DNA from: Psychrobacillus sp. FSL K6-4046
Lineage (GTDB): Bacteria; Bacillota; Bacilli; Bacillales_A; Planococcaceae
Assembly (NCBI RefSeq): GCF_038624605.1
Contig: NZ_CP152020.1
Span: 2,783,312 to 2,847,311 of the forward strand
DNA length: 64,000 nucleotides
Direction of reading: 5' to 3'
The stretch's first letter is position 1. Each line of letters begins with the position of its first letter. The translations under genes were made by a program, and so were the position numbers. Of the stretch, positions 1 through 64,000 are shown one piece after another. Below the pieces are notes generated by a model. The model was not told the DNA's origin, did no database searches, and was given only the letters and a program-made list of their open reading frames with translations.

Positions 1-452
1 TCAAAGTCTCCCCAATATGGCAACGTTACTGCAATCGCAACTGCAGCTAACATAGAGTCGATTGCAAACGCGATATCTGCTAATTCTACTTTTAATACAG
101 TCATCCAGAATCCTGAACCTTTTGCATTTTCTTCTAAGCCATCTGTTTCAATATGCGGACCTGGTTTTTTACGTTGATCGTAAATATGTTTTATCGAGAT
201 AAATAACAGATAAGCAGCACCTAGTGCTTGCACCTGCCAAATGTTAACTAAAAACGTAATCATAAATAAAGCTGCAAATCTAAAAACAAAAGCTCCTAAT
301 AGACCGTAAAACAGAGCCTTTTTTTGTTGGGCCTTCGGTAAGTGCTTAACCATTACTGCCATTACTACTGCGTTATCAGCAGCTAGCAAGCCTTCCAGTC
401 CTACTAGGACAAGTAAAACCCATCCATACTCTAACAAAATTCCATAATCCAT
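1..452 (-). CDS. TerC-family integral membrane protein (C-terminal part cut by window edge)
   Basis: About 150 N-terminal residues are visible, starting at ATG 450-452 behind a strong AAAGGAGG site. The protein is hydrophobic and begins MDYGILLEYG. It carries the TerC hallmark GLEGLLAADNAVVMAVM in the first membrane segment and a second acidic motif, KVELADIAFAIDS, near the cut. TerC proteins of the Bacillus YkoY/YceF (MeeY/MeeF) type are Mn2+ transporters implicated in supplying Mn to secreted enzymes. That role fits the Mn2+-sensing riboswitch directly upstream. The rest of the gene lies left of the window, so length and downstream operon partners are unknown. Confidence 0.9.
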   Translation of the reverse strand, partial: MDYGILLEYGWVLLVLVGLEGLLAADNAVVMAVMVKHLPKAQQKKALFYGLLGAFVFRFAALFMITFLVNIWQVQALGAAYLLFISIKHIYDQRKKPGPHIETDGLEENAKGSGFWMTVLKVELADIAFAIDSMLAAVAIAVTLPYWGDF

Positions 453-477
453 AAAAATCCTCCTTTGAAATATAAAA

Positions 478-509
478 AGACCCCTGCCTAAAAAAAGGCA
501 AAGGTCTTG
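478..509 (-). terminator. Riboswitch expression-platform terminator
   Basis: Minus-strand stem GACCTTTGCC / GGCAGGGGTC with a T-rich loop, followed by TTTTTAT, just before the TerC ribosome-binding site. It is probably the regulated terminator of the Mn2+ riboswitch. Confidence 0.8.
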
Positions 510-622
510 CTAAGCAAATTAAAAATTAATGTGCTATCATAACCGATGGCAAAAGCCATGTAATGACGACTATGAAATAGGTTTCCCTATAGCTACTCCC
601 CTTTGACGAACGTCAAGAGTCT
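478..622 (-). ncRNA. yybP-ykoY family manganese riboswitch
   Basis: Read on the minus strand the leader contains the family signature CAAAGGGGAGTAGC, followed by GTCGTCATTACATGGC and a GGC-TTTT-GCC hairpin. It ends in a GC-rich hairpin with a T-run. The position between promoter and TerC start, and the known pairing of this riboswitch with TerC-family genes, support the call. Expected logic from the family: Mn2+ binding prevents the terminator and turns the gene on. Confidence 0.9.
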
Positions 623-638
623 ATTTATTTATATGTCT

Positions 639-667
639 ATAATAACAACATATAAGTGATTAGTAAA
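639..667 (-). promoter_or_regulatory. Sigma-A-type promoter of the riboswitch-TerC transcript
   Basis: Minus strand TTTACT, a 17-nt spacer, then TATTAT (-35 at 662-667, -10 at 639-644). Transcription would start just upstream of the riboswitch aptamer. Confidence 0.6.
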
Positions 668-673
668 GCAAAA

Positions 674-1762
674 TTATTTAATTGAAATATGATAAGTTGA
701 ATCGTCTTTGTGTTTGTTATAAAAACGAACCATGGAAGGTATAGACTCTATAAAATCAGGACAATTTATCTCTCCTTTACGTAGAATTTTTTCAGCATTT
801 GTTGTATCAAAAGAAGAATTCCAAGCGAGATAATCTAATGTTTCTTTTTCCACCTGCAGGAACTTTCTTATAGGTAATAAGCTAACAGACCCCTTTGCTA
901 ATGCTAATGGTATTCTTCCCTTAGGATATTTTCCTGTAACTTCTCTAACAAAAGCTCTATATACCTCTTCAACTGGATAAGGCTTTGGATCGGTTAAATG
1001 AATAGTCTTCCCTTCTGCTTCCTCATCAAAACAGCAATATATGGAGGCTTTTGTTATGTAATCAGATGGTACTACATTAATAAAAGACGTGGACTTACCG
1101 AGATAAGGTATTATTGGTAATCGTTTTAATCTGTTAATCATGTTTATAAAAAAGTATGGCCCATCAAACTTAATCGTTTCTCCCGTGATGGAATGTCCCC
1201 TTACAATCCCTGGTCTAATAATGGTAAGTGGCAGTTGGCTTTTTAAGTTGTTTACAAGTACTTCTGCCTCGTATTTTGTTTCCTCATAATGATTTTTAAA
1301 TCCAGGGGGTTTAATAAGTTCCGTCTCCAGTAGCTTACCTTCTCTTTTCCCCGCCACATAAGCCGTGCTAAAATACATATACCTTTTTATATTTGGAAGT
1401 TTAAGAACTAACTCATTAAATAATTTAGTTCCTTCAACATTAACCTTCCAGGCAATTTCCTTTGGAACAGCTAAGTCATAAATAGCTGCTAAATGCCATA
1501 CATCATTTATTTCTTGCTTTAGGTTGTTAATTGTTTCATTATCAAGCCCTGCATTTGAAAGTGTAATATCCCCTTTTACCACAATAATCGATTGGTTAGT
1601 TATTCCGTCCTCGTAGATTTCATTTATTACCTGTTCAGCTTTTTGAACTAGATTAGGAAGAACAAGAACATAAATAGCGGAATATCGATTTTGATGACGT
1701 AGTTCCTTTATGATATTTTTCGACAAAAACCCTGGAAATCCTGTAATCAATGCATTAGACAT
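674..1762 (-). CDS. Extended SDR / 'male sterility'-type NAD(P)-dependent reductase
   Basis: A reductase of about 362 residues. The Rossmann glycine motif TGFPGFL lies near the N-terminus. The SDR catalytic pair is seen as YEETK around residue 160, with upstream STAYVAG. The architecture resembles NAD-binding-4 (fatty acyl reductase-like) and nucleoside-sugar epimerase-like SDRs; the substrate cannot be read from sequence. An in-frame ATG at 1772-1774 has AGGGG directly abutting it. The ATG at 1760-1762 (MSNALITGF) sits 12 nt from that site and is preferred. It is a single gene with a long AT-rich gap to the RND pump upstream. Confidence 0.75.
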   Translation of the reverse strand: MSNALITGFPGFLSKNIIKELRHQNRYSAIYVLVLPNLVQKAEQVINEIYEDGITNQSIIVVKGDITLSNAGLDNETINNLKQEINDVWHLAAIYDLAVPKEIAWKVNVEGTKLFNELVLKLPNIKRYMYFSTAYVAGKREGKLLETELIKPPGFKNHYEETKYEAEVLVNNLKSQLPLTIIRPGIVRGHSITGETIKFDGPYFFINMINRLKRLPIIPYLGKSTSFINVVPSDYITKASIYCCFDEEAEGKTIHLTDPKPYPVEEVYRAFVREVTGKYPKGRIPLALAKGSVSLLPIRKFLQVEKETLDYLAWNSSFDTTNAEKILRKGEINCPDFIESIPSMVRFYNKHKDDSTYHISIK

Positions 1763-1896
1763 ATTGGTAATCATCCCCTTTTTTTGATTATACTAAAGAC
1801 CTCTAAATGCGCATACATAAACTTTAATCGTAAAAGGTATTACACGAAATTCTATTAGGTCTAGTGCCTTAAACCAAACCAATGTATACAAAAATA

Positions 1897-1937
1897 AAGC
1901 TCCGAAATTTTACAGTACGTAAATTTTCGGAGCTTCT
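1897..1937 (-). terminator. Rho-independent terminator of the RND pump gene
   Basis: Inverted repeat AGCTCCGAAAATTT / AAATTTCGGAGCT directly after the stop codon, followed on the minus strand by TTTATTTTTG. Confidence 0.85.
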
Positions 1938-1942
1938 CTTAT

Positions 1943-4900
1943 TTAAGATGATTTTATTTTTCTTGTCTCTCTGTCCATTAAACTATAGATGATTGGCACT
2001 ACAAATAACGTTAGTAAAGTCGAAGCAACTAAACCACCAATTACAGTTAAAGCCATTGGCTGATTTATTTCTGTTCCCTCTCCAATTCCAAGGGCCAATG
2101 GAATTAAACCTAATATTGTCGTTAGAGCTGTCATTAGTATCGGACGTACTCTATCCCGAACGGAAGTCGTAATTGCCTCGAAGGATGAATAGCCATCTGC
2201 TTTACGCTGGTTAATGTAATCTACTAATACAATCCCATTATTCACAACAATTCCAACAAGTATTAATATCCCTATGACAGCGGAAACGCTAATAGGAGTA
2301 TTTGTAATGAATAAGACAATCCCAATTCCTATCACGATTAACGGTACAGTAAACATGATTACAAACGGATATTTATAAGATTCAAACTGAGCTGCCATTA
2401 CGATAAACACTAAGACAACCGCCAATAAAACAGCCAAAATCATATCATTTTTGGCATTATCCATCAACTCTCTGTCGCCACCAAAATTGACCTGCACTTT
2501 ATCACTAAAGTTTTGTTTCTCTATTACTTGATCAATTTGTTCAGACATATCTCCTAGTGTATTTTCTGACTCATACTTAACAGAAAATGCAACCGCGCTA
2601 GCCTGGTTTAAGCTCCGTATAGCTACTGGTCCCTCAGCAACCTCTATACTTGCAACATCCTCAAGGTTTACAAATTGACCGGATGGAGTACGTAGTTTTA
2701 ATTGCTTTAAGGTTTCAATATTTTCCCGATCTGATTCGTTATATTTAACGTAAACTCCGTAAACTTCATTGTCTTCCGAGATTATTTGGGAAGCTAACAC
2801 GCCTCTCGTTACATTGTTAACCATTTGAGCTACTTGAGCAGGAGCGAGACCTAGTTCTGTTGCTGCATCTCGCTTAACAATCATTTGTACTTCCTCTACT
2901 GTAGAAATAATGTCATTGTTGACCTTAGTTACGCCTTTTATTTTTTCTAAATCAGCCTGCAAATCAGCAACGGCTTGGTTTAATATATCTTTATCAGCGG
3001 AGGAAATATTGAAAGATACCACATTAGGTGAGGAGCCTGATGCTGTTTGAACATTAAAGTTTATCTCTGCTCTTTCTCCAATTACCTCTACTATTTTAGG
3101 CTGTACTTTATCTACAAATTCAAACGTAGACTGACTTCGTTCATCAAGCGGTTTTAGTTTCACAGAGATTTCTGCGATGTTAGATCTAGAAGTACCTCGA
3201 GACATGCCCTCTTGACTTCCGCCTACGAAGCTTACATAGACATCTACATCCTTCTGTTCCTGCAATATATTCTCTATCTCGTCTACTATTTCATTTGTAG
3301 ATGTAAACGATGAACCATTTGGTAGCCTTACACTAATAGAAGCAAAGCCTTCATCCGTAGGAGGTAAAAATTCAGTACCCACACGGAAAATACCAAATAC
3401 AGAAATGACTAGTAAAGCTAAGGTCATAGTAAGAACTAAAGCTCGGTGACCTAAAGACCACTTAATTGACTTCTCCAAATTGTTGTAAGCCTTCGATCTT
3501 CGTCTTCTCGCTTCTAAATTTCCTTTTGGTTTTTTTAACATTTTGCTAGCCATCATAGGTATGACAGTGAGTGCAACAAAAAGTGAAGCAATAAGACTAA
3601 ACGAAATAGTTAACGCAAATTCGGTAAATATCTGGCCAATAAGTCCTGAAAGGAAAATTACAGGTATAAATACTGCTATAGTTGTTAAAGTAGAAGCTGT
3701 AATTGCCCCACTTACTTCTTTTGTGCCTATTAAAGCTGCAGCTTTAGGGTCTTTTCCTAAACCGAGATGCCTTTCGATATTCTCAATAACAACAATCGAA
3801 TTATCAACTAACATCCCAATTCCCAATGCAAGTGCTCCGAGCGTCATTATATTTAAAGAAAAACCCGCAAAGTACATCAGTAAAAATGTCACAATAACGG
3901 AATATGGAATTGCCACACCAATAATAATTGGACTTCTAATCCCTTTTAAGAACACGAACAAAACTAACATTGCCAATAAACCACCTGTTACTAAAGTGGT
4001 TCCAATATTGTTAATGGCCAGCTTGACGTAATCCCCTTGATCAAAAAGAATATCCGCTGTAACTCCCTTATATTCCTCTTTCTCTAGTTGCTTGTCTAAA
4101 GCTTCTTGAAAAGCTGTAGATACTTGTGCAGTGTTTGCACTAGATTCTTGGAGCACAGACAAGAGAACAGCCGGCTCTTCATTGGCTCTTGTTTCACTAT
4201 TTGTCTCTTGTTCTGCTAACTGAACTGTTGCAACATCGGAAATAGTTATTTGCGAACCATCAATTGGGTTAACAGTAATAATTAAATCTTGTATTTCTTC
4301 AACAGAGGTTAATGAACTCATAATTCGAGTAGTTAAGGACATCTTTTCCTCTGTTTCTATTGGGTCTCCAGGAAGAGAAATATTATTCGCTTGAATTAGC
4401 TGGACAATATCACTTTGAGTTAGTCCATTTTGAATTAATTTGTTTTGATCTAATAATATCTGCACTTCTTCGACAAGTGAGCCAGATATATTAACACTTG
4501 CAACACCATCTGTGCTGATTAATTCCTTCTCGAGTTCTTTTGCTATTAATCGAATATCTTGTCCATCATCAGCAGCTCTTAGTGATAACTGAATGACTGG
4601 AAACTGGGCAGGATCAAATTTTAAAAATCTTGGTTTATCTGCTCCAGTAGGTACGGGCACTAAATCTATTCGTTGCATGATGTCCAATTGAACATCATCC
4701 ATATCTGTAGACCAATCAAATTCTAATAAAATAAAATTAGCGCTTTCTTGAGATGTACTACTGATTGACTTAATACCAGGTAAGGTACTTAAAGAAGTTT
4801 CTAATGGTTTGGTTATTTTTTCATCTACCTCTATTGGCCCAGCACCAGGATAGTTAGTTACGACAACGCCAATTGGAGGATTTAACTCTGGGATCAATGT

Positions 4901-5002
4901 GATTGGAATTTTAAAAAAAGAAACAGCTCCTAATATAACTACTAAAAACATAATTACAGTAGTAAATACAGGTCTTTTTATAGAGAAACCACTAATTTTC
5001 AT
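1943..5002 (-). CDS. swrC: RND (AcrB/HAE1-like) efflux transporter, SwrC/YerP type
   Basis: A 1019-residue inner-membrane pump with the usual RND layout: N-terminal TM1 (KRPVFTTVIMFLVVILGAV), periplasm-type porter loop, six TMs around residues 335-490, second porter loop, and six TMs to the C-terminus. Family motifs include GIGMLVDNSIVVIENIERH, with the TM4 acidic pair used for proton relay, and the conserved GVVVTNYPGA near the N-terminus. B. subtilis SwrC (YerP) gives self-resistance to surfactin and other lipophilic compounds. No adjacent membrane-fusion or outer-membrane partner is present, as expected in Gram-positives. The start ATG is preceded by GGTGGTTCC, a modest site. No adjacent TetR/MarR regulator is seen. 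Confidence 0.88.
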   Translation of the reverse strand: MKISGFSIKRPVFTTVIMFLVVILGAVSFFKIPITLIPELNPPIGVVVTNYPGAGPIEVDEKITKPLETSLSTLPGIKSISSTSQESANFILLEFDWSTDMDDVQLDIMQRIDLVPVPTGADKPRFLKFDPAQFPVIQLSLRAADDGQDIRLIAKELEKELISTDGVASVNISGSLVEEVQILLDQNKLIQNGLTQSDIVQLIQANNISLPGDPIETEEKMSLTTRIMSSLTSVEEIQDLIITVNPIDGSQITISDVATVQLAEQETNSETRANEEPAVLLSVLQESSANTAQVSTAFQEALDKQLEKEEYKGVTADILFDQGDYVKLAINNIGTTLVTGGLLAMLVLFVFLKGIRSPIIIGVAIPYSVIVTFLLMYFAGFSLNIMTLGALALGIGMLVDNSIVVIENIERHLGLGKDPKAAALIGTKEVSGAITASTLTTIAVFIPVIFLSGLIGQIFTEFALTISFSLIASLFVALTVIPMMASKMLKKPKGNLEARRRRSKAYNNLEKSIKWSLGHRALVLTMTLALLVISVFGIFRVGTEFLPPTDEGFASISVRLPNGSSFTSTNEIVDEIENILQEQKDVDVYVSFVGGSQEGMSRGTSRSNIAEISVKLKPLDERSQSTFEFVDKVQPKIVEVIGERAEINFNVQTASGSSPNVVSFNISSADKDILNQAVADLQADLEKIKGVTKVNNDIISTVEEVQMIVKRDAATELGLAPAQVAQMVNNVTRGVLASQIISEDNEVYGVYVKYNESDRENIETLKQLKLRTPSGQFVNLEDVASIEVAEGPVAIRSLNQASAVAFSVKYESENTLGDMSEQIDQVIEKQNFSDKVQVNFGGDRELMDNAKNDMILAVLLAVVLVFIVMAAQFESYKYPFVIMFTVPLIVIGIGIVLFITNTPISVSAVIGILILVGIVVNNGIVLVDYINQRKADGYSSFEAITTSVRDRVRPILMTALTTILGLIPLALGIGEGTEINQPMALTVIGGLVASTLLTLFVVPIIYSLMDRETRKIKSS

Positions 5003-5338
5003 ATACAGGGAACCACCTTTACTTTCGCTATTTATATCATATGCTCTATGACGTAAGAGTTCAAATTTTATTATTGCTTAGGGATAGATAAATAAAGAGA
5101 ATATAACAATTGTATAACTTTTTTCTATGCCGTAGAAATGTGCAGAAACAACTAATAACGTTAATTACGAACTACTTCCCCTTTCATACACAGCCGATGA
5201 TGGTTAGAACGGGTAGCTCTCCAGTTATATAAGTTAAAAATACCACGATTTCACTCACCTCAATGGAAAATGTACTTCTTTAATTTATTCTTTCTGCTCC
5301 ATATAGAAATCAAATTCTCTCGTTTTTTATAATAAAAA
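5003..5338. other. AT-rich intergenic region without recognised gene
   Basis: Leader and promoter region of the RND pump gene plus unassigned DNA. I find no convincing ORF, hairpin or known RNA before the MITE-like element that starts at about 5339. The 9-bp target duplication occupies the last bases (5330-5338). Confidence 0.5.
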
Positions 5339-5723
5339 GCTTTGTTAAAGTTATTGGTTGATTTTGACTAACAATTCTTTTTATAGTGACTGTAAACATT
5401 ATGTAAGTGACTTTCAAATGACTATTGTAATCATAAATAAATTATGAAATTGGGGTTGGACAGTTTTTCAGCTTTGTTTATGCGAGTAAATTGATTAGCG
5501 CTTTATCGATGCTAAAACTGTTCCCATTTATTGATTGGAGCGCCAGACGGCGACTCCAGCGGGAGGAGGGAGACAGATAAGACATCACAACCACGCGCGT
5601 CAGCGATGGGTGGTGGCTTATCGCTCCCCCCGCGGAAAGCGTCCGGCTGGTGCGGAAATCAATTCTACTCTCTGATCTAAGATTTCTTTGTATCATAAAT
5701 CAACCCTACTCTTTAACATAGCC
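5339..5723 (+). mobile_element. MITE-like repeat, copy A (385 bp)
   Basis: The element has imperfect terminal inverted repeats: GCTTTGTTAAAG at the left and GGCTATGTTAAAG reading in from the right, both followed by a diverged GGTTGATTT. It is flanked by the 9-bp direct repeat TAATAAAAA (5330-5338 and 5724-5732). The interior holds a GC-rich imperfect hairpin of about 130 nt (roughly 5535-5665). No transposase is encoded. A 72-codon minus-strand ORF through the hairpin is a by-product. Four related copies lie at 21254, about 29470, 33124 and 42927. Confidence 0.85.
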
Positions 5724-5734
5724 TAATAAAAAAA

Positions 5735-5771
5735 GTAACCAAAAGAATGCGAGCATTCTTCCGATTACCTT
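5735..5771 (-). terminator. Terminator of prfC
   Basis: Minus-strand stem GTAATCGGAAGAATGC / GCATTCTTTTGGTTAC followed by TTTTTTTAT. It sits immediately downstream of the MITE's right target duplication. Confidence 0.8.
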
Positions 5772-5806
5772 TATTTACAATTCCCTATTTGGTAGGGATC
5801 TATACC

Positions 5807-7381
5807 TTATAGTAAGTTATATAGCTTTATATGCTCATATTTGTCTTGGAACCAGCGAGTTGCAAATTCATTTTCAAATAAGAATACATAGTGATCATAA
5901 CGATCTTTTACTAGCATGCTTCTTGGACCTGTCATCGATTCTTTTACATCTTCTTCGTTTTCAATCCAACGAGCTACCTTCGATCCAATTGGCTCCATAC
6001 GAACTTCTACATTATACTCGTTTTTCATACGATGCTCGAATACTTCAAACTGAAGCTGTCCAACTGCACCAAGAATTACTTCTTCTGTATGAAGTGTTTT
6101 GTAAAATTGAATTGCACCTTCTTGTACAAGCTGCATAATACCTTTATGGAAATGCTTAGATTTTAATACATTTTTAGCAGTAACCTTTACAAACATTTCT
6201 GGAGTAAATTGAGGAAGCTTTTCATAATTAAATGCTTTTTTCCCTCCAACAACCGTATCACCAATTTGATAGTTCCCAACATCATAAAGACCAATAATAT
6301 CTCCAGCTACAGCGGTTTCTACTGTCTCACGATCATCAGCTAAAAATTGAGTAGACTGAGTGACTTTAAATGTTTTACCAGTTCGTGCTAGCGTAACAGT
6401 CATCCCTCGTTCGAATTTCCCCGAAACGATACGTACAAATGCTATTCGATCTCGGTGAGCAGGATTCATATTCGCTTGAATCTTGAATATAAAACCGGAG
6501 AAATCTTCGTTCAAAGGATTTACTTCTTCTTCAACATCAGTCATTCTCGGCTGTGGAGTTGGAGCAAACTGAAGATATGTTTCTAAGAAGGTTTGCACAC
6601 CAAAGTTAGTTAATGCACTACCAAAAAATACAGGTGTTAAATCACCAGAAAGTACTTTTTCTTTATCAAAATCATTCCCTGCTTCATTTAACAACATAAT
6701 ATCTTCCATAGCTTGCGTATAATAAGATGTTTCTTTCATAGAATGATCGACAGCTAATTCTCCCTCATCATCTAACGGAAGATATTTTTCAGATTCCTCT
6801 GTGCGGAATTGCTCAATTCGATGATTGTAGCGATCATAAATCCCTAAAAATTCTTTTCCCATACCAATCGGCCAATTCATTGCATAAGATTGAATTCCAA
6901 GTACTTCTTCTAGCTCCTCCATTAATTCAAGAGGTTCTTTACCTTGTCGGTCTAGTTTGTTAATGAAAGTAAAGATAGGAATACCGCGCATGCGACAAAC
7001 CTTAAATAGTTTTAATGTTTGAGCCTCTATCCCTTTGGCAGCATCTACAATCATCACTGCACTATCCACAGCCATCAATGTTCGATAAGTGTCTTCACTA
7101 AAATCCTGATGTCCAGGTGTATCTAATATATTTATACGACAATTATTAAAGTCAAATTGCATAACAGAGGATGTTACAGAAATCCCACGTTGCTTTTCAA
7201 TTTCCATCCAGTCTGAAGTTGCAAATTTCCCCGATTTTTTCCCCTTCACTGTACCTGCATCACGAATAGCTCCTCCAAAATATAAAAGCTTTTCCGTTAT
7301 AGTCGTTTTACCAGCATCCGGGTGGGAAATTATTGCAAAGGTTCTTCTCTTAAGTATTTCTTCTTGTAATTGTTTGTCCAT
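5807..7381 (-). CDS. prfC: Peptide chain release factor 3 (RF3)
   Basis: A 524-residue translational GTPase of normal RF3 length. G1 is HPDAGKTT, switch-II/G3 is [14 protein letters not shown] and G4 is NKLDR. The EF-G-like but domain-IV-less C-terminal part matches RF3 ([16 protein letters not shown] motif seen as [15 protein letters not shown]). RF3 recycles RF1/RF2 from the ribosome after peptide release. It starts at ATG 7379-7381 with AAGGAGAT upstream. Monocistronic, bounded by its own terminator. Confidence 0.95.
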
Positions 7382-7502
7382 ATTTGTATATCTCCTTCTT
7401 ATTCACTTTTTTATCATATGGATTTACTAGCAAAAATACAAGTAAAAAAAGAACTAGCAGACAATTTTACAAATTAATCGTAAAAATGTCTACTAGTATC
7501 CA

Positions 7503-8552
7503 TTACAGAATTTCAGATTGTATATAAGAATACAATAGCTTCGCTGTATTTTCTAATGATTGTATATGAGTTCTTTCATATGCATGCGATGCTTCAATTC
7601 CTGGTCCAAACAATGCATGCTTGACATCAAAACCTGCTCTTATTGCAGCAGAAGCATCAGAACCATAGTATGGATAGATGTCTAACTTATAATCGATTCC
7701 TTCTACCTTGGCTAGTTCGACGAGGTTTCGGGTTAATTCATAATGATACGGCCCAGAGGAATCTTTTGCGCAAATGGAAACAGTATACTCATCCGAGGTT
7801 TGTCCATCGCCTATTGCACCCATATCGACTGCTATATATTCCACTGTTTGTTCTGGAATGTTAGAATTGCCTCCAAATCCAATTTCCTCATTATTAGAAA
7901 TATAAAAATGTGTTGTATAAGGAATCGTCCATTTATTTTCTTTAATAGCTTTCATTAGTTGGAGTAAAAGGGCAGTACTTGCTTTGTCATCTAAATGACG
8001 TGACTTGATAAAGCCAGATTCCGTTTGCTCAAATCGAGGATCAAATGAAACAAAATCCCCGACCTCTATACCTAACTCTCTTGTTTCACTAGCACTTTTT
8101 ACTTTCTCATCCACTCGTACCTCAATGTTTTGCTCATCACGAGCGAGCGTAGTCGCATTTTTATAGACATGAACTGTTGTTTGATGCATGAGAATGGTGC
8201 CCCGTATTTTTCTTCCATCTGCTGTATGGATTGTACAATACTCACCTTCTACTGCGTTCCAATTAAAGCCGCCTACCATTGCAAGCTTCAATCTGCCAGA
8301 AGACTTCACTTCCTTTACCATAGCTCCCAAAGTATCGGTGTGTGCTGTCAGTAAACGATGTTTAGTATCATTTTCTCCTATAATGGTGGCAATAAGTGCT
8401 CCCTTGTTAGTTCTAATATAATTAACATCAATATCCTTTAAAAACTGCTCCATAAAGTCCATGATGTCCTTTGTATAACCGGAAGGACTAGGAATTTCCA
8501 CTAATTGTTTTAGCAAAGAGACAGTCTCTTGCTCTTGAAATTTGTATGACAT
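7503..8552 (-). CDS. M42 family metallopeptidase (glutamyl aminopeptidase-like)
   Basis: A cytosolic dinuclear-metal aminopeptidase of about 349 residues. Metal and catalytic motifs are in family order: TAHTDTLGAM (His, Asp), HLDDKAS (bridging Asp), NNEEIGFGGNS (catalytic Glu pair), AVDMGAIGD and the late GIEASHAYERTH histidine. Relatives include B. subtilis YsdC/YtoP and FrvX, which trim N-terminal residues from peptides. The start at ATG 8550-8552 (MSYKFQEQE) is chosen because AAAGGAGGAG lies 6 nt upstream; a longer frame to 8588 would place that site inside the gene. Confidence 0.88.
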   Translation of the reverse strand: MSYKFQEQETVSLLKQLVEIPSPSGYTKDIMDFMEQFLKDIDVNYIRTNKGALIATIIGENDTKHRLLTAHTDTLGAMVKEVKSSGRLKLAMVGGFNWNAVEGEYCTIHTADGRKIRGTILMHQTTVHVYKNATTLARDEQNIEVRVDEKVKSASETRELGIEVGDFVSFDPRFEQTESGFIKSRHLDDKASTALLLQLMKAIKENKWTIPYTTHFYISNNEEIGFGGNSNIPEQTVEYIAVDMGAIGDGQTSDEYTVSICAKDSSGPYHYELTRNLVELAKVEGIDYKLDIYPYYGSDASAAIRAGFDVKHALFGPGIEASHAYERTHIQSLENTAKLLYSYIQSEIL

Positions 8553-8659
8553 AATGACTCCTCCTTTGTTCTTACTCCATCTTATCAAAATCTTGTATTT
8601 TCAGATACCTTTAAATAGGCTAATATAAGAAGTATCTAATCTGATAGGAGGTGGGAAAA

Positions 8660-10249
8660 ATGGAATATATTAATACTACGAAAGATAAAAATAAATTGTT
8701 TTTCATTATTTTTTCCTGTTTTACCGTATGCCATATTATTCTGGCAATACTTTCACATAACAAGGACCTATTAATTTATCTGTACGCTGGGATAGTATTC
8801 CTACTCATCTTAACGTTGTTATGTTGGGTAAACTCAGAGAACCCAATCATCCAATATATTTTGTTTATAACACTTAATCTTTACCTATTAATCTTGAATA
8901 TATACAGTGACAGCGTAGTAATGATGGTATTTTTTCTTTACCCTATATACATCGCAGTCATCTATTCCAATATTGGTCTAAGAATATTATTATTCTTTAT
9001 AACTATCATTGAAATTCTTGGTCTCATCTATTATAAAAATGATGACTATACATATATTTTGTCCTCAGAAGATTTAATTGCTTTTATACTACTTTTAGCT
9101 ATACTTATTTTCACTTCCATCTTAAATACATACTTTGACCGTAAATATTGGAATAAGATTTCTGAACTAAATACTTCTATGAGAAAAGAGCAATATTCGA
9201 GAGAAAGTTATTTACAGCTTTTTTTTGACAATGCGAAGGATAGTATTACTGTATTTGATAAAGACAATAAAATAATAGAAGTAAATCCTGCTTTTGAGGA
9301 TTTATATGGTTGGAAAAGGGAAGAAGTAATAGGAAAAAGTGTTTCTATTTTGTCTCCACAATATCAGCTAGATGAAACAAGAAAACAAGAGGTATTAAAA
9401 GGGGCCAGCTATCATTTTCTCGAAACTACTGATCGAAAAAAAGATGGAACTTATTTTGATGCCCAAATTACTGTTTCTCCAATTTATGATTACCAAAACG
9501 AGCTGATTGCTCTTTCTATAATTAGTAGGGACGTTAGCTTTAAAAAAGAAACTGAGAATTTATTACTACAATCAGAAAAGCTAAAGGTTGCTGGAGAAAT
9601 GGCTGCTGGAGTAGCTCATGAGATTCGAAATCCTATTACAGTTATATCTGGCTTTATGCAGATTATGAATGGGGACCCTACCCAGCCCTATTACCGTTAC
9701 ACGAAAGTAATTGAAAACGAAATTGAAAGAATCAATTACATTATTAGTGAATTCCTAGTTTTAGCAAAGCCACACGCAAAATTGCCAAAGAAGTATGATT
9801 TAACTCAAACATTAGATGACCTTCTCGTTTTATTTCAACCCGAGATTAACTTGAATGGGATATTTTTGACTACTGATATTATAAAAGGTCCGATACACCT
9901 TTACGGTGAGGAAGGTCAGATGAAGCAAGTACTTATTAACCTAGTTAAAAATGCGATAGAGGCAATGTCTGACAATGGTAAAATCCATATTAGCTGTTCC
10001 ATCGAGCCCCAGGATATCATCCTTATTAAAATTAGAGACAATGGAGTAGGGATGGAAAAACAGGTTGTTGAGAAAATTTTCGATCCATTTTTCTCTACTA
10101 AGATTAACGGGACAGGCCTTGGAATGATGATTTCCGAAAAAATTATTGCTGAACATGGTGGAACGATTGCCATTGAAAGCCAAAAAGGACAAGGAACTAC
10201 AGTAACTATTCAGTTACCTTACACTTCAAGTATAGAGGCTACGGATTAG
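8660..10249 (+). CDS. Orphan membrane sensor histidine kinase with PAS domain (sporulation-kinase type)
   Basis: A 529-residue kinase. The N-terminal ~160 residues form about six closely packed TM segments with short loops. A PAS domain follows at ~185-300 (FFDNAKDSITVFDKDNKIIEVN). Then come the HisKA H-box AAGVAHEIRNPITVISGF and an HATPase_c domain with N-box KQVLINLVKNAIEAM, G1 DNGVGM and G2 GTGLGM. No response regulator is adjacent. The layout resembles B. subtilis KinB/KinE-type phosphorelay kinases that feed Spo0F; that role is an inference. The start ATG at 8660 is 7 nt after ATAGGAGGTG. An upstream GTG overlaps the ribosome-binding site and is rejected. Confidence 0.82.
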   Translation: MEYINTTKDKNKLFFIIFSCFTVCHIILAILSHNKDLLIYLYAGIVFLLILTLLCWVNSENPIIQYILFITLNLYLLILNIYSDSVVMMVFFLYPIYIAVIYSNIGLRILLFFITIIEILGLIYYKNDDYTYILSSEDLIAFILLLAILIFTSILNTYFDRKYWNKISELNTSMRKEQYSRESYLQLFFDNAKDSITVFDKDNKIIEVNPAFEDLYGWKREEVIGKSVSILSPQYQLDETRKQEVLKGASYHFLETTDRKKDGTYFDAQITVSPIYDYQNELIALSIISRDVSFKKETENLLLQSEKLKVAGEMAAGVAHEIRNPITVISGFMQIMNGDPTQPYYRYTKVIENEIERINYIISEFLVLAKPHAKLPKKYDLTQTLDDLLVLFQPEINLNGIFLTTDIIKGPIHLYGEEGQMKQVLINLVKNAIEAMSDNGKIHISCSIEPQDIILIKIRDNGVGMEKQVVEKIFDPFFSTKINGTGLGMMISEKIIAEHGGTIAIESQKGQGTTVTIQLPYTSSIEATD

Positions 10250-10305
10250 TCTCTTCTTTTTATATCCGTTGCATCAAATACTTACATCCCCCATTTACTA
10301 AATCA

Positions 10306-10345
10306 AAAATACCTTGAGAATGGGATCTCAAGGTATTTTTGCTTT
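10306..10345. terminator. Bidirectional terminator between kinase and GGDEF-EAL genes
   Basis: Near-perfect stem AAAATACCTTGAGA / TCTCAAGGTATTTT with T-runs on both strands, between convergent genes. Confidence 0.8.
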
Positions 10346-10421
10346 AGTAGTTTCGCTAATTTTCAAAAATGAATAGGTAGTTATCATCCAATTTATAAGA
10401 TTAAAAGATCCCCATATAATA

Positions 10422-12599
10422 TTATAATTGCGAAGCCAATAGCTTAAAGCTCGGAACGTCCTCCACACGAAGAGGCTTGGAATAATAGAAACCTTGGACA
10501 ATTTCACAATTATGCAGCTTTAAAAACTGGATGACTTCCTCTGTTTCCACCCCTTCTGCCACTACTTCTAAACCAAGACTTTTGCCTATTTTTATAATAG
10601 ATGACACTATTACTTCGTCTCTTTTTTCTATGATCTGATTCATAAAGACTTGATCTATTTTTAACGTATGAATAGGCAGTTCCTTTAAATAACGGAAATT
10701 TGAAAAGCCGGAGCCAAAATCATCCATAGCAATTCGAACACCGTATTGTTTTAATTCCTCCAATATAGTAGACAGCTTGCTTATATTTTTCATTAGAATG
10801 TTTTCCGTAATTTCCAATTCTAGATAATGTGGTGGAAGCCCAGTCTCATGAAGAATATATTTTACATTGGTTGTAAAGTCATTTTGATCTAACTCGACTG
10901 GACTTATATTCACAGATATTGTACTAAAAGACAATCCCTCTTTTAACCACTGTGTAGCTTGTTTACATGCTTCCTTAAGAACATACCTACCAATCGGAAT
11001 AATTAGCCCTGTCTCTTCTGCAAATGGAATATACTCATTCGGAGGAATAATATTTCCCCCCTTTCTATTCCATCTAATGAGAGCTTCATAGCCTTGAACC
11101 TTGTTGGTAGTTAGGTTTAATTTCGGTTGATAGACTAGAAAGAATTCGTTCTTTTTAAGTCCCATTCGAATATCACTCTCTAAAGACAATTTATCTATAT
11201 ATCCTTTTTCATATTCAGATGTATACAAGACTGCTGTTCTCTTCCCTTTATCTTTCGATTCATTTAACGCTAAATCTGCAGCTCTATGTAAAGCATTATA
11301 GCTATCGCCGTGTTCCGGAAAGCAGGAAATTCCAATAGAGCATGAAATGTATAACTCCATTTCATGAATGCTAAAAGGCTTTTCAATTTCTTTTAATAAC
11401 AGTTGGGCATTACTTAATGAGTCTCTACAAGAAAAATAGTCATCCTCCAAAAGGATAACAAACTCATCCCCGCCCATCCTATAAATCTTGGCGCCTTTGG
11501 TATAAAATTTCTTCATTCTTTTAGAAACCTTTTGTAATAGCAGGTCTCCTGTAACATGACCTAATGAGTCATTAATATTTTTAAATCTGTCTAAATCAAT
11601 ATATAGAAAACTAAACTTTTCCTTTAATTTTATCTTAAGCTGGATATCTCTATTTAATGCTGCAGTATTGTATGTATTTGTTAAGTGATCCTCGTACGCT
11701 AGCTCTGATAGTTTCTTTCTAGTCTTTTCTATTTCCGTGATATCATTTCCTATTCCTATTGCGCCCATTATTTCACCTTCTTTTTCAATAGGTGAGATCG
11801 TGATATGAATACATTTCGGCCCAAACCACTCTTTATATGAAACTTCCTTCCCTAAAAAGACCTCAGAAATATTCTCCTTAAATCTATCAGATATTTCTCG
11901 AGGAAAATAATCCATCGTCTGACTGAAGGATCGAGATGTTTGTTCCGCAAACAGTTCATTGGAAGGATGAATCATCGGAATTCCTCTTTCCAAAAAATAC
12001 TCTGTTGCTATCTTTCCGGTTAGTAGGGTAAAATTCAACTCTTTATCTAATCTAAAAATTAAGTTATTTACATGTCTCACTACAGTATCAAAGGAATTAA
12101 TGATATTAGTTTTTAAACGTAGCTCATTTTCTTTTTCAGGTGTTATATCTGTTCGAATACTTAAAAAGTATGTACCTTGGTCAATTGTATTAATAGGCAA
12201 AATGTAAGTCTTTACCCAATACAATTCTCCATTTTTCCGTTTGTTACATATTTCACCTACCCATGTTTGACCTTGAAGAATAGTTTTCCACAATTCTTCA
12301 AAAAAACCAGACGGGTGGGTGAAGGAATTAATAATTCGATGAGTTTTTCCGATTAATTCTTCACGAGAGTAACCAGAGATCTCTGTAAATTTGTCATTTA
12401 CATATAATATTTTACCTGCACGATTAGTTAAAGCTATAATCATTGTTTTATTTACTGCATAGCTCATCAGATTCATTTTGTATAATGTATCTTCAAGTTT
12501 TTCTCCCAAAAGGTTAATATCTGACAATGACTCTTTATGTAAAGCTTCTTTTACTGTGAGCAATAAATCTTCGGAACCTGTTCCAAATATGGACTCCAT
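10422..12599 (-). CDS. PAS-PAS-GGDEF-EAL cyclic-di-GMP enzyme
   Basis: A 725-residue soluble protein. PAS 1 (~45-155, VNDKFTEISGYSREELIG) is followed by a diverged PAS-like sensor (~165-290). The GGDEF domain (~300-460) has an intact RMGGDEFVILLED signature. The EAL domain (~470-720) has intact YEALIRW, NISPVEL, LEITEN, MDDFGSGFSN, KIDQVFM and EGVETEE motifs. Both active sites look complete, so the protein could make and degrade c-di-GMP; which activity dominates cannot be told. It has no membrane segment, so input is probably cytosolic (redox or ligand through PAS). Single gene, with start ATG behind GGAGGACAAATT. Confidence 0.9.
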   Translation of the reverse strand: MESIFGTGSEDLLLTVKEALHKESLSDINLLGEKLEDTLYKMNLMSYAVNKTMIIALTNRAGKILYVNDKFTEISGYSREELIGKTHRIINSFTHPSGFFEELWKTILQGQTWVGEICNKRKNGELYWVKTYILPINTIDQGTYFLSIRTDITPEKENELRLKTNIINSFDTVVRHVNNLIFRLDKELNFTLLTGKIATEYFLERGIPMIHPSNELFAEQTSRSFSQTMDYFPREISDRFKENISEVFLGKEVSYKEWFGPKCIHITISPIEKEGEIMGAIGIGNDITEIEKTRKKLSELAYEDHLTNTYNTAALNRDIQLKIKLKEKFSFLYIDLDRFKNINDSLGHVTGDLLLQKVSKRMKKFYTKGAKIYRMGGDEFVILLEDDYFSCRDSLSNAQLLLKEIEKPFSIHEMELYISCSIGISCFPEHGDSYNALHRAADLALNESKDKGKRTAVLYTSEYEKGYIDKLSLESDIRMGLKKNEFFLVYQPKLNLTTNKVQGYEALIRWNRKGGNIIPPNEYIPFAEETGLIIPIGRYVLKEACKQATQWLKEGLSFSTISVNISPVELDQNDFTTNVKYILHETGLPPHYLELEITENILMKNISKLSTILEELKQYGVRIAMDDFGSGFSNFRYLKELPIHTLKIDQVFMNQIIEKRDEVIVSSIIKIGKSLGLEVVAEGVETEEVIQFLKLHNCEIVQGFYYSKPLRVEDVPSFKLLASQL

Positions 12600-12747
12600 A
12601 ATTTGTCCTCCAATTTTAATTTATCGTAAAAACCTAACCGCTTCACTTCAAATATTAGTAAAAAAGATACAAAATGTCAATATTACATTGATATAATAGG
12701 TTTATTCATTGTCACCATTTGGACATTAGTTAATTACAACGCACTAA

Positions 12748-12785
12748 AGGTGCGACAATTTTATATCATCGCACCTCCAAAAAAT
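12748..12785 (-). terminator. Terminator of the aldehyde dehydrogenase gene
   Basis: Minus-strand arms AGGTGCGA / TCGCACCT with an AT-rich loop, plus a flanking TTTTTT run. Confidence 0.6.
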
Positions 12786-12789
12786 ACTA

Positions 12790-14187
12790 TTATTTTAATA
12801 AACTTCTTACTAGCTTTATTTTGTTCTTATAAGGCGGGAATGCTACATTAAGAGGTATAGTTGTGCTCTTCTTTACAATAGATTTCTGATGAGTAAATAA
12901 TTCAAAGCTCGCTAGTCCATGATATGCACCCATTCCAGAGTTTCCTACCCCACCAAAAGGTAAATGTGCACTACCTGCATGCATGATAGTATCATTTATA
13001 CAACCGCCACCAAATGAAAGCTCTTCTAGGAAATAGTTTTGAGCTCCCTCATGCTCACTGAACATATAGGCAGCTAAAGGTTTAGGGAATTTTCTAATCT
13101 GACGAATAATATCAGGTAACTCTTTGTAAGTGATTACAGGTAAAATTGGTCCGAAGATTTCCTCCTGCATAGATGGACTAGAAAATTGTACACCATCTAG
13201 AATTGTCGGCTCTATATATAAATCTTCCTTGTCTGATTTTCCACCAAAAATAATCTGGTCCTTTTCTTGTACAATCATTTTTTGTAGTCGTTTAAAGTGA
13301 TTGGTATTAACTATCCTGCCATAGTCTGTACTTTCTTGTACATTTTTTCCATAAAAATGATGAATTGCTTCCTGTAATTTTTCAATCAGCTTGTCTTTTA
13401 CCGGCTCTTCTACTAATAAATAATCAGGTGCAATACAAGTTTGTCCGGCGTTCACTAATTTACCCCAAATAATACGTTTAGCGGCTAAATCTAAGTTAGC
13501 TGTATGATCGACAATAGCCGGGCTTTTCCCACCTAATTCTAAAGCAATAGGAGTGAGTCTTTTAGAAGCTGCTTCCATTACTACCTTCCCTACATTTACA
13601 CTACCTGTAAAGAAAATAAAATCAAATGGAGCATGGATTAAAAGGGAAGTTTCTTCTTTTTCTCCTTCCACGACTCTTATATAATGCGGATGAAATGCCT
13701 CTGCAACAATCTTTTTCACTATATTAGTAGTGTGAGGAGTAGTTTCCGAAGGTTTAATCATGGCACAATTACCGCCAGCAATTGCACCAATTAACGGTTC
13801 CATTACTAATTGAAAAGGATAGTTAAATGGGGCAATAATTAATACAGTTCCATAGGGTTCACTAATAATCTGACTTTTAGATGGCATTAAGGCCATTGGA
13901 GTCTTCACCTGTTTAGGCTGCATCCAGTGCTCCAGGTTTTTATTCATGTTTGAAATACTTTCATATATTAAGCCTATTTCTGTCGTATATGACTCAAACT
14001 CACTTTTTCTTAAGTCCTTATAAAGAGCTTCAATTACTTCAGCTTCATACTTCTTAATCGTTTTTTTCAATACTTCTAATTGTTCGATTCGAAACTTCGC
14101 GGATTTTGTTATGCCTGAGTAGTAAAATGCATGATGCTCCTCTAACATAATATCCAACTGCTGTGAATTAAATTTCACATAAATCAT
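12790..14187 (-). CDS. Class 3-type aldehyde dehydrogenase
   Basis: An NAD(P)-dependent dehydrogenase of about 465 residues, of the ALDH3/YwdH length. The catalytic cysteine lies in NAGQTCIAPDY and the general-base glutamate in ELGGKSP. The nucleotide-binding FTGSVNVGK and the substrate-side PFGGVGNSGMG motif are present. It probably oxidises medium or long-chain aldehydes; the substrate is inferred only from class. GAGGAG directly abuts the first ATG, while an in-frame GTG nine bases later (14176-14178) has good spacing. The real start is therefore probably that GTG, giving 462 residues. Confidence 0.88.
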   Translation of the reverse strand: MIYVKFNSQQLDIMLEEHHAFYYSGITKSAKFRIEQLEVLKKTIKKYEAEVIEALYKDLRKSEFESYTTEIGLIYESISNMNKNLEHWMQPKQVKTPMALMPSKSQIISEPYGTVLIIAPFNYPFQLVMEPLIGAIAGGNCAMIKPSETTPHTTNIVKKIVAEAFHPHYIRVVEGEKEETSLLIHAPFDFIFFTGSVNVGKVVMEAASKRLTPIALELGGKSPAIVDHTANLDLAAKRIIWGKLVNAGQTCIAPDYLLVEEPVKDKLIEKLQEAIHHFYGKNVQESTDYGRIVNTNHFKRLQKMIVQEKDQIIFGGKSDKEDLYIEPTILDGVQFSSPSMQEEIFGPILPVITYKELPDIIRQIRKFPKPLAAYMFSEHEGAQNYFLEELSFGGGCINDTIMHAGSAHLPFGGVGNSGMGAYHGLASFELFTHQKSIVKKSTTIPLNVAFPPYKNKIKLVRSLLK

Positions 14188-14491
14188 CTCCTCATCGACT
14201 TTGTTTTGTATTAAAACTTCTTTAGTGCTAAAAGACCTTCTTGCTAAAGCATACTATTTTTTTCAAGTAGACGAAAGAAATTGGATTTTCTACCTAGTAC
14301 ATTAAATGATTCAAAAATGGCATACTACTTTTAAAGGATGAGTTATAAAGTAACCTTTCTAACCGTTCTTTAACCAGTCCTGTCTTATGAAAAGTTTTAA
14401 TTTCGTAATTAGTGTTTGATGGAGCAACAAATTGGGGTATATAAAAATCAAATGAATTATTTAAAAGCTTTTAAAAAGGAGAGGAAATATA
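14188..14491. other. Intergenic region, no gene seen
   Basis: AT-rich divergent spacer between the aldehyde dehydrogenase and a small plus-strand ORF. I see no clear -35/-10 pair or conserved RNA. Confidence 0.4.
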
Positions 14492-14647
14492 ATGACTGAA
14501 ACTCAAACATGGTGGGAACCTATTTTTCAAGGACCAATGTCAATAGGTTTAAACAAGGAACGTTTACAAAATGAACTAGAAGAGGAAACTTTTTTATATT
14601 TCCAACAAAGTGACTCTACTACAACCGAGACGACAACAATCGAATAG
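14492..14647 (+). CDS. Small protein of unknown function (51 aa)
   Basis: The ATG at 14492 is preceded by AAAAAGGAGAGGAAATATA, a strong, correctly spaced ribosome-binding site. The ORF ends at TAG 14645-14647 and a compact terminator follows. The product starts MTETQTWWEP, has an acidic middle (ELEEE) and ends in a threonine-rich tail (TTTETTTIE). It has no membrane segment or cysteines. I do not recognise the family. The ribosome-binding site and terminator together make a real gene likely, but coding support from homologues is missing. Confidence 0.55.
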   Translation: MTETQTWWEPIFQGPMSIGLNKERLQNELEEETFLYFQQSDSTTTETTTIE

Positions 14648-14713
14648 ATTATTTTCTAAAAGTCAGTATTTTTATTTTGAATTAGTAATGTATCGTAGTT
14701 ACTTAGAACATGT

Positions 14714-14746
14714 AGGAGGAGAGTCCAATGATTCTCCTCCTTTTAA
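14714..14746 (+). terminator. Terminator after the 51-aa gene
   Basis: Perfect arms AGGAGGAGA / TCTCCTCCT with an 10-nt loop, followed by TTTAAT. Confidence 0.7.
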
Positions 14747-14869
14747 TATGCAGATAGATCAACGCCTTATATATTTTATTCTTTACAATACTTTAGAAAT
14801 AATGTACCTAGTCATGTTAATTGATAACATATAAACTCAAAATCATTCTATTTATATGAATAACTAAAA

Positions 14870-14914
14870 AGACTGCAAACAAACTTCAATTTCAGTTTGT
14901 CCACAGACTTTAAT
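14870..14914 (-). terminator. Terminator of the PgpA-like gene
   Basis: Nested inverted repeat AGTCT...ACAAACTG / AGTTTG...AGACT, with the minus-strand T-run TTTTTAG. Confidence 0.65.
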
Positions 14915-14923
14915 ACGATTATA

Positions 14924-15508
14924 TTATGTTGTTGCACCTTTAATTTTAGTTTCTGGAGCTGTTTCTTCTGGTGCTAAATCTTCAAAGGTTTCATTTGCTT
15001 CTTCTAAATCTCTCGTTCGGTGAGCGAGACGAGATGCTGCGCTAGCAGCGATACTTGCAACTAAATCATCTAAAAAGGTATGAATACTTCCGCCCTTTTT
15101 TGTATCTAGTTTAGATATAATACCTATTTTATTCTTGTCTAGATGCCCAAACGTGGTGACGGCTATACTTCCGTATGTAAATACAGCGCCTAATGCGATT
15201 GTTTCATCTACTCCGAACAAACCTTCATCTGCTTCTACAATTTGCTGAAGAGGAGCTGAAAGCATTTTCTTCTCAGCAAGCTCATCTAATTCAATACCAA
15301 CTAAGATGGCATGCTGCATTTCTCTTTTTTTCATGACACTCTTGATTGACTCAATACAATGTTCAATTGTTAATCCTTTATTATAAGGAAACTGCATTTC
15401 ATACACGATTTTAGCAACCTCTTCGATGGTAACCCCTCTACGTTTTAAGGCATCTAACGTGGCTTGCTCTACTGTTCTCGAATGCACTCTTAATGATTCA
15501 TTTTCCAA
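14924..15508 (-). CDS. Phosphatidylglycerophosphatase A-family protein (YutG/YpjQ-like)
   Basis: About 194 residues. The family core reads EADEGLFGVDETIALGAVF followed by GGSIHTFLDDLVASIAASAASRLAHR, whose acidic FLDD segment is the likely metal-binding part. PgpA-type enzymes dephosphorylate phosphatidylglycerol phosphate; the Bacillus soluble versions are less well characterised. The start is set at TTG 15506-15508 (LENESLRVHS) because TAAGGAGG lies 8 nt upstream. In-frame ATGs further upstream (to 15592) would have that site inside the gene. Divergent from yjcH, with about 115 bp between them. Confidence 0.75.
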   Translation of the reverse strand: MENESLRVHSRTVEQATLDALKRRGVTIEEVAKIVYEMQFPYNKGLTIEHCIESIKSVMKKREMQHAILVGIELDELAEKKMLSAPLQQIVEADEGLFGVDETIALGAVFTYGSIAVTTFGHLDKNKIGIISKLDTKKGGSIHTFLDDLVASIAASAASRLAHRTRDLEEANETFEDLAPEETAPETKIKGATT

Positions 15509-15623
15509 AAAAATAACCTCCTTATAATCTAACATTGTAAAAAATTCATCGTGACTCCTCTTATTATACCTCTTTACCAGTATATGATACAATTTCTATA
15601 TAACATGACAACGAGGTGTAAAT

Positions 15624-16346
15624 ATGAATCGAGGCACATTACAAGATACAACAATTTACAGTAAAGCTTTAGATGAAGAGATCCAGTTATTAATTTATTT
15701 ACCTCCCAATTATTCACCATTATACAAATATAGTGTTTTAATCGCATCAGACGGAAAAGACTACTTTCAGCTTGGCAGAATATCCCGGATTGCAGATGAG
15801 TTATACGAAAACCGGCAAATAGAAAACTTAATCATTGTGGGCGTGCCTTATAAAAATGTAAAAGATCGCCGAAGTAAATATCATCCAGAGGGAGAGCAGC
15901 AGCTTGCGTATTCACGTTTTATAGCACAAGAGCTAGTTCCTTACATTGATGAAAATTATCCCACTTATCAAATTGGAATGGGGAGAGCTCTAATAGGTGA
16001 TTCACTGGCAGGAACAATTTCTTTACTTACTGCTCTAAGATACCCAAACACCTTTGGCAAGGTCATCCTTCACTCCCCTTTGGTTAATGAAGAAATATTA
16101 GAAAAGGTGGAAAATCATAAAGAAGTAAGTGCTTTTTCCATTTATCAAGTAATAGGAAATGAAGAAACGGCAGTTAAAACAGGCGACGGATTACTCACCG
16201 ATTTCCTTACACCTAATCGACAACTGCATGTTATGCTAAAAAATAAAGGAGTTTCTACCTTTTACGACGAATTAAATGGAGACCATACATGGAAGCTTTG
16301 GCAGCCGGATATTAAAAGATCACTGCTAAACAATTTCAGTCTGTAG
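15624..16346 (+). CDS. yjcH: Alpha/beta-hydrolase esterase, YjcH-like
   Basis: A 240-residue enterochelin-esterase-type hydrolase without signal peptide. The nucleophile elbow is GDSLAG (about residue 134). A late acidic/His region GNEET...NGDHTWKLW supplies the probable Asp and His. B. subtilis yjcF-yjcG-yjcH is the same trio. Here the gene order is yjcH-yjcG-yjcF on the plus strand. The start ATG follows AACGAGGTG. Natural substrate unknown. Confidence 0.78.
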   Translation: MNRGTLQDTTIYSKALDEEIQLLIYLPPNYSPLYKYSVLIASDGKDYFQLGRISRIADELYENRQIENLIIVGVPYKNVKDRRSKYHPEGEQQLAYSRFIAQELVPYIDENYPTYQIGMGRALIGDSLAGTISLLTALRYPNTFGKVILHSPLVNEEILEKVENHKEVSAFSIYQVIGNEETAVKTGDGLLTDFLTPNRQLHVMLKNKGVSTFYDELNGDHTWKLWQPDIKRSLLNNFSL

Positions 16347-16357
16347 GGTATTTTTGA

Positions 16358-16363
16358 TATAAT
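16358..16363 (+). promoter_or_regulatory. Possible -10 element for yjcG-yjcF
   Basis: TATAAT at the end of yjcH, 40 bp before yjcG. A weak TTCAGT lies 17 nt upstream as a -35 candidate. It suggests yjcGF can be transcribed separately. Confidence 0.35.
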
Positions 16364-16402
16364 AGAAATATATTGTAAGATAATTATAAGGAGGTCATGA
16401 TT

Positions 16403-16918
16403 ATGAAATACGGTATTGTTGCTTTTCCATCAAAAAAGGTACAAGATTTTGCAAACTCTTATAGAAAGCGTTATGATCCCCATTATGCCCTAATTACTCC
16501 TCATATGACATTGAAGGGAGTTTTTGAGGCAGATGAAGCCCAAATTAAAACAATAGCTAACCATATTAATGATATAGCTAAAAAACATAAGCCTTTTACT
16601 ATGAAAACTACAAAGGTAAGTTCTTTTGCACCTGTAACAAATGCTATCTATTTTAATGTTCAATCTACTCCAGAGCTTGAGAAGCTTCATGAGGATTTAA
16701 ATGCTATTGAATTTCATGATGATGAAACGTATTCATTTGTTCCTCATATTACTATTGCACAAAAACTTAGTGGAAGTGAACACGACGATATTTTACCTCA
16801 ATTAAAAATGATTGGTGCACAGTTTGAGGAAGAAATTGACCGGATTCACCTGTTGTACCAATTAGAAGACGGTTCATGGACCGTCTATGAAACATTTAGA
16901 TTGTCTGGAGCTGAGTAA
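16403..16918 (+). CDS. yjcG: 2H phosphoesterase / RNA ligase-like protein YjcG
   Basis: 171 residues, the same length as B. subtilis YjcG. It has the two HxTx motifs of the 2H phosphoesterase fold: HMTLKG near residue 35 and HITIAQ near residue 115. Members act on 2',3'-cyclic phosphate or 2'-5' linkages, but the substrate of YjcG is not established. The start ATG at 16403 lies 8 nt after AAGGAGGTC; an ATG at 16397 is too close to that site. Two bases separate its stop from yjcF, indicating translational coupling. Confidence 0.85.
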   Translation: MKYGIVAFPSKKVQDFANSYRKRYDPHYALITPHMTLKGVFEADEAQIKTIANHINDIAKKHKPFTMKTTKVSSFAPVTNAIYFNVQSTPELEKLHEDLNAIEFHDDETYSFVPHITIAQKLSGSEHDDILPQLKMIGAQFEEEIDRIHLLYQLEDGSWTVYETFRLSGAE

Positions 16919-16920
16919 CC

Positions 16921-17349
16921 TTGGTATTTGCAAAAATTGTTGAAACAGAGAAAGAATATGAGGATGCTATTCATATAAGAAGAAAAGTATTCGTAGAGGA
17001 ACAAGATGTTCCTCTACATTTAGAGTTAGACGAATATGATATGAAATCCACGCATTTTGTAGCCTATGATGGAGACACTCCTTTTGGAGCTGGCCGCATC
17101 CGTATTGCAGAGCCCCATGTCGGTAAAGTAGAGCGAGTATGTATCTTACCAAAGTACAGAGGGAAGCATTTAGGTAACTTGATGATGGATTGTATGGAGA
17201 AATATGCATTGGATCATCAATTTAAAAAGCTAAAGCTTAATGCTCAAAGTCAGGCGCTACCTTTCTATGAAAAAAGAGGGTATACTATTACGTCCCCAGA
17301 ATTTCTGGAGGCTAATATTCCTCACCGAGCTATGGAAAAAGAATTATAA
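16921..17349 (+). CDS. yjcF: GNAT-family N-acetyltransferase, YjcF-like
   Basis: A 142-residue single GNAT domain with the acetyl-CoA-binding loop VCILPKYRGKHLGNLMMD and the C-terminal NAQSQALPFYEKRGY motif. It begins at TTG 16921, only 2 bp after the yjcG stop, with CTGGAG inside yjcG as its ribosome-binding site. The coupled arrangement yjcG-yjcF is conserved with B. subtilis. Substrate unknown. Confidence 0.82.
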   Translation: MVFAKIVETEKEYEDAIHIRRKVFVEEQDVPLHLELDEYDMKSTHFVAYDGDTPFGAGRIRIAEPHVGKVERVCILPKYRGKHLGNLMMDCMEKYALDHQFKKLKLNAQSQALPFYEKRGYTITSPEFLEANIPHRAMEKEL

Positions 17350-17361
17350 TCCTACATAAGC

Positions 17362-17395
17362 AAAACCCGCTAACGGTATGTTAGCGGGTTTTACT
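17362..17395. terminator. Bidirectional terminator after yjcF
   Basis: Perfect stem AAAACCCGCTAAC / GTTAGCGGGTTTT between convergent genes. Confidence 0.85.
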
Positions 17396-17401
17396 TTTTG
17401 C

Positions 17402-17713
17402 TTAAATATAGGTATTTACAAAATGACCTTTACCTGATATTTCTGCAATAATAGGTGATAAATTGACGGGGTTAGGTTGGATAAAGCCTTTGTATAATGG
17501 CAAGCTAGAAAGTTCCTTATTACCCGATAATTGCTTTTCTTCTTTTTGTTCTACATCTTCATTTTGTTGAAGGTTTGTTAAGTGATTATCAAAAAGTGAT
17601 TTCATTTTAACTGATTGAACATTGCTGATTTGAGCAAAATTATATTCTTCCATTTGCATTCGATTAGCATAAATTTGTGACTGCAAAGGTTGAACTGGAA
17701 TAATATACCCCAT
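17402..17713 (-). CDS. Hypothetical protein (103 aa)
   Basis: The ATG at 17711-17713 is preceded by GGAGGTGGATAAGA, a strong site. The product is hydrophilic, Gln- and Asn-rich (MQMEEYNFAQ, NLQQNEDVEQKEEKQ), with no signal peptide or recognisable domain. Its position among spore genes and convergent to yjcF suggests a sporulation-phase protein, but nothing in the protein itself shows this. Confidence 0.6.
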   Translation of the reverse strand: MGYIIPVQPLQSQIYANRMQMEEYNFAQISNVQSVKMKSLFDNHLTNLQQNEDVEQKEEKQLSGNKELSSLPLYKGFIQPNPVNLSPIIAEISGKGHFVNTYI

Positions 17714-17788
17714 TCTTATCCACCTCCATTATAAACTCTATGCTCTTTACCCCATTTGAAATTACCTTAAACCTATTTTTTAAAAAAA

Positions 17789-18034
17789 TTACAACATTTT
17801 TTCAATATCAGTTAAACTGATGGAACTTCCTTTTTGGAGGATAGAGTTCGTCAGCTGATCTTCTAATTCTTTAGAAACAGGTTTGTTAGCTACCCTGCCT
17901 ACTTTTCTTACGATTTTTCTAACTTGATGTTCATCAGTAAAATCAGCATTTGAAATAGCGTTAGCTAATGTAAAAAGCTGATCCATTGATACGCCAGTTT
18001 TATTCTCAATCGCTCTAAAAAAAGAATTTTGCAT
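17789..18034 (-). CDS. spoVIF: Stage VI sporulation protein F
   Basis: An 81-residue protein matching SpoVIF (YjcC): FFRAIENKTGVSMDQLFTLANAISNADFTDEHQVRKI (split here across residues ~4-40) and a C-terminal SISLTDIEKML. In B. subtilis SpoVIF is a mother-cell protein needed for coat assembly and late gene expression through GerE. The start ATG at 18032-18034 lies 7 nt after GCGAGGGGGA; an upstream in-frame ATG at 18052 overlaps that site. It sits in the conserved cot-spoVIF-yjc neighbourhood. Confidence 0.85.
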   Translation of the reverse strand: MQNSFFRAIENKTGVSMDQLFTLANAISNADFTDEHQVRKIVRKVGRVANKPVSKELEDQLTNSILQKGSSISLTDIEKML

Positions 18035-18068
18035 GTATTTTCCCCCTCGCATTATTTATATCCAGGTG

Positions 18069-18242
18069 TTAAGGGAGAAAGGTGCTTCCTACTATTATTA
18101 AAAGAATGAATAACACTACAAGCAGAACAAATGCGTTAGAGCCTTGAAAACCACCGTATCCTCCACCATCATAACCACCGCCATAGCCATAGCCGTAACC
18201 ACCACCATAGCAAAAGCTTTCGCCACCACAATAGCCGTACAT
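18069..18242 (-). CDS. YjcZ-family small sporulation protein (57 aa)
   Basis: The ATG at 18240-18242 follows GAAGGGGGGAAAGAT. The product begins MYGYCGGESFCYGGGYGYGYGG, a Gly/Tyr-rich low-complexity head. It ends in one hydrophobic segment (NAFVLLVVLFILLIIVG) and a short tail. That head-plus-single-TM plan is typical of YjcZ/YtzI-like sporulation peptides found in spore preparations of Bacillales. Two cysteines in the head could crosslink. Stop TAA at 18069-18071. Confidence 0.82.
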   Translation of the reverse strand: MYGYCGGESFCYGGGYGYGYGGGYDGGGYGGFQGSNAFVLLVVLFILLIIVGSTFLP

Positions 18243-18306
18243 ATCTTTCCCCCCTTCCTTTCAACTTATAGTATGCAAGGGGGTAAGAGGAAGTAGGGCA
18301 TTTTAA

Positions 18307-18672
18307 TTAGTAGGTGGTTTTCCGTTTCTGAAATATAAAGGCTCCAATGATACCAAATAAGATTGCTGCGCTAATACCTGAACTAGTTACTTCAAACATT
18401 CCTGTTATTACTCCAACTAATCCGTGCTTCTCTGCTTCGGCCAACGCTCCATGAGTTAATGAGTTTCCAAAAGAGGTAATTGGTATAGTTGCACCTGCTC
18501 CAGCAAAATCGATGAGAGGCTCATATAAACCGAACCCATCTAGAATCGATCCTGTAACAACTAATCCACTTAACGTATGGGCTGGCGTAAGCTTAAATGC
18601 ATCCATTAAGATTTGCCCAACTACACATATTAATCCACCTACTACAAAAGCTGTAATTAATGATGATATCAT
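18307..18672 (-). CDS. spoVAEB: Stage V sporulation protein AEB
   Basis: A 121-residue hydrophobic protein with three to four TM segments. It carries the SpoVAC/AE family motif [21 protein letters not shown] around residues 56-77. Part of the SpoVA channel in the spore inner membrane that moves Ca-dipicolinate in and out. It starts one base after the spoVAD stop (translational coupling). Last gene of the operon lipoprotein-spoVAC-spoVAD-spoVAEB. Confidence 0.92.
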
Positions 18673-18673
18673 A

Positions 18674-19681
18674 TTATCCCTTCTTCTCCATTCGACATTC
18701 TATGGCATGTGCTATACAAGGGATTGTTTCCCCTTGTTGATAAGTTAAAGGGGACAATAGAGCCCCTGTAGCTACTAACAATACTCGGTTAAACGTTCCT
18801 TTTTTAAGTTGACTATAAATATGGCTAAAGAATACAGAGGCGGAGCAACCTGGACCGCTCGCACCTGCATTAAAGAATTGATCGTCTCCATAAAATTGGG
18901 CACCGGCATCCTGTAAAATAACTCCACTATTCTCGTCTTGGAACATTTCTTTTAATATAGAAAGACCTATTTTTCCAAGATCGCCAGTCATAATTAGATC
19001 ATAGTCAGTCATTTTGCTATTCGTATTTTTCAGATGCCTTTCAATCGTATCTCTCGCAGCAGGAGCCATTGCAGCTCCCATATGAAGCGGGTCCGATTGC
19101 TGGCCATCCACAACTCTGCCCATAGTAGCATGAGTAATATAAGGAGCATTTTTAGCCTTACTTTGTAATAATGCAAAAGCAGCTGCAGTTACTGTCCATT
19201 GAGCTGTTTTTGGTTTCTGTGCTCCGTATTCTAATGGATATCTAAACTGTCTTTCTACAGAAGGGTGATGACTGGAGGCGCCGGCAAGAACGTTCTTAGC
19301 ATTTCCAGACTCTAGCATAAGAGATCCAATGATAACTGCCTCCATTGAACTCGCACATGCAGAAAAAACACCGAAATATGGAATAGCAAGCTTTCTTGCA
19401 GCAAAGTTAGAAGGCGACATTTGATTTACTAAGTCCCCTCCGATTAGCAAATCAATATTATCCATTTTTTCATGTGCTTTTTTTACTGCCGTAGAACAGG
19501 CCTTTTCAATAAACCGACTTGCTGCCTGCTCGTATGTTTCATTTGTTTCTTTTTCAGTTTCCAGTATTTCATCAAAACCCTCGGCAAATGGACTTGATTT
19601 TTCGACCGGACCAGCTATTACTCCGGCACTTGCAATACTAGGTCGTTGTGTAAATGAAATCGTTCCACCGGTATTTACCAC
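18674..19681 (-). CDS. spoVAD: Stage V sporulation protein AD
   Basis: A 335-residue thiolase-like protein of normal SpoVAD length. It has the conserved [10 protein letters not shown] segment and [17 protein letters not shown], and it binds dipicolinic acid on the outer face of the inner spore membrane. GTG start at 19679-19681, 7 nt after TTAGGAG, overlapping the end of spoVAC by 7 bp. Confidence 0.95.
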
Positions 19682-20133
19682 GAAACCACTCCTAATTTAA
19701 CTAAAATAGTTTTAATTAACGCTACTAAAAAGGCGGAAAGTACACCAAATACAATAACAGATCCTGCAAGCTTAAACATATTACCACCTACACCTAAAAC
19801 ATACCCCTCTGTCTTATGCTCGATTGACGCTGAAATTACAGCATTACCAAAGCCAGTAACAGGTACCGCTGATCCCGCTCCTCCAAACTGAGAGATTTTT
19901 TTATATAAGCCTGTCCCTGTTAAGATCATGGCGATAAAGATCATCGTTGCTACGGTCGGATTACCCGCAGTCTTTTCAGTAAAAGGAAAAAAACGTATAT
20001 AGAAAAAAGTAATTAGCTGTCCAACCGTACAAAATATTCCTCCAACTAGAAATGCTTTAAGACAGCTCATAAATAATGGGGCCTTAGGAGTTTGCTTATC
20101 GACGATTTTTTGATATTGTTTTTGATCCATCAT
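19675..20133 (-). CDS. spoVAC: Stage V sporulation protein AC
   Basis: A 152-residue multi-TM protein paralogous to SpoVAEB, with GGAGSAVPVTGFGNAVISASIEH as the family motif (residues ~85-107). SpoVAC is described as the mechanosensitive component of the dipicolinate channel. The start ATG overlaps the stop of the upstream lipoprotein gene (ATGA), with GAAGGA 6 nt upstream. Confidence 0.93.
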   Translation of the reverse strand: MMDQKQYQKIVDKQTPKAPLFMSCLKAFLVGGIFCTVGQLITFFYIRFFPFTEKTAGNPTVATMIFIAMILTGTGLYKKISQFGGAGSAVPVTGFGNAVISASIEHKTEGYVLGVGGNMFKLAGSVIVFGVLSAFLVALIKTILVKLGVVSW

Positions 20134-20519
20134 GTCTCTTCCTTCGATAGGGATTTAATGTCACTAATTGACTTTTTTAATTCGTCATTTTTCTTCTTCT
20201 TGTCTACTATCTTTTCAATTTCCCATTTAATTTTTATATCTCCTGTAACAATTACTTCTTTATCTGGAAACTCTTTTTCAATCGCTTTTTTTACTTCATC
20301 TTCTATTTTAACTTTTTGAAAACGTTTGAACCTCGGGATATCTATCGCTACAACAACATCATTGTTATCAATTACACTTTGATATCCGGCAATCTTATCC
20401 TGCTCCTTAAGGACTTGCTCAAGTTTTGAGGTATCTCTGTCCGAATACACCTGATCTTTAGGGCTAGAACAAGCCGTCAATAATAAAGACAACAGTAGAA
20501 TATACACTATTTTGCGCAT
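20130..20519 (-). CDS. YhcN/YlaJ-family sporulation lipoprotein
   Basis: 129 residues with a lipoprotein signal (MRKIVYILLLSLLLTAC; lipobox LTAC, Cys 17). Then comes a soluble domain with IDNNDVVVAIDIPRF and a lysine-rich C-terminal helix. Relatives are forespore lipoproteins, and such a gene heads the second type of spoVA operon in several Bacillales. Here it is the first gene of a four-gene overlapping operon. Upstream is a good sigma-G promoter. No spoVAA, AB, AEA or AF lies nearby, so this is the reduced spoVA arrangement. Confidence 0.82.
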   Translation of the reverse strand: MRKIVYILLLSLLLTACSSPKDQVYSDRDTSKLEQVLKEQDKIAGYQSVIDNNDVVVAIDIPRFKRFQKVKIEDEVKKAIEKEFPDKEVIVTGDIKIKWEIEKIVDKKKKNDELKKSISDIKSLSKEET

Positions 20520-20547
20520 TAGGCTTTTTGCTCCTCTTTTTTTAGGT

Positions 20548-20576
20548 TAGTATGCACGCAGACTTTTTAAATATAC
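20548..20576 (-). promoter_or_regulatory. Sigma-G-like promoter of the spoVA-type operon
   Basis: Minus strand GTATA (20572-20576), a 17-nt spacer, then CATACTA (20548-20554). Both boxes match the sigma-G consensus (GHATR / CATNHTA) fully, at the right distance (about 29 bp) from the first gene. This fits forespore expression of SpoVA proteins. Confidence 0.75.
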
Positions 20577-20620
20577 AAATGGAACTGAGCTATTTGCCCT
20601 TGTTCAATTAGAACCCTTTA

Positions 20621-20629
20621 CATAAATTA
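20621..20629 (+). promoter_or_regulatory. Possible sigma-K -10 element of the coat gene
   Basis: CATAAATTA matches the sigma-K -10 pattern CATANNNTA, 32 bp upstream of the coat gene start. The -35 box is poor, so this is tentative. Confidence 0.35.
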
Positions 20630-20660
20630 CTAAAGAAAGAAGCAAAGGAGGTGAAACAAA

Positions 20661-21188
20661 ATGGGTTGTGGAAAAAATCATCACCCTTCTCCAAGTCCTT
20701 CGACTGGAAACTGTGTATGTGATGTTGTGCAAGCAATAGCAGATATTCAAGCACAAGCTGTAACTGATTGTGGTTCTTGCCCGACTAGCTGTTTTTTAGA
20801 ACCACTAGGAGGTCTTGTTAGTCCAGTAAATAACCGTGCAGATACTCGTGTATTTATGCTTTTGAATAAGGATGGCACGCCATTCTCTTCTTTATTTAGA
20901 TATACTGCTCCAGGAACTACTCTTGTACAATGTAATGTTTCTATATTCTTCAGAGTTGAAGAGGTATTTGATAATTGCTGTGCAACTTTACGTGTATTAG
21001 CACCATTATCAACAGTAGGTGGTACATCTATCGTTCCATTCTTAAATGACGATGGAGAGAATATAGATCTAGGAAGCTTCTGTAGTGTTAATGATTGGGA
21101 TGCAACAACAAACTGTGTGACTGTGGACTTAAGCTGCTTCTGTGCGATTCAATGTGTAGCGGATGTATTCTTAGATATTTGTGACTGA
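20661..21188 (+). CDS. CotY/CotZ-like spore coat/crust protein
   Basis: 175 residues, cysteine-rich (about 15 Cys). N-terminal CVCDVVQAIADIQAQA and the ordered CC/C motifs (DNCCATLRVLAPL, TNCVTVDLSCFCAIQC) match the CotY/CotZ/ExsY family. These self-assemble into the disulfide-linked outer crust or exosporium basal layer. Strong AAAGGAGGTGAAAC ribosome-binding site. It is adjacent and divergent to the spoVA-type operon and close to a CotO-like gene, echoing the B. subtilis cotO-cotZ cluster. I cannot separate CotY from CotZ by eye. Confidence 0.88.
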   Translation: MGCGKNHHPSPSPSTGNCVCDVVQAIADIQAQAVTDCGSCPTSCFLEPLGGLVSPVNNRADTRVFMLLNKDGTPFSSLFRYTAPGTTLVQCNVSIFFRVEEVFDNCCATLRVLAPLSTVGGTSIVPFLNDDGENIDLGSFCSVNDWDATTNCVTVDLSCFCAIQCVADVFLDICD

Positions 21189-21215
21189 TCGTCTTTCAAT
21201 ATTGTAGTGTCTTTT

Positions 21216-21248
21216 CCGTTCGGCTAACTCACCGAACGGTTTTTTTTA
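21216..21248 (+). terminator. Terminator of the coat gene
   Basis: Perfect CCGTTCGG / CCGAACGG arms followed by T8. The MITE-like copy B is inserted immediately behind it, and its target duplication reuses the end of the T-tract. Confidence 0.9.
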
Positions 21249-21253
21249 TGTTT

Positions 21254-21600
21254 GGCTATGTTAAAGGGTAGGTTTGATTTATGATATAAAGAAATCTTAG
21301 ATCAGAGAGTAGAATTGATTTTTCGCCCCAACCGGACGCTTTCCTCGGGGTGAGCGATAAGCCATCACCCATCCCGTAGGAGTCGCCGTCTGGCGCTCCA
21401 ATCAATAATTGGGAACAGCTTTAGCATCGAAAAAGCGCTAATAAATATACTCGCATAAACAAAGCTAAAAAACTGTCACCAACCCTATTTTCATCATCTT
21501 TTTATGTTCTTAATAGCCATTTGAAAGTTCAATTGTTTATGTTTACAGTCACTATAAAAAAGAATTGTTAGGCAAAATCAACCAATAACTTTAACAAAGT
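21254..21600 (-). mobile_element. MITE-like repeat, copy B (347 bp, short form)
   Basis: Inverted orientation relative to copy A. It starts GGCTATGTTAAAG at 21254 and ends CTTTAACAAAGT at 21600. A perfect 9-bp direct repeat TTTATGTTT flanks it (21245-21253 and 21601-21609). The inner hairpin lacks about 40 nt of one arm compared with copies A, D and E, a deletion shared with copy C. Confidence 0.85.
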
Positions 21601-21767
21601 TTTATGTTTAAAAAACACCTTACTTTTACTACCAAAGCAAATACTAAAAGGTTATTCAACACCCTCTGAGAAAACAGCAGCAAACGCACTTGTCAGTGAC
21701 AACTGCTCCCAATGAAAAACAGAAATCCAACATTTATCGAATACTTTTATGGTAGAATACAACAAAA

Positions 21768-21792
21768 AAAGCTACCTCTATAAGGTAGCCTT
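21768..21792 (-). terminator. Terminator of the CotO-like gene
   Basis: Minus-strand GGCTACCTTATAGAGGTAGC hairpin followed by T7. Confidence 0.8.
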
Positions 21793-21795
21793 AAA

Positions 21796-22182
21796 CTATT
21801 TCAATATACTTCCACGCCAAAATATTTTCTTTACTTGATGGACTGGATACGTCTCTAAGCTCTCGTCATTGATACTAAATATTACCTGCTCATCGGTCAC
21901 TTCTTGCACTTCACCTTGAATAATACTTCCATCGGCCATATGAAAACTTAATGGACGATATACTTTCCGTTGAAATGGCTTAGCTAAGAATTTCAGCTTT
22001 TCAAAAATAGCACTGTTTTTTGTTGACACTGTATTTTTTATCTCATAAATAGAAGTACTTTCCTCTTCTATAATTGTCTCATCTACTACTATTTCTACTT
22101 CCTCCCTGGCGCGTAACTGTGGAGGTAGATGAAAAACAGGGGGACCGGATATATAAAGTATAGGATCATTTAAAGAGCTCAT
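21796..22182 (-). CDS. Possible CotO-like spore coat protein
   Basis: 128 residues. The first 60 are acidic and low-complexity (EEVEIVVDETIIEEEST). The C-terminal half forms a compact basic/aromatic domain (FLAKPFQRKVYRPLSFHM...YPVHQVKKIFWRG). That layout and the neighbouring CotY/CotZ-like gene recall B. subtilis CotO, which lies beside cotZ. The identity is inferred from plan and context, not from a clear signature. The start ATG at 22180-22182 lies 7 nt after AAAAGGA; a GTG at 22188 overlaps that site. Confidence 0.5.
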   Translation of the reverse strand: MSSLNDPILYISGPPVFHLPPQLRAREEVEIVVDETIIEEESTSIYEIKNTVSTKNSAIFEKLKFLAKPFQRKVYRPLSFHMADGSIIQGEVQEVTDEQVIFSINDESLETYPVHQVKKIFWRGSILK

Positions 22183-22234
22183 AGGCACATCCTTTTTTCC
22201 TTTACTTTATGCCAAAAAGATTGGATTGGTGAAT

Positions 22235-23602
22235 TTATAAAGATGATATAAACAGCGTTGCTAAGCCCAAATAAATTAAAATACTAACTAGGTCATTAAT
22301 AGTCGTTATAAAAGGCCCTGAAGCTACAGCAGGATCGATTTTCAATCTATGAATAAGTAAGGGTATAAAAGATCCTCCAAGCGTTGCAAAAAATATAGAG
22401 CCAAAAATCGCTGCTCCTACAAGCATTCCAATCAACAGGTCCTGTTTCCAGAAGTAAATGACTCCAATAACTAGTAAGCCACATATTAATCCTGTTATTA
22501 AACCTGTTCCCGCCTCACGAAATAATAGTTTTGTTTTACTTTGTTCTTCAATATCACCTGTTGCAATTCCTCGAACTGCTACAGCGAGAGCTTGAGTTCC
22601 ACTGTTACCAGCCATCCCAGCAATTAAAGGAATAAACACAGCAAGCAGAGCTACCTTATCTAGTGTTTGCTCGAAAATACTCATAAGATTTGCTGTCATC
22701 ATACCTAAGAAAAGAAGTATAACTAGCCATGGCAATCTTTTTCTTGCAGCAGAAAATGGCCCCTTATCAAAAGTATCCATGTCAGAAACCGCCGCAAGCT
22801 TAGAATAATCATCAGAAGCTTCTTCATCCAATACATCGATAATATCATCTACTGTTACAATTCCTAGTAAGTGGTTCTCAAAATCTAGAACAGGAACCGC
22901 TAAAAAATTATAATCCTTGATCATTCGAGCAACCTCTTCTTGGTCCTCGTTTACTAGCACACTAACAACACGTTCATTCATAATATCCTTTATCAGGGTA
23001 TCTTCATCTGCTACTATTAAATCCCTTAAGGATATTACTCCAGAAAGTCGATGGGCTTCGTCTACTACAAATAAATAATAAATGGTCTCTGCATCAGGAG
23101 CTGCATTTCTTAAAATGGTCATTGCAGAACGACAGGTAGAGTTTTCTGGAATTGCTACATATTCTGTAGTCATAATAGACCCAGCAGTATATTCCTCGTA
23201 ATGTAGCAAATCTTTTATTTCCTGAGCAGATTCCTTATCCATGATATTTAAGTAGCTAGCAACCTGGGCATCCTCAAGTTCGTTTAAGACGTCTACTGCG
23301 TTATCAGCAAACATATAGGAAAGCATATCAGCTGCGTATGTCGTATCCATTTCTTTTAAGTAAAATTCATATAGTTCTTCATCAAACTTGTTTGCTTCAA
23401 AAAGCTCTGCCATCTCTTTTGGAGAAAGATAATGAAAGATTTTCTGTCGCAGCTCTGGCTCTACCTTCTCAAAAAATAATGATTGATCGTATGGATGTAG
23501 CTCCATAAAAATTTCTCTAAATTCATCCATCGAATCTGCAAGTAAAAAATGAATTAAATTTGATTCTTCTAATTCTAATAAATCCATCTTTTCTTCTCTC
23601 AT
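22235..23602 (-). CDS. mgtE: Magnesium transporter MgtE
   Basis: 455 residues in the canonical order: N-domain of helical repeats (~10-125), two CBS domains (~130-255, from EEYTAGSIMTTEYVAIP), and a five-TM pore domain. The pore domain has GNSGTQALAVAVRGIATGDI and the Mg2+-site segment KIDPAVASGPFITTINDL. The CBS/N domains close the pore when cytosolic Mg2+ is high. The start ATG at 23600-23602 lies 6 nt after GAGGGGAGGG; an upstream ATG at 23623 is inside that site's spacing. I looked for an M-box riboswitch in the 240-bp leader and did not see one. Confidence 0.93.
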   Translation of the reverse strand: MREEKMDLLELEESNLIHFLLADSMDEFREIFMELHPYDQSLFFEKVEPELRQKIFHYLSPKEMAELFEANKFDEELYEFYLKEMDTTYAADMLSYMFADNAVDVLNELEDAQVASYLNIMDKESAQEIKDLLHYEEYTAGSIMTTEYVAIPENSTCRSAMTILRNAAPDAETIYYLFVVDEAHRLSGVISLRDLIVADEDTLIKDIMNERVVSVLVNEDQEEVARMIKDYNFLAVPVLDFENHLLGIVTVDDIIDVLDEEASDDYSKLAAVSDMDTFDKGPFSAARKRLPWLVILLFLGMMTANLMSIFEQTLDKVALLAVFIPLIAGMAGNSGTQALAVAVRGIATGDIEEQSKTKLLFREAGTGLITGLICGLLVIGVIYFWKQDLLIGMLVGAAIFGSIFFATLGGSFIPLLIHRLKIDPAVASGPFITTINDLVSILIYLGLATLFISSL

Positions 23603-23823
23603 ATCTTTCCCTCCCCTCGGCATTTATCCTTTACTATTGTAAAACCACTATTTTTATTAAGCAACTGCTTTCTTTATTTGGTAAAAAAGTTACATCAATA
23701 TATTATTCCCCGGGAAATCATACTAAAACTAAATGTAAAAGAATTCCCTACTTAACCCTACATTAGTACAAGTATAAAGTTACTCTGTATCGACGTTAGA
23801 ACAAGATGAGCACTACTTATCAA

Positions 23824-23867
23824 AATGAAACAAGGGTAGCGATTTGATTCACCCCCTTGTTTTCATT
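23824..23867 (-). terminator. Terminator of the yjbM-nadK-yjbO operon
   Basis: Minus-strand AATGAAAACAAGGG / CCCTTGTTTCATT stem overlapping the yjbO stop, followed by TTG. Confidence 0.6.
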
Positions 23868-24807
23868 CATTATTTATTTTGAGTTTATTTATTCTTTTTT
23901 CTATTGTAGCTTTTTCTAAAACAGATGCCATATCCATAGGATATTCATCTTCTATCGTTAAAGCTTGTTTTGTAAATGGATGCACCAATTTTAGTTGCTT
24001 AGCATGTAATGCCTGGCGAGACATTATATCCAAACTTCCTCCATACAGATCGTCACCTATCAATGGGTGTCCCACTGACATCATATGTACTCTTATTTGG
24101 TGAGTTCTACCGGTAAAAAGCTTTAACCTAACATGCGTTAAATTTTCACCATTAACAGTAAATCTCTTGATTACTTCTACAAACGTTTTAGCTTGCTTAC
24201 CATCTGGGTCAATCCTTCTCTCAATTATACTGGTATCCTTTCGGCCTATTGGGGCATCGATAAGGAAAGAATCTTGTTCTACACTGCCATGAACAATTGC
24301 CTCATAGGTTCTAAAAATAGATCCAGCCTTTTGCATTTCACTCATTAAGTGATGAGCATGACGATGCTTTGCAATACAGACTATGCCAGACGTATCCTTG
24401 TCTAGCCTAGTCACGATATGTACGGTGGAAACAGATGAATTCTTTTCAAGGTAACCAGCAATCCCATTTGCTATTGTTCCCGTAGGATGTTCACGAGAAG
24501 GAATTGTACTTATCCCATCTTTTTTAGATATAACAAGTAAATGTTCATCCTCAAATAATATAGGAAAGGACATTTCCTCGGCTATTAAGCCTTCGCTTTT
24601 TTTCTCTTTAGGAAACACAATCGTAACAATGTCACCCTTTTCAAGTATATGTCTCACCGTTTTTTCTTCCCCATTTACTATAATTTGACCGCCTTCAAAC
24701 TTAATACTAGTAAGGGCCTTTTTGGATATGCCATATTCGCTAATTGCTTCTCTTAGTAGAAGTGATTTATCCACCTTGAAAGAAAGCTGTATTTTATTTT
24801 CCGTCAT
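23863..24807 (-). CDS. yjbO: RluD/RluA-family pseudouridine synthase (YjbO)
   Basis: 314 residues. An N-terminal S4-like RNA-binding segment (~12-75) precedes the catalytic domain. The catalytic aspartate lies in VTRLDKDTSGIVCIAK, and FTGRTHQIRVHM and DDLYGG complete the RluA family signature. It modifies uridine in 23S rRNA or tRNA; which site is not readable. Its ATG overlaps the nadK stop by one base, and the order yjbM-nadK-yjbO matches B. subtilis. Confidence 0.9.
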   Translation of the reverse strand: MTENKIQLSFKVDKSLLLREAISEYGISKKALTSIKFEGGQIIVNGEEKTVRHILEKGDIVTIVFPKEKKSEGLIAEEMSFPILFEDEHLLVISKKDGISTIPSREHPTGTIANGIAGYLEKNSSVSTVHIVTRLDKDTSGIVCIAKHRHAHHLMSEMQKAGSIFRTYEAIVHGSVEQDSFLIDAPIGRKDTSIIERRIDPDGKQAKTFVEVIKRFTVNGENLTHVRLKLFTGRTHQIRVHMMSVGHPLIGDDLYGGSLDIMSRQALHAKQLKLVHPFTKQALTIEDEYPMDMASVLEKATIEKRINKLKINNE

Positions 24808-25610
24808 TATTTTAAATCACTATCTATAAAGCTGTCATGCACTCTAGTCCAAAAAGGAAAGGCACGGAATCTAGCAAAACGAACTTTTTCTTCTGCAACC
24901 TTATATTCAATGGATGCAACATCCTTATGTAGCAAGTGTAGATGATCGACAGTAACCATAAAATCTGGACCGTTAACTGGTCTTAGTAAACAAGTATGAT
25001 GCTTAGGCAACACTAAAGAAGAACCAACCGTACGGAACACACGATTATTAATCGAAGCAATTTCAGCTAGCTGCATAGCCTCTAAAGAAGGATGTACTAT
25101 TGCTCCCCCTAGCGCTTTATTGTACGCAGTACTTCCGGATGGAGTCGACATACATAAACCATCTCCTCTAAACCTCTCAAACAAGCTCCCATTTAGCTCC
25201 ACATCCATTACAAGCGTAACGTCTGGAGATTTCACAGTAGATTCGTTTAATGCCAAATAAACAGAGCTATCCTCTCCATGCTTATAATTAATCGTAACCT
25301 CCAGTAATGGATATTCGATAACTTTAAATTCTTTCTTGGCAATACTAATAACTAGTTTTTCTATTTCTGAAGGTTTCCAATCCGCATAAAAACCAAGATG
25401 CCCTGTGTGAATACCAACAAATGCAACAGAATCGGTCATATGCTTGTACTTATGAAAAGCATGCAATAATGTACCGTCACCACCGATGGAAAGAACGATA
25501 TCAGGATTCTCTTCGTTTAAAGTTAGTCCAAAATCTGTAAGGTACATTTTAGCAGTTTCCATTAATTGATTGGATAGTTCATCATTTCGAGACTGTATAA
25601 AGAAATTCAT
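24807..25610 (-). CDS. nadK: NAD kinase
   Basis: 267 residues, the usual length of Bacillus NadF/PpnK. The key motifs are [12 protein letters not shown] (GGDG ATP/phosphate site), LNESTV (NE/D motif) and [17 protein letters not shown] (glycine-rich loop). Makes NADP from NAD and ATP in the cytosol. Lies 18 bp after the alarmone synthase gene in a tight operon. Confidence 0.95.
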
Positions 25611-25628
25611 TGTACCACGGCCTCTCTT

Positions 25629-26288
25629 TTATATTTTTTCTTCTTTTATGTGAGGTGGGGATAGTTCCTTGTTCTCACTAAAATATTTTTGTGCTTCCTG
25701 AATCTCACCTCGAATAAGTGACATCTCTTCATCTAAACGAAATGCTGCTTCTGCAGCGTATTGCAGCCTGGTTTTAATTTCTTCTGGAAACACGCCTTTA
25801 TATTTATAATTTAACGAATGCTCTATGGAGGCCCAAAAATTCATTGCTAATGTTCGAATTTGAATTTCCGCTAATATGTTTACCTCTCCATGAATTGTCT
25901 GTACAGGGTATTCAATGATGACATGAAAGGATCGATAGCCACTCTGCTTTTTATGACTAACATAATCTCTTTCTTCAATAATGGTCATATCTTTTCTACT
26001 ACGAAGTAATTGGATGACGGTTTCTATATCATCTACGAATTGACACATCATTCGCAGCCCTGCGATGTCCGGAATTTCTCTTGCAAGTGTTGCAGAAGGT
26101 TCAAAAACGATTCCCTTTTCTAATGACTTATCATATATACTCGCCAGTGGTTTAACCCGACCAGTTACAAATTCAATAGGGGAGTTAGTATTCTCAATAT
26201 CAAATTGAGTCCGCATACCTTTCATTTTAACTTTTAACTCATCAACTGCCTGCTTATACGGCTCTAAAAAACGTTCCCATTGGCCCAT
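25629..26288 (-). CDS. yjbM: Small alarmone synthetase (GTP pyrophosphokinase, YjbM/SasB/RelQ type)
   Basis: 219 residues consisting of a RelA/SpoT synthetase domain only, with no hydrolase domain. Motifs: DIAGLRMMCQFVDDI, the substrate loop YRSFHVIIEYPV, and AEIQIRTLAMNFWASIEHSLNYK. Transfers pyrophosphate from ATP to GDP/GTP to make (p)ppGpp. First gene of the operon with nadK and yjbO, conserved with B. subtilis. Confidence 0.93.
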   Translation of the reverse strand: MGQWERFLEPYKQAVDELKVKMKGMRTQFDIENTNSPIEFVTGRVKPLASIYDKSLEKGIVFEPSATLAREIPDIAGLRMMCQFVDDIETVIQLLRSRKDMTIIEERDYVSHKKQSGYRSFHVIIEYPVQTIHGEVNILAEIQIRTLAMNFWASIEHSLNYKYKGVFPEEIKTRLQYAAEAAFRLDEEMSLIRGEIQEAQKYFSENKELSPPHIKEEKI

Positions 26289-26316
26289 ACTACTAAACCT
26301 CCACTTTGAACACTTA

Positions 26317-26700
26317 TTATACGTTTAAAATTTCTTTAAAAGCATTTTCAACGGCTTGAGCAAACTCTACTCCGTAGTTATCATTTCCTTCTATATTGAA
26401 AATTAGCATTTCTAACTCTTCTTTAAATTTCACTAAAACGATTCTTTGGTCTCCAATTTGTAAAGTAGGATCCTCGGTAGCTTTTAAAGTATTAACTAGT
26501 AATGGCCATACATCCTGACCAAATTTAAGATAGTGATATTCGCTATCTCCTTCTAATAAATATACGAAAGCTAAAGAATCAGAATCTGTAATCATTTGTC
26601 CGCCAGCTTTTATATTTAACCCTTTAGGCACATCCTCTAAAGTAAACCGAATATCATTTTCTAGTTGCACGCCACTTTGTACTTGAAATGTAATAGGCAA
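26317..26700 (-). CDS. yjbL: UPF0738-family protein YjbL
   Basis: 127 residues, soluble, beta-rich sequence without signal or membrane segment. Length and position (between CYTH protein yjbK and yjbM) match B. subtilis YjbL (UPF0738). Begins at TTG 26698-26700 with AGAAGGGA upstream. Function unknown. Confidence 0.72.
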   Translation of the reverse strand: MPITFQVQSGVQLENDIRFTLEDVPKGLNIKAGGQMITDSDSLAFVYLLEGDSEYHYLKFGQDVWPLLVNTLKATEDPTLQIGDQRIVLVKFKEELEMLIFNIEGNDNYGVEFAQAVENAFKEILNV

Positions 26701-26797
26701 AACACATCGTTCCCTTCTGTCTATTCTGTAACTATTTTAACATATTGAAACTCATTGGAAACCGTCTATAATGAAATAATATGAAAGGTGTGAGACT

Positions 26798-27373
26798 ATG
26801 TTATCTGAACAAGAGATTGAATTTAAAAACTTATTAACGAAAGAAGAATTCATGAGTTTGACAGACTTTTTCCATATCGAGCCTAAGCATTTTCAAAGTC
26901 AAATAAACTATTATTTTGATACACCTGACCAATATTTTAAAAATAATCATATGGGCTTTCGCTTAAGAGTGTTGGAAGATCGAAATGAACTTACCCTAAA
27001 ATCACCAGTAAAAAAGCACGTGATGAATGAGCAAACAATTTTAGTAACGGATGAGCAAAGAGATTTAATCATTAACCAAGCAATTTTTCCTTCTATCGCT
27101 TTCATTGATGAGCTGATTGCTTCTAAATCCCTTTCTTGCTTTGGTAGTATAGAGACTAATCGTGCTCAATTGAAGCTGGAGGAAGGCATACTTTTCTTAG
27201 ACCACTCCTCATATAGTCATACTGAAGATTATGAGGTAGAATATGAAAGTAAAGATGTCGAAAAAGGGCAAAAATTCTTTTATGAATTATTGAAAAAACA
27301 TCAAATCCCCCTTCGTTCGACCGATAAAAAGATTGCACGTCTTGTAAAGGCTATGAATTCTTTGAAAGGTTGA
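26798..27373 (+). CDS. yjbK: CYTH-domain protein YjbK (triphosphate-binding)
   Basis: 191 residues. The CYTH signature ExExK appears at the start (EIEFKNLL). Basic tunnel residues follow in MGFRLRVLEDRNELTLKSPV and a late RSTDKKIARLVKA. CYTH proteins bind triphosphates; many are inorganic triphosphatases or thiamine-triphosphatases. Divergent from yjbL and directly upstream of the transglycosylase gene. Confidence 0.85.
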   Translation: MLSEQEIEFKNLLTKEEFMSLTDFFHIEPKHFQSQINYYFDTPDQYFKNNHMGFRLRVLEDRNELTLKSPVKKHVMNEQTILVTDEQRDLIINQAIFPSIAFIDELIASKSLSCFGSIETNRAQLKLEEGILFLDHSSYSHTEDYEVEYESKDVEKGQKFFYELLKKHQIPLRSTDKKIARLVKAMNSLKG

Positions 27374-27406
27374 TGCTTTATAGATATAAAGTCACTAAAA
27401 ACGTTA

Positions 27407-28009
27407 ATGGATATTAATGCTATGCAAACATTGGGAAGTGTCCAAAGTTCTCAAACTAACAACGCTTCTTCCCTTTTTTCAGAAATGCTTGGACAGGTTC
27501 TACAAGAAACATCTATTGGGGGTCCCACAACTACTTTCGATTCCCTTTTCTATAGTGGTGACTCACCTGTTTATATACCCGAAAACGGTATAAATAATTC
27601 CTACCAGTCTATGAAAGTTTCTGTAGGTAACCCCTCATCAATAGAAGAAATCATAAACAAAGCTTCTGACGCATATAATGTGCCAGCAAAATTAATTTCT
27701 TCTGTCATCAAACAAGAGTCGAATTTTAATCCTAGTGCAATTAGCTCTGCTGGGGCATCTGGCTTAATGCAACTTATGCCAGGCACTGCTAAGTATTTAG
27801 GTGTACAAAACATTCTGGATCCAGAGCAAAACATCATGGGTGGAACAAAATACCTGAAACAGATGTTAGAGCAATTTGATGGTAATATAGAAAAAGCGCT
27901 AGCCGCTTATAATGCCGGACCAGGATCAGTTAAAAAATTCGACGGAATTCCTCCCTATAAGGAAACAGAAAATTATGTGAAAAAAGTTCTAAATAATTTC
28001 TTAGCTTGA
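27407..28009 (+). CDS. yjbJ: Lytic transglycosylase (YjbJ/CwlQ-like)
   Basis: About 200 residues with an SLT/goose-lysozyme-type C-terminal domain. The catalytic Glu lies in VIKQESNFNPSAIS, followed by GASGLMQLMPGTAKYLGV and AALAAYNAGPG (seen as KALAAYNAGPGSV). It cleaves peptidoglycan glycan strands. No signal peptide is visible. The first in-frame ATG (27407) has no ribosome-binding site. Reading upstream without a stop gives IDIKSLKTLMDINAMQ, which looks like a natural N-terminus. It begins at ATA 27380, 10 nt after GAAAGG, so a non-AUG start is likely. Confidence 0.85.
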   Translation: MDINAMQTLGSVQSSQTNNASSLFSEMLGQVLQETSIGGPTTTFDSLFYSGDSPVYIPENGINNSYQSMKVSVGNPSSIEEIINKASDAYNVPAKLISSVIKQESNFNPSAISSAGASGLMQLMPGTAKYLGVQNILDPEQNIMGGTKYLKQMLEQFDGNIEKALAAYNAGPGSVKKFDGIPPYKETENYVKKVLNNFLA

Positions 28010-28014
28010 CGTAT

Positions 28015-28042
28015 AAACGACCGCCAAAATTGGTCGTTTTTT
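28015..28042 (+). terminator. Terminator of yjbK-yjbJ
   Basis: AACGACC / GGTCGTT arms followed by TTTTTTC. Confidence 0.85.
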
Positions 28043-28134
28043 CTATATTGTTTCTGATTACAGTCTAATTGTTTGAGATATTCGTATTTGATTGCTAAAA
28101 TGTATTTAGTGCTAAAGCAAAGGAGTAAACAACT

Positions 28135-28533
28135 ATGACCCAGAAGCCGATTTTACCATATGACGAGATAGGTGCAGATAAATTATCACTCCTTGTTGAT
28201 ACGTTTTATAGCAAAGTAGCAAAACATCCAAAGCTAAAGCCAATATTTCCTGAAGATTTAACGGAAACAGCGCGTAAACAAAAACAATTTTTAACCCAAT
28301 ACCTTGGGGGACCAAACATATATTCGGAAGAACATGGCCATCCCATGCTAAAGATGCGCCATAACCCTTTCTCTATCACACCAGAACGTGCAGAAGCTTG
28401 GCTCAGCTGTATGTCAGATGCAATGGACGAAGTCGAACTTGATGGAAAGGTGCGTCATGATTTATATAGAAGACTTGTACTTACTGCCAACCACATGGTC
28501 AATCAAATGAGTCATGAGGAGGAAAAGATGTGA
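28135..28533 (+). CDS. yjbI: Truncated haemoglobin (group II), YjbI
   Basis: 132 residues. The proximal histidine region reads LKMRHNPFSITPERAEAWLSCM, with YLGGPNIYSEEHGHP preceding. Group II truncated globins bind O2/NO. In Bacillales the gene is coupled to spxH. The start ATG follows AAAGGAGTAAACAACT. Its stop overlaps the GTG of spxH by 4 bp. Confidence 0.93.
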   Translation: MTQKPILPYDEIGADKLSLLVDTFYSKVAKHPKLKPIFPEDLTETARKQKQFLTQYLGGPNIYSEEHGHPMLKMRHNPFSITPERAEAWLSCMSDAMDEVELDGKVRHDLYRRLVLTANHMVNQMSHEEEKM

Positions 28534-29348
28534 CAAGAATACAAATTCCTGTTGAGCCGATCAATGCTCCTATTACAAACAAGCCACTTGAAATGTATAT
28601 GTTTTTAGATCCGCTTTGTTCTGCTTGTTGGGATTTGCAACCGATTATTAGAAAATTACAAGTGGAGTATGGGCAGTACTTTACTATTCGAACAGTGCTT
28701 AGTACAAGACTAAACAATTTAAATACTGCCTGCGTTTTATCCAAAGGAACAGTTGAAGATGATATCAACTATCCATATATTCAGCATTCTGTATTGCCTT
28801 CTATTGCAGTAAAAGCAGCTGAATTTCAAGGAAAAAAAGCTGGACTTCGTTTTTTTAATAAAATACAGGAATATCTATTCCTTCAAACAAAAAATGTAAC
28901 TTCTTTTTCGGTATTACAAGAGCTTGCACATGAAGCGAAAATTGATGTAGAGGAATTTACACGTGACTTCCAGTCTCAGGAATGTTTACGCTCCTTCCAA
29001 AGTGATTTATCCATCACTTGTGAAATGGAAGTTGATACGTTCCCAACGGTTGTATTTTTTAATGAAAATATTGAAGATGAAGGCATCAAAATTTCTGGCA
29101 CTTATCCTTATGATATATATGTACAAATTTTACAGGAGATGTTAAATACTTCTCCCAAAAGACAAGATCCACCCGGACTTGATAAATTATTAAATCGATT
29201 TCATTCATTGACTACTAAGGAAATAGCTGATTACTACGGTTTAACGATGCAACAAGCTGATTATGAATTAAAAAAGCTTTTATTGCGTCAAGAGGTTGAA
29301 AGAGTTGTACTTCCAAATCTAGTAGTTTGGCGTTTAAAAAATAGATAA
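28530..29348 (+). CDS. spxH: ClpXP adaptor SpxH (YjbH), DsbA-like
   Basis: 272 residues with a thioredoxin/DsbA-like fold. The redox pair CSAC lies in MFLDPLCSACWDLQP (about residues 30-33). SpxH delivers Spx to ClpXP for degradation; the substrate gene spx lies 5 kb away in this window. GTG start at 28530 behind GAGGAGGAAAAGAT, overlapping yjbI. The C-terminal winged-helix-like tail (TKEIADYYGLTMQQADYELKKLLL) is typical of the family. Confidence 0.92.
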   Translation: MTRIQIPVEPINAPITNKPLEMYMFLDPLCSACWDLQPIIRKLQVEYGQYFTIRTVLSTRLNNLNTACVLSKGTVEDDINYPYIQHSVLPSIAVKAAEFQGKKAGLRFFNKIQEYLFLQTKNVTSFSVLQELAHEAKIDVEEFTRDFQSQECLRSFQSDLSITCEMEVDTFPTVVFFNENIEDEGIKISGTYPYDIYVQILQEMLNTSPKRQDPPGLDKLLNRFHSLTTKEIADYYGLTMQQADYELKKLLLRQEVERVVLPNLVVWRLKNR

Positions 29349-29362
29349 ATAGATTATTCATC

Positions 29363-29391
29363 GGCTGTAAACACTTGTTTACAGCCTTTTA
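29363..29391 (+). terminator. Terminator of yjbI-spxH
   Basis: Perfect GGCTGTAAAC / GTTTACAGCC arms followed by TTTTATT. Confidence 0.9.
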
Positions 29392-29469
29392 TTATGTAAT
29401 AAAGGGGCTTTTCCCCTCGTTTAACGAGCCATAGCCACTGCCATATACTGCTTTAGATTTTATATGAAG

Positions 29470-29771
29470 AAAAGGCCGGGCTTGATATCTATGATGCATA
29501 AAAAATTCTAAATCGGGAAGTAGAATTGATTTTCGCACCAAGACCACCTTTCCTAGGGGCGAGCGATAAGCGATCATACATCCCACTGGAGTCGCCGTCT
29601 GGCACTCCAGTTAAAAAAGCCCTATTTAATAAATTACTTGCATAAATAAAGCCGGAAAAATCACTCCAGCCACACTTCATAATCAATTTATATTTTTAAT
29701 AGTCGTTTAATTTACAGTCGGTATAAAAAAGAAAAGTTTAGTCAAAATTGACCGATAACTTTACCATAGCC
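29470..29771 (-). mobile_element. MITE-like repeat, copy C (degenerate short form)
   Basis: Same orientation and same hairpin-arm deletion as copy B, but more diverged. The end near roxS keeps a good terminal repeat (GGCTATGGTAAAG read on the minus strand at 29759-29771). The opposite end has lost its terminal repeat and fades out near 29470. No target duplication is recognisable. It ends only a few bases from the roxS terminator. Confidence 0.65.
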
Positions 29772-29776
29772 AAAAG

Positions 29777-29811
29777 AAAAAACCCTTTCCTCAATTAGGA
29801 AAGGGTTTTTT
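29777..29811 (-). terminator. Terminator of roxS
   Basis: AAACCCTTTCCT / AGGAAAGGGTTT stem with T6 on the minus strand; it can also act on the plus strand. Confidence 0.9.
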
Positions 29812-29877
29812 ACAAAGGGGATGGGAGAAATGTTCACGTTCAAACAAAGGGGTGTATGTTATCTTGTGATTTATTTC
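29777..29877 (-). ncRNA. roxS: RoxS/RsaE-family small regulatory RNA
   Basis: The minus strand reads ...ACATACACCCCTTTGTTTG, then AACGTGAACATTTCTCCC and ATCCCCTTTGT, and ends in a strong terminator. The two CCCCTTTG motifs, the CTCCC motif and the location between pepF and spxH match RsaE of staphylococci and RoxS of B. subtilis, as I remember them. This RNA represses central-metabolism mRNAs by C-rich base pairing. The estimated 5' end at about 29877 gives roughly 100 nt, the expected size. The exact start is inferred. Confidence 0.85.
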
Positions 29878-29918
29878 ACACTCTTACTTTAGCATGCTCC
29901 AGTAATAAAAACAACTCC
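29863..29918 (-). promoter_or_regulatory. roxS promoter with Rex/ResD-type palindrome
   Basis: Minus strand TTGTTT, a 17-nt spacer, then TAAAGT (about 29888-29916), followed by TGTGAAATAAATCACA (29865-29880) at the presumed start site. The palindrome fits the Rex operator pattern (TTGTGAA-N4-TTCACAA) with small deviations and also matches the Fnr/Crp half-site pair TGTGA-N6-TCACA. B. subtilis roxS is reported to be controlled by ResD and Rex. Confidence 0.6.
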
Positions 29919-29979
29919 TTGTACTTCACTTTCACAAATTCGTCAAACATTATCCCAGAATTTATAATTTCTATTCTAA

Positions 29980-30018
29980 AGTAAAAGCCACCTCTTTTAT
30001 TAAGAGGTGGCTTTTACT
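29980..30018 (-). terminator. Terminator of pepF
   Basis: Perfect AGTAAAAGCCACCTCTT / AAGAGGTGGCTTTTACT inverted repeat directly after the stop codon. Confidence 0.85.
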
Positions 30019-30020
30019 AA

Positions 30021-31835
30021 TTAGCTCAGTAACTGCTCTAATTCATTTAGTTTTTCTTCAAATACTTTACAAGCCTCTTCAATTGGAGAAGCTGTGTTCA
30101 TATCTACTCCAGCTTTTTTCAAAACTTCGATTGGATAATCTGAGCAACCAGCTTTAAGGAACTCATTAATATAACGGTCAACCGCTGGCTGTCCTTCAGA
30201 CAAGATTTGATTGCTCAGTGCAGTAGCGGCACTTAGGCCAGTTGCATATTGATATACATAGTAATTGTAATAGAAGTGAGGAATTCTAGACCATTCTAAA
30301 CCAATTTGCTCATCTATAACAATATCGTCACCAAAATATTTCTTGTTTAGCTCGTAATACACTTCAGTAAACTTATCAGCTGTTAATGCTTCTCCGTCTT
30401 GGTCTAGTTGATGAATGATATGCTCAAACTCCGCAAACATGGTTTGTCTAAATACTGTCCCTCTAAATCCTTCAAGCCAATGGTTTAGTAAATAAATGCG
30501 TTTCTTAGGATCTTCTATTGTTTTTAGTAAATGATCATTTAACAAAGCCTCGTTACATGTTGACGCTACCTCTGCAACGAAAATAGAATAGTCCCCATAC
30601 ACATACGGTTGGTTTTCTCTAGTATAATAGCTATGAATACTATGTCCAAACTCATGAGTAAGCGTAAATAAGTTATTTACGTTATCTTGCCAGTTCATTA
30701 AAATATAAGGATTAGTTCCATAAGTACCAGATGAATAGGCACCAGAACGCTTTCCTTTCGTTTCCACAACATCTACCCAGCGGCTTTCAAGACCTTTTTT
30801 AACAATTGAAACGTATTCCTCACCTAAAGGCTTAAAGCTCTCCAACATCACTGCGCAAGCCTCGTCGTACGTATACTCCATTTTCAATTCTTTTACTAAC
30901 GGTGTGTACAAATCATACATATGTAGCTCGTCTACACCAAGAACTTTTTTACGAAGGCTGACATATCGATGAAGTAAATGTACATTTTTGTTAACCGTTT
31001 CCACTAAGTTATCATAAACAGATTCAGGGATGTGGTTAGCTGACAAAGCAGCTTCTCTAGCAGAAGAATAGTTTCTGATCTTTGCATTAACATTATCTGC
31101 TTTGATATTCCCACTCAAAGTAGACGCAAATGTATTTTTAAATTTACCATAGGTTTCGTACATACCCTTAAATGCATCCTCACGCACTCGTCGATCTTCA
31201 CTTTCTAAAAATCTACTATAGCGACCATGTGTAAGTTGTACTTCATTGCCATTCTCATCCTTAATGAAAGGGAATTCCAAATCTGCATTGTTTAACTTAC
31301 CGAAAGTATCCGCTGATGCCCCGGTCACTTCAGAAAACTGAGCAAGTAGTGCCTCTTGCTCTTTTGGAAGTACATGTGGACGTTCTTTGTTTATCTCTTC
31401 TAGCATTTGTTTATATACTTGAAGGTCGTTGTTTTCTTTTAGATAATTTCCTAGTACCGTTTCATCTAAAGACAATATCTCTGGTACTAAAAACGAAAGC
31501 TCTGTGGAAACTTTTACGTATAAAGACTTTATACGGCTATCTAAAGCCTGGTATTTACTATTTGAAGTGTCTTGATCATTACGCATATGAGCATAAGTAT
31601 ATAGCTTACGTAATCGGCTAGTTAGCTCGTCACGATATGTTAAAACTTCTAATAATGCTTCTGGTCCAGAACTTATTGTTCCTTGATAAGAAGAGGCTTT
31701 TTTAGCTAACTCCGCTACTTCCTTAAATTCTTTTTCCCAATCCGCTTCAGTAGAAAATATATCCTCCAACTTCCAAGTAAGACGTTCATCTACTTCACTT
31801 CTTGTTAAGATTTTATTTTTTGTATCTGCTGTCAA
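30021..31835 (-). CDS. pepF: Oligoendopeptidase F
   Basis: A 604-residue cytosolic zinc peptidase of M3 type and standard PepF length. The active site is THEFGHSIHSYYT (HExxH, about residue 387), with the third ligand in the following VAEVASTCNEALL. It degrades medium-length peptides, consistent with the two peptide importers in this window. TTG start at 31833-31835, 8 nt after AGGAGGAG. It lies just downstream of coiA on the same strand, as in B. subtilis. Confidence 0.95.
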   Translation of the reverse strand: MTADTKNKILTRSEVDERLTWKLEDIFSTEADWEKEFKEVAELAKKASSYQGTISSGPEALLEVLTYRDELTSRLRKLYTYAHMRNDQDTSNSKYQALDSRIKSLYVKVSTELSFLVPEILSLDETVLGNYLKENNDLQVYKQMLEEINKERPHVLPKEQEALLAQFSEVTGASADTFGKLNNADLEFPFIKDENGNEVQLTHGRYSRFLESEDRRVREDAFKGMYETYGKFKNTFASTLSGNIKADNVNAKIRNYSSAREAALSANHIPESVYDNLVETVNKNVHLLHRYVSLRKKVLGVDELHMYDLYTPLVKELKMEYTYDEACAVMLESFKPLGEEYVSIVKKGLESRWVDVVETKGKRSGAYSSGTYGTNPYILMNWQDNVNNLFTLTHEFGHSIHSYYTRENQPYVYGDYSIFVAEVASTCNEALLNDHLLKTIEDPKKRIYLLNHWLEGFRGTVFRQTMFAEFEHIIHQLDQDGEALTADKFTEVYYELNKKYFGDDIVIDEQIGLEWSRIPHFYYNYYVYQYATGLSAATALSNQILSEGQPAVDRYINEFLKAGCSDYPIEVLKKAGVDMNTASPIEEACKVFEEKLNELEQLLS

Positions 31836-31883
31836 AATACTCTCTCCTCCTATTGTTTCGAACTACGAACCAATTCTATTTTC

Positions 31884-33038
31884 TCAATTTTCAGCTCCTT
31901 TTGCAAGGAATTGGTTATAAAGTAATTTATGCATTTTGGTATAGTTGCATGTACTCTCTAGGTGAAGTTGTTCCGGTATATCTAAGCATTCCAAGAGAAT
32001 CGCTACATACGCTTTTAAAGCCTTTATCCGCATTACTAATCGATTGGGATCCTTCCAACGATGAACCAGTAAGAAATAGCGATAGTGTTGGTCGGTAATC
32101 GTGTCTAACATCAGACTATTGCCTAGTAAAAAATCGATCCACTGCAGCTGCCATTCACAGGCATGCTCATCAAACGCATCAGCCCCACAAGACGGTACCC
32201 CAATAAATAAAGGAAGATTTATAGGATTTATTCTCCACTTATAGCACACCTGTAAAAAGGAAGATTGAATACCTTTACGGTTATATAGATATAAATTTTT
32301 TAAACGTTTCATTCTCTTATCTTGGTAGAGTTTTAAATAAGTCTGAAACTCGTGCTCAGTAATTGTTTTAACCATAGCTAAGGGCCATGTTTGCATAGTA
32401 ATGGGAAGCCTATTAATTTTTACGATAAAATGATTGGAATATAGATAAAGGAGATTAGAAATATAGGAAAAGGATTTGGTTTGAGGACAGTACGTGATTA
32501 GAACTTTACCATTCATACTATGATATAAAAGTTCTGTTTGAAAAGCAGAAATCTTCATGGAACCAATTTGCTGAAGGGGAAAATCCAGTGGGTTAGGGGT
32601 TTTTAAAACCCAAAGTGGTTTGATATGGACCTGCATATAGCCTTTATTACGCTTTCGTATGATGCTAGTGGGTATTTTACTACACTGATACTCCAGTGCA
32701 ACCTTTATATTGTCTGTAAAGATTAAAATATCCGGCCTTTGCTTAATATCTAAAATAAATGGTTCCAAATTACAAGGTACTTTTTTACTTTGCAAAAAAT
32801 CGTACAGTTGAATTTTCCCTCTCAGATGATCTTCACTTTCCCCTTCTGAAAATGACTGTGCACAAACGGTATTATGTTGATGAGCAAAATGAGGAATTTT
32901 GATGTTGCCGACTTTTAAAATAAGCGTTTCTTTACATTCAGCACAATTATAGACATTTTGTCTCATCATTTTTAAACTGTCTCTTGAATAATGAGCTGGT
33001 ATGAAGATTTCGCCGTCCTTTGTTAGGGCTGTTAATAT
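31884..33038 (-). CDS. coiA: Competence protein CoiA-like
   Basis: About 385 residues. The N-terminal part has a treble-clef-like zinc motif (YNCAECKETL...IPHFAHQH). A nuclease-like core follows: GESEDHLRGKIQLYDFL, RPDILIF and ALEYQCSKI, the catalytic D-(E)xQ elements of CoiA/PD-(D/E)xK proteins. CoiA promotes recombination during transformation. The start is unusual. GGAGGTGAT, a near-perfect anti-SD match, lies within the only nearby ATG/GTG codons. The codon at correct spacing (8 nt) is ATA 33036-33038, giving ILTALTKDGEIF as the N-terminus. An ATG at 33053 is the conventional alternative. Confidence 0.82.
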   Translation of the reverse strand: MLTALTKDGEIFIPAHYSRDSLKMMRQNVYNCAECKETLILKVGNIKIPHFAHQHNTVCAQSFSEGESEDHLRGKIQLYDFLQSKKVPCNLEPFILDIKQRPDILIFTDNIKVALEYQCSKIPTSIIRKRNKGYMQVHIKPLWVLKTPNPLDFPLQQIGSMKISAFQTELLYHSMNGKVLITYCPQTKSFSYISNLLYLYSNHFIVKINRLPITMQTWPLAMVKTITEHEFQTYLKLYQDKRMKRLKNLYLYNRKGIQSSFLQVCYKWRINPINLPLFIGVPSCGADAFDEHACEWQLQWIDFLLGNSLMLDTITDQHYRYFLLVHRWKDPNRLVMRIKALKAYVAILLECLDIPEQLHLESTCNYTKMHKLLYNQFLAKGAEN

Positions 33039-33123
33039 GATAATCACCTCCATTCTTAATATACAAATAAAAGAAATAAAACGCAATAATCAAAATCATA
33101 ATGGTATGAGGTTAAAATTTTTA

Positions 33124-33512
33124 GCTTCGTTAAAGTTACTAGTTGATTTTGACTAACAATTCTTTTTTTATAGTGACTGTAAACATAAACAATTGAACTT
33201 TCAAATGGCTATTAAGAACATAAATAGATGACGAAAATGGGGTTGGTGACAGTTTTTTAGCTTTGTTTATGCGAGTAAATTTATTAGTTCATTATCAATG
33301 CTAAAGCTGTTCCCATTTATTGATTGGAGCGACAGACGGCGACTCCAGTGGGATGAGTGAGACAGATAAGACATCACAACCGCGCGCGTTAGCGACGGGT
33401 TATGGCTTATCGCTCACCCCACGGAAAGCGTCCGGCTGGGGCGGAAATCAATTCTACTCTCTGATCTAAGATTTCTTTGGATTATAAATCAACCCTACAC
33501 TTTAACATAGCC
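33124..33512 (+). mobile_element. MITE-like repeat, copy D (389 bp)
   Basis: Ends GCTTCGTTAAAG and GGCTATGTTAAAG (read inward). It is flanked by a perfect 9-bp duplication AAATTTTTA (33115-33123 and 33513-33521). Full-length hairpin form like copies A and E. Confidence 0.85.
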
Positions 33513-33526
33513 AAATTTTTAAAACA

Positions 33527-33553
33527 AAAAAACCTTCTTTTCAGAAGGTTTTA
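33527..33553 (-). terminator. Terminator of mecA
   Basis: AAAACCTTCTGAAAAGAAGGTTTT on the minus strand followed by TTTTG; overlaps the stop codon. Confidence 0.8.
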
Positions 33554-34216
33554 AAAATGTTTATTTAATTCTTCCATCACATTGGCTGCTATAATTTCTT
33601 TGCCATACTCTTGTATTATGTGAATTGTTGTTTTTGTGCTTTGCCCAAACTCTGAAATAACACTCAACGTATTTAAAATAACTTCTAACTCCACCATATC
33701 CATATCAAAAATTACGTGTAAGTAATATTTTTCATTATAATGATATAAAGAAGTGTCAAGATCTAAATCATCTAGTTTTTTGGACAATCCAATAACATCT
33801 TCAAAATTTTCGAATATAAAAGTATATTCTGCGGGTATTTCATCTAAGTCATCCATATAATTTGAAAAATCATCAAACTCATGTGGCCCCATGGAATTGG
33901 AGACAGCACTTTTAAATATCTTGTTTGATAAATCCTCTGCACTTAAGCTATCGTCTGATCGTTCATCTTTTGCCATTTCCGTTCGAGTGACAATCACTTC
34001 TAAACCTTTTTCCATCGCATGAACTTGAATCCATAAGGGACCATCTAACTCTTCAAAATGATCATCATCATGAACCTCATCCATCATTTCCCAAAAAAGC
34101 TGCTCGCTCTTATCTTTATTAAACCATATTTCATCTCGGCTGAAGCCTCTTTCTTCAATGTCGATGTATGAAATGTATACTTTGAAAGTGTTGTCATTGA
34201 TGCGCTCGATATCCAT
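33551..34216 (-). CDS. mecA: Adaptor protein MecA
   Basis: 221 residues. The N-terminal domain MDIERINDNTFKVYIS (substrate binding, ComK/ComS) is joined by an acidic linker (~90-120) to the C-terminal ClpC-binding domain (EYTFIFENFEDVIGLSKKL...LYHYNEKYYLHV). MecA loads ComK and other proteins into ClpCP and so controls competence. Good AAGGAGATGTGTTAA ribosome-binding site. Position between spx and coiA is conserved. Confidence 0.95.
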   Translation of the reverse strand: MDIERINDNTFKVYISYIDIEERGFSRDEIWFNKDKSEQLFWEMMDEVHDDDHFEELDGPLWIQVHAMEKGLEVIVTRTEMAKDERSDDSLSAEDLSNKIFKSAVSNSMGPHEFDDFSNYMDDLDEIPAEYTFIFENFEDVIGLSKKLDDLDLDTSLYHYNEKYYLHVIFDMDMVELEVILNTLSVISEFGQSTKTTIHIIQEYGKEIIAANVMEELNKHF

Positions 34217-34383
34217 TTAACACATCTCCTTTCGCTTCTTCCGCCTCATTATTGTAGTGTCTATTACTATTGTATGTTGTTTAATAAAAAAAGAAAAGGA
34301 TTCCAGCTTCACTTTTAAAAATATTAATACAACTTTTTATGTTTTTAAAAATTATAACATGAGGCAAGAAAAACTAATAAAGA

Positions 34384-34425
34384 AAAGCTGATGATTTTCA
34401 AAATTTCTTTGAAAATCATCAGCTT
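34384..34425 (-). terminator. Terminator of spx
   Basis: Long perfect stem AAGCTGATGATTTTCAAA / TTTGAAAATCATCAGCTT followed on the minus strand by TTCTTTATT. Confidence 0.85.
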
Positions 34426-34434
34426 AATCCTGAA

Positions 34435-34830
34435 CTAATTCACAAGTCTTTGCGCTTCTAGTAATTGATACGCACGAACTTTTCTAGGTAAAAATCTTCG
34501 AATTTCATCTTCATTATATCCAACTTGTAAACGTTTTTCGTCTAATATGATAGGTCTACGAAGTAAACCTGGATATTCTTGAATTAATTCATATAACCTT
34601 TGAAGTGGTAGGCTCTCCACATCAACGTTTAATTTTTGGAATATTTTTGAACGAGTAGATATTATTTCGTCTGTACCGTCTTCGGTCATACGTAGTATTT
34701 CTTTAATTTCACTGATACTTAATGGTTCCGAAAAGATATTTCTTTCTGTGTAAGGAATGTCATGCTCTTCTAACCAGGCTTTTGCTTTTCTACATGAAGT
34801 ACAGCTTGGAGAAGTAAATAATGTAACCAT
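34435..34830 (-). CDS. spx: Transcriptional regulator Spx
   Basis: 131 residues, the standard Spx length, starting [13 protein letters not shown] with the redox switch CTSC (Cys10/Cys13). The RNA-polymerase alpha-CTD contact region and [25 protein letters not shown] are intact. Spx responds to disulfide stress and is degraded through SpxH-ClpXP; spxH is in this window. The preferred start is ATG 34828-34830 by comparison with the family. An ATG codon directly before it and a GTG at 34845 are alternatives nearer to GAGAGGAAG. Confidence 0.95.
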
Positions 34831-34845
34831 CATATTAAAAAACAC

Positions 34846-35330
34846 TTCCTCTCGATTGTTACTTGTGTTATATAAAGTAGATTATAATTAATTTAATGTA
34901 GTTTAGCACTTTTATAGTATACACTAATTAATAAGTATTTAAAATACATTTTTCCAGAAATTTTCTCACTTATAAAGAGTATTTACAATTTGTACATATA
35001 ATGAACAACCTGATACATTTTTAGAATAATAATGTTTCTTTAATACAATGATACCCTTTTTTAAAAGCATTTAAACCATGTTTTCTAAAAAATATTCATT
35101 CTCAATTAGCAGTTCTTTAATGAAAACAACTGTTACACTATATAGTACGTTTTTCATGAAAAAAAGTTTCATTTTATGTTGTAATTAAGGCGCGTTTGCT
35201 CATTTTTTAAGTAAAATGATCGGATAGTCAGTTGGATTGGATATCACGTACATCTATAGTTTTAATTTCCCCCTTGTAGTCACTTTAAGCAACTGTATGG
35301 AAGTATCCTATCAAAATAGCAGATAGTAAA
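34846..35330. other. AT-rich promoter region of spx, no gene seen
   Basis: Nearly 500 bp with no convincing ORF. A TATACT hexamer on the minus strand at about 34916-34921 could be a -10. Long leaders with several promoters are known for spx in Bacillus, but I cannot assign them here. Confidence 0.35.
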
Positions 35331-35374
35331 AAAGCTCCCTAAATTTTACTTTCGTAAAATCTGGGGAGCTTTTA
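35331..35374 (-). terminator. Terminator of the glycosidase-like gene
   Basis: AAAAGCTCCCCAGATTTTACG / CGTAAAATTTAGGGAGCTTT-type stem (near perfect), followed by T6 on the minus strand. Confidence 0.85.
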
Positions 35375-35393
35375 ATCCTAGACACTTGTCACA

Positions 35394-36611
35394 TTAGTTA
35401 ACTGGTGTATAATCTACACCTGGTGTATATTTATTTCCGGCATTCCATAATAAGAATTCGTTAATACCGGCTTCGTTTAATGCCTTTATTTGAGCCTCTA
35501 CCTCAGCCTTACCATATACTAAGTAATTCCCTTTACCTAAATAAGAAGCAGTAAAATCTTGTAACCAAGGTCTGGATACTGGAGGATTTTTTAGCTCTCC
35601 TAGCTTGGCATTCTCAACCTTAGCGTATTCTTGGACAAGACGATATGGTTCTAAATCCGGTTTCGCAATTCCAAAATAAGATGTCCAATGACTTGGATAA
35701 ATCATGGATGAAATGACATCTACGTTTTCCGATATCTTCGAGAAATTTTGTCCGATACCTGGAGCTTCTGGTAGTGTTGCGGAATATCCAAATATATCAA
35801 CAGACACTTGTACACCATATGGTTTTAGTTTTTCTCTAGCATAAGCAACAAAGTCAGTTACTGCTGAAACTCTACGCTGGGTTGAATCCAACTCAGATGC
35901 CTCATATTTTCCCTTACCATATGCTAATGTAGTGTCTCTTTTTTCAAATCCTTCTGGAAAGCGTACATAGTCAAACTGTACTTCCTTAAAGCCCATTTTC
36001 GCTGCTTCAATTGCAACTTCTACATTGTAATCCCATACTTCTTGCATAAATGGATTAACAAAAGCTTCGCCTCTTCCATTCTTCCAAACGGAACCATTTT
36101 CAACAAATGATAATTCTGGCTTTCTTTCCGCTAGTTCTGTGTCTTTAAAAACAACAACGCGGGCAATCGGATAAATCTCTTTTTTCTCCATCACTTCCAG
36201 AATTCCTCTAAGATCTTTTATGTATGGTTTTCCAATTTCATACTTGAACAAAGGTGAATCCTCTTTAGGCTTATAAGTTAGGTTCCCAAAATCATCTTTA
36301 ATATCGATGACCATAGCGTTTAACTCAGTATTATCCATTAGCTCTACTAATTGATTAAACCTTGAACCGCCTGCTGAGTGACCCGTTACGTACACTCCTC
36401 TTACCGCATCAGGATAGTTAAAAGTAAGTCCGGAGTCATAGACAAATAGCTTAGAAGAGGATACTAACGTTTCCTCTATTGAATTGAAGCCAAATTCCTT
36501 CGATGTAAAATCCTTCGAGAAAGCTTTTGTTTCAGCTGAAGCTTCGAATGGTGTCATCATTAAAACACCTAGCATAATACCAGAAATTACTGTTAATAAT
36601 TTTTGTTTCAT
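35394..36611 (-). CDS. Secreted DUF4015-type putative glycoside hydrolase
   Basis: 405 residues. The signal peptide MKQKLLTVISGIMLGVLMMT ends near the site FEASA-ET. The TIM-barrel-like domain starts at YPDAVRGVYVTGHSAGG and contains NAMVIDIKDDFGNLTY, KEVQFDYVRFPEGF (probable active-site acidic cluster), VSVDIFGYSATLP and SSMIYPSHW. This is the pattern of the putative glycosyl hydrolase family DUF4015, found in spore formers. Substrate unknown; a cell-wall or extracellular polysaccharide is possible. Single gene with its own terminator. Confidence 0.82.
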   Translation of the reverse strand: MKQKLLTVISGIMLGVLMMTPFEASAETKAFSKDFTSKEFGFNSIEETLVSSSKLFVYDSGLTFNYPDAVRGVYVTGHSAGGSRFNQLVELMDNTELNAMVIDIKDDFGNLTYKPKEDSPLFKYEIGKPYIKDLRGILEVMEKKEIYPIARVVVFKDTELAERKPELSFVENGSVWKNGRGEAFVNPFMQEVWDYNVEVAIEAAKMGFKEVQFDYVRFPEGFEKRDTTLAYGKGKYEASELDSTQRRVSAVTDFVAYAREKLKPYGVQVSVDIFGYSATLPEAPGIGQNFSKISENVDVISSMIYPSHWTSYFGIAKPDLEPYRLVQEYAKVENAKLGELKNPPVSRPWLQDFTASYLGKGNYLVYGKAEVEAQIKALNEAGINEFLLWNAGNKYTPGVDYTPVN

Positions 36612-36810
36612 AACCGTCTCCCTTTCTTTACGTCTAACATTCTAACAACTATATCGTACGATGAAAAGAGTACATACGTCTAATATTACAATAAAAATTA
36701 TAATTAATCTAAATGTTCAGCTATATCATTATTTCTTTTCACCCTTACTCCATAATCAAAGAAATTTGTATAACTTATTTTTAGCTTTAACTTTGAAAAT
36801 ATGTCCTGAC

Positions 36811-36856
36811 AAAAAAAGTAGGCTAATTCGAATTTCTTCGATTAGCCTACTTTTAA
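36811..36856 (-). terminator. Terminator of the opp operon
   Basis: AGTAGGCTAAT / ATTAGCCTACT arms with T7 on the minus strand. Confidence 0.85.
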
Positions 36857-36863
36857 TGGTTTA

Positions 36864-37805
36864 TTAAATACGTGATTGGGATATAGCTTTTAGTTCTTTA
36901 AATTCCTTTTCAGAACAAAATACAAAGTGACCCGGTGTAACTTCACGCATTGCAATTTCTTCCCCATCCGTATATTTGTGCGAAGAAGGATCATAAGACT
37001 TACGTACACGAGTACGCTCATAGTTAGGATCTGGAAGCGGGATAGCAGATAATAGAGACTGCGTATATGGATGTAATGGATTTGAGTATAATTCTTCGGC
37101 AGGTGCAAGCTCTACTAACTTACCGAAATACATTACACCTATTCTATCTGAAATGTATTTAACCATGGAAAGGTCATGCGCGATGAAAAGATATGTTAAA
37201 CCCTTTTCTTCCTGCAATTCTTTTAATAAGTTAACTACTTGGGCTTGGATAGATACATCTAAAGCTGATATTGGTTCATCCGCAATAATGAATTCTGGAT
37301 CTACAGCTAACGCTCTAGCTATACCTAGACGTTGACGCTGACCACCAGAGAATTCATGAGGATAACGTTCAGCATGCTCTTTATTAAGACCCACTGTTTC
37401 CAGCAATTCAATTACTCGCGCCTTACGTTCAGTCTGATTTTTAACTAAGCCATGAATATCTAAACCTTCCGCTATGATATCCAAAACTTTCATACGCGGA
37501 TTTAAAGATGCGTAAGGATCTTGGAAGATCATTTGCATTTTACGGTTAAAGATTTTCAAATCTTTTTTCGATTTTTTATCATGTACGTTTACACCATCAT
37601 AAATAACTTTTCCGTCAGTAGCATCATAAAGTCGAATAATAGTTCGTCCAGTTGTAGACTTACCACATCCGGATTCACCTACTAAACCCAAAGTTTCACC
37701 TTTATAGATGTCAAAGCTAATGTCGTCTACTGCACGAACTTCATTTTCTTTACCTTCGTTAAAATATTGCTTTAAATTTTTAATTTCTAGTAATTTTTCA
37801 GCCAT
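36864..37805 (-). CDS. oppF: Oligopeptide ABC transporter ATP-binding protein OppF
   Basis: 313 residues. Walker A GESGCGKST (~44-52), signature EFSGGQRQRLGIARAL, Walker B FIIADEP and H-loop IAHDLSMV. The C-terminal oligopeptide/dipeptide-type extension (ELYSNPLHPYTQSLLSAIPLPDP) is present. Pairs with OppD to energise peptide uptake. Its ATG overlaps the oppD stop. Last gene of oppA-oppB-oppC-oppD-oppF. Confidence 0.94.
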   Translation of the reverse strand: MAEKLLEIKNLKQYFNEGKENEVRAVDDISFDIYKGETLGLVGESGCGKSTTGRTIIRLYDATDGKVIYDGVNVHDKKSKKDLKIFNRKMQMIFQDPYASLNPRMKVLDIIAEGLDIHGLVKNQTERKARVIELLETVGLNKEHAERYPHEFSGGQRQRLGIARALAVDPEFIIADEPISALDVSIQAQVVNLLKELQEEKGLTYLFIAHDLSMVKYISDRIGVMYFGKLVELAPAEELYSNPLHPYTQSLLSAIPLPDPNYERTRVRKSYDPSSHKYTDGEEIAMREVTPGHFVFCSEKEFKELKAISQSRI

Positions 37806-38860
37806 TAGTTAGTACTCCCTTCGTAGTAACGACTTCCAGGGAAATTTTTCATACGTTCAACAATCGACGCAGGTGGCTCTACTTTTGGTGCGTCAGGGTG
37901 CAATAACCATGTAGCAGCGTAATGCGTATCACTAACCTTAAAGAATGGAGGAGATTGCTCCAAATCTATTTTCATTGCATAGTCACTACGAAGTGCAAAA
38001 GCGTCTCCTTTAGGAGGGCTTAACAAATCGGGTGGTGTTCCTGGAATTGCATAGAGTTTTTCTTCAGCAGTATCTAATGACGGCATAGAGCTTAACAAGC
38101 CCCATGTATATGGGTGCTGAGGGTTATAGAATATTTCATCTACCGTGCCTGTTTCCACAATCTTACCACCGTACATTACAGCTACTCTGTCCGCAACATT
38201 AGCAACTACTCCTAAATCATGCGTAATAAAGATGATGGATGTATCAATTTTCTTTTGTAAATCTTTCATTAATTCTAAAATTTGCGCTTGAATTGTTACA
38301 TCCAATGCCGTTGTTGGTTCATCCGCAATCAGAATCTGTGGATTACAAGCTAGGGCAATAGCTATAACAATACGTTGACGTTGTCCACCAGAGAATTGAT
38401 GAGGATATTGTTTTATACGAGCTTCCGGCTTTGGCATACCAACTAGACGCAATAAATCCACCGCTATTTTTCTTGCCTCTACCTTACTTACTTTACGATG
38501 CTTTAAAATAGGCTCCATAATTTGTTTACCTATTGTCATTGTTGGGTTTAAAGAAGTCATTGGATCTTGGAAAATCATAGAGATATCTTTTCCGCGAATC
38601 TTTTGCATTTCTCTATCCGTAAGCTTTGTTAAATCTTTACCATTAAAAAGAATCTGTCCATTTTTAAATTCAGAGCTTGATTCCGGTAATAAACGCATAA
38701 TCGCCTTAGTTGTAACTGACTTACCAGAACCAGACTCCCCTACGATTGCAAGTGTTTCACCTTTTAAAAGATCGAAGTTAACACCACGAATAGCTTTAAC
38801 TTCACCTGCAAAAGTATGGAAGGAAAGCTCTAGATCTTTAACTTCCAATATTTTATCCAT
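37805..38860 (-). CDS. oppD: Oligopeptide ABC transporter ATP-binding protein OppD
   Basis: 351 residues. Walker A GESGSGKSV, signature QFSGGQRQRIVIAIAL, Walker B LIADEPTTALD, H-loop ITHDLGVV, and the C-terminal TVDEIFYNPQHPYTWGLL extension. Good AAAGGAGGAAAGCAAGG site in the 15-bp gap after oppC. Confidence 0.94.
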   Translation of the reverse strand: MDKILEVKDLELSFHTFAGEVKAIRGVNFDLLKGETLAIVGESGSGKSVTTKAIMRLLPESSSEFKNGQILFNGKDLTKLTDREMQKIRGKDISMIFQDPMTSLNPTMTIGKQIMEPILKHRKVSKVEARKIAVDLLRLVGMPKPEARIKQYPHQFSGGQRQRIVIAIALACNPQILIADEPTTALDVTIQAQILELMKDLQKKIDTSIIFITHDLGVVANVADRVAVMYGGKIVETGTVDEIFYNPQHPYTWGLLSSMPSLDTAEEKLYAIPGTPPDLLSPPKGDAFALRSDYAMKIDLEQSPPFFKVSDTHYAATWLLHPDAPKVEPPASIVERMKNFPGSRYYEGSTN

Positions 38861-38875
38861 CCTTGCTTTCCTCCT

Positions 38876-39895
38876 TTAGTCTTTCATCTTTGGATCTAGC
38901 GCATCTCTTAAACCATCACCAAGAAGGTTAAAGGACAGCATTAGTAAGCTTATAATTACAGCTGGGAATACTAAAATATGTGGCTGGAATTTTAGTAATT
39001 TAACTCCATCATTAATTAGTGTACCTAAAGAAGCTGCAGGCGGTTGTAATCCTAACCCGATAAAGCTTAAGAAAGCTTCGAAGAAAATCGCACCAGGAAT
39101 AGTAAACATCGTGTTAATAACAATAATACTTAAAACGTTTGGTAGAATATGTTTTGTTATGATTCTGTTATTTGAAGCACCTAACGTACGAGAAGCTAAA
39201 ACAAATTCTTGGTTTTTATATTTCAAAACCTGAGCTCGAACAACGCGAGACATACCTATCCATCCAGTTATCGTAATGGCAATAATAATTGCCGTGATAC
39301 CAGGATCCATAAACATAATCATGAGAATAACAATTACTAGATTTGGAATACCAATTAGAATCTCTACTATACGTTGCATAACATCATCTACACGTCCACC
39401 GTAGTAACCCGAGATACCTCCATAGGCCACTCCAATAACCATGTCTATTAAGGCAGCCATGAATGCGATGAAAAGAGATACCTGAGTTCCTTCCCATACT
39501 CGAGCAAACATATCACGACCTAGACCATCTGTTCCAAACCAATAATAAGTATCTACATTTTTTAATTCATATAAATTGACTTCTTTACCTGCCAAGTTTC
39601 CATATCCATCCATAATTCCAAGCTTTTCGATTCCTGGAACTTTTGGTGGCAAGTTAGCATGTGTAATTGTTTGTGTTTCTGCATCATGAGGGCCAATGTA
39701 TGGACCAATCAATGACATAAGAATAATAAATACTAGTATAAAAACACTGACTATAGCAGCTTTATTTTTTCTTATGCGATACCAAGCATCTTTCCAAAAG
39801 CTTACGCTCGGTTTAGAAATTCTCTCCGCTTGACTGCTATCTACATGGATTCTATCAAATGAATCAGCAGGTAATTTTTTCAAGTCTTGACTCAT
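38876..39895 (-). CDS. oppC: Oligopeptide ABC transporter permease OppC
   Basis: 339 residues. One N-terminal TM (AAIVSVFILVFIILMSLIG), a long extracytoplasmic loop with FGTDGLGRDMFARVWEG, and five more TMs. The EAA coupling loop reads RTLGASNNRIITKHILPNVLSII. Forms the channel with OppB. Overlaps oppB by one base. Confidence 0.93.
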   Translation of the reverse strand: MSQDLKKLPADSFDRIHVDSSQAERISKPSVSFWKDAWYRIRKNKAAIVSVFILVFIILMSLIGPYIGPHDAETQTITHANLPPKVPGIEKLGIMDGYGNLAGKEVNLYELKNVDTYYWFGTDGLGRDMFARVWEGTQVSLFIAFMAALIDMVIGVAYGGISGYYGGRVDDVMQRIVEILIGIPNLVIVILMIMFMDPGITAIIIAITITGWIGMSRVVRAQVLKYKNQEFVLASRTLGASNNRIITKHILPNVLSIIVINTMFTIPGAIFFEAFLSFIGLGLQPPAASLGTLINDGVKLLKFQPHILVFPAVIISLLMLSFNLLGDGLRDALDPKMKD

Positions 39896-40827
39896 TAGTT
39901 TTTACCTCCTGACAAACGAATACGTGGATCAATGATTCCATAAAGTAAATCTATAATGAATATTACAACAATTAAGAATACAGAGAAGAAAATCGTAGTA
40001 CCCATAATAATAGAATAGTCATTTACGTTAATAGATTTTACAAATTGTTCTCCGATTCCTGGGATAGCAAAGATTTGTTCAATTACTAATGACCCAGTTA
40101 ATAATCCTGCTGCCATCGGACCAAGTACAGTCACTAACGGAATCAAAGCATTTCGCAAAGCGTGTTTAAATGCTATTTCAGTACCATTGGCTCCTTTAGA
40201 CTTTGCTAATGTTATATAATCAGAGCTTAAAACTTCTACCATCTCGGTTCTTATAAAACGAGCTGCAGTAGCCAGTGGTCCCAGTGCTAATGCAATGGAA
40301 GGCATAATACTTGAGGCCCATCCATCTTTCCATAAAGCTACCGGTAGAATTCCCCACTTTACACCTAACCAATATTGTAATACTGTAGCAAACACGAACG
40401 ATGGTATAGATATACCAATAATGGCTATGATGGTACTTCCATAGTCCCAAAATGTATTTTGTTTTAATGCAGCAATCATTCCTAAAAGAATACCTACTAG
40501 TACTCCGGCAATAAGACCTTGGGAACCAATTTGGAACGATGGTCCAATACGACTTAAAATCAAATCAGTAACTTCAGCATTTTTGAACTGAAACGAGTTA
40601 CCTAAATCACCTTGAACTAAGTTAAGCATGTAATTTACATACTGGACGGGAACTGGATCATTTAATCCATATTTCGCTTCCACTATTTCAAGTTGAGACG
40701 GGGATAGTTTTGAAGCAGAGCTTATAGGGGATCCTGGTAGCGTCTTCATTAAGAAGAATGTAGCTGTCGCAATCAGGAAAAGCGTGATAAACATATAAAA
40801 AACACGACGCAAAATATATTTCGCCAT
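39895..40827 (-). CDS. oppB: Oligopeptide ABC transporter permease OppB
   Basis: 310 residues, six TMs starting at YILRRVFYMFITLFLIATAT. The loop motif MKTLPGSPI and the EAA-type coupling segment LAKSKGANGTEIAFKHALRNALIPLV are present. Follows oppA after a 197-bp gap that contains a hairpin likely to lower expression relative to oppA. Confidence 0.93.
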   Translation of the reverse strand: MAKYILRRVFYMFITLFLIATATFFLMKTLPGSPISSASKLSPSQLEIVEAKYGLNDPVPVQYVNYMLNLVQGDLGNSFQFKNAEVTDLILSRIGPSFQIGSQGLIAGVLVGILLGMIAALKQNTFWDYGSTIIAIIGISIPSFVFATVLQYWLGVKWGILPVALWKDGWASSIMPSIALALGPLATAARFIRTEMVEVLSSDYITLAKSKGANGTEIAFKHALRNALIPLVTVLGPMAAGLLTGSLVIEQIFAIPGIGEQFVKSINVNDYSIIMGTTIFFSVFLIVVIFIIDLLYGIIDPRIRLSGGKN

Positions 40828-40955
40828 CTTTGCACCTCCTAAATTATTTAATAAATTATAATTTTACTAATCTATATATTAAACAAAAAAAATAGTAATT
40901 TGTCAAAATCATATTTTATAGTAAAAATATTGCGTATATTTCGACTCATTTAAAA

Positions 40956-40997
40956 AGAGAGTATATGTTCCGAAAGGAATACATATACTCTCATTTT
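40956..40997 (-). terminator. Partial terminator/attenuator between oppA and oppB
   Basis: GAGAGTATATGT / ACATATACTCTC arms followed by TTTTTAA on the minus strand. Such a hairpin lets the binding protein be made in excess of the permease. Confidence 0.75.
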
Positions 40998-41024
40998 ATG
41001 AGATTTTTAAAACTTTAAACTATC

Positions 41025-42749
41025 TTAGTTTTTACCTTCGATATATGCCCATTTGTAGCTATAGTCTCCACCGAATGGGTGAGCAACGATACCTTTAACA
41101 TATGGTTTTTGAAGTTGCATAAGACCACGTTGGTAAATTGGTCCAATAGCATAGTCTTCAGCAATTAGAAGTTTTTCAGCATCAGCAAGTGCTTTCCAAC
41201 GAGCTTCTGTATCTAATGCTAATTCATTGTTAGCAGAAGTTACTAACTCATCATATTTCGGGTTAGAATAAGACATTTGGTTGTTACCACCATCAGTTAA
41301 CCATAAGCTCATGAATGTGTAAGGATCTTGGTAATCTGGTCCCCATCCAGCAACTTGAATGTCATAGTCTTGGTTTGTATCAAGATCTAAGCGCACTGCA
41401 AATGGTACTTCTTTAAGAGTAACAGTTAAACCTGGTAAGTTTGTTTCTAATTGATTTTTGAAATACTCATCCATCTTCTTAGAAAGATCAGAGTCTCCGC
41501 CAAGAATTTCTAGAGTAAGCTCAGTAACTCCTAGTTCTTTTAAGCCTTTGTCCCAAGCTGCTTTTGCTTCTTCTACGTTAAATGTAGACATATCTCCATT
41601 AACTTCGCGGAAATCATTAGCATCTTCGTCAAAAGTGAATCCTTGTGGTACTAGGTAATGAGCAGGTACAGAACCATTAGCTAAAACTACGTTAACTAAA
41701 TCTTCTTTGTTGATAGCTTTTGAAACTGCTTCACGAATATTTACGTTAGCAAGTGGAGTAGGTTCTCCATTACGTTCTTGATTGTATTTGAAATAGAATA
41801 CTGATGTTTCCATTTCTGTTACTAGTTCTGGATCATTAGCATATTGCATTGCATACTCACCAGATAGACCAGTACGGTCTTTTTCACCATTAGTGTAAAG
41901 GTTAACCGCTGTAGCTACTTCTTTAACTACATCATAGTTAATTTCAGTAAGTTTCACAGTATCTTTATCCCAATATTGATCATTTTTAACTAGTTTCCAG
42001 CTTAAGCCTGTTCCATCCCAATCTTGTAAAGCGAATGGTCCGTTGTATAAAAGTGCTTCAGAGTTTTTAGAGTAATTTTCACCTTGAGTTGTAACGAATT
42101 CTTCTTTTTGTGGTAAGAATGTACCAAATGACATTAATGATAAGAAGTAAGGAACTGGTTTTTCAAGAGTAACTTCTAATGTTTTCTCATCTAGAGCTTT
42201 AACACCTAATTCAGTATACTCAACTTCTCCAGCTACAATTTTAGATGCATTTGCGATTACGCCTTCCATCATGTATGGACCGTATTCAGAAGCAGTATCT
42301 GGGTTCATAGCACGTTTCCAAGCGAATTCAAAGTCATTTGCAGTAACTGGTGTACCATCAGACCAATTAGCGTCACGTAATTTGAACGTATAAACTAATC
42401 CATCTTCAGAAACTGTTGGCTCTCCATCAGAAATTGCTGGTACAGCTACATTTTCTTGATTCAAACGGTAAAGACCTTCATTTACGTTGTTTAGTAGATC
42501 GAAACCTACTGAGTCAGTTACTAAAGCAGAATCAAGAGTTGGAATTTCAGAACCCATGATTAAGTTTAATACTTGCTCTTCGTCTAATGTTGCTTCTTCA
42601 GCACCATCGTCTTCTTTTTCTCCATCTGTTTCAGTTGCTGGTTCGTTAGCTGGTGTTTCTTTAGCCTCATCGTCGCCGCCACATGCAGCTAGGAATAGAC
42701 CTACAACTAACAGTAGGCTAAGAAGCCATACTAATTTACTATTCTTCAC
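41025..42749 (-). CDS. oppA: Oligopeptide-binding lipoprotein OppA
   Basis: 574 residues. The lipoprotein signal ends LLLVVGLFLAAC (lipidated Cys ~23), followed by an acidic linker (GGDDEAKETPANEPATETDG) and an SBP_bac_5 domain from about 65 (VLNLIMGSEIPTLDSALVTD). Captures peptides outside the membrane for OppBCDF. First gene of the operon, with TAGGGAGGTTATTTTTGTG upstream. High expression is suggested by codon regularity and the downstream attenuator. Confidence 0.94.
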   Translation of the reverse strand: MKNSKLVWLLSLLLVVGLFLAACGGDDEAKETPANEPATETDGEKEDDGAEEATLDEEQVLNLIMGSEIPTLDSALVTDSVGFDLLNNVNEGLYRLNQENVAVPAISDGEPTVSEDGLVYTFKLRDANWSDGTPVTANDFEFAWKRAMNPDTASEYGPYMMEGVIANASKIVAGEVEYTELGVKALDEKTLEVTLEKPVPYFLSLMSFGTFLPQKEEFVTTQGENYSKNSEALLYNGPFALQDWDGTGLSWKLVKNDQYWDKDTVKLTEINYDVVKEVATAVNLYTNGEKDRTGLSGEYAMQYANDPELVTEMETSVFYFKYNQERNGEPTPLANVNIREAVSKAINKEDLVNVVLANGSVPAHYLVPQGFTFDEDANDFREVNGDMSTFNVEEAKAAWDKGLKELGVTELTLEILGGDSDLSKKMDEYFKNQLETNLPGLTVTLKEVPFAVRLDLDTNQDYDIQVAGWGPDYQDPYTFMSLWLTDGGNNQMSYSNPKYDELVTSANNELALDTEARWKALADAEKLLIAEDYAIGPIYQRGLMQLQKPYVKGIVAHPFGGDYSYKWAYIEGKN

Positions 42750-42926
42750 AAAAATAACCTCCCTAATATTCAGAAAAATTCATTACATTTATTATTATAC
42801 ATTTTATAAGAGAGTTGTACATACCTTTTTTTAAATATTTTTACAATCATGTAACAAAATCATTACATTGTCCTAACGAATTAGGAAGATTCTTAACTAT
42901 TTTGTTAATTATCTTTTATTTTTTTA

Positions 42927-43314
42927 GCTTTGTTAAAGTTATTGGTTGATTTTGACTAACGATTCTTTTTTATAGTTACTGTAAACCATTATTAAAAGAA
43001 TATTCAAACGACTATTAAGATTAAATAGATTATGAAATTCGGATTGGGTACAGTTTTTCGACTTTATTTATGTGAGTAAATTAATAAGCACTTATCTATG
43101 CATGAAGCTGTTCCCATTTATTGATTGGAGCGCCAGACGGCGACTCCTACGGGATGAGTGAGACAGATCAGACATCACAACCACGCGCGTAAGCGATGGG
43201 TGATGGCTTATCGCTCACCCCGAGGAAAGCGTCTGGCTGGTGCGAAAATCAATTCTACTTTCTAATTTATAGATTTCTTTCCTTCATAAATCAACCCTTC
43301 CCTTTAACATAGCC
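42927..43314 (+). mobile_element. MITE-like repeat, copy E (388 bp)
   Basis: Ends GCTTTGTTAAAG and GGCTATGTTAAAG (read inward), full hairpin form. The flanks are AT-only. ATTTTTTTA precedes it (42918-42926) and recurs at 43317-43325, two bases beyond the right end. The target duplication is therefore probable but slightly decayed. Confidence 0.8.
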
Positions 43315-43381
43315 ATATTTTTTTATTAGTTTTGATTATTTCAAACAAATCTTCTATAATTTAATTTATTAGAGGTGAATT

Positions 43382-43726
43382 ATGAAAAAGAAGCTTATCT
43401 ATTTTTTTAGTGCTCAGATTATTATAATTTTAGTGATGTTATTAACGACTAAACGTATCGATCTGGAAGCATATACTAATGTTTCCTTCTATATAGGAGG
43501 ACTTGTCACATTTATTGGTCTAGTTACATATGTTGTATCAGGAGGATTTTTTGATCTTTATGCGTCTGGCTCAAGGAAATTTTTCACTAGAAAACATTTA
43601 AAAGATGAGATTGTGAATATGCGACTTCCTTCCGAAGTTTTTTCTTTCTCCCCTAAACCACTATTTGCTTTAGGGTTATCAATTTTAGCTTGTACATGTA
43701 TAGCGTTACTTTTTTATTATGGATAA
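43382..43726 (+). CDS. DUF3899-type small membrane protein
   Basis: 114 residues. Two N-terminal TM segments (LIYFFSAQIIIILVMLL; VSFYIGGLVTFIGLVTYVVSGGFFD), a basic cytosolic loop (SGSRKFFTRKHLKDEIV) and a C-terminal TM (LFALGLSILACTCIALLFYYG). The plan and the place beside trpS fit the DUF3899 family. Function unknown. Ribosome-binding site TAGAGGTGAATT. The -35 of trpS lies just behind the stop. Confidence 0.68.
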   Translation: MKKKLIYFFSAQIIIILVMLLTTKRIDLEAYTNVSFYIGGLVTFIGLVTYVVSGGFFDLYASGSRKFFTRKHLKDEIVNMRLPSEVFSFSPKPLFALGLSILACTCIALLFYYG

Positions 43727-43735
43727 ATTTGTCCC

Positions 43736-43764
43736 TTGATTTTTGAGTTTCTTCTATATATAAT
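43736..43764 (+). promoter_or_regulatory. Sigma-A promoter of trpS leader
   Basis: TTGATT (43736-43741), 17-nt spacer, perfect TATAAT (43759-43764), located upstream of the T-box. Confidence 0.75.
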
Positions 43765-43774
43765 AATCAAAACT

Positions 43775-45195
<1,421 letters not shown>

Positions 45196-45222
45196 TATTA
45201 TCACGTCCTTCATAAAACATAT

Positions 45223-45263
45223 GAAAAACCGTTCCTAAACTTTCGTCTAGGAACGGTTTTTTT
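45223..45263. terminator. Bidirectional terminator between trpS side and appA
   Basis: AAAAACCGTTCCTA / TAGGAACGGTTTTT stem with T-runs both ways. Confidence 0.85.
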
Positions 45264-45268
45264 GAAGA

Positions 45269-47119
45269 TTATTTTAATGGCTCTTCTGATACTAGTTGAA
45301 GTTCATGTAATCCAAAGTCAGTACCATAAGTTACATCATAGTTTTTCACTGCCTTGTTAACTACATAAATTGCGCTACGGAATTGAGTAGGAATTACTGG
45401 AACTTGCTCTGACATGTATACTTGGAAATCACGGAATGCTTGCGCACGTTTTGCAGAGTCAAATGCATCCGGTGAATCGATAGCTGCTAATAATTCATCT
45501 AATTCAGGTGAAGTAAAGCGGCTATAGTTAAATGCTGAGTCTTTTCCATATAAGCCTAGTGGTGATGGGTTTGTACCTGTTCCCCAAGCTCCCATGTAAA
45601 TATCAATTTCAGGGTCATCTGCTTCTACTTTATCATAGAAAGAGTTCATTTCGATTAAACGACCAGATGTTAATACAACCTTTAGACCAACGTCTCTCCA
45701 GTTTTGAATCCAATATGCAGCCATTTCTTCAGCTGTAACGTCTCCTGACATACCTGCATAATTAATCTCTAATTTTTCGCCTTCTGGAGTTTCACGGAAT
45801 CCGTCTCCATCGATATCTTTATAACCAGCTTCGTCTAATAATTGTTCTGCTTTTGCTGGATCATACTTTAAGCCCTCTAAAGTGTCATCATAGAAAGAAG
45901 CAAATGCTGGTGGTATTAAACCAGTTGCACGAGTTCGTAAATTATCGTAATATGCTTCATTTACAGACTCTACATCTAAAGCATATCCCATTGCCATACG
46001 TAAGTTTAGATTAGCCATTTTAGCATTTGGATCCATTGTACTTAATTTAGTTTTAGTGTCAAACTTACCTAATTTAAATCCAAGGTAGGAATAAGATAAC
46101 TCTGGTTGAACAAGTACAGAAGCATTTTTAAAGTCTTTTACTTCCGCATACTTCGTTGCTGGTAATGATCCAGCTGTCATATGATATTCACCAGTTTCTA
46201 ACGCTTTAGAGATTGAGCTAGAAGGTACTACTTTTAAAAGTACGCCATCCAACTTAGGCTCTCCTTTAAAGTAATGTTCATTTTTTACAAATTGAACAGA
46301 TTCACCAGGAATAATTTTTTCAAATTTAAATGCACCTAAAGATAATGGGTTTTTACGAACTGGGTCAGATTCTAACAATTGTCCTACTGGAATATCTTTT
46401 AAAATATGACTTGGTTCAGCAGAACTCCATAGACCATCTCCACCTGAATAAATTGCTGGAGATAATTTTTTAAAGGAAATTTCTAATGTAGTTTCGTCAA
46501 CCTTTTTTAATCCAGAAATTGTATCAGCAGTTCCTGCATTATACTCTTCTGCACCAATGATATTTTTAAAATCTCCGTCATAACGAATACCTTGATAGTC
46601 TGGGTGTCCAATGATTAAATATGGAAGCATAACATCTTCAATTTTCAAAGGCTCGCCATCTGACCATTTTACACCTTCACGGATTTTAATTGTTGCTTTG
46701 TTTGTATTAGGGTCTGCTTCAAGTGTAGCAATACCTCTGTCATCAATTAAAAAGTCACCATCTACAGAGAAAATGGAATTACTAGCGTAATCTAAAATAT
46801 CTGCATCTACACCATTTTGATATAATACCAGAGAGAAGATCCCTTCAAAAGGAGTATCTGTTCCTAATGCAACCTTTAAAATTCCGCCATCAATTGCATC
46901 TCCCTCATGCTCAACCTTTTGAGAAAATTCTGAAGTACCTTCTTCTGCAGCAGGTTCTTCCTCTTTATCTTCTTCTTTATCCTTATCTTCCTCAGTCTTT
47001 GCCGGTTCTGTTGTTCCTTCAGTATTTGAGCCTGAAGATTCTTCGTCGTTGTTACATGCGCCTAACACAAGCATAAATGCTATTAGTACAGCTAATAATG
47101 TCCAAAGCTTCTTATTCAT
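45269..47119 (-). CDS. appA: Peptide-binding lipoprotein of second importer (AppA-like)
   Basis: 616 residues. The lipobox is MLVLGAC (Cys ~22), followed by a long acidic linker (EEDKDKEEDKEEEPAAEEG) and an SBP_bac_5 domain from about 75. Diverged from the OppA at 41 kb. Last gene of an app-like operon D-F-B-C-A; B. subtilis has D-F-A-B-C. Probably binds oligopeptides of a different size or composition. Confidence 0.9.
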   Translation of the reverse strand: MNKKLWTLLAVLIAFMLVLGACNNDEESSGSNTEGTTEPAKTEEDKDKEEDKEEEPAAEEGTSEFSQKVEHEGDAIDGGILKVALGTDTPFEGIFSLVLYQNGVDADILDYASNSIFSVDGDFLIDDRGIATLEADPNTNKATIKIREGVKWSDGEPLKIEDVMLPYLIIGHPDYQGIRYDGDFKNIIGAEEYNAGTADTISGLKKVDETTLEISFKKLSPAIYSGGDGLWSSAEPSHILKDIPVGQLLESDPVRKNPLSLGAFKFEKIIPGESVQFVKNEHYFKGEPKLDGVLLKVVPSSSISKALETGEYHMTAGSLPATKYAEVKDFKNASVLVQPELSYSYLGFKLGKFDTKTKLSTMDPNAKMANLNLRMAMGYALDVESVNEAYYDNLRTRATGLIPPAFASFYDDTLEGLKYDPAKAEQLLDEAGYKDIDGDGFRETPEGEKLEINYAGMSGDVTAEEMAAYWIQNWRDVGLKVVLTSGRLIEMNSFYDKVEADDPEIDIYMGAWGTGTNPSPLGLYGKDSAFNYSRFTSPELDELLAAIDSPDAFDSAKRAQAFRDFQVYMSEQVPVIPTQFRSAIYVVNKAVKNYDVTYGTDFGLHELQLVSEEPLK

Positions 47120-47181
47120 CCTTTTTCCTCCTTTTTATATATCTTTATATATCAAACAGAAATCGTTTAATACCATATTCA

Positions 47182-48096
47182 TTATCCTTGCCTTTGTCTT
47201 GCGTCTGCCGAGCGACGTAGCGCTTGCCCTACATAATTGATGGAAAGCATTAATAACAAAATTAGCAAGGAAGCTGGTAGCCATACCCACCATTTGTCCT
47301 CTAAAATTAACGGATTATTCGCATAACTCACAAGAGTTCCCAAGCTAGGTACACTTTGCGGTAAGCCAAAGCCTAAATAAGATAATCCTGTTTCTAAACC
47401 TACATTTCCTGCAAAACTTAACGTCAGTTCAACGATTAGAATAGAGCTAAGATTAGGCATAACACCTGTAAAGATAATTCTGCCATTGCCAGTTCCTAAT
47501 GTTTTAGAGGCATTTATATAATCTCTTCTACTCTCAGTTAATGACTTACTTCTAACCAGTCGGGCCGTTGACACCCATAAAAAAGTACTCATAATAAGAA
47601 CGAACTCAAATATAGAGTATTTCGGAATAATTGTTACAAACACAATGATGATCATTAAAGTTGGAATAGTGATGAAAAAGTCAATAATTCTCATAAATAT
47701 ATTGTCTATTAAACCACCAAAGTAGCCTGTAATCATACCAATGGCCACACCTACAATACCTGTTATAATTGTCACCGATAATGCTATAGTAATGGAGTTT
47801 CTAGCTCCGATGATTAACTGTCCTAAAATGGAACGTCCACCCTGATCAGCTCCCAGAATAAACTTTTCGCCAGGTTCTGAAAATTTGTCTCTTAAACTTA
47901 CATTCATTAATTCTTCTTGATTGATCATTGCTGCTGAGATATAGATAGCTATTATTCCAATGACTAAACAAAATAGCGAGAACATTGCTAACTTATCTTT
48001 TTTAAACTCTCTTACTAGCACTTGAAAACCTGTAGGCGGAGAGCTTTGTGTGTTTTTTTCTAGAATTTCTGTATTAAGTATTTGTTCACTCATCAT
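47182..48096 (-). CDS. appC: Peptide ABC transporter permease (AppC/OppC-like)
   Basis: 304 residues. An N-terminal TM (KLAMFSLFCLVIGIIAIYI), then FILGADQGGRSILGQLIIGARN and the DPP/OPP permease core, with the EAA loop SKTLGTGNGRIIFTGVMPNLSSI. Precedes appA by 63 bp. Confidence 0.9.
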   Translation of the reverse strand: MMSEQILNTEILEKNTQSSPPTGFQVLVREFKKDKLAMFSLFCLVIGIIAIYISAAMINQEELMNVSLRDKFSEPGEKFILGADQGGRSILGQLIIGARNSITIALSVTIITGIVGVAIGMITGYFGGLIDNIFMRIIDFFITIPTLMIIIVFVTIIPKYSIFEFVLIMSTFLWVSTARLVRSKSLTESRRDYINASKTLGTGNGRIIFTGVMPNLSSILIVELTLSFAGNVGLETGLSYLGFGLPQSVPSLGTLVSYANNPLILEDKWWVWLPASLLILLLMLSINYVGQALRRSADARQRQG

Positions 48097-48123
48097 ACTC
48101 TCTCCTTAACCTTATATTTTGGG

Positions 48124-49086
48124 TCAATCTATTCTAATACGTGGATCTACAATGCTCATGATGATATCAGACAATAGACTACCTAATAAAGTTAAGAAGC
48201 CAAACAGCAATACTAAAGCAGTAATAACGCTATAATCCCTGGAGGATATAGATTGCATAAACAATTGCCCCATGCCTTGATATCCAAAAATGGTTTCTAT
48301 AAATATGGAGCCACCTAGTAACCCAGTAATTGTAAACCCTAGAAAAGCTGCAATTGGCAATAATGAGTTACGGAAAATGTGTCTACTGTATACTTTTTTA
48401 ATAGGAATTCCCTTACTTCTTGCTGTACGGACATAATCCATCGACTTTGCATCTATAATTTCAGATCTTAGGTACTGAATTACTGCGGTCGTTCCAAGGA
48501 TTGCATAGGTCATTGCAGGCAATAGCATATGATAAATTCGGTTCCATACATACCCAAGGGTACCTTCCTCGTACTTTATGTCCACCGTACCGGCTGTCGG
48601 AAACCATCCAAGATGATAACCGAAAAAGAATAATGCCAGCAAGCCAAGTACGAATGTTGGGATCGCATAGGTCACAAAAGAGTATAGTACGATTGTTTTA
48701 TCTAGGAATGTATCTTGAAAGCGCCCCGCCAATACTCCTAACGGAATAGCTATTAAGTATAGAAGAACAACGCTTAGCAAGGATAGCCACAGTGTGTTCA
48801 TCGCCCGAAATCCTATTAAATCCGCAACAGGCATGCTATACGTATAACTCTTACCAAAATCCCCTTGAATTGCATTCGTTATCCAATTGTAGTATTGTAC
48901 ATACCAAGGATCGTAAAATCCTGCTAACACTCTCATTTCTTCTAATCGATTAGGATCGGATTCTGGTGTTATTAGGCCTGTGAATGGGTCTCCAGGCATT
49001 TGCTTAGCTAATATAAATATTAGTAGGCTTAAGACAAAAAGCTGTGGAATCATGGCTAAAACTCTTCTCAATATTGTTTTCCACAT
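48124..49086 (-). CDS. appB: Peptide ABC transporter permease (AppB/OppB-like)
   Basis: 320 residues, six TMs, N-terminus MWKTILRRVLAMIPQLFVLS, loop AKQMPGDPF, and EAA segment ARSKGIPIKKVYSRHIFRNS. One base separates its start codon from the appF stop. Confidence 0.9.
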   Translation of the reverse strand: MWKTILRRVLAMIPQLFVLSLLIFILAKQMPGDPFTGLITPESDPNRLEEMRVLAGFYDPWYVQYYNWITNAIQGDFGKSYTYSMPVADLIGFRAMNTLWLSLLSVVLLYLIAIPLGVLAGRFQDTFLDKTIVLYSFVTYAIPTFVLGLLALFFFGYHLGWFPTAGTVDIKYEEGTLGYVWNRIYHMLLPAMTYAILGTTAVIQYLRSEIIDAKSMDYVRTARSKGIPIKKVYSRHIFRNSLLPIAAFLGFTITGLLGGSIFIETIFGYQGMGQLFMQSISSRDYSVITALVLLFGFLTLLGSLLSDIIMSIVDPRIRID

Positions 49087-49087
49087 A

Positions 49088-50035
49088 TTAGATGACCTCC
49101 TTGCTTCTAGTGGCCATTGCTACTTGATGAGTAGTTGAGATTGGTACTAAATCTAATACTTTCCCATCCTTATCAAAGTATTTCTGATGATCAGTTACAT
49201 AATTTTTTTCTACTTCAATTCTTTCTCTTTTTCTTGCTTCTCTACCTTTTGGATTTACGTCAGGTATAGCCGATAGCAATCTCCTTGTATAGATATGTTG
49301 AGGATTTGTATAAATATCTTCCCTACTTCCAGTTTCTACAAATTTACCTTTGTACATAATAGAAATTTCATCACACATATGTTTAACTACACCCAAATCG
49401 TGGGATATAAATAAGTAACTTAATCCAAATTCTCTTTGTATATCTTTCATAAAATTCAACACTTGGGCTTGAACCGATAAATCTAGTGCTGATACTGGTT
49501 CATCTGCTATGATCAATTTAGGATTTGTTGCAATAGCACGAGCAATGCCAATCCTTTGTTTCTGACCGCCTGAAAACTCATGAGGATACTTTACCTTGAC
49601 ATCCTCGCTCATTCCCACTATTTCTAACAGTTCATTAATTTTTCTTTTTTCTTCGGTAGGAGACAGTTTCAAAAAATTTCTAATAGGTTCTGCTATGATA
49701 TCTTGAACTCGTTTTCTAGGATTTAAACTTGAGTGAGCGTCTTGAAATATCATTTGAATATCTCGATTATAGGAAGAAGATGGACTACGACGGCTATTTG
49801 TAACATCCTGTCCTTCGTATATGATTTGTCCAGATGTTATTTTTTCAAGTCCAATAATAGATTTACCAGTAGTAGACTTTCCACAGCCAGATTCTCCTAC
49901 CAATCCATACGTTTTCCCTTTTTCAATTTCTAACGAGATTCCATCTACTGCATGCACACGATCAACCACTGTATTAAAAAATCCACCCCTGATAGGATAA
50001 TGAACATGTAAGTCCTTAATTTGCATAAAACTCAT
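49088..50035 (-). CDS. appF: Peptide ABC transporter ATPase (AppF-like)
   Basis: 315 residues. Walker A GESGCGKST, signature EFSGGQKQRIGIARAI, Walker B LIIADEPVSALD, H-loop ISHDLGVV, and a C-terminal extension DIYTNPQHIYTRRLL. Overlaps appD by 20 bp. Confidence 0.92.
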   Translation of the reverse strand: MSFMQIKDLHVHYPIRGGFFNTVVDRVHAVDGISLEIEKGKTYGLVGESGCGKSTTGKSIIGLEKITSGQIIYEGQDVTNSRRSPSSSYNRDIQMIFQDAHSSLNPRKRVQDIIAEPIRNFLKLSPTEEKRKINELLEIVGMSEDVKVKYPHEFSGGQKQRIGIARAIATNPKLIIADEPVSALDLSVQAQVLNFMKDIQREFGLSYLFISHDLGVVKHMCDEISIMYKGKFVETGSREDIYTNPQHIYTRRLLSAIPDVNPKGREARKRERIEVEKNYVTDHQKYFDKDGKVLDLVPISTTHQVAMATRSKEVI

Positions 50036-51044
50036 TGGTTACTTCCCCTTTCTCACCCTCAAAATGAAAATGCTGCCAACATGTGCATCTGACAAGGTGT
50101 CCCGGAGAAACTTCATGCAATACTGGATTTTTTTCATGTGTCTCTTCACTGATCCAAGGGATTCTGGCAGAAAATCTACATCCTTCTCGAGGTAATTTGG
50201 CTAAAGAAGGTACAATTCCTTGAATAACTTCAAGCCTATCATTCTCACTATTCATCTGTGGTATAGAGTTAAATAATGAACGAGTATAAGGGTGTAACGG
50301 ATTAGAAAATAGTTCCTCTACAGGAGCCTCTTCAATAATTTGTCCTGCGTACATTACTGCAACCCGGTCTGCTACTTCAGCTACTACGCCTAAGTCATGT
50401 GTTATTAATATAATTCCCGAACCTGTTTCTTTTTGTAAGTCAATAAGTAAGTCCAATATTTGAGCTTGAATGGTTACGTCCAATGCAGTAGTTGGTTCAT
50501 CTGCAATGATTACTTTAGGCTTACAAGAGATTGCAATCGCAATGATAACCCGCTGTCTCATCCCTCCAGACAATTGATGTGGGAATTGTTTTGCAGTTCG
50601 CTCTGGATTTGGGATACCTACTTGTTTTAATAACTCTAATACTCTTTTTTTTCTTTCAGACTTACTCAGCTTTGTATGAAAGGCAAGGCTTTCTTCAATT
50701 TGGTCTTGAATCTTCATCAACGGGTTTAATGCAGATAAGGGATCTTGGAAAATCATCCCTATTTCTTCTCCTCGAACAGTATTAAAGTTTTCATCATTCA
50801 ATTTAGCAAGATTGATACCATTGTATATAATTTCGCCTTCCACTCTTGTTTTGTTGTGGTCATGTAACCCAATAATGGACGTTGCTAAAGTAGATTTCCC
50901 ACAACCTGATTCTCCTACGATTGCCAGAATTTCATTTCTCTTTAGCGAAATGGATACCCCATCCACGGCATCATAATATGTATCTTTTATTCTGAATCCG
51001 GTATGTAAATTGTTTATGGTTAATAGCTGTTCTGAGTTGTTCAA
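50016..51044 (-). CDS. appD: Peptide ABC transporter ATPase (AppD-like)
   Basis: About 342 residues. Walker A GESGCGKST, signature QLSGGMRQRVIIAIAI, Walker B IIADEPTTALD, H-loop ITHDLGVV. A C-terminal cysteine-containing end (GHLVRCTCWQH) is typical of DppD/OppD proteins. The start is set at TTG 51042-51044 (LNNSEQLL), 6 nt after GAGAGGAGA; an upstream ATG at 51092 has no site. First gene of the operon. Confidence 0.9.
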   Translation of the reverse strand: MNNSEQLLTINNLHTGFRIKDTYYDAVDGVSISLKRNEILAIVGESGCGKSTLATSIIGLHDHNKTRVEGEIIYNGINLAKLNDENFNTVRGEEIGMIFQDPLSALNPLMKIQDQIEESLAFHTKLSKSERKKRVLELLKQVGIPNPERTAKQFPHQLSGGMRQRVIIAIAISCKPKVIIADEPTTALDVTIQAQILDLLIDLQKETGSGIILITHDLGVVAEVADRVAVMYAGQIIEEAPVEELFSNPLHPYTRSLFNSIPQMNSENDRLEVIQGIVPSLAKLPREGCRFSARIPWISEETHEKNPVLHEVSPGHLVRCTCWQHFHFEGEKGEVTNEFYAN

Positions 51045-51092
51045 ACTAATTCTCCTCTCACGCAACTTTATGTTCGGTCTGATTTTTTCCAA

Positions 51093-51351
51093 ATAATTAA
51101 AGATTAAAATTTTTCTGTTATTTGATTCCTTTTGTAAAGTCTATTACAGGATGATTACAAGCGCAATATAAATTTTTTATATATTTTGTTTATTTAATAT
51201 ATTCTGAACCATACAAAATTATTATAAACATTGGAATATCAAGGTTTTAATTAGGCTAAATAATGGAAAATTGTTATGAAAATAAATTAAATATACACTT
51301 ATTTCTTAATACTTTTTAATATATATTTGTTCTAAAAGAACTATAATATAC
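51093..51351. other. AT-rich spacer, no gene seen
   Basis: Upstream region of the app operon; very AT-rich, no recognised regulator site. The fabF terminator begins at its left end on the minus strand. Confidence 0.35.
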
Positions 51352-51386
51352 AAAAAAATCCATGCTCACAAGAACATGGATTTTTT
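51352..51386 (-). terminator. Terminator of fabH-fabF
   Basis: AAAAAATCCATG / CATGGATTTTTT perfect arms just after the fabF stop. Confidence 0.9.
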
Positions 51387-51391
51387 GTTGT

Positions 51392-52630
51392 TTATTTGAT
51401 TTTTTTAAATAATATACTTGCATTATGACCACCAAAACCTAATGAATTACTCATGGCATAGTCAATTTCTTCTTTTCTTGCCTCATTTGGAACATAGTCT
51501 AAATCACATAACGGATCAGGCGTTTCCAGATTTGTGGTAGGCGGTAAGATGCCTTCATGGAGAGCTAATACACTGAATATTGCCTCTACCCCTCCTGCCG
51601 CACCGAGCAAGTGACCAGTCATAGATTTAGTGGAACTCATAGCCAAATTGTACGCATGCTCACCAAATACGGATTTTACAGCCATTGTTTCAAACTGATC
51701 ATTATAAGGCGTACTAGTTCCGTGCGCATTAATATAATCGATCTTCTCCGGAGACACTCCTGCATCGTCTAATGCTTGCTTCATGGCTCTAGCTGCCCCT
51801 TCTCCTTCTGGAGCTGGTGCAGTAATATGGTGGGCATCTCCTGTAGAACCATAACCTATTATTTCTGCATAGATTTTAGCACCACGAGCAACAGCGTGCT
51901 CATATTCTTCTAATATAAGAATTCCAGCTCCTTCACCAATAACAAATCCGTCTCGATTAGCATCAAAAGGTTTCGATGCGGTATTAGGATCTGTATTTAA
52001 AGAAAGTGCAGTATTGGAGCAGAAACCAGCTACAGACATATGAGTAATCGGAGACTCTGCTCCGCCGGTAATCATCACATCTGCATCTCCTCGCTCGATC
52101 ACTTTAAAAGCATCCCCTATAGAGTTAGTGCCAGATGCACAAGCCGTTACCGTACATGAATTAATCGCCTTTGCCCCAAAATGAATTGACACCTGACCTG
52201 CAGCCATGTCAGGAATCATCATTGGCACGAAGAATGGACTTACGCGTCTCGTTCCTTTTTCTAAAAATACTCGGAACTGATTCTCGTATGTCTCCATTCC
52301 ACCAATACCTGAACCAATCCAAACGCCTGTACGTAGACCTAGCTCTTCTGTGATTGTTAAATTGGCGTCCTCAACTGCCATAATTGCAGAAGCTAAAGCA
52401 TAGTGAGTAAAACGATCCATTTTTCTTGCATCTTTCTTTTCAATATACTTCTCTATGTCAAAATCTTTTACCTCTGCGGCCACTTTCGCTGGAAACAAAG
52501 ATGCATCAAGTCTTGTTAACATTCCGACACCTGATTTACCTTCCTTAATACCAGCCCAAGTCGTTTCTACATCATTACCTAGTGGTGTTACGGCACCTAA
52601 TCCTGTTACTACAACCCTACGTTTCGTCAT
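51392..52630 (-). CDS. fabF: Beta-ketoacyl-ACP synthase II
   Basis: 412 residues, standard FabF. Catalytic Cys in [16 protein letters not shown], His in [11 protein letters not shown], second His in [13 protein letters not shown]. Elongates acyl-ACP in type II fatty acid synthesis. The start ATG at 52628-52630 ([10 protein letters not shown]) follows AAGGGACGGACATAC; an upstream TTG frame to 52651 overlaps that site. Lies 27 bp after fabH. Confidence 0.96.
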
Positions 52631-52657
52631 GTATGTCCGTCCCTTCGACAAATTAAA

Positions 52658-53593
52658 TTATTTTCCCCATTTAAGCGCTATTGCTCCCCAAGTCAAGCCT
52701 CCACCAAAACCTACCATTACAATAATATCATCATCTTTCACTTTTCCATTTTTCACTTCTTCTTTTAATGCTAGTGGAATAGACGAAGATGAGGTATTCC
52801 CATATTTGTGTATAGTTTTGGCCATTTTTTCAGCAGGCAACTCCAGTCGTTCTCTAGATGCCTCCATAATACGAATATTTGCTTGATGAGGGATTAACAA
52901 ATCAATATCTGTTTTTTGTAATCCTGCTTTTTCGATAACGTTAATAGCAGATTCGCCCATTTGACGAACCGCAAATTTAAATACCTCTCTTCCATTCATC
53001 GTAATGTAAGGTCCGTCCTGCAATAAATACTTTCCTCCACTGCCATTGGCTCCAAGCTCAAAGGACAATATGCCTCTGCCCTCAGAGACTTCTCCAATTA
53101 CTACAGCCCCTGCTCCATCCCCAAAGAGGACAGCAGTATTTCGATCTTCCCAGTCTGTAATTTTAGACAGCTTTTCCACACCAATTACTAACACATGAGA
53201 ATACGTTTTAGATTCTACAAATTGCTTTGCAGTAACGACACCATACATAAACCCTGCGCATGCAGCGGATATATCCATTGCTGCTGCATTAGTAGCCCCT
53301 AATTGCTCCTGAAGCATCGTGGAGACACTAGGAAAAGGACGATCCGGAGTTACTGTTGCTACCAAAATTAGTCCTATTTGTTCCGGAGAAATTCCTGCAT
53401 CCGCTATTGCTTCCTTGGCTGCCTTGACAGCCATATGTGAACTTTCTTCTCCAGGAGCAGCTATTCGACGCTCCTCTATACCAGTCATTGTTTTTATCCA
53501 TTCATCCGATGTATCTATTCTTTTTTCAAGGTCTTCATTCGTTAAAATCTTCTCAGGTGCATAAGTTCCTAAACCTATAATTCCTGCATTCAT
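52658..53593 (-). CDS. fabH: Beta-ketoacyl-ACP synthase III
   Basis: 311 residues, normal FabH. Triad Cys in [12 protein letters not shown], His in [11 protein letters not shown], Asn in [14 protein letters not shown]. Starts fatty acid synthesis from acyl-CoA and malonyl-ACP; in Bacillales it favours branched primers. Start ATG 53591-53593 behind AGAGGAATTTC. Preceded by a FapR-type operator. Confidence 0.96.
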
Positions 53594-53618
53594 GAAATTC
53601 CTCTTTTCTTGTAATCTA

Positions 53619-53641
53619 TTATTAGTACCTGGTATTAATAA
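53619..53641 (-). promoter_or_regulatory. fapR operator: FapR operator upstream of fabH
   Basis: TTAGTACCTGGTATTAAT (plus strand from 53622) closely matches the FapR palindrome (TTAGTACCTGATACTAAT type). It overlaps and follows the -10 box, so bound FapR would block initiation until malonyl-CoA releases it. Confidence 0.85.
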
Positions 53642-53666
53642 TAGCGAATATATGAACATTTTTCAA
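53638..53666 (-). promoter_or_regulatory. Sigma-A promoter of fabH-fabF
   Basis: Minus strand TTGAAA (53661-53666), 17-nt spacer, TATTAT (53638-53643). The FapR operator begins at the -10. Confidence 0.8.
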
Positions 53667-53760
53667 CATAGTTGTTGGATGTTAAGAATAATTCTTTTGT
53701 ATAGGACAACCCTATGTTATGATAGCTATAGATAAATTAATTTTTTTGAGGTGAAATTAT

Positions 53761-53952
53761 ATGCAATATGTTATGACAGTAATTTGGACACTTATCTTGG
53801 TTACGATGTTAAATTATGTAGTAGGTTCAGTTAATGGCGTAGAAGAATTTAACTTTTTCCATGGTTTATATATGGCTATCCCAGCAGCTATTATAATTAT
53901 ACTAATTACTAAAGTAATTCCGGATGAGCCTGTAGAAGCTAAACATCATTAA
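53761..53952 (+). CDS. DUF2929-type small membrane protein
   Basis: 63 residues with two TM segments (VMTVIWTLILVTMLNYVVG; YMAIPAAIIIILITKVI) joined by SVNGVEEFNFFHG, ending KVIPDEPVEAKHH. Pattern and location divergent from fabH fit the DUF2929 family. Ribosome-binding site TTGAGGTGAAATTAT. Function unknown. Confidence 0.78.
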   Translation: MQYVMTVIWTLILVTMLNYVVGSVNGVEEFNFFHGLYMAIPAAIIIILITKVIPDEPVEAKHH

Positions 53953-53954
53953 TA

Positions 53955-53990
53955 AAAAAACTCCCTTCTAAAGGGAGTTTTTTTATTTGA
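53955..53990. terminator. Terminator between DUF2929 gene and clpB
   Basis: AAAAAACTCCCTT / AAGGGAGTTTTTTT stem, convergent genes on both sides. Confidence 0.85.
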
Positions 53991-54006
53991 TAGCTGTATA
54001 GCTATA

Positions 54007-56133
54007 CTATTTCACCATTAGCTGGCCATCCTCCAGGCTCGCTACAATTGTGCTACCAGGTAGGATGTTCCCTCCAATTAGCATTTTTGCAACTGCTGTT
54101 TCTAGATATCGTTGGATAAATCTTCTGAGCGGTCTTGCGCCATAAGCAGCATCAGTTCCCTCTTCCACGATCCACGTATAGACATCTTCCTCGACCTCTA
54201 AAGTAACTTCCTGCTCTAGCAGACGATTTTGCAGTTGTTTTACATACTTTTTCGCTATCATTTCAAAGTGATGAGTCGTTAAGGAATGGAACATAATAAT
54301 ATCATCCATACGGTTTAATAGCTCAGGCTTGAAGTGTGCACGAAGAGCGGTCATTACCAGTTCCTCGTCCGTTTCTGACACTTGTCCTGTTGTATTGGAT
54401 AAGTATTGGGAGCCTATATTGGAAGTTAAAATGACAACTGTATTTGTAAAGTTGACGATTCTCCCCTGACTATCGGTTATCCTTCCATCATCCATTAGCT
54501 GCAGTAATATATTGGCTACGTCTGGATGAGCCTTCTCGATTTCATCCAGTAGCACTACAGAATAAGGATTTCTTCGCACAGCCTCTGTTAGCTGACCGCC
54601 TTCCTCATAGCCTATATATCCTGGAGGTGCACCGACTAATCGAGATACGCTATGCTTTTCCATATATTCGGACATGTCTATACGGATGAAATGTTCCTCT
54701 GAGTCAAACAGGTTTGCGGCTAAAGATTTAGCTAGCTCTGTTTTACCTACACCAGTTGGCCCCAAGAAGAGAAACGAACCAATTGGTTTATTCGGGTCTT
54801 TTATACCTGCACGTGCACGCCAAACAGCCTCTGTCACTAATTGTACTGCCTGATCTTGACCAACTACACGTTCTCCCAAAGTCTCTTTAAGGCGAAGAAG
54901 TTTTTCTCTTTCTCCTTCTACCAGCTTAGTTACAGGGATGCCAGTCCATCTTGAAATAATATGAGCAATTTCATCTGCAGTGACTTCTTCTCGAAGTAAA
55001 CGTGAATCATAATCATTGTTTATCTCATCTTCATATGATTGAAGTTCCTTTTCTAAAGGTGGTATTTTACCATGACGTAGCTCTGCTGCTTTATTTAAAT
55101 CGTATTTATTTTCTGCTTCCTCTAGCTCTCTACGATAGCGGTCTAACAGCTCTCTCTTTTTTTGAACTACTTGAATGGACTCTTTTTCTGCTTCCCATTT
55201 TTTACGCATATCTGCTGAGGACTTGTCTAACTCCTCTAACTCCTGACGCAATTGTTCTAATCGCTTTTTGCTAGCTGAATCCTTTTCTTTCATCAGCGCT
55301 TGCTCCTCAATTTGGAGCTGCATCATTCTTCTAGTTACTTCGTCCAGCTCTTGAGGCATTGAATCTATTTCCGTACGGATCATGGCACAAGCTTCATCTA
55401 TTAAGTCTATTGCCTTGTCAGGAAGAAAACGTTCTGTAATATAGCGGTTGGAAAGCTGAGATGCCGCTACAATTGCTCGATCGTGTATACGTACACCATG
55501 ATGTAATTCAAAGCGTTCCTTTAAACCACGAAGGATGGATACTGTATCCTCTACAGAGGGTTCTCTTACTAATACTTGCTGAAAACGGCGCTCTAACGCA
55601 GGATCCTTTTCAATATACATACGATATTCATCAAGAGTAGTCGCTCCAATACAATGCAATTCTCCTCGTGCGAGCATTGGCTTTAACATATTCCCCGCAT
55701 CCATGGTACCATCTGATTTCCCAGCACCAACTATAGTGTGGATCTCATCAATAAATAAAATGATTTTTCCTTCACTCTCTTTGATTTGCTTGAGTACTGC
55801 TTGAAGTCTCTCCTCAAATTCTCCACGATACTTTGCTCCTGCAATTAGCGAGCTCATATCTAATTCGAAAATCTCTTTATCCTTCAAACCCTCTGGTACA
55901 TCTTTTTTTACAATTCTTTGTGCCAGTCCCTCTACAATAGCGGTTTTACCAACCCCTGGTTCTCCGATCAGTACAGGATTATTTTTAGTTTTTCTTGATA
56001 AAATACGAATGACATTTCGAATTTCCTGATCTCTACCGATAACCGGGTCCATTTTGCCGTCTTTTACTGCATTTACTAAATTACGTCCGTACGTTTCTAA
56101 AGGACTTTTTTGATCTTGTTGGTTCATTTGCAT
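54007..56133 (-). CDS. clpB: ClpB-type AAA+ disaggregase lacking the N-terminal domain
   Basis: 708 residues, about 150 shorter than typical ClpB. AAA-1: Walker A GEPGVGKT at 57-64, Walker [10 protein letters not shown], Arg finger ERRF. The ClpB middle domain follows (~260-385: [19 protein letters not shown]...[20 protein letters not shown]). AAA-2 has Walker [10 protein letters not shown] and Walker [12 protein letters not shown], then the C-terminal [16 protein letters not shown]. No IGL/F tripeptide loop for ClpP is obvious, consistent with ClpB. The Clp_N repeats are absent. The ATG at 56131-56133 has its own GGAG site 8 nt upstream and a promoter with a CtsR box, so this is a genuine start, not a truncation artefact. 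Confidence 0.9.
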
Positions 56134-56157
56134 ATTAACAGCTCCATTTCACAAAAC

Positions 56158-56174
56158 TTTGACCTTTATTGACT
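56158..56174 (-). promoter_or_regulatory. CtsR heat-shock operator of clpB
   Basis: Minus strand AGTCAATAAAGGTCAAA matches the CtsR heptad pair (A/GGTCAAA-NAN-A/GGTCAAA) with one mismatch. It lies directly downstream of a TATAAT -10 (about 56173-56178 on the minus strand). Confidence 0.75.
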
Positions 56175-56274
56175 ATTATAAATATAAATCCTTGTAGCAT
56201 AATTTGTAAAGTATTAAGCTTTATGTAACGGAATATATGCTATATTTATAGGTACATATAAAGGTGGTGTTGAG

Positions 56275-56967
56275 GTGGATCATACTTTAGTATCCCCAGA
56301 TATTAGTTTATTATTTAAACAATACGGTTCTATTATAAAATTAGAGAAGGATCGTTCGGTTTATATAGAAGGCGAACTAGCACAAGACGTATATTTTATT
56401 GTAAGCGGCTCTATTGCGATAAATAAAGATACAGAGGGCGGCAAATTACTCACTTTAAGAATAGTAGGCCCCGAAAACTGTATAGGTGAATCTGGTGTTT
56501 TCGCAGATAATACTCATCATAGTTTTTCTGCTCTTACGTTGGAGACTACACAGCTATTAGTGCTACCAAAAAATAAATTAGAAAAATTTCTTGTTAATTC
56601 TACTCAGTTAATGGTGGAATGGACAAAATATATACAGCTTATTTACTTAAAAAACCAGACAAGGTTTCGTGATTTGATGCTTTATGGTAAAAAAGGCGCT
56701 CTATATTCTACTTTAATACGCTTGTGTAACACGTATGGTGAACCATTATCTGATGGTAGGATTAAAATTAATTTTTCACTTACTAATCAGGAAATAGCTA
56801 ACCTTTGCTCGATGAGTAGGGAAGTAGTTAATCGAATGTTAAATGATATGAAAAGTGAGGGTCTAATTTCGTTTCATAAAGGTATTATTACAATTAACGA
56901 TTTAGAGTTATTAAGAAGAGAAAACCAGTGCGAAAGCTGTCCTCTTTGCGTTTGTCGGATAGATTAA
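56275..56967 (+). CDS. fnr: Crp/Fnr-family regulator with C-terminal cysteine cluster (Fnr-like)
   Basis: 230 residues. cNMP-type beta barrel (~10-125), dimer helix (~130-160) and winged helix with SLTNQEIANLCSMSREVVNRML as recognition helix region. The C-terminus carries Cys219, Cys222, Cys225 and Cys227 (CESCPLCVC). That resembles the C-terminal Fe-S ligation of Bacillus Fnr rather than the N-terminal cluster of E. coli FNR. An oxygen-sensing role is inferred. GTG start at 56275 behind AAAGGTGG; divergent from clpB. Confidence 0.8.
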   Translation: MDHTLVSPDISLLFKQYGSIIKLEKDRSVYIEGELAQDVYFIVSGSIAINKDTEGGKLLTLRIVGPENCIGESGVFADNTHHSFSALTLETTQLLVLPKNKLEKFLVNSTQLMVEWTKYIQLIYLKNQTRFRDLMLYGKKGALYSTLIRLCNTYGEPLSDGRIKINFSLTNQEIANLCSMSREVVNRMLNDMKSEGLISFHKGIITINDLELLRRENQCESCPLCVCRID

Positions 56968-56968
56968 T

Positions 56969-57003
56969 TAGAGTAAGTGAACGATTGTCGTTCATTTACT
57001 CGC
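56969..57003 (+). other. Stem-loop after the fnr-like gene
   Basis: GAGTAAGTGAACGA / TCGTTCATTTACTC, 3-nt loop, one mismatch. It lacks a strong T-run, so termination is possible but not certain. Confidence 0.5.
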
Positions 57004-57009
57004 TTGTAT

Positions 57010-57200
57010 ATATCGGTGTTTTGTGACGGGCGCTTTTCGCGTGCACGACTCAAGCCTTCTCCCTCGCTATACTCAGTTCGGGTGCTTCCAATCGCCACTC
57101 ACAATAGCGTAAGTGGCAAGTCCTCTCCAAGGCAATCGTGCTGTGGTGAAATTTCATACTTATCCCGCTGGAATTGCCCCTACAAATCAAACCCTATGCA
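57010..57200. repeat. GC-rich structured intergenic segment of unknown nature
   Basis: About 180 bp clearly richer in GC than its flanks. It contains nested inverted repeats: GCACGA...TCGTGC (outer) and GCCACTCAC...GTAAGTGGC (inner). No ribosome-binding site supports the ORFs here. It could be a degraded dispersed repeat or a structured RNA. It is not obviously related to the MITE family of this window. Confidence 0.4.
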
Positions 57201-57247
57201 GCTATAGAAAAACAGCTCTTATAATTCAAGAAAAAACGCATATAATC

Positions 57248-57297
57248 AAACAAGGCACCTCCTGTTCGACTTGAACAGAAGATGCCTTGTTTTGTTT
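57248..57297 (-). terminator. Terminator of the yitV-MIP18-like gene pair
   Basis: Minus strand AACAAGGCATCTTCTGTTC / GAACAGGAGGTGCCTTGTT stem followed by TTGATT. Confidence 0.75.
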
Positions 57298-57334
57298 TAA
57301 ACGTCCTCTTTTATAATTAGAGGAGTCTTAATAA

Positions 57335-57643
57335 TTATCGAATACCTAATGCAATTTTTGCATATCGAGACATATTGTCTTTTGACCATGGTGGGTTCCA
57401 GACAATATTAACCTCAGTGTCTTTAACTTCAGGTAGCTCAGCTAGTGCTGTTTTAACCTGATCTACTATCATTGGACCCATCGGGCAACCTATAGAAGTT
57501 AGTGTCATCGTAACTGTTGCTTGTCCCTCATCAGTTAGATCCACATCATATACTAAACCTAAATTGACAATATCTACGCCTAGCTCTGGGTCAATAACAT
57601 TTTCCAGGGCAGCCATCATACTATCTTTCATATCTTGATCCAT
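57335..57643 (-). CDS. yitW: MIP18/DUF59 metal-sulfur cluster assembly factor (YitW/SufT-like)
   Basis: 102 residues. The DUF59 signature reads ENVIDPELGVDIVNLGLVYDV, followed by the conserved cysteine in LTSIGCPMGPMI. Such proteins help mature Fe-S enzymes. AAGGAGGTATTAGT upstream. Same strand as, and 48 bp after, the yitV-like esterase; the yitU/V/W cluster is conserved with B. subtilis. Confidence 0.87.
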   Translation of the reverse strand: MDQDMKDSMMAALENVIDPELGVDIVNLGLVYDVDLTDEGQATVTMTLTSIGCPMGPMIVDQVKTALAELPEVKDTEVNIVWNPPWSKDNMSRYAKIALGIR

Positions 57644-57691
57644 ACTAATACCTCCTTACATCTTTCATTCATCATAACAAAGATATATCAA

Positions 57692-58450
57692 TTATGCCAA
57701 ACGGTTAGCTAACCATTCCGTTGAACGAAGCATACCTTTTCTTGAAACTGCATGGCCAACGCTTTTTTCTTTCATAAACTCAATCTGAGCATCACCATAT
57801 TGTTCAATCAAATCTTCCACAAATTTGTTAGTAGGTGCGAACGGTACTACTTCATCCTTCATGCCATGCCAGAAAAATAGTGGCTTATTTTCTAGTTTCT
57901 CTAATTGCTTAGAAGCATCAAATATAGATAATGTATCAAACATTTTTTTCTTTTCTTCTTCGTTCATTGGAATCTTAAATCCTCTTTGCTCAACTAAAGT
58001 CATTTGATCTTTAGCAAGGTTTACATATCCCGGGGTTCCCATCATAATAGCAGCCGCATCAATCCATGGATATGCCGTTAAGCAGCCCAGTGTTGTAATT
58101 CCACCCATAGAGGTTCCAGAAACAGCTATCTTTTGACCGTTGTGGTACCCACGTTCTTTTAAGACGTTTTTAAGTTTCCCCAACTCTTCAATAGATGTTA
58201 AAACAATCTCCCAAAAGCGAAGGCTAATCTGTATTTGGTCAAGTTCAATATCTCGATCCCCGTGTAAATGAGCATCAGGCATGATAACTCTACAGCCCTT
58301 ATTGACTAACTGGTATGCATAGTGTAAGTTATGCTCTTTGGCACTTTCAAAACCGTGTAGGAAGAATACTACTGGAGCATTATTTGTAAAATTCTCTTTC
58401 GATATATGTAGCACTGGGATGTCTCCCCAATTTTCTAAATTAGTAATCAT
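57692..58450 (-). CDS. yitV: Alpha/beta-hydrolase esterase, YitV-like
   Basis: 252 residues, cytosolic. Oxyanion-side FFLHGFESAKEHN, nucleophile elbow VSGTSMGGITTLG (Ser ~129), acid in WHGMKDEVVPF, and histidine in KSVGHAVSRKGM. Prolyl oligopeptidase-like fold; substrate unknown. Divergent from the HAD phosphatase gene, as in the yit cluster. Confidence 0.85.
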   Translation of the reverse strand: MITNLENWGDIPVLHISKENFTNNAPVVFFLHGFESAKEHNLHYAYQLVNKGCRVIMPDAHLHGDRDIELDQIQISLRFWEIVLTSIEELGKLKNVLKERGYHNGQKIAVSGTSMGGITTLGCLTAYPWIDAAAIMMGTPGYVNLAKDQMTLVEQRGFKIPMNEEEKKKMFDTLSIFDASKQLEKLENKPLFFWHGMKDEVVPFAPTNKFVEDLIEQYGDAQIEFMKEKSVGHAVSRKGMLRSTEWLANRLA

Positions 58451-58584
58451 TGAATATACACCCCTTATTCGTAATATTATTATTTTAACAAAGTAAAAGT
58501 TTTTTTACAAAATCGCGAACCAATACATTTTGACGGAACATCTGGAACAAGATAAACTTTAATAAGATGAGGGGGAATATGCAC

Positions 58585-59394
58585 ATGGAACGACACTTAA
58601 TCGTATTAGACTTAGATGGAACTTTATTAACCGACCAAAAGGTTATTTCTGATAACACGAAAAGAATTTTATTAAAGGCTAAGGATGAAGGGCATGAAGT
58701 AATGATTGCAACGGGTAGACCCTATCGAGCAAGCGAAATGTATTATCATGAACTTGGGCTAACTACTCCTATTGTCAACTTCAATGGGGCATTCGTACAT
58801 CACCCTAGAAATCGTTCATGGCAAATGATACATAAACCAATTAGCTTGAATGTTGTAAAAGAAGTAGTTGAGGCCGTTCAAAGCTATTCGATAAAAAATA
58901 TGCTCGCAGAAGTCTTAGATGACGTATACTTACATTATCATGATGAACAAATGATATCGGCTTTAGTACAAGGAAATCCCAATATAACTACTGGTGACCT
59001 TCGACAATTTTTAAACGCCGATCCAACTAGTTTACTCATACATGCAGAGGAAAATTCAGTAGATGATGTTAGAAAGCATTTAAAAGAAGTTCATGCAGAA
59101 GTTATTGACCATCGCCGTTGGGGAGCACCTTGGGATGTCATTGAAATTGTTAGACACGGACTTAATAAAGCAGTAGGTTTAGACCATGTATCCAAGTATT
59201 TAAATATCCCAAAAGAGAGAATTATTGCTTTTGGGGACGAGGATAACGATTTAGAAATGATTGAATATGCTGGTGTGGGTGTTGCTATGGGGAACGCTAT
59301 TTCTCCTTTACAAAATATAGCCAATGAAATAACTGCAACAAATAATGAAGATGGTATTGCAGAATTCTTAAGAGAAAGATTAAAATTGAATTAA
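58585..59394 (+). CDS. yitU: Cof-type HAD phosphatase, YitU-like
   Basis: 269 residues. HAD motif I VLDLDGTLL (nucleophile Asp), motif II MIATGRPYR, motif III Lys in LNKAVGL, and motif IV IIAFGDEDNDLEM. A C2-type cap lies between motifs II and III. Relatives dephosphorylate the riboflavin intermediate and sugar phosphates. The start ATG 58585 (MERHLIVLD) lies 9 nt after GAGGGGG; an ATG at 58567 is inside that site. Confidence 0.9.
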   Translation: MERHLIVLDLDGTLLTDQKVISDNTKRILLKAKDEGHEVMIATGRPYRASEMYYHELGLTTPIVNFNGAFVHHPRNRSWQMIHKPISLNVVKEVVEAVQSYSIKNMLAEVLDDVYLHYHDEQMISALVQGNPNITTGDLRQFLNADPTSLLIHAEENSVDDVRKHLKEVHAEVIDHRRWGAPWDVIEIVRHGLNKAVGLDHVSKYLNIPKERIIAFGDEDNDLEMIEYAGVGVAMGNAISPLQNIANEITATNNEDGIAEFLRERLKLN

Positions 59395-59423
59395 TATAAT
59401 TCACAAATTTTAGGGGGACAAAA

Positions 59424-60275
59424 ATGAGAATATTTGCCGACAGTGCAAGTGACTTACCAAAATTATTTTTTGAAACAAATCAAGTAGAGTTGGCACCACT
59501 TCGTGTTCATATTGACGATAAAGAATATGAAGATATAAACGACATTGTATCAACAGAGGTATACGCAGAGATTAGAAATGGTAAGCAGCCTAAAACTTCT
59601 CAAACTTCTCCTGAACATTTCCTTCGTATTTTTGAGGATCTTGCTAAGTCAGGAGAAGAAGGTATTTACATCGCTTTCTCCTCAGAGTTATCAGGTACTT
59701 ATAGTACGGCTGTGATGATGAAGGAACAATTATTAGAGACATATCCGGATATGAAGCTAACGATCATAGATTCAAAATGTGCTTCACTTGGATATGGACT
59801 GCTTGTAAAAGAAGCAGTAAAACTAAGAGATGAAGGACTAAGCCTTTCGGAAATTGAAGAGAAAATTAGATGGAATGCTACACATATGGAACATCTTTTC
59901 ACTGTAGATGACTTAGATTATATGGCCCGCGGTGGACGAGTATCAAAAGCAAGTGCATTTATCGGTGGCCTGTTAAACATCAAGCCTGTACTTCATGTAG
60001 AAGAGGGCAAACTTGTACCGATTGAAAAAATTCGCGGCACTAAAAAAGTAATGAAACGTATAGTAGAATTAGTAGAGGAACGCGGAGGAAATTTAGAAGG
60101 ACAAGTAATTGCTATTAGTCATGCAGACGTATTAGATCGAGCACAAGAACTAAAAGAAATGATATTAGAAAAAATGCAGCCTACAGATGTAGAAATTCAT
60201 CTGATTGGTTCCACCATTGGTGCCCACACTGGCCCCGGAGCAATCTCTGTCTTCTTTTTGAACAAAGAAGCATAA
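59424..60275 (+). CDS. DegV-family fatty-acid-binding protein
   Basis: 283 residues. N-terminal ADSASDLPKLFFETN and TSQTSPEHFL, then FSSELSGTYSTA. A DegV C-terminal domain follows with MARGGRVSKASAFIGGLLNIKPVL. DegV/FakB proteins hold a fatty acid for phosphorylation by FakA. B. subtilis YitS lies at the same place. 29 bp after yitU, likely the same transcript; strong TTAGGGGGAC site. Confidence 0.88.
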   Translation: MRIFADSASDLPKLFFETNQVELAPLRVHIDDKEYEDINDIVSTEVYAEIRNGKQPKTSQTSPEHFLRIFEDLAKSGEEGIYIAFSSELSGTYSTAVMMKEQLLETYPDMKLTIIDSKCASLGYGLLVKEAVKLRDEGLSLSEIEEKIRWNATHMEHLFTVDDLDYMARGGRVSKASAFIGGLLNIKPVLHVEEGKLVPIEKIRGTKKVMKRIVELVEERGGNLEGQVIAISHADVLDRAQELKEMILEKMQPTDVEIHLIGSTIGAHTGPGAISVFFLNKEA

Positions 60276-60290
60276 AACTTTTAATAGATT

Positions 60291-60327
60291 AAAAGACAAA
60301 TCTTCCAGCAGATTTGTCTTTTTTATT
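60291..60327 (+). terminator. Terminator of yitU-degV
   Basis: AAAGACAAATC / GATTTGTCTTT arms followed by TTTATT. Confidence 0.85.
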
Positions 60328-60413
60328 GGAATTAGAATAGTTCCTCCATGTTGTCACATAATAAGGTCGACCTGAAAAAATCATGTCGACTTATGACGAA
60401 ATGGAGTGAAAAA

Positions 60414-60917
60414 ATGGGTATTTTATCTGGGAATCAAAAAGAGCAACCATTACATTGTGGTGAAGTTTTTGCTATTTGGACTAATTTAACAACCAACCAA
60501 GGATTAATTGCTGCACACCAAACCTTTTATAATCACGCTGGAGATACAGATCTAAAAAAAATTCTTGAAGATTCCGTGGATGCCATGAAAGACGAAAACA
60601 AGTATTTGGAAAGGATTCTCAAGGAAAATGGCATTGGACTTCCACCTGCCCCTCCTGAGCGTCCTGTAGCTCAAGTAGAAAATATCCCACCAGGTGCAAA
60701 ATTCAATGATCCTGAAATTGCAGCTGCGTTAGCAATCGATGGCGCTTCAGGATTAGTAGCCTGCAGTAAGGCAATGGGTATTTCTACAAGAGAAGACATA
60801 GCTACCATGTATGGCCAATTCCATATGAAAAAAGCTCAATTAGGTGCAAAATTATTGCAGTTAACGAAGGAAAAAGGTTGGTTAATCCTACCTCCACTTC
60901 ATACAGAACATCACTAA
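60414..60917 (+). CDS. DUF3231 family protein (CotF/ferritin-like helical bundle)
   Basis: 167 residues, helical. It begins MGILSGNQKEQPLHCGEVFA and carries LTTNQGLIAAHQTFYNHAGD and DENKYLERILKENGIGLPP. The second half is IAAALAIDGASGLVACSKAMG. The length corresponds to one DUF3231 module. Proteins of this family occur in spore formers and may relate to coat proteins of the CotF type; function not established. Start chosen at ATG 60414, behind TGGAGTGAAAAA. An in-frame ATG at 60348 lacks a site. Confidence 0.75.
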   Translation: MGILSGNQKEQPLHCGEVFAIWTNLTTNQGLIAAHQTFYNHAGDTDLKKILEDSVDAMKDENKYLERILKENGIGLPPAPPERPVAQVENIPPGAKFNDPEIAAALAIDGASGLVACSKAMGISTREDIATMYGQFHMKKAQLGAKLLQLTKEKGWLILPPLHTEHH

Positions 60918-61170
60918 CAAGAAAAGCGCAAGCGCCTGTCACTGCCCCGACAGGCAAATGCAGAAAAGCGAGGAGGCAGTTCCTCAGCCACCGGAGCTTT
61001 TATCCATTTGACCCCGAGGGGCAAGGCGATGAAGCTGGACATCAAGAAAAGCGCAAGCGCCTGTCACTGCCCCGACAGGCAAATGCAGAAAAGCGAGGAG
61101 GCAGTTCTTCAGCCACCGGAGCTTTTATCCATTTGACCCCGAGGGGCAAGGCGATGAAGCTGGACATCAA
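60918..61170 (+). repeat. Two tandem copies of a 125-bp GC-rich repeat
   Basis: Units 60918-61042 and 61043-61167 are identical except for one base (CAGTTCCTCAG versus CAGTTCTTCAG). Each starts CAAGAAAAGCGCAAGCGCC and contains CCTGTC...GACAGG. The AAAAGCGCAAGCGCC start is reminiscent of a dispersed intergenic repeat common in Bacillaceae. ORFs through the array have no ribosome-binding site. Confidence 0.85.
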
Positions 61171-61190
61171 TTCAATTTATCTTTCTAACT

Positions 61191-61229
61191 AAAAAAACTA
61201 TCTCTTGGCACTCAAGAGATAGTTTTTTT
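61191..61229. terminator. Bidirectional terminator of the amylase-like gene
   Basis: AAAAAACTATCTCTTG / CAAGAGATAGTTTTTT near-perfect stem. Confidence 0.85.
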
Positions 61230-61230
61230 A

Positions 61231-62673
61231 TTATTTCGCTTTGTTTTCATCGTCTCTTCTTCTTTGCTTTCCTTTTTTCCAAACAATTACGAGGAATAAG
61301 ATAAATAACAAATAAGAGATTACCATTGCGATTATATAAGCTGTATTTAAACCTTTGCGGTCTGTTACTTGAAAGACTTCCACAATTTCACGATCAATAA
61401 CTATGCGGTATGAGCCATCATCCGTGGTTCTAATTAAATCGGATTCAAAAATCCCTCTAACTTCCTTGTCTTCTCCTACAACTTCACTAGAAAGGTCAAT
61501 ACGTTGGGTAGCGCTAGTATTATTTACAACTATAATAAATGTTTCTTCTTCTGATTCACGCTTATATACTGCATAACCATTTTCATTTTTTAGAACTTCT
61601 ATGTCACCAGATCTAAGTGCATCTGATTTATTACGAATGGAGTTAACATCTTGGATATACTCGATTAACTCTTCATCTACACGAAAATTCATGATTTGAT
61701 GGCTTTCTTCTGGTACCTGACCGTTCATGGCAATTTCCGTTCCATATGTCATATAAGGTACTCCAGGTAGTGTCAGTAGTGTTCCAATAGCAGCGCGAAT
61801 GCGCGTTGGAGGGAACATGTTTTCCAAAGCACTATGGTAAGTAAAACGTTCTGATACTAAATTGTCAATTAGGAGTAAGTCATTGGATTCAACCGAACTA
61901 ATAACATCTGAAGGGTAATCCGTGTTTTTGAACGCATCTCTTAGTGCGACCATACGTTGTTCCGAATAGTTGACATCAAAATTCGCATCGCTTTCCTCTA
62001 ATGCTATAACATACATTGGATTTCTTACTTCTTTTAAGGCTGTAATCATTTCGTTTATAAATTCTGTAGGTGCGCCTTCTATTTCAGAAAGCTTCACTCC
62101 ATCAATTTTGTACTTAGTAGCAAAAGCTACAATAGTGTCTTTAAGTTCAATTTGGACTTCTGGATTTTCTAAATCTAGTTTTAGTACGCCGTCTTTGGAC
62201 ATGATCCAATCTTGCTTGTCCTCTTCACTGGCCCAAGTATGCTGCGCACTATAGTTATTCAATGGAAATTCTATCATTAGTTTCATCTTTTGATTATGTG
62301 TCTTCTCAATCAAAGCTTCTAATTCATCAGCTGTTCCAAAATGTTTTTCAATTTCATTAAAATCTAAAATTGCTTTACCATCATAGGATTCCGTTGAGAA
62401 AACTGGACCGATAGAGAGTATTGAAAAGCCTAAATCACGTATGTGATCCATTTTGTCCATGATTCCTTTAAAATCTCCTCCAGCGAAGGCTAGATGATCT
62501 TTCGTATTAACATTGTAGTCATTTGCGACTGTGCTATTAAAATATCGGTCAACGTATAAGTCATAAATACTTTCATTTTGTATAGATGAATCCGCTGCTT
62601 GAGCACTAAAAGCAGTTGTCATCCATAGGCTGCTGAAAAGTACACTACAAACAAGCCATTTTTTAAATTTCAA
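61231..62673 (-). CDS. Membrane-anchored GH13 (alpha-amylase) homologue with degenerate active site
   Basis: 480 residues. The signal peptide ends about residue 26 (FSAQA-AD). A GH13-like barrel spans ~35-350, with region VII PGVPYMTYGTE well kept, then a small beta domain (~385-435), one TM (~442-465) and a basic tail. The catalytic motifs are altered. Region I is IEFPLNN (usual DVVxNH). Region II is DGVKLSEIEG (usual GFRxDxxxH; the nucleophile Asp position is Ser). Region III is IALEESD. Region IV is IDNLVS (usual DNHD). The protein is therefore probably not a classical glycosidase. It may bind a glucan or act as a surface pseudoenzyme. Confidence 0.85.
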   Translation of the reverse strand: MKFKKWLVCSVLFSSLWMTTAFSAQAADSSIQNESIYDLYVDRYFNSTVANDYNVNTKDHLAFAGGDFKGIMDKMDHIRDLGFSILSIGPVFSTESYDGKAILDFNEIEKHFGTADELEALIEKTHNQKMKLMIEFPLNNYSAQHTWASEEDKQDWIMSKDGVLKLDLENPEVQIELKDTIVAFATKYKIDGVKLSEIEGAPTEFINEMITALKEVRNPMYVIALEESDANFDVNYSEQRMVALRDAFKNTDYPSDVISSVESNDLLLIDNLVSERFTYHSALENMFPPTRIRAAIGTLLTLPGVPYMTYGTEIAMNGQVPEESHQIMNFRVDEELIEYIQDVNSIRNKSDALRSGDIEVLKNENGYAVYKRESEEETFIIVVNNTSATQRIDLSSEVVGEDKEVRGIFESDLIRTTDDGSYRIVIDREIVEVFQVTDRKGLNTAYIIAMVISYLLFILFLVIVWKKGKQRRRDDENKAK

Positions 62674-62700
62674 GGTAATCCTCCTCTACATCGGGTCAAC

Positions 62701-62945
62701 ATAAAATTGTCTTGTTTATTTATACCCTAAAACAAGACTTATCATCGTTAATTTTAACAAAGCTACGTTTCAATCGCTATGTTTTAAAAAGAAATACGTA
62801 GAAAATAAAAAAGTATTCGTCCAAACTGTGTCATATTAATAGCTTCTAGGGTTTCTAATCGTTTCCGGTCGGCTTTTGATAAGACATTACTGCTGTATTG
62901 AAGAATTTTTTTAAGTTCCTTTTAGATATTGAAAGTCTTCAGTCG
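62701..62945. other. Intergenic DNA with a partial repeat motif
   Basis: Leader of the amylase-like gene, then a short fragment (62851-62880) with GTTTCTAATCGTTTCCGGTC. It joins the two end motifs of the 367-bp repeat that follows, as if a unit had been deleted between its ends. A 12-base stretch at 62753-62764 resembles a MITE terminal repeat but has no partner. Confidence 0.4.
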
Positions 62946-62946
62946 G

Positions 62947-63610
62947 AATCTATTTGTTTCCGGTCGGCTTTTGGATAGACTTTGGCCATATCATTATCGG
63001 AGAAGTTTTAGGAGTGTTGTCGTGACTACCGTCACGACAACACTCTAATTTCGGTAATCTTATGGCTTAATTCTATCCGTCGCCTCCCTACAACTATTAG
63101 AAACGGAATAAAGGCGTTTTAGCTAATGAAAGAATAAATAACTTTTCGAATGGTCAAGCGACTCGCGAAGATGCAATTTCGCGAGCTCTTCGCTTTTTTA
63201 AAGAATAATTCTTACTTTTTTTTTGAAAAGCTAATAAGAAGAATATCTATATCTTTAATGATAAACCAGTAAATCCTTACTTCCTATTTTGAGGTATTAA
63301 AACCTTAAGCCATTGTCTATTTGTTTCCGGTCGGCTTTGGGATAGCTATGGCCATATCATTAACGAGAAATTTTGGAGTGTTGTCGTGACTAACGTCACG
63401 ACAACACTCTACTTTCGGTAATCTTATGGCTTAATTCTATCCGTCGCCTCCCTGCAACTATTAGAAACGAAATAAAAGCATTTTAGCCAATAAAGGAATA
63501 AAAAATTTTCTAATGGTCAAGTAGCTCGCGAAGATGAAATTTCGCGAGCTATAGGCTTTTTTATATTGAAGTTCTTACTTATTTTTTTCAAAAAGTTATT
63601 AGAAGTATAT
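62947..63610. repeat. Two tandem 367-bp-period units with strong hairpins
   Basis: Unit 1 (from 62947) and unit 2 (from 63314) share long blocks, including TTTGTTTCCGGTCGGCTTT and TCTTATGGCTTAATTCTATCC. Each has a perfect hairpin with arms GAGTGTTGTCGTGAC / GTCACGACAACACTC (63012-63045 and 63376-63409). Each also has a second stem CTCGCGAA / TTCGCGAG followed by a T-run (63162-63197; 63524-63563). The first hairpin is nested in larger pairings (GTTTC, GGATAG, GGCCATA with their complements). No ORF is present. Could be tandem structured RNAs or non-autonomous elements. Confidence 0.7.
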
Positions 63611-63689
63611 TACTTTATTTATTCAACCATTAATTGGCGAGTTTGGTTGGCTATTTTATGCGTTCTGAAGCTGCAGATGTTTCTGCTGA

Positions 63690-64000
63690 TTATTCAAATT
63701 CATTCTTCCGTTTATTGAAAAAGTCGTAGAAAAATCTTACGTTTTCAAGCTCAGTCCATCTATTTGTTGTCAAAAGGGGTGCGTCAAGATTATAAATCTT
63801 AGCATCTAGTGTTCCCAACATAAATGGAGAATGTGTCGCTATAATAAATTGACAGTCAAAAAACCTTGCGAGTTTATTGATTTCTTCTGCCAACTTAATT
63901 TGGTTTGTAGGAGAAAGAGAGGTTTCAGGTTCATCGAGCAAGTATAATCCGTTGGGGACAAGATGTTCATCAAATATCTGCATGGATGTCTCACCGTTAG
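63690..64000 (-). CDS. AAA/ABC-type ATPase, C-terminal part (5' end beyond window)
   Basis: The open frame runs off the right edge. The visible ~103 residues begin NGETSMQIFDEHL, a degenerate ABC-signature region. They continue with Walker B GLYLLDEPETSLSP, the D-loop, LARFFDCQFIIATHSPFML (H-loop histidine) and a C-terminal TELENVRFFYDFFNKR. This is the AAA_21/SMC-like predicted ATPase type, often about 240 residues and frequently found in defence or mobile loci. An ATG at 63981-63983 is internal and not the start. Confidence 0.8.
   Translation of the reverse strand, partial: NGETSMQIFDEHLVPNGLYLLDEPETSLSPTNQIKLAEEINKLARFFDCQFIIATHSPFMLGTLDAKIYNLDAPLLTTNRWTELENVRFFYDFFNKRKNEFE

Follow-up and report, generated by a model that had tools for sequence, protein, structure and literature searches.

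The IS1595 family of insertion sequences (IS) was reportedly described by Siguier in 2009. MTnSag1 and tISCpe8 are elements with IS1595-family transposases, according to PMC5704250. The elements analyzed here resembled the IS1595-family IS and these passenger-carrying forms in transposase family, in their 8-bp target duplications, and in having internal passenger genes. They differed in that one genome contained many transposase-less derivatives and in that the passengers were edged by repeated palindromic sites. Mobile insertion cassettes are named in PMC3129680 and PMC6542083, where MIC231 appears as a reference title. As in MIC231 and others, IS ends surrounded passenger genes without a transposase; in contrast, the ends found here were of the IS1595 type rather than the IS231 type, and the units were spread across most of a genus with varied cargo.

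Bacterial MITEs, the subject of a review in whose text IS1595 is absent (PMC10969869), are likewise short and non-coding, with inverted-repeat ends and target duplications. The MITEs described here were different because they were chimeric, with a transposase 5' end and an unrelated hairpin. For the gene arrays described below, the counterparts were integrons and CALIN (attC clusters without an integrase). In the Firmicutes, the sole complete integron found was that of Limnochorda pilosa, along with a few CALIN, as given in PMC9024848. Our arrays were like those systems in that mostly co-directed runs of single genes or operons were separated by repeated palindromic sites and had tyrosine recombinases nearby, and the group II intron genes held by some runs were counted as a further likeness. 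Unlike them, they had no IntI at the cut-off, did not conform to the canonical attC boxes, and belonged to the order Bacillales. The terms searched in the open-access literature did not turn up this MITE family or a Bacillales cassette system in any paper.

Five MITE copies in the window and the size of the family

The window is a stretch of 64,000 nucleotides from Psychrobacillus sp. FSL K6-4046 (the host genome). The original prediction was that it carried a five-copy family of non-autonomous elements with imperfect terminal repeats and 9-bp flanking duplications, one of which (copy E) was slightly decayed. All five elements were found, each within one base of its predicted position, and both the imperfect terminal repeats and the flanking duplications proved to be real. 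The copies, and the parts of copy D, were as follows:

5338 to 5723, plus strand: MITE copy A, 386 bp; duplications TAATAAAA at 5330-5337 and 5724-5731
21254 to 21601, minus strand: MITE copy B, 348 bp; duplications TTATGTTT at 21246-21253 and 21602-21609
about 29470 to 29771, minus strand: MITE copy C, about 302 bp; damage in one of the terminal repeats, and flanks without a clear duplication
33123 to 33512, plus strand: MITE copy D, 390 bp; duplications AAATTTTT at 33115-33122 and 33513-33520
33123 to 33226, plus strand: left arm of copy D, about 104 bp; what remains of the 5' end of an IS1595 element, including the transposase start codon (consensus alignment to locus L174)
33318 to 33453, plus strand: hairpin core of copy D; a distinct repeat that occurs across the genus
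33486 to 33512, minus strand: right terminal inverted repeat of copy D, 27 bp; aligned with the right end of the IS over 27 bp, and also located by the pattern search
42926 to 43314, plus strand: MITE copy E, 389 bp; flanking duplications identical at 7 of 8 bases

The family size was underestimated, as the Psychrobacillus genome contained about 50 copies. A search of the whole genome with copy D gave at least 42 matches representing about 40 copies, and this count is a lower bound because 40 of 158 candidates were scored. Our working list, including variants found by their ends, contained 52 units. A pattern search with the end pattern GGCTATGTTAAAGNNNANGGTTGATTT, allowing up to 3 mismatches, produced 96 occurrences, and the reversed pattern produced none. 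Five copies in 64 kb did form a local cluster (0.86 expected), but the Poisson P of about 0.002 holds for one fixed window and this window was picked after inspection. Copy D had no match among plasmids and phages, and the end pattern had none among viral contigs. The elements were short, lacked a transposase gene, had terminal inverted repeats and target duplications, and were present in many copies; the MITE family is new, but elements of its kind are known.

Target duplications and empty sites

Two ends were located in 27 of the 41 listed MITE copies. In 21 of the 27, the flanks matched at 7 or 8 of 8 bases (all 8 in 11 copies); in 2,000 control re-pairings of the flanks, the mean number of copies with a match of at least 7 of 8 was 0.40 and the maximum was 4. 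The other six matched at fewer than 7 bases, and one of them, at 204977, matched at 8 of 8 if its C end was read. When the flanks of the 27 copies were compared column by column, columns 1 to 8 agreed in 19 to 25 copies and column 9 agreed in only 14. Moreover, the supposed ninth base was the terminal base of the element, which was A in 26 of 27 copies after one C-ended copy was re-read. The weak agreement in column 9 and its coincidence with the terminal A therefore indicated that the duplication was 8 bp; the predicted duplications existed, and the predicted length of 9 bp was ruled out by the flank-column test.

In 387 kb of the host genome, 31 of the 42 nearest convergent end pairs had flanks that matched at 7 or 8 of 8 bases, and these 31 duplications were 94% A+T, compared to 64% for the 387 kb examined. 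No MITE boundary was located inside an open reading frame (ORF) of at least 90 codons among the 29 copies examined. In loci of relatives that were chosen without regard to duplications, flanks matched at 7 or 8 of 8 bases in 41 of 42 nearest convergent pairs shorter than 500 bp and in 21 of 24 pairs of at least 500 bp; two of the loci, L157 and L158, were orthologous.

Sites without the element were found in relatives. The copy B site in the conspecific genome G061 and the copy E site in G001, a genome of another species, lacked the element, and the flanks abutted over a single target. Copy D was also absent from G001 and G016, and copy A was absent from G016, with less clean flank alignments; the place of copy A in G001 was occupied by a run of hairpin cores. 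Copies A, C, D, and E were present in G061. Copy A was inverted there at the same target, which was the sole inversion among 24 shared sites checked. Similar inversions are known for ISWpi1, for which the causes considered in PMC3004938 were terminal-repeat recombination and re-insertion. Among the matches listed, G061 had 37 copies, 21 of which were at sites common to listed copies in the host genome. The host genome had no copy at the site of one further G061 copy (L328) and a shorter copy at the site of another (L344). For 13 of the remaining 14, the flanks were outside the host sequence examined, and one was a partial match, so that private status is not implied for them.

With duplications far above the control and clean empty sites for copies B and E, the claim that the elements are transposition products of a non-autonomous element was upheld. 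Weighing against a transposition model, 14 of the 41 listed copies lacked one or both located ends, six of the 27 two-ended copies matched at fewer than 7 of 8 flank bases, and transposition itself is read from sequence.

An IS1595-family element as the probable parent

A full-length IS with the same ends was intact in G009 (P. psychrodurans), and no intact transposase was found in the host genome. The G009 IS was 2,021 bp long, was flanked by the duplication TTTTTAAA (8 of 8), and encoded a 340-amino-acid (aa) transposase that scored 215.9 bits against the NCBIfam IS1595 model NF033547 (cut-off, 75) and 62.8 against Pfam PF12762 (cut-off, 27). The N-terminal zinc ribbon scored 45.8 against NCBIfam IS1_IS1595_Zn (cut-off, 28) and 23.1 against Pfam PF12760 (cut-off, 25.4). 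We compared this IS with a 389-bp MITE consensus built from 21 copies (mean pairwise identity, 0.90). Bases 1 to 104 of the consensus aligned with the first 110 of the IS, through the leader and the start codon (score of 95; shuffle maximum, 30 to 36), and the right end of the MITE had a 27-base match to the IS end (score of 44; shuffle maximum, 28). In addition, 8-bp duplications and the same terminal repeats were present at 11 of the 13 two-ended IS1595 loci (30 loci were fetched). Hence, of the two candidate parents named originally, IS1595 was supported by an intact IS with the 5' end of the MITE, the same termini, and 8-bp duplications, and the duplication length spoke against ISLre2 (9 bp). 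Weighing against an IS1595 parent, the intact IS came from another species and had only 27 bp in common with the right end of the MITE.

PF12762 had no match in the host genome. The sole transposase trace there, found by protein search, was a 67-residue fragment that was 42% identical and contained a stop, and the MITE family looks orphaned in its own genome. Because PF12762 matches were limited to 2 of the 19 genomes in the genus (29 of the 200 in the family), and because the matches that the transposase-protein search gave in 9 of the 19 were mostly fragments, IS1595 activity in this lineage may be over. Elements with 8-bp duplications in Psychrobacillus, Sporosarcina luteola, and Metabacillus litoralis had transposases that were 91 to 93% identical to each other, and this level of identity across genera suggests recent inter-genus spread of the elements.

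It is highly probable that the five repeats are chimeric MITE copies of IS1595 origin. In this scheme, the body of the transposase was deleted from an IS1595-family element, and what was retained, namely the 5' end (terminal repeat, leader, and start codon) and the right terminal repeat, became joined around an unrelated hairpin repeat. We infer that a transposase acting in trans then recognized both terminal repeats, that copies entered intergenic, AT-rich targets and duplicated 8 bp there, and that this kind of transposase was later lost from the lineage.

The hairpin core and other origins of the repeats

The 136-bp core of copy D was unrelated to the IS. It was found without MITE ends in other Psychrobacillus species and was clustered in G001. 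Each strand was predicted to fold into one long hairpin (z of -4.87 and -5.47), and 16 of 40 predicted pairs showed pair-keeping double changes in at least one of 22 aligned copies, a count that ignores kinship. An IS4-family transposase inside two long MITE copies was rejected as the autonomous partner, since it belonged to a separate 1,596-bp IS that was inserted in the core with its own 11-bp duplication. All six full-length copies of this IS in the 19 genomes (four in the host genome and two in G061) were at the same core position. IS that insert into palindromic repeats are reportedly the topic of PMC1525189, and the six of six copies in the hairpin core are alike in this respect. An IS3-family transposase in a 2,368-bp unit at 2100513 was regarded as belonging to a nested IS.

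The properties of the core bear on the idea of REP-like repeats, with a structural or RNA role, that were spread via recombination rather than transposition. A strong hairpin, its presence in other species without MITE ends, and the pair-keeping changes in 16 of 40 pairs are what such elements would show, and a REP-like reading may apply to the core alone. For the MITE it is disfavored by the defined ends, 8-bp duplications, and clean empty sites of the whole copies, and we give it hardly any credence. Descent from a different IS family whose ends are similar (ISL3, ISLre2, or IS256-like), with convergent likeness to IS1595, is very improbable as well. ISL3 elements likewise generate 8-bp duplications, and an ISL3 transposase remnant adjoins one end at 715874-716089. 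This single 72-position remnant was located outside the end, however, and reads as an interrupted old gene, and ISL3 was rejected as a partner. Also against such a family are duplications of 8 bp rather than 9 bp and a left-arm match to IS1595 that spans 104 bp and takes in the transposase start.

Passenger genes between the same ends

The original prediction made no mention of passenger genes between the same ends, of the separate hairpin middle, or of a host without an intact transposase. End pairs enclosed a signal peptidase I (L074; flanks, 7 of 8), an S51 peptidase (L072; 7 of 8), an Imm50-like protein just under its cut-off (L070; 7 of 8), an MFS transporter (L142; 8 of 8), and a DUF5412 protein (L071; only 3 of 8). 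L144, L145, L146, and L160 were also passenger units, with flanks of 8 of 8. As in mobile insertion cassettes, IS ends, a passenger, no transposase, and a duplication were found together in L070, L072, L074, L142, L144, L145, L146, and L160.

A 121-bp end of the passenger class had a match, in some cases partial, in 16 of the 19 genomes of the genus. Among 26 loci of other genomes, 22 had their nearest long ORF reading toward the same end. Because a second end was not present at all 26 loci, some of these ORFs may be genes of the host that happen to adjoin a single end. One inner end of the passenger units was the sequence just past the transposase in three of four transposase-bearing elements tested, and the other inner end was the sequence near the right end in two of the four. 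Based on these identities, the units look like the transposase-deleted form of an element with the order terminal repeat, transposase, terminator, convergent passenger gene, and terminal repeat.

Palindromic sites and cassette arrays

A palindrome of about 28 bp (CTTAAACTAACGNNGCAGTTTAGTTNAA) was located near the passenger end of many units, and extra copies were located between the genes of several two-gene units. It had 11 matches in 387 kb of the host genome compared to none in three shuffles; the window contained no match. Over all loci, we counted 100 distinct sites, and 35 of them were no more than 160 bp from an end of the IS1595 type, with two or more of those ends being weak. This is not a natural rate because most loci were chosen for such ends. 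A second pattern scan, which again gave 100 sites, placed 44 in a leader context and 36 in an array context. In the array context, a half site and a terminator-like hairpin were ahead of the full site. The leader sequence was seen joined to cassette starts and to cassette ends.

Array L270 in Psychrobacillus sp. OK028 began at an IS1595-type end, and arrays were also found in Psychrobacillus sp. OK032 (L264) and Sporosarcina sp. ACRSL (L293). In all three, the sites were in one direction, save for overlapping opposite-strand matches that the palindrome produced. A covariance model built from 21 sites found 8 sites in 18 host loci scanned, whereas neither the window nor the twelve chromosomal loci L220-L231 gave any. 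In plasmid loci, it found 9 sites in Peribacillus frigoritolerans CK6, 10 in Mesobacillus foraminis, and 4 in P. simplex. With the neighboring stretches included, 49 of 49 sites on three Bacillales plasmids (18, 26, and 5) pointed one way per plasmid. Annotated genes ran along the site direction in 57 of 64 cases in the array loci, and in 29 of 40 (CK6) and 47 of 53 (M. foraminis) in the neighboring stretches. Many of the array genes were of typical cassette types (GNAT, methyltransferase, DinB, and HAD), and group II intron genes were also present.

The sites contained the canonical attC box RYYYAAC in 3 of 21 cases, GTTRRRY in 8, and both in 1, and five array loci had no Rfam match at gathering scores. 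Site matches in plasmids of Enterococcus (129 records) and Staphylococcus (8) were treated as chance or terminator similarity, as the rows listed were partial (24 and 34 of 84 nt; E of about 0.6). Phage matches, which were short and weak (E of about 3), were set aside.

A candidate tyrosine recombinase

A 279-aa recombinase, encoded on plasmid pSHB26 (NZ_CP011009, 169526-170365), was located near the P. simplex array, and a recombinase fragment that borders the Sporosarcina array on one side was 69% identical to it over 85 residues. Relatives of the 279-aa protein (E of 1e-30 or better) were found in 25 of 72,556 plasmid records. All nine plasmids with a recombinase of at least 46% identity also had a site match; two of these, NZ_CP102590 and NZ_CP085713, had one weak place each (E of 0.6 and 0.2). 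None of the 16 plasmids with a recombinase of at most 36% identity was among the site matches listed, which were the smaller part of all rows. On CP053689, the recombinase was antiparallel to 23 of 24 genes on one side and to three genes on the other, and sites flanked it on both sides. The covariance model gave 16 matches there up to an E of 0.05; 13 were on the strand of the genes, and two of the other three were echoes.

The CK6 and M. foraminis array plasmids were absent from the 25 recombinase records, and CK6 had a different 189-aa recombinase within its array. Six tyrosine recombinases near sites, arrays, or cassettes, two of them short, scored 31 to 95 bits against IntI (TIGR02249; cut-off, 265). 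For all six, Xer-type models outscored IntI, and no cut-off was reached.

A proposed integron-like system or terminators

Co-oriented runs of single genes between repeated sites, the layout of an integron, were found. In layout the arrays resemble those of integrons, with putative recombination, and they are not filed as integrons because neither the canonical attC boxes nor the IntI cut-off was matched. We put at about one in two the chance that they represent a Bacillales cassette-capture system that is integron-like with different parts. The parts proposed are a palindromic site whose inverted arms enclose an asymmetric spacer (CGNNGCAG), a leader site, and a terminator built into the end of each cassette, and the enzyme would be a XerA/XerD-like tyrosine recombinase. 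The leader and a cassette slot would ride on IS1595-family transposons, much as class 1 integrons do on transposons of the Tn402 type. Derivatives that have lost the transposase, among them the passenger units of the host genome, would spread the captured genes.

It is also quite possible, although we lean slightly against it, that the palindromes are only terminators or regulatory repeats, that the passengers were taken up via ordinary recombination, and that no cassette recombinase is acting. The terminator-like hairpin in the array-class repeat, the two canonical boxes occurring together in a single site, and the position of the CK6 and M. foraminis plasmids outside the 25 recombinase records are consistent with this explanation. 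What it does not account for easily is the uniform direction of 49 sites per plasmid, the joining of the leader to cassette starts as well as cassette ends, and the site match on nine of nine plasmids with a close recombinase, two of them weak.

The main import of these results would be on the cassette side rather than the MITE side, as integrons are almost unknown in these bacteria. The site, the candidate recombinase, and the natural arrays are now named precisely. If cassette capture is indeed at work, it would explain the great diversity of passengers with IS1595 ends. If the arrays recombine site-specifically, environmental Bacillales would have their own system for shuffling adaptive genes, moved on a transposon.

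Orientation of copy A in relatives

In a conspecific genome (G061), copy A of the MITE (window 5338-5723) was found at the same target in reverse orientation (locus L222, about 4027-4401). It was the only inversion between the two genomes among 24 shared MITE sites. The place of copy A in a genome of another species (G001) was occupied by three hairpin cores, the repeat that forms the middle of the MITE, in a row at a spacing of about 215 bp, together with a partial fourth (L223:3200-4130).

IS4-family element in the hairpin core

The hairpin core also held a 1,596-bp IS4-family element, which was located at the identical position in all six of the full-length copies, was seen in both orientations, and was accompanied by an 11-bp duplication.

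Full-length copies of the IS4-family element
Own genome: 459203-460798
Own genome: 513635-515230
Own genome: 941348-942943
Own genome: 1376996-1378591
G061: loci L371 and L374

Features near the MITEs

The window contained two RNA features of note. A RoxS/RsaE sRNA ended about six bases from copy C, the damaged MITE. Downstream of copy E was a T-box leader.

Window 29777-29879: RoxS/RsaE sRNA (RF01820)
Window 43778-43991: T-box leader (RF00230)

Elsewhere in the genome, a 321-aa Xer-like tyrosine recombinase was flanked by a passenger unit (IS1595-type ends around genes, without a transposase) on one side and a MITE-like unit on the other. It scored 238.7 bits with the XerD model, against a cut-off of 329.6.

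Own genome 1912298-1913263 (L120:3799-4764): Xer-like tyrosine recombinase

Site matches and mobile elements in other genera

The 84-nt consensus of the recombination-site-like sequences matched Staphylococcus plasmids at dfrK over 34 of 84 nt with an E value of about 0.6 (hits H84 and H92), and these matches were probably due to chance or a terminator. A plasmid labelled Arthrobacter citreus (CP053689.1; L391) carried sites that were otherwise seen in Bacillales, and this organism label looks doubtful.

Metabacillus litoralis SaN21-6 contained a distinct MITE of about 182-183 bp (e.g., L279, L281, and L283), which had ends of the same kind as the Psychrobacillus MITE and 8-bp duplications. 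On a Pontibacillus plasmid (NZ_CP062975.1, about 680571-682688; L384), the annotation places one piece of glutamine synthetase on either side of an IS1595-family transposase gene and a DUF6176 gene, which looks like an insertion into the glutamine synthetase gene.
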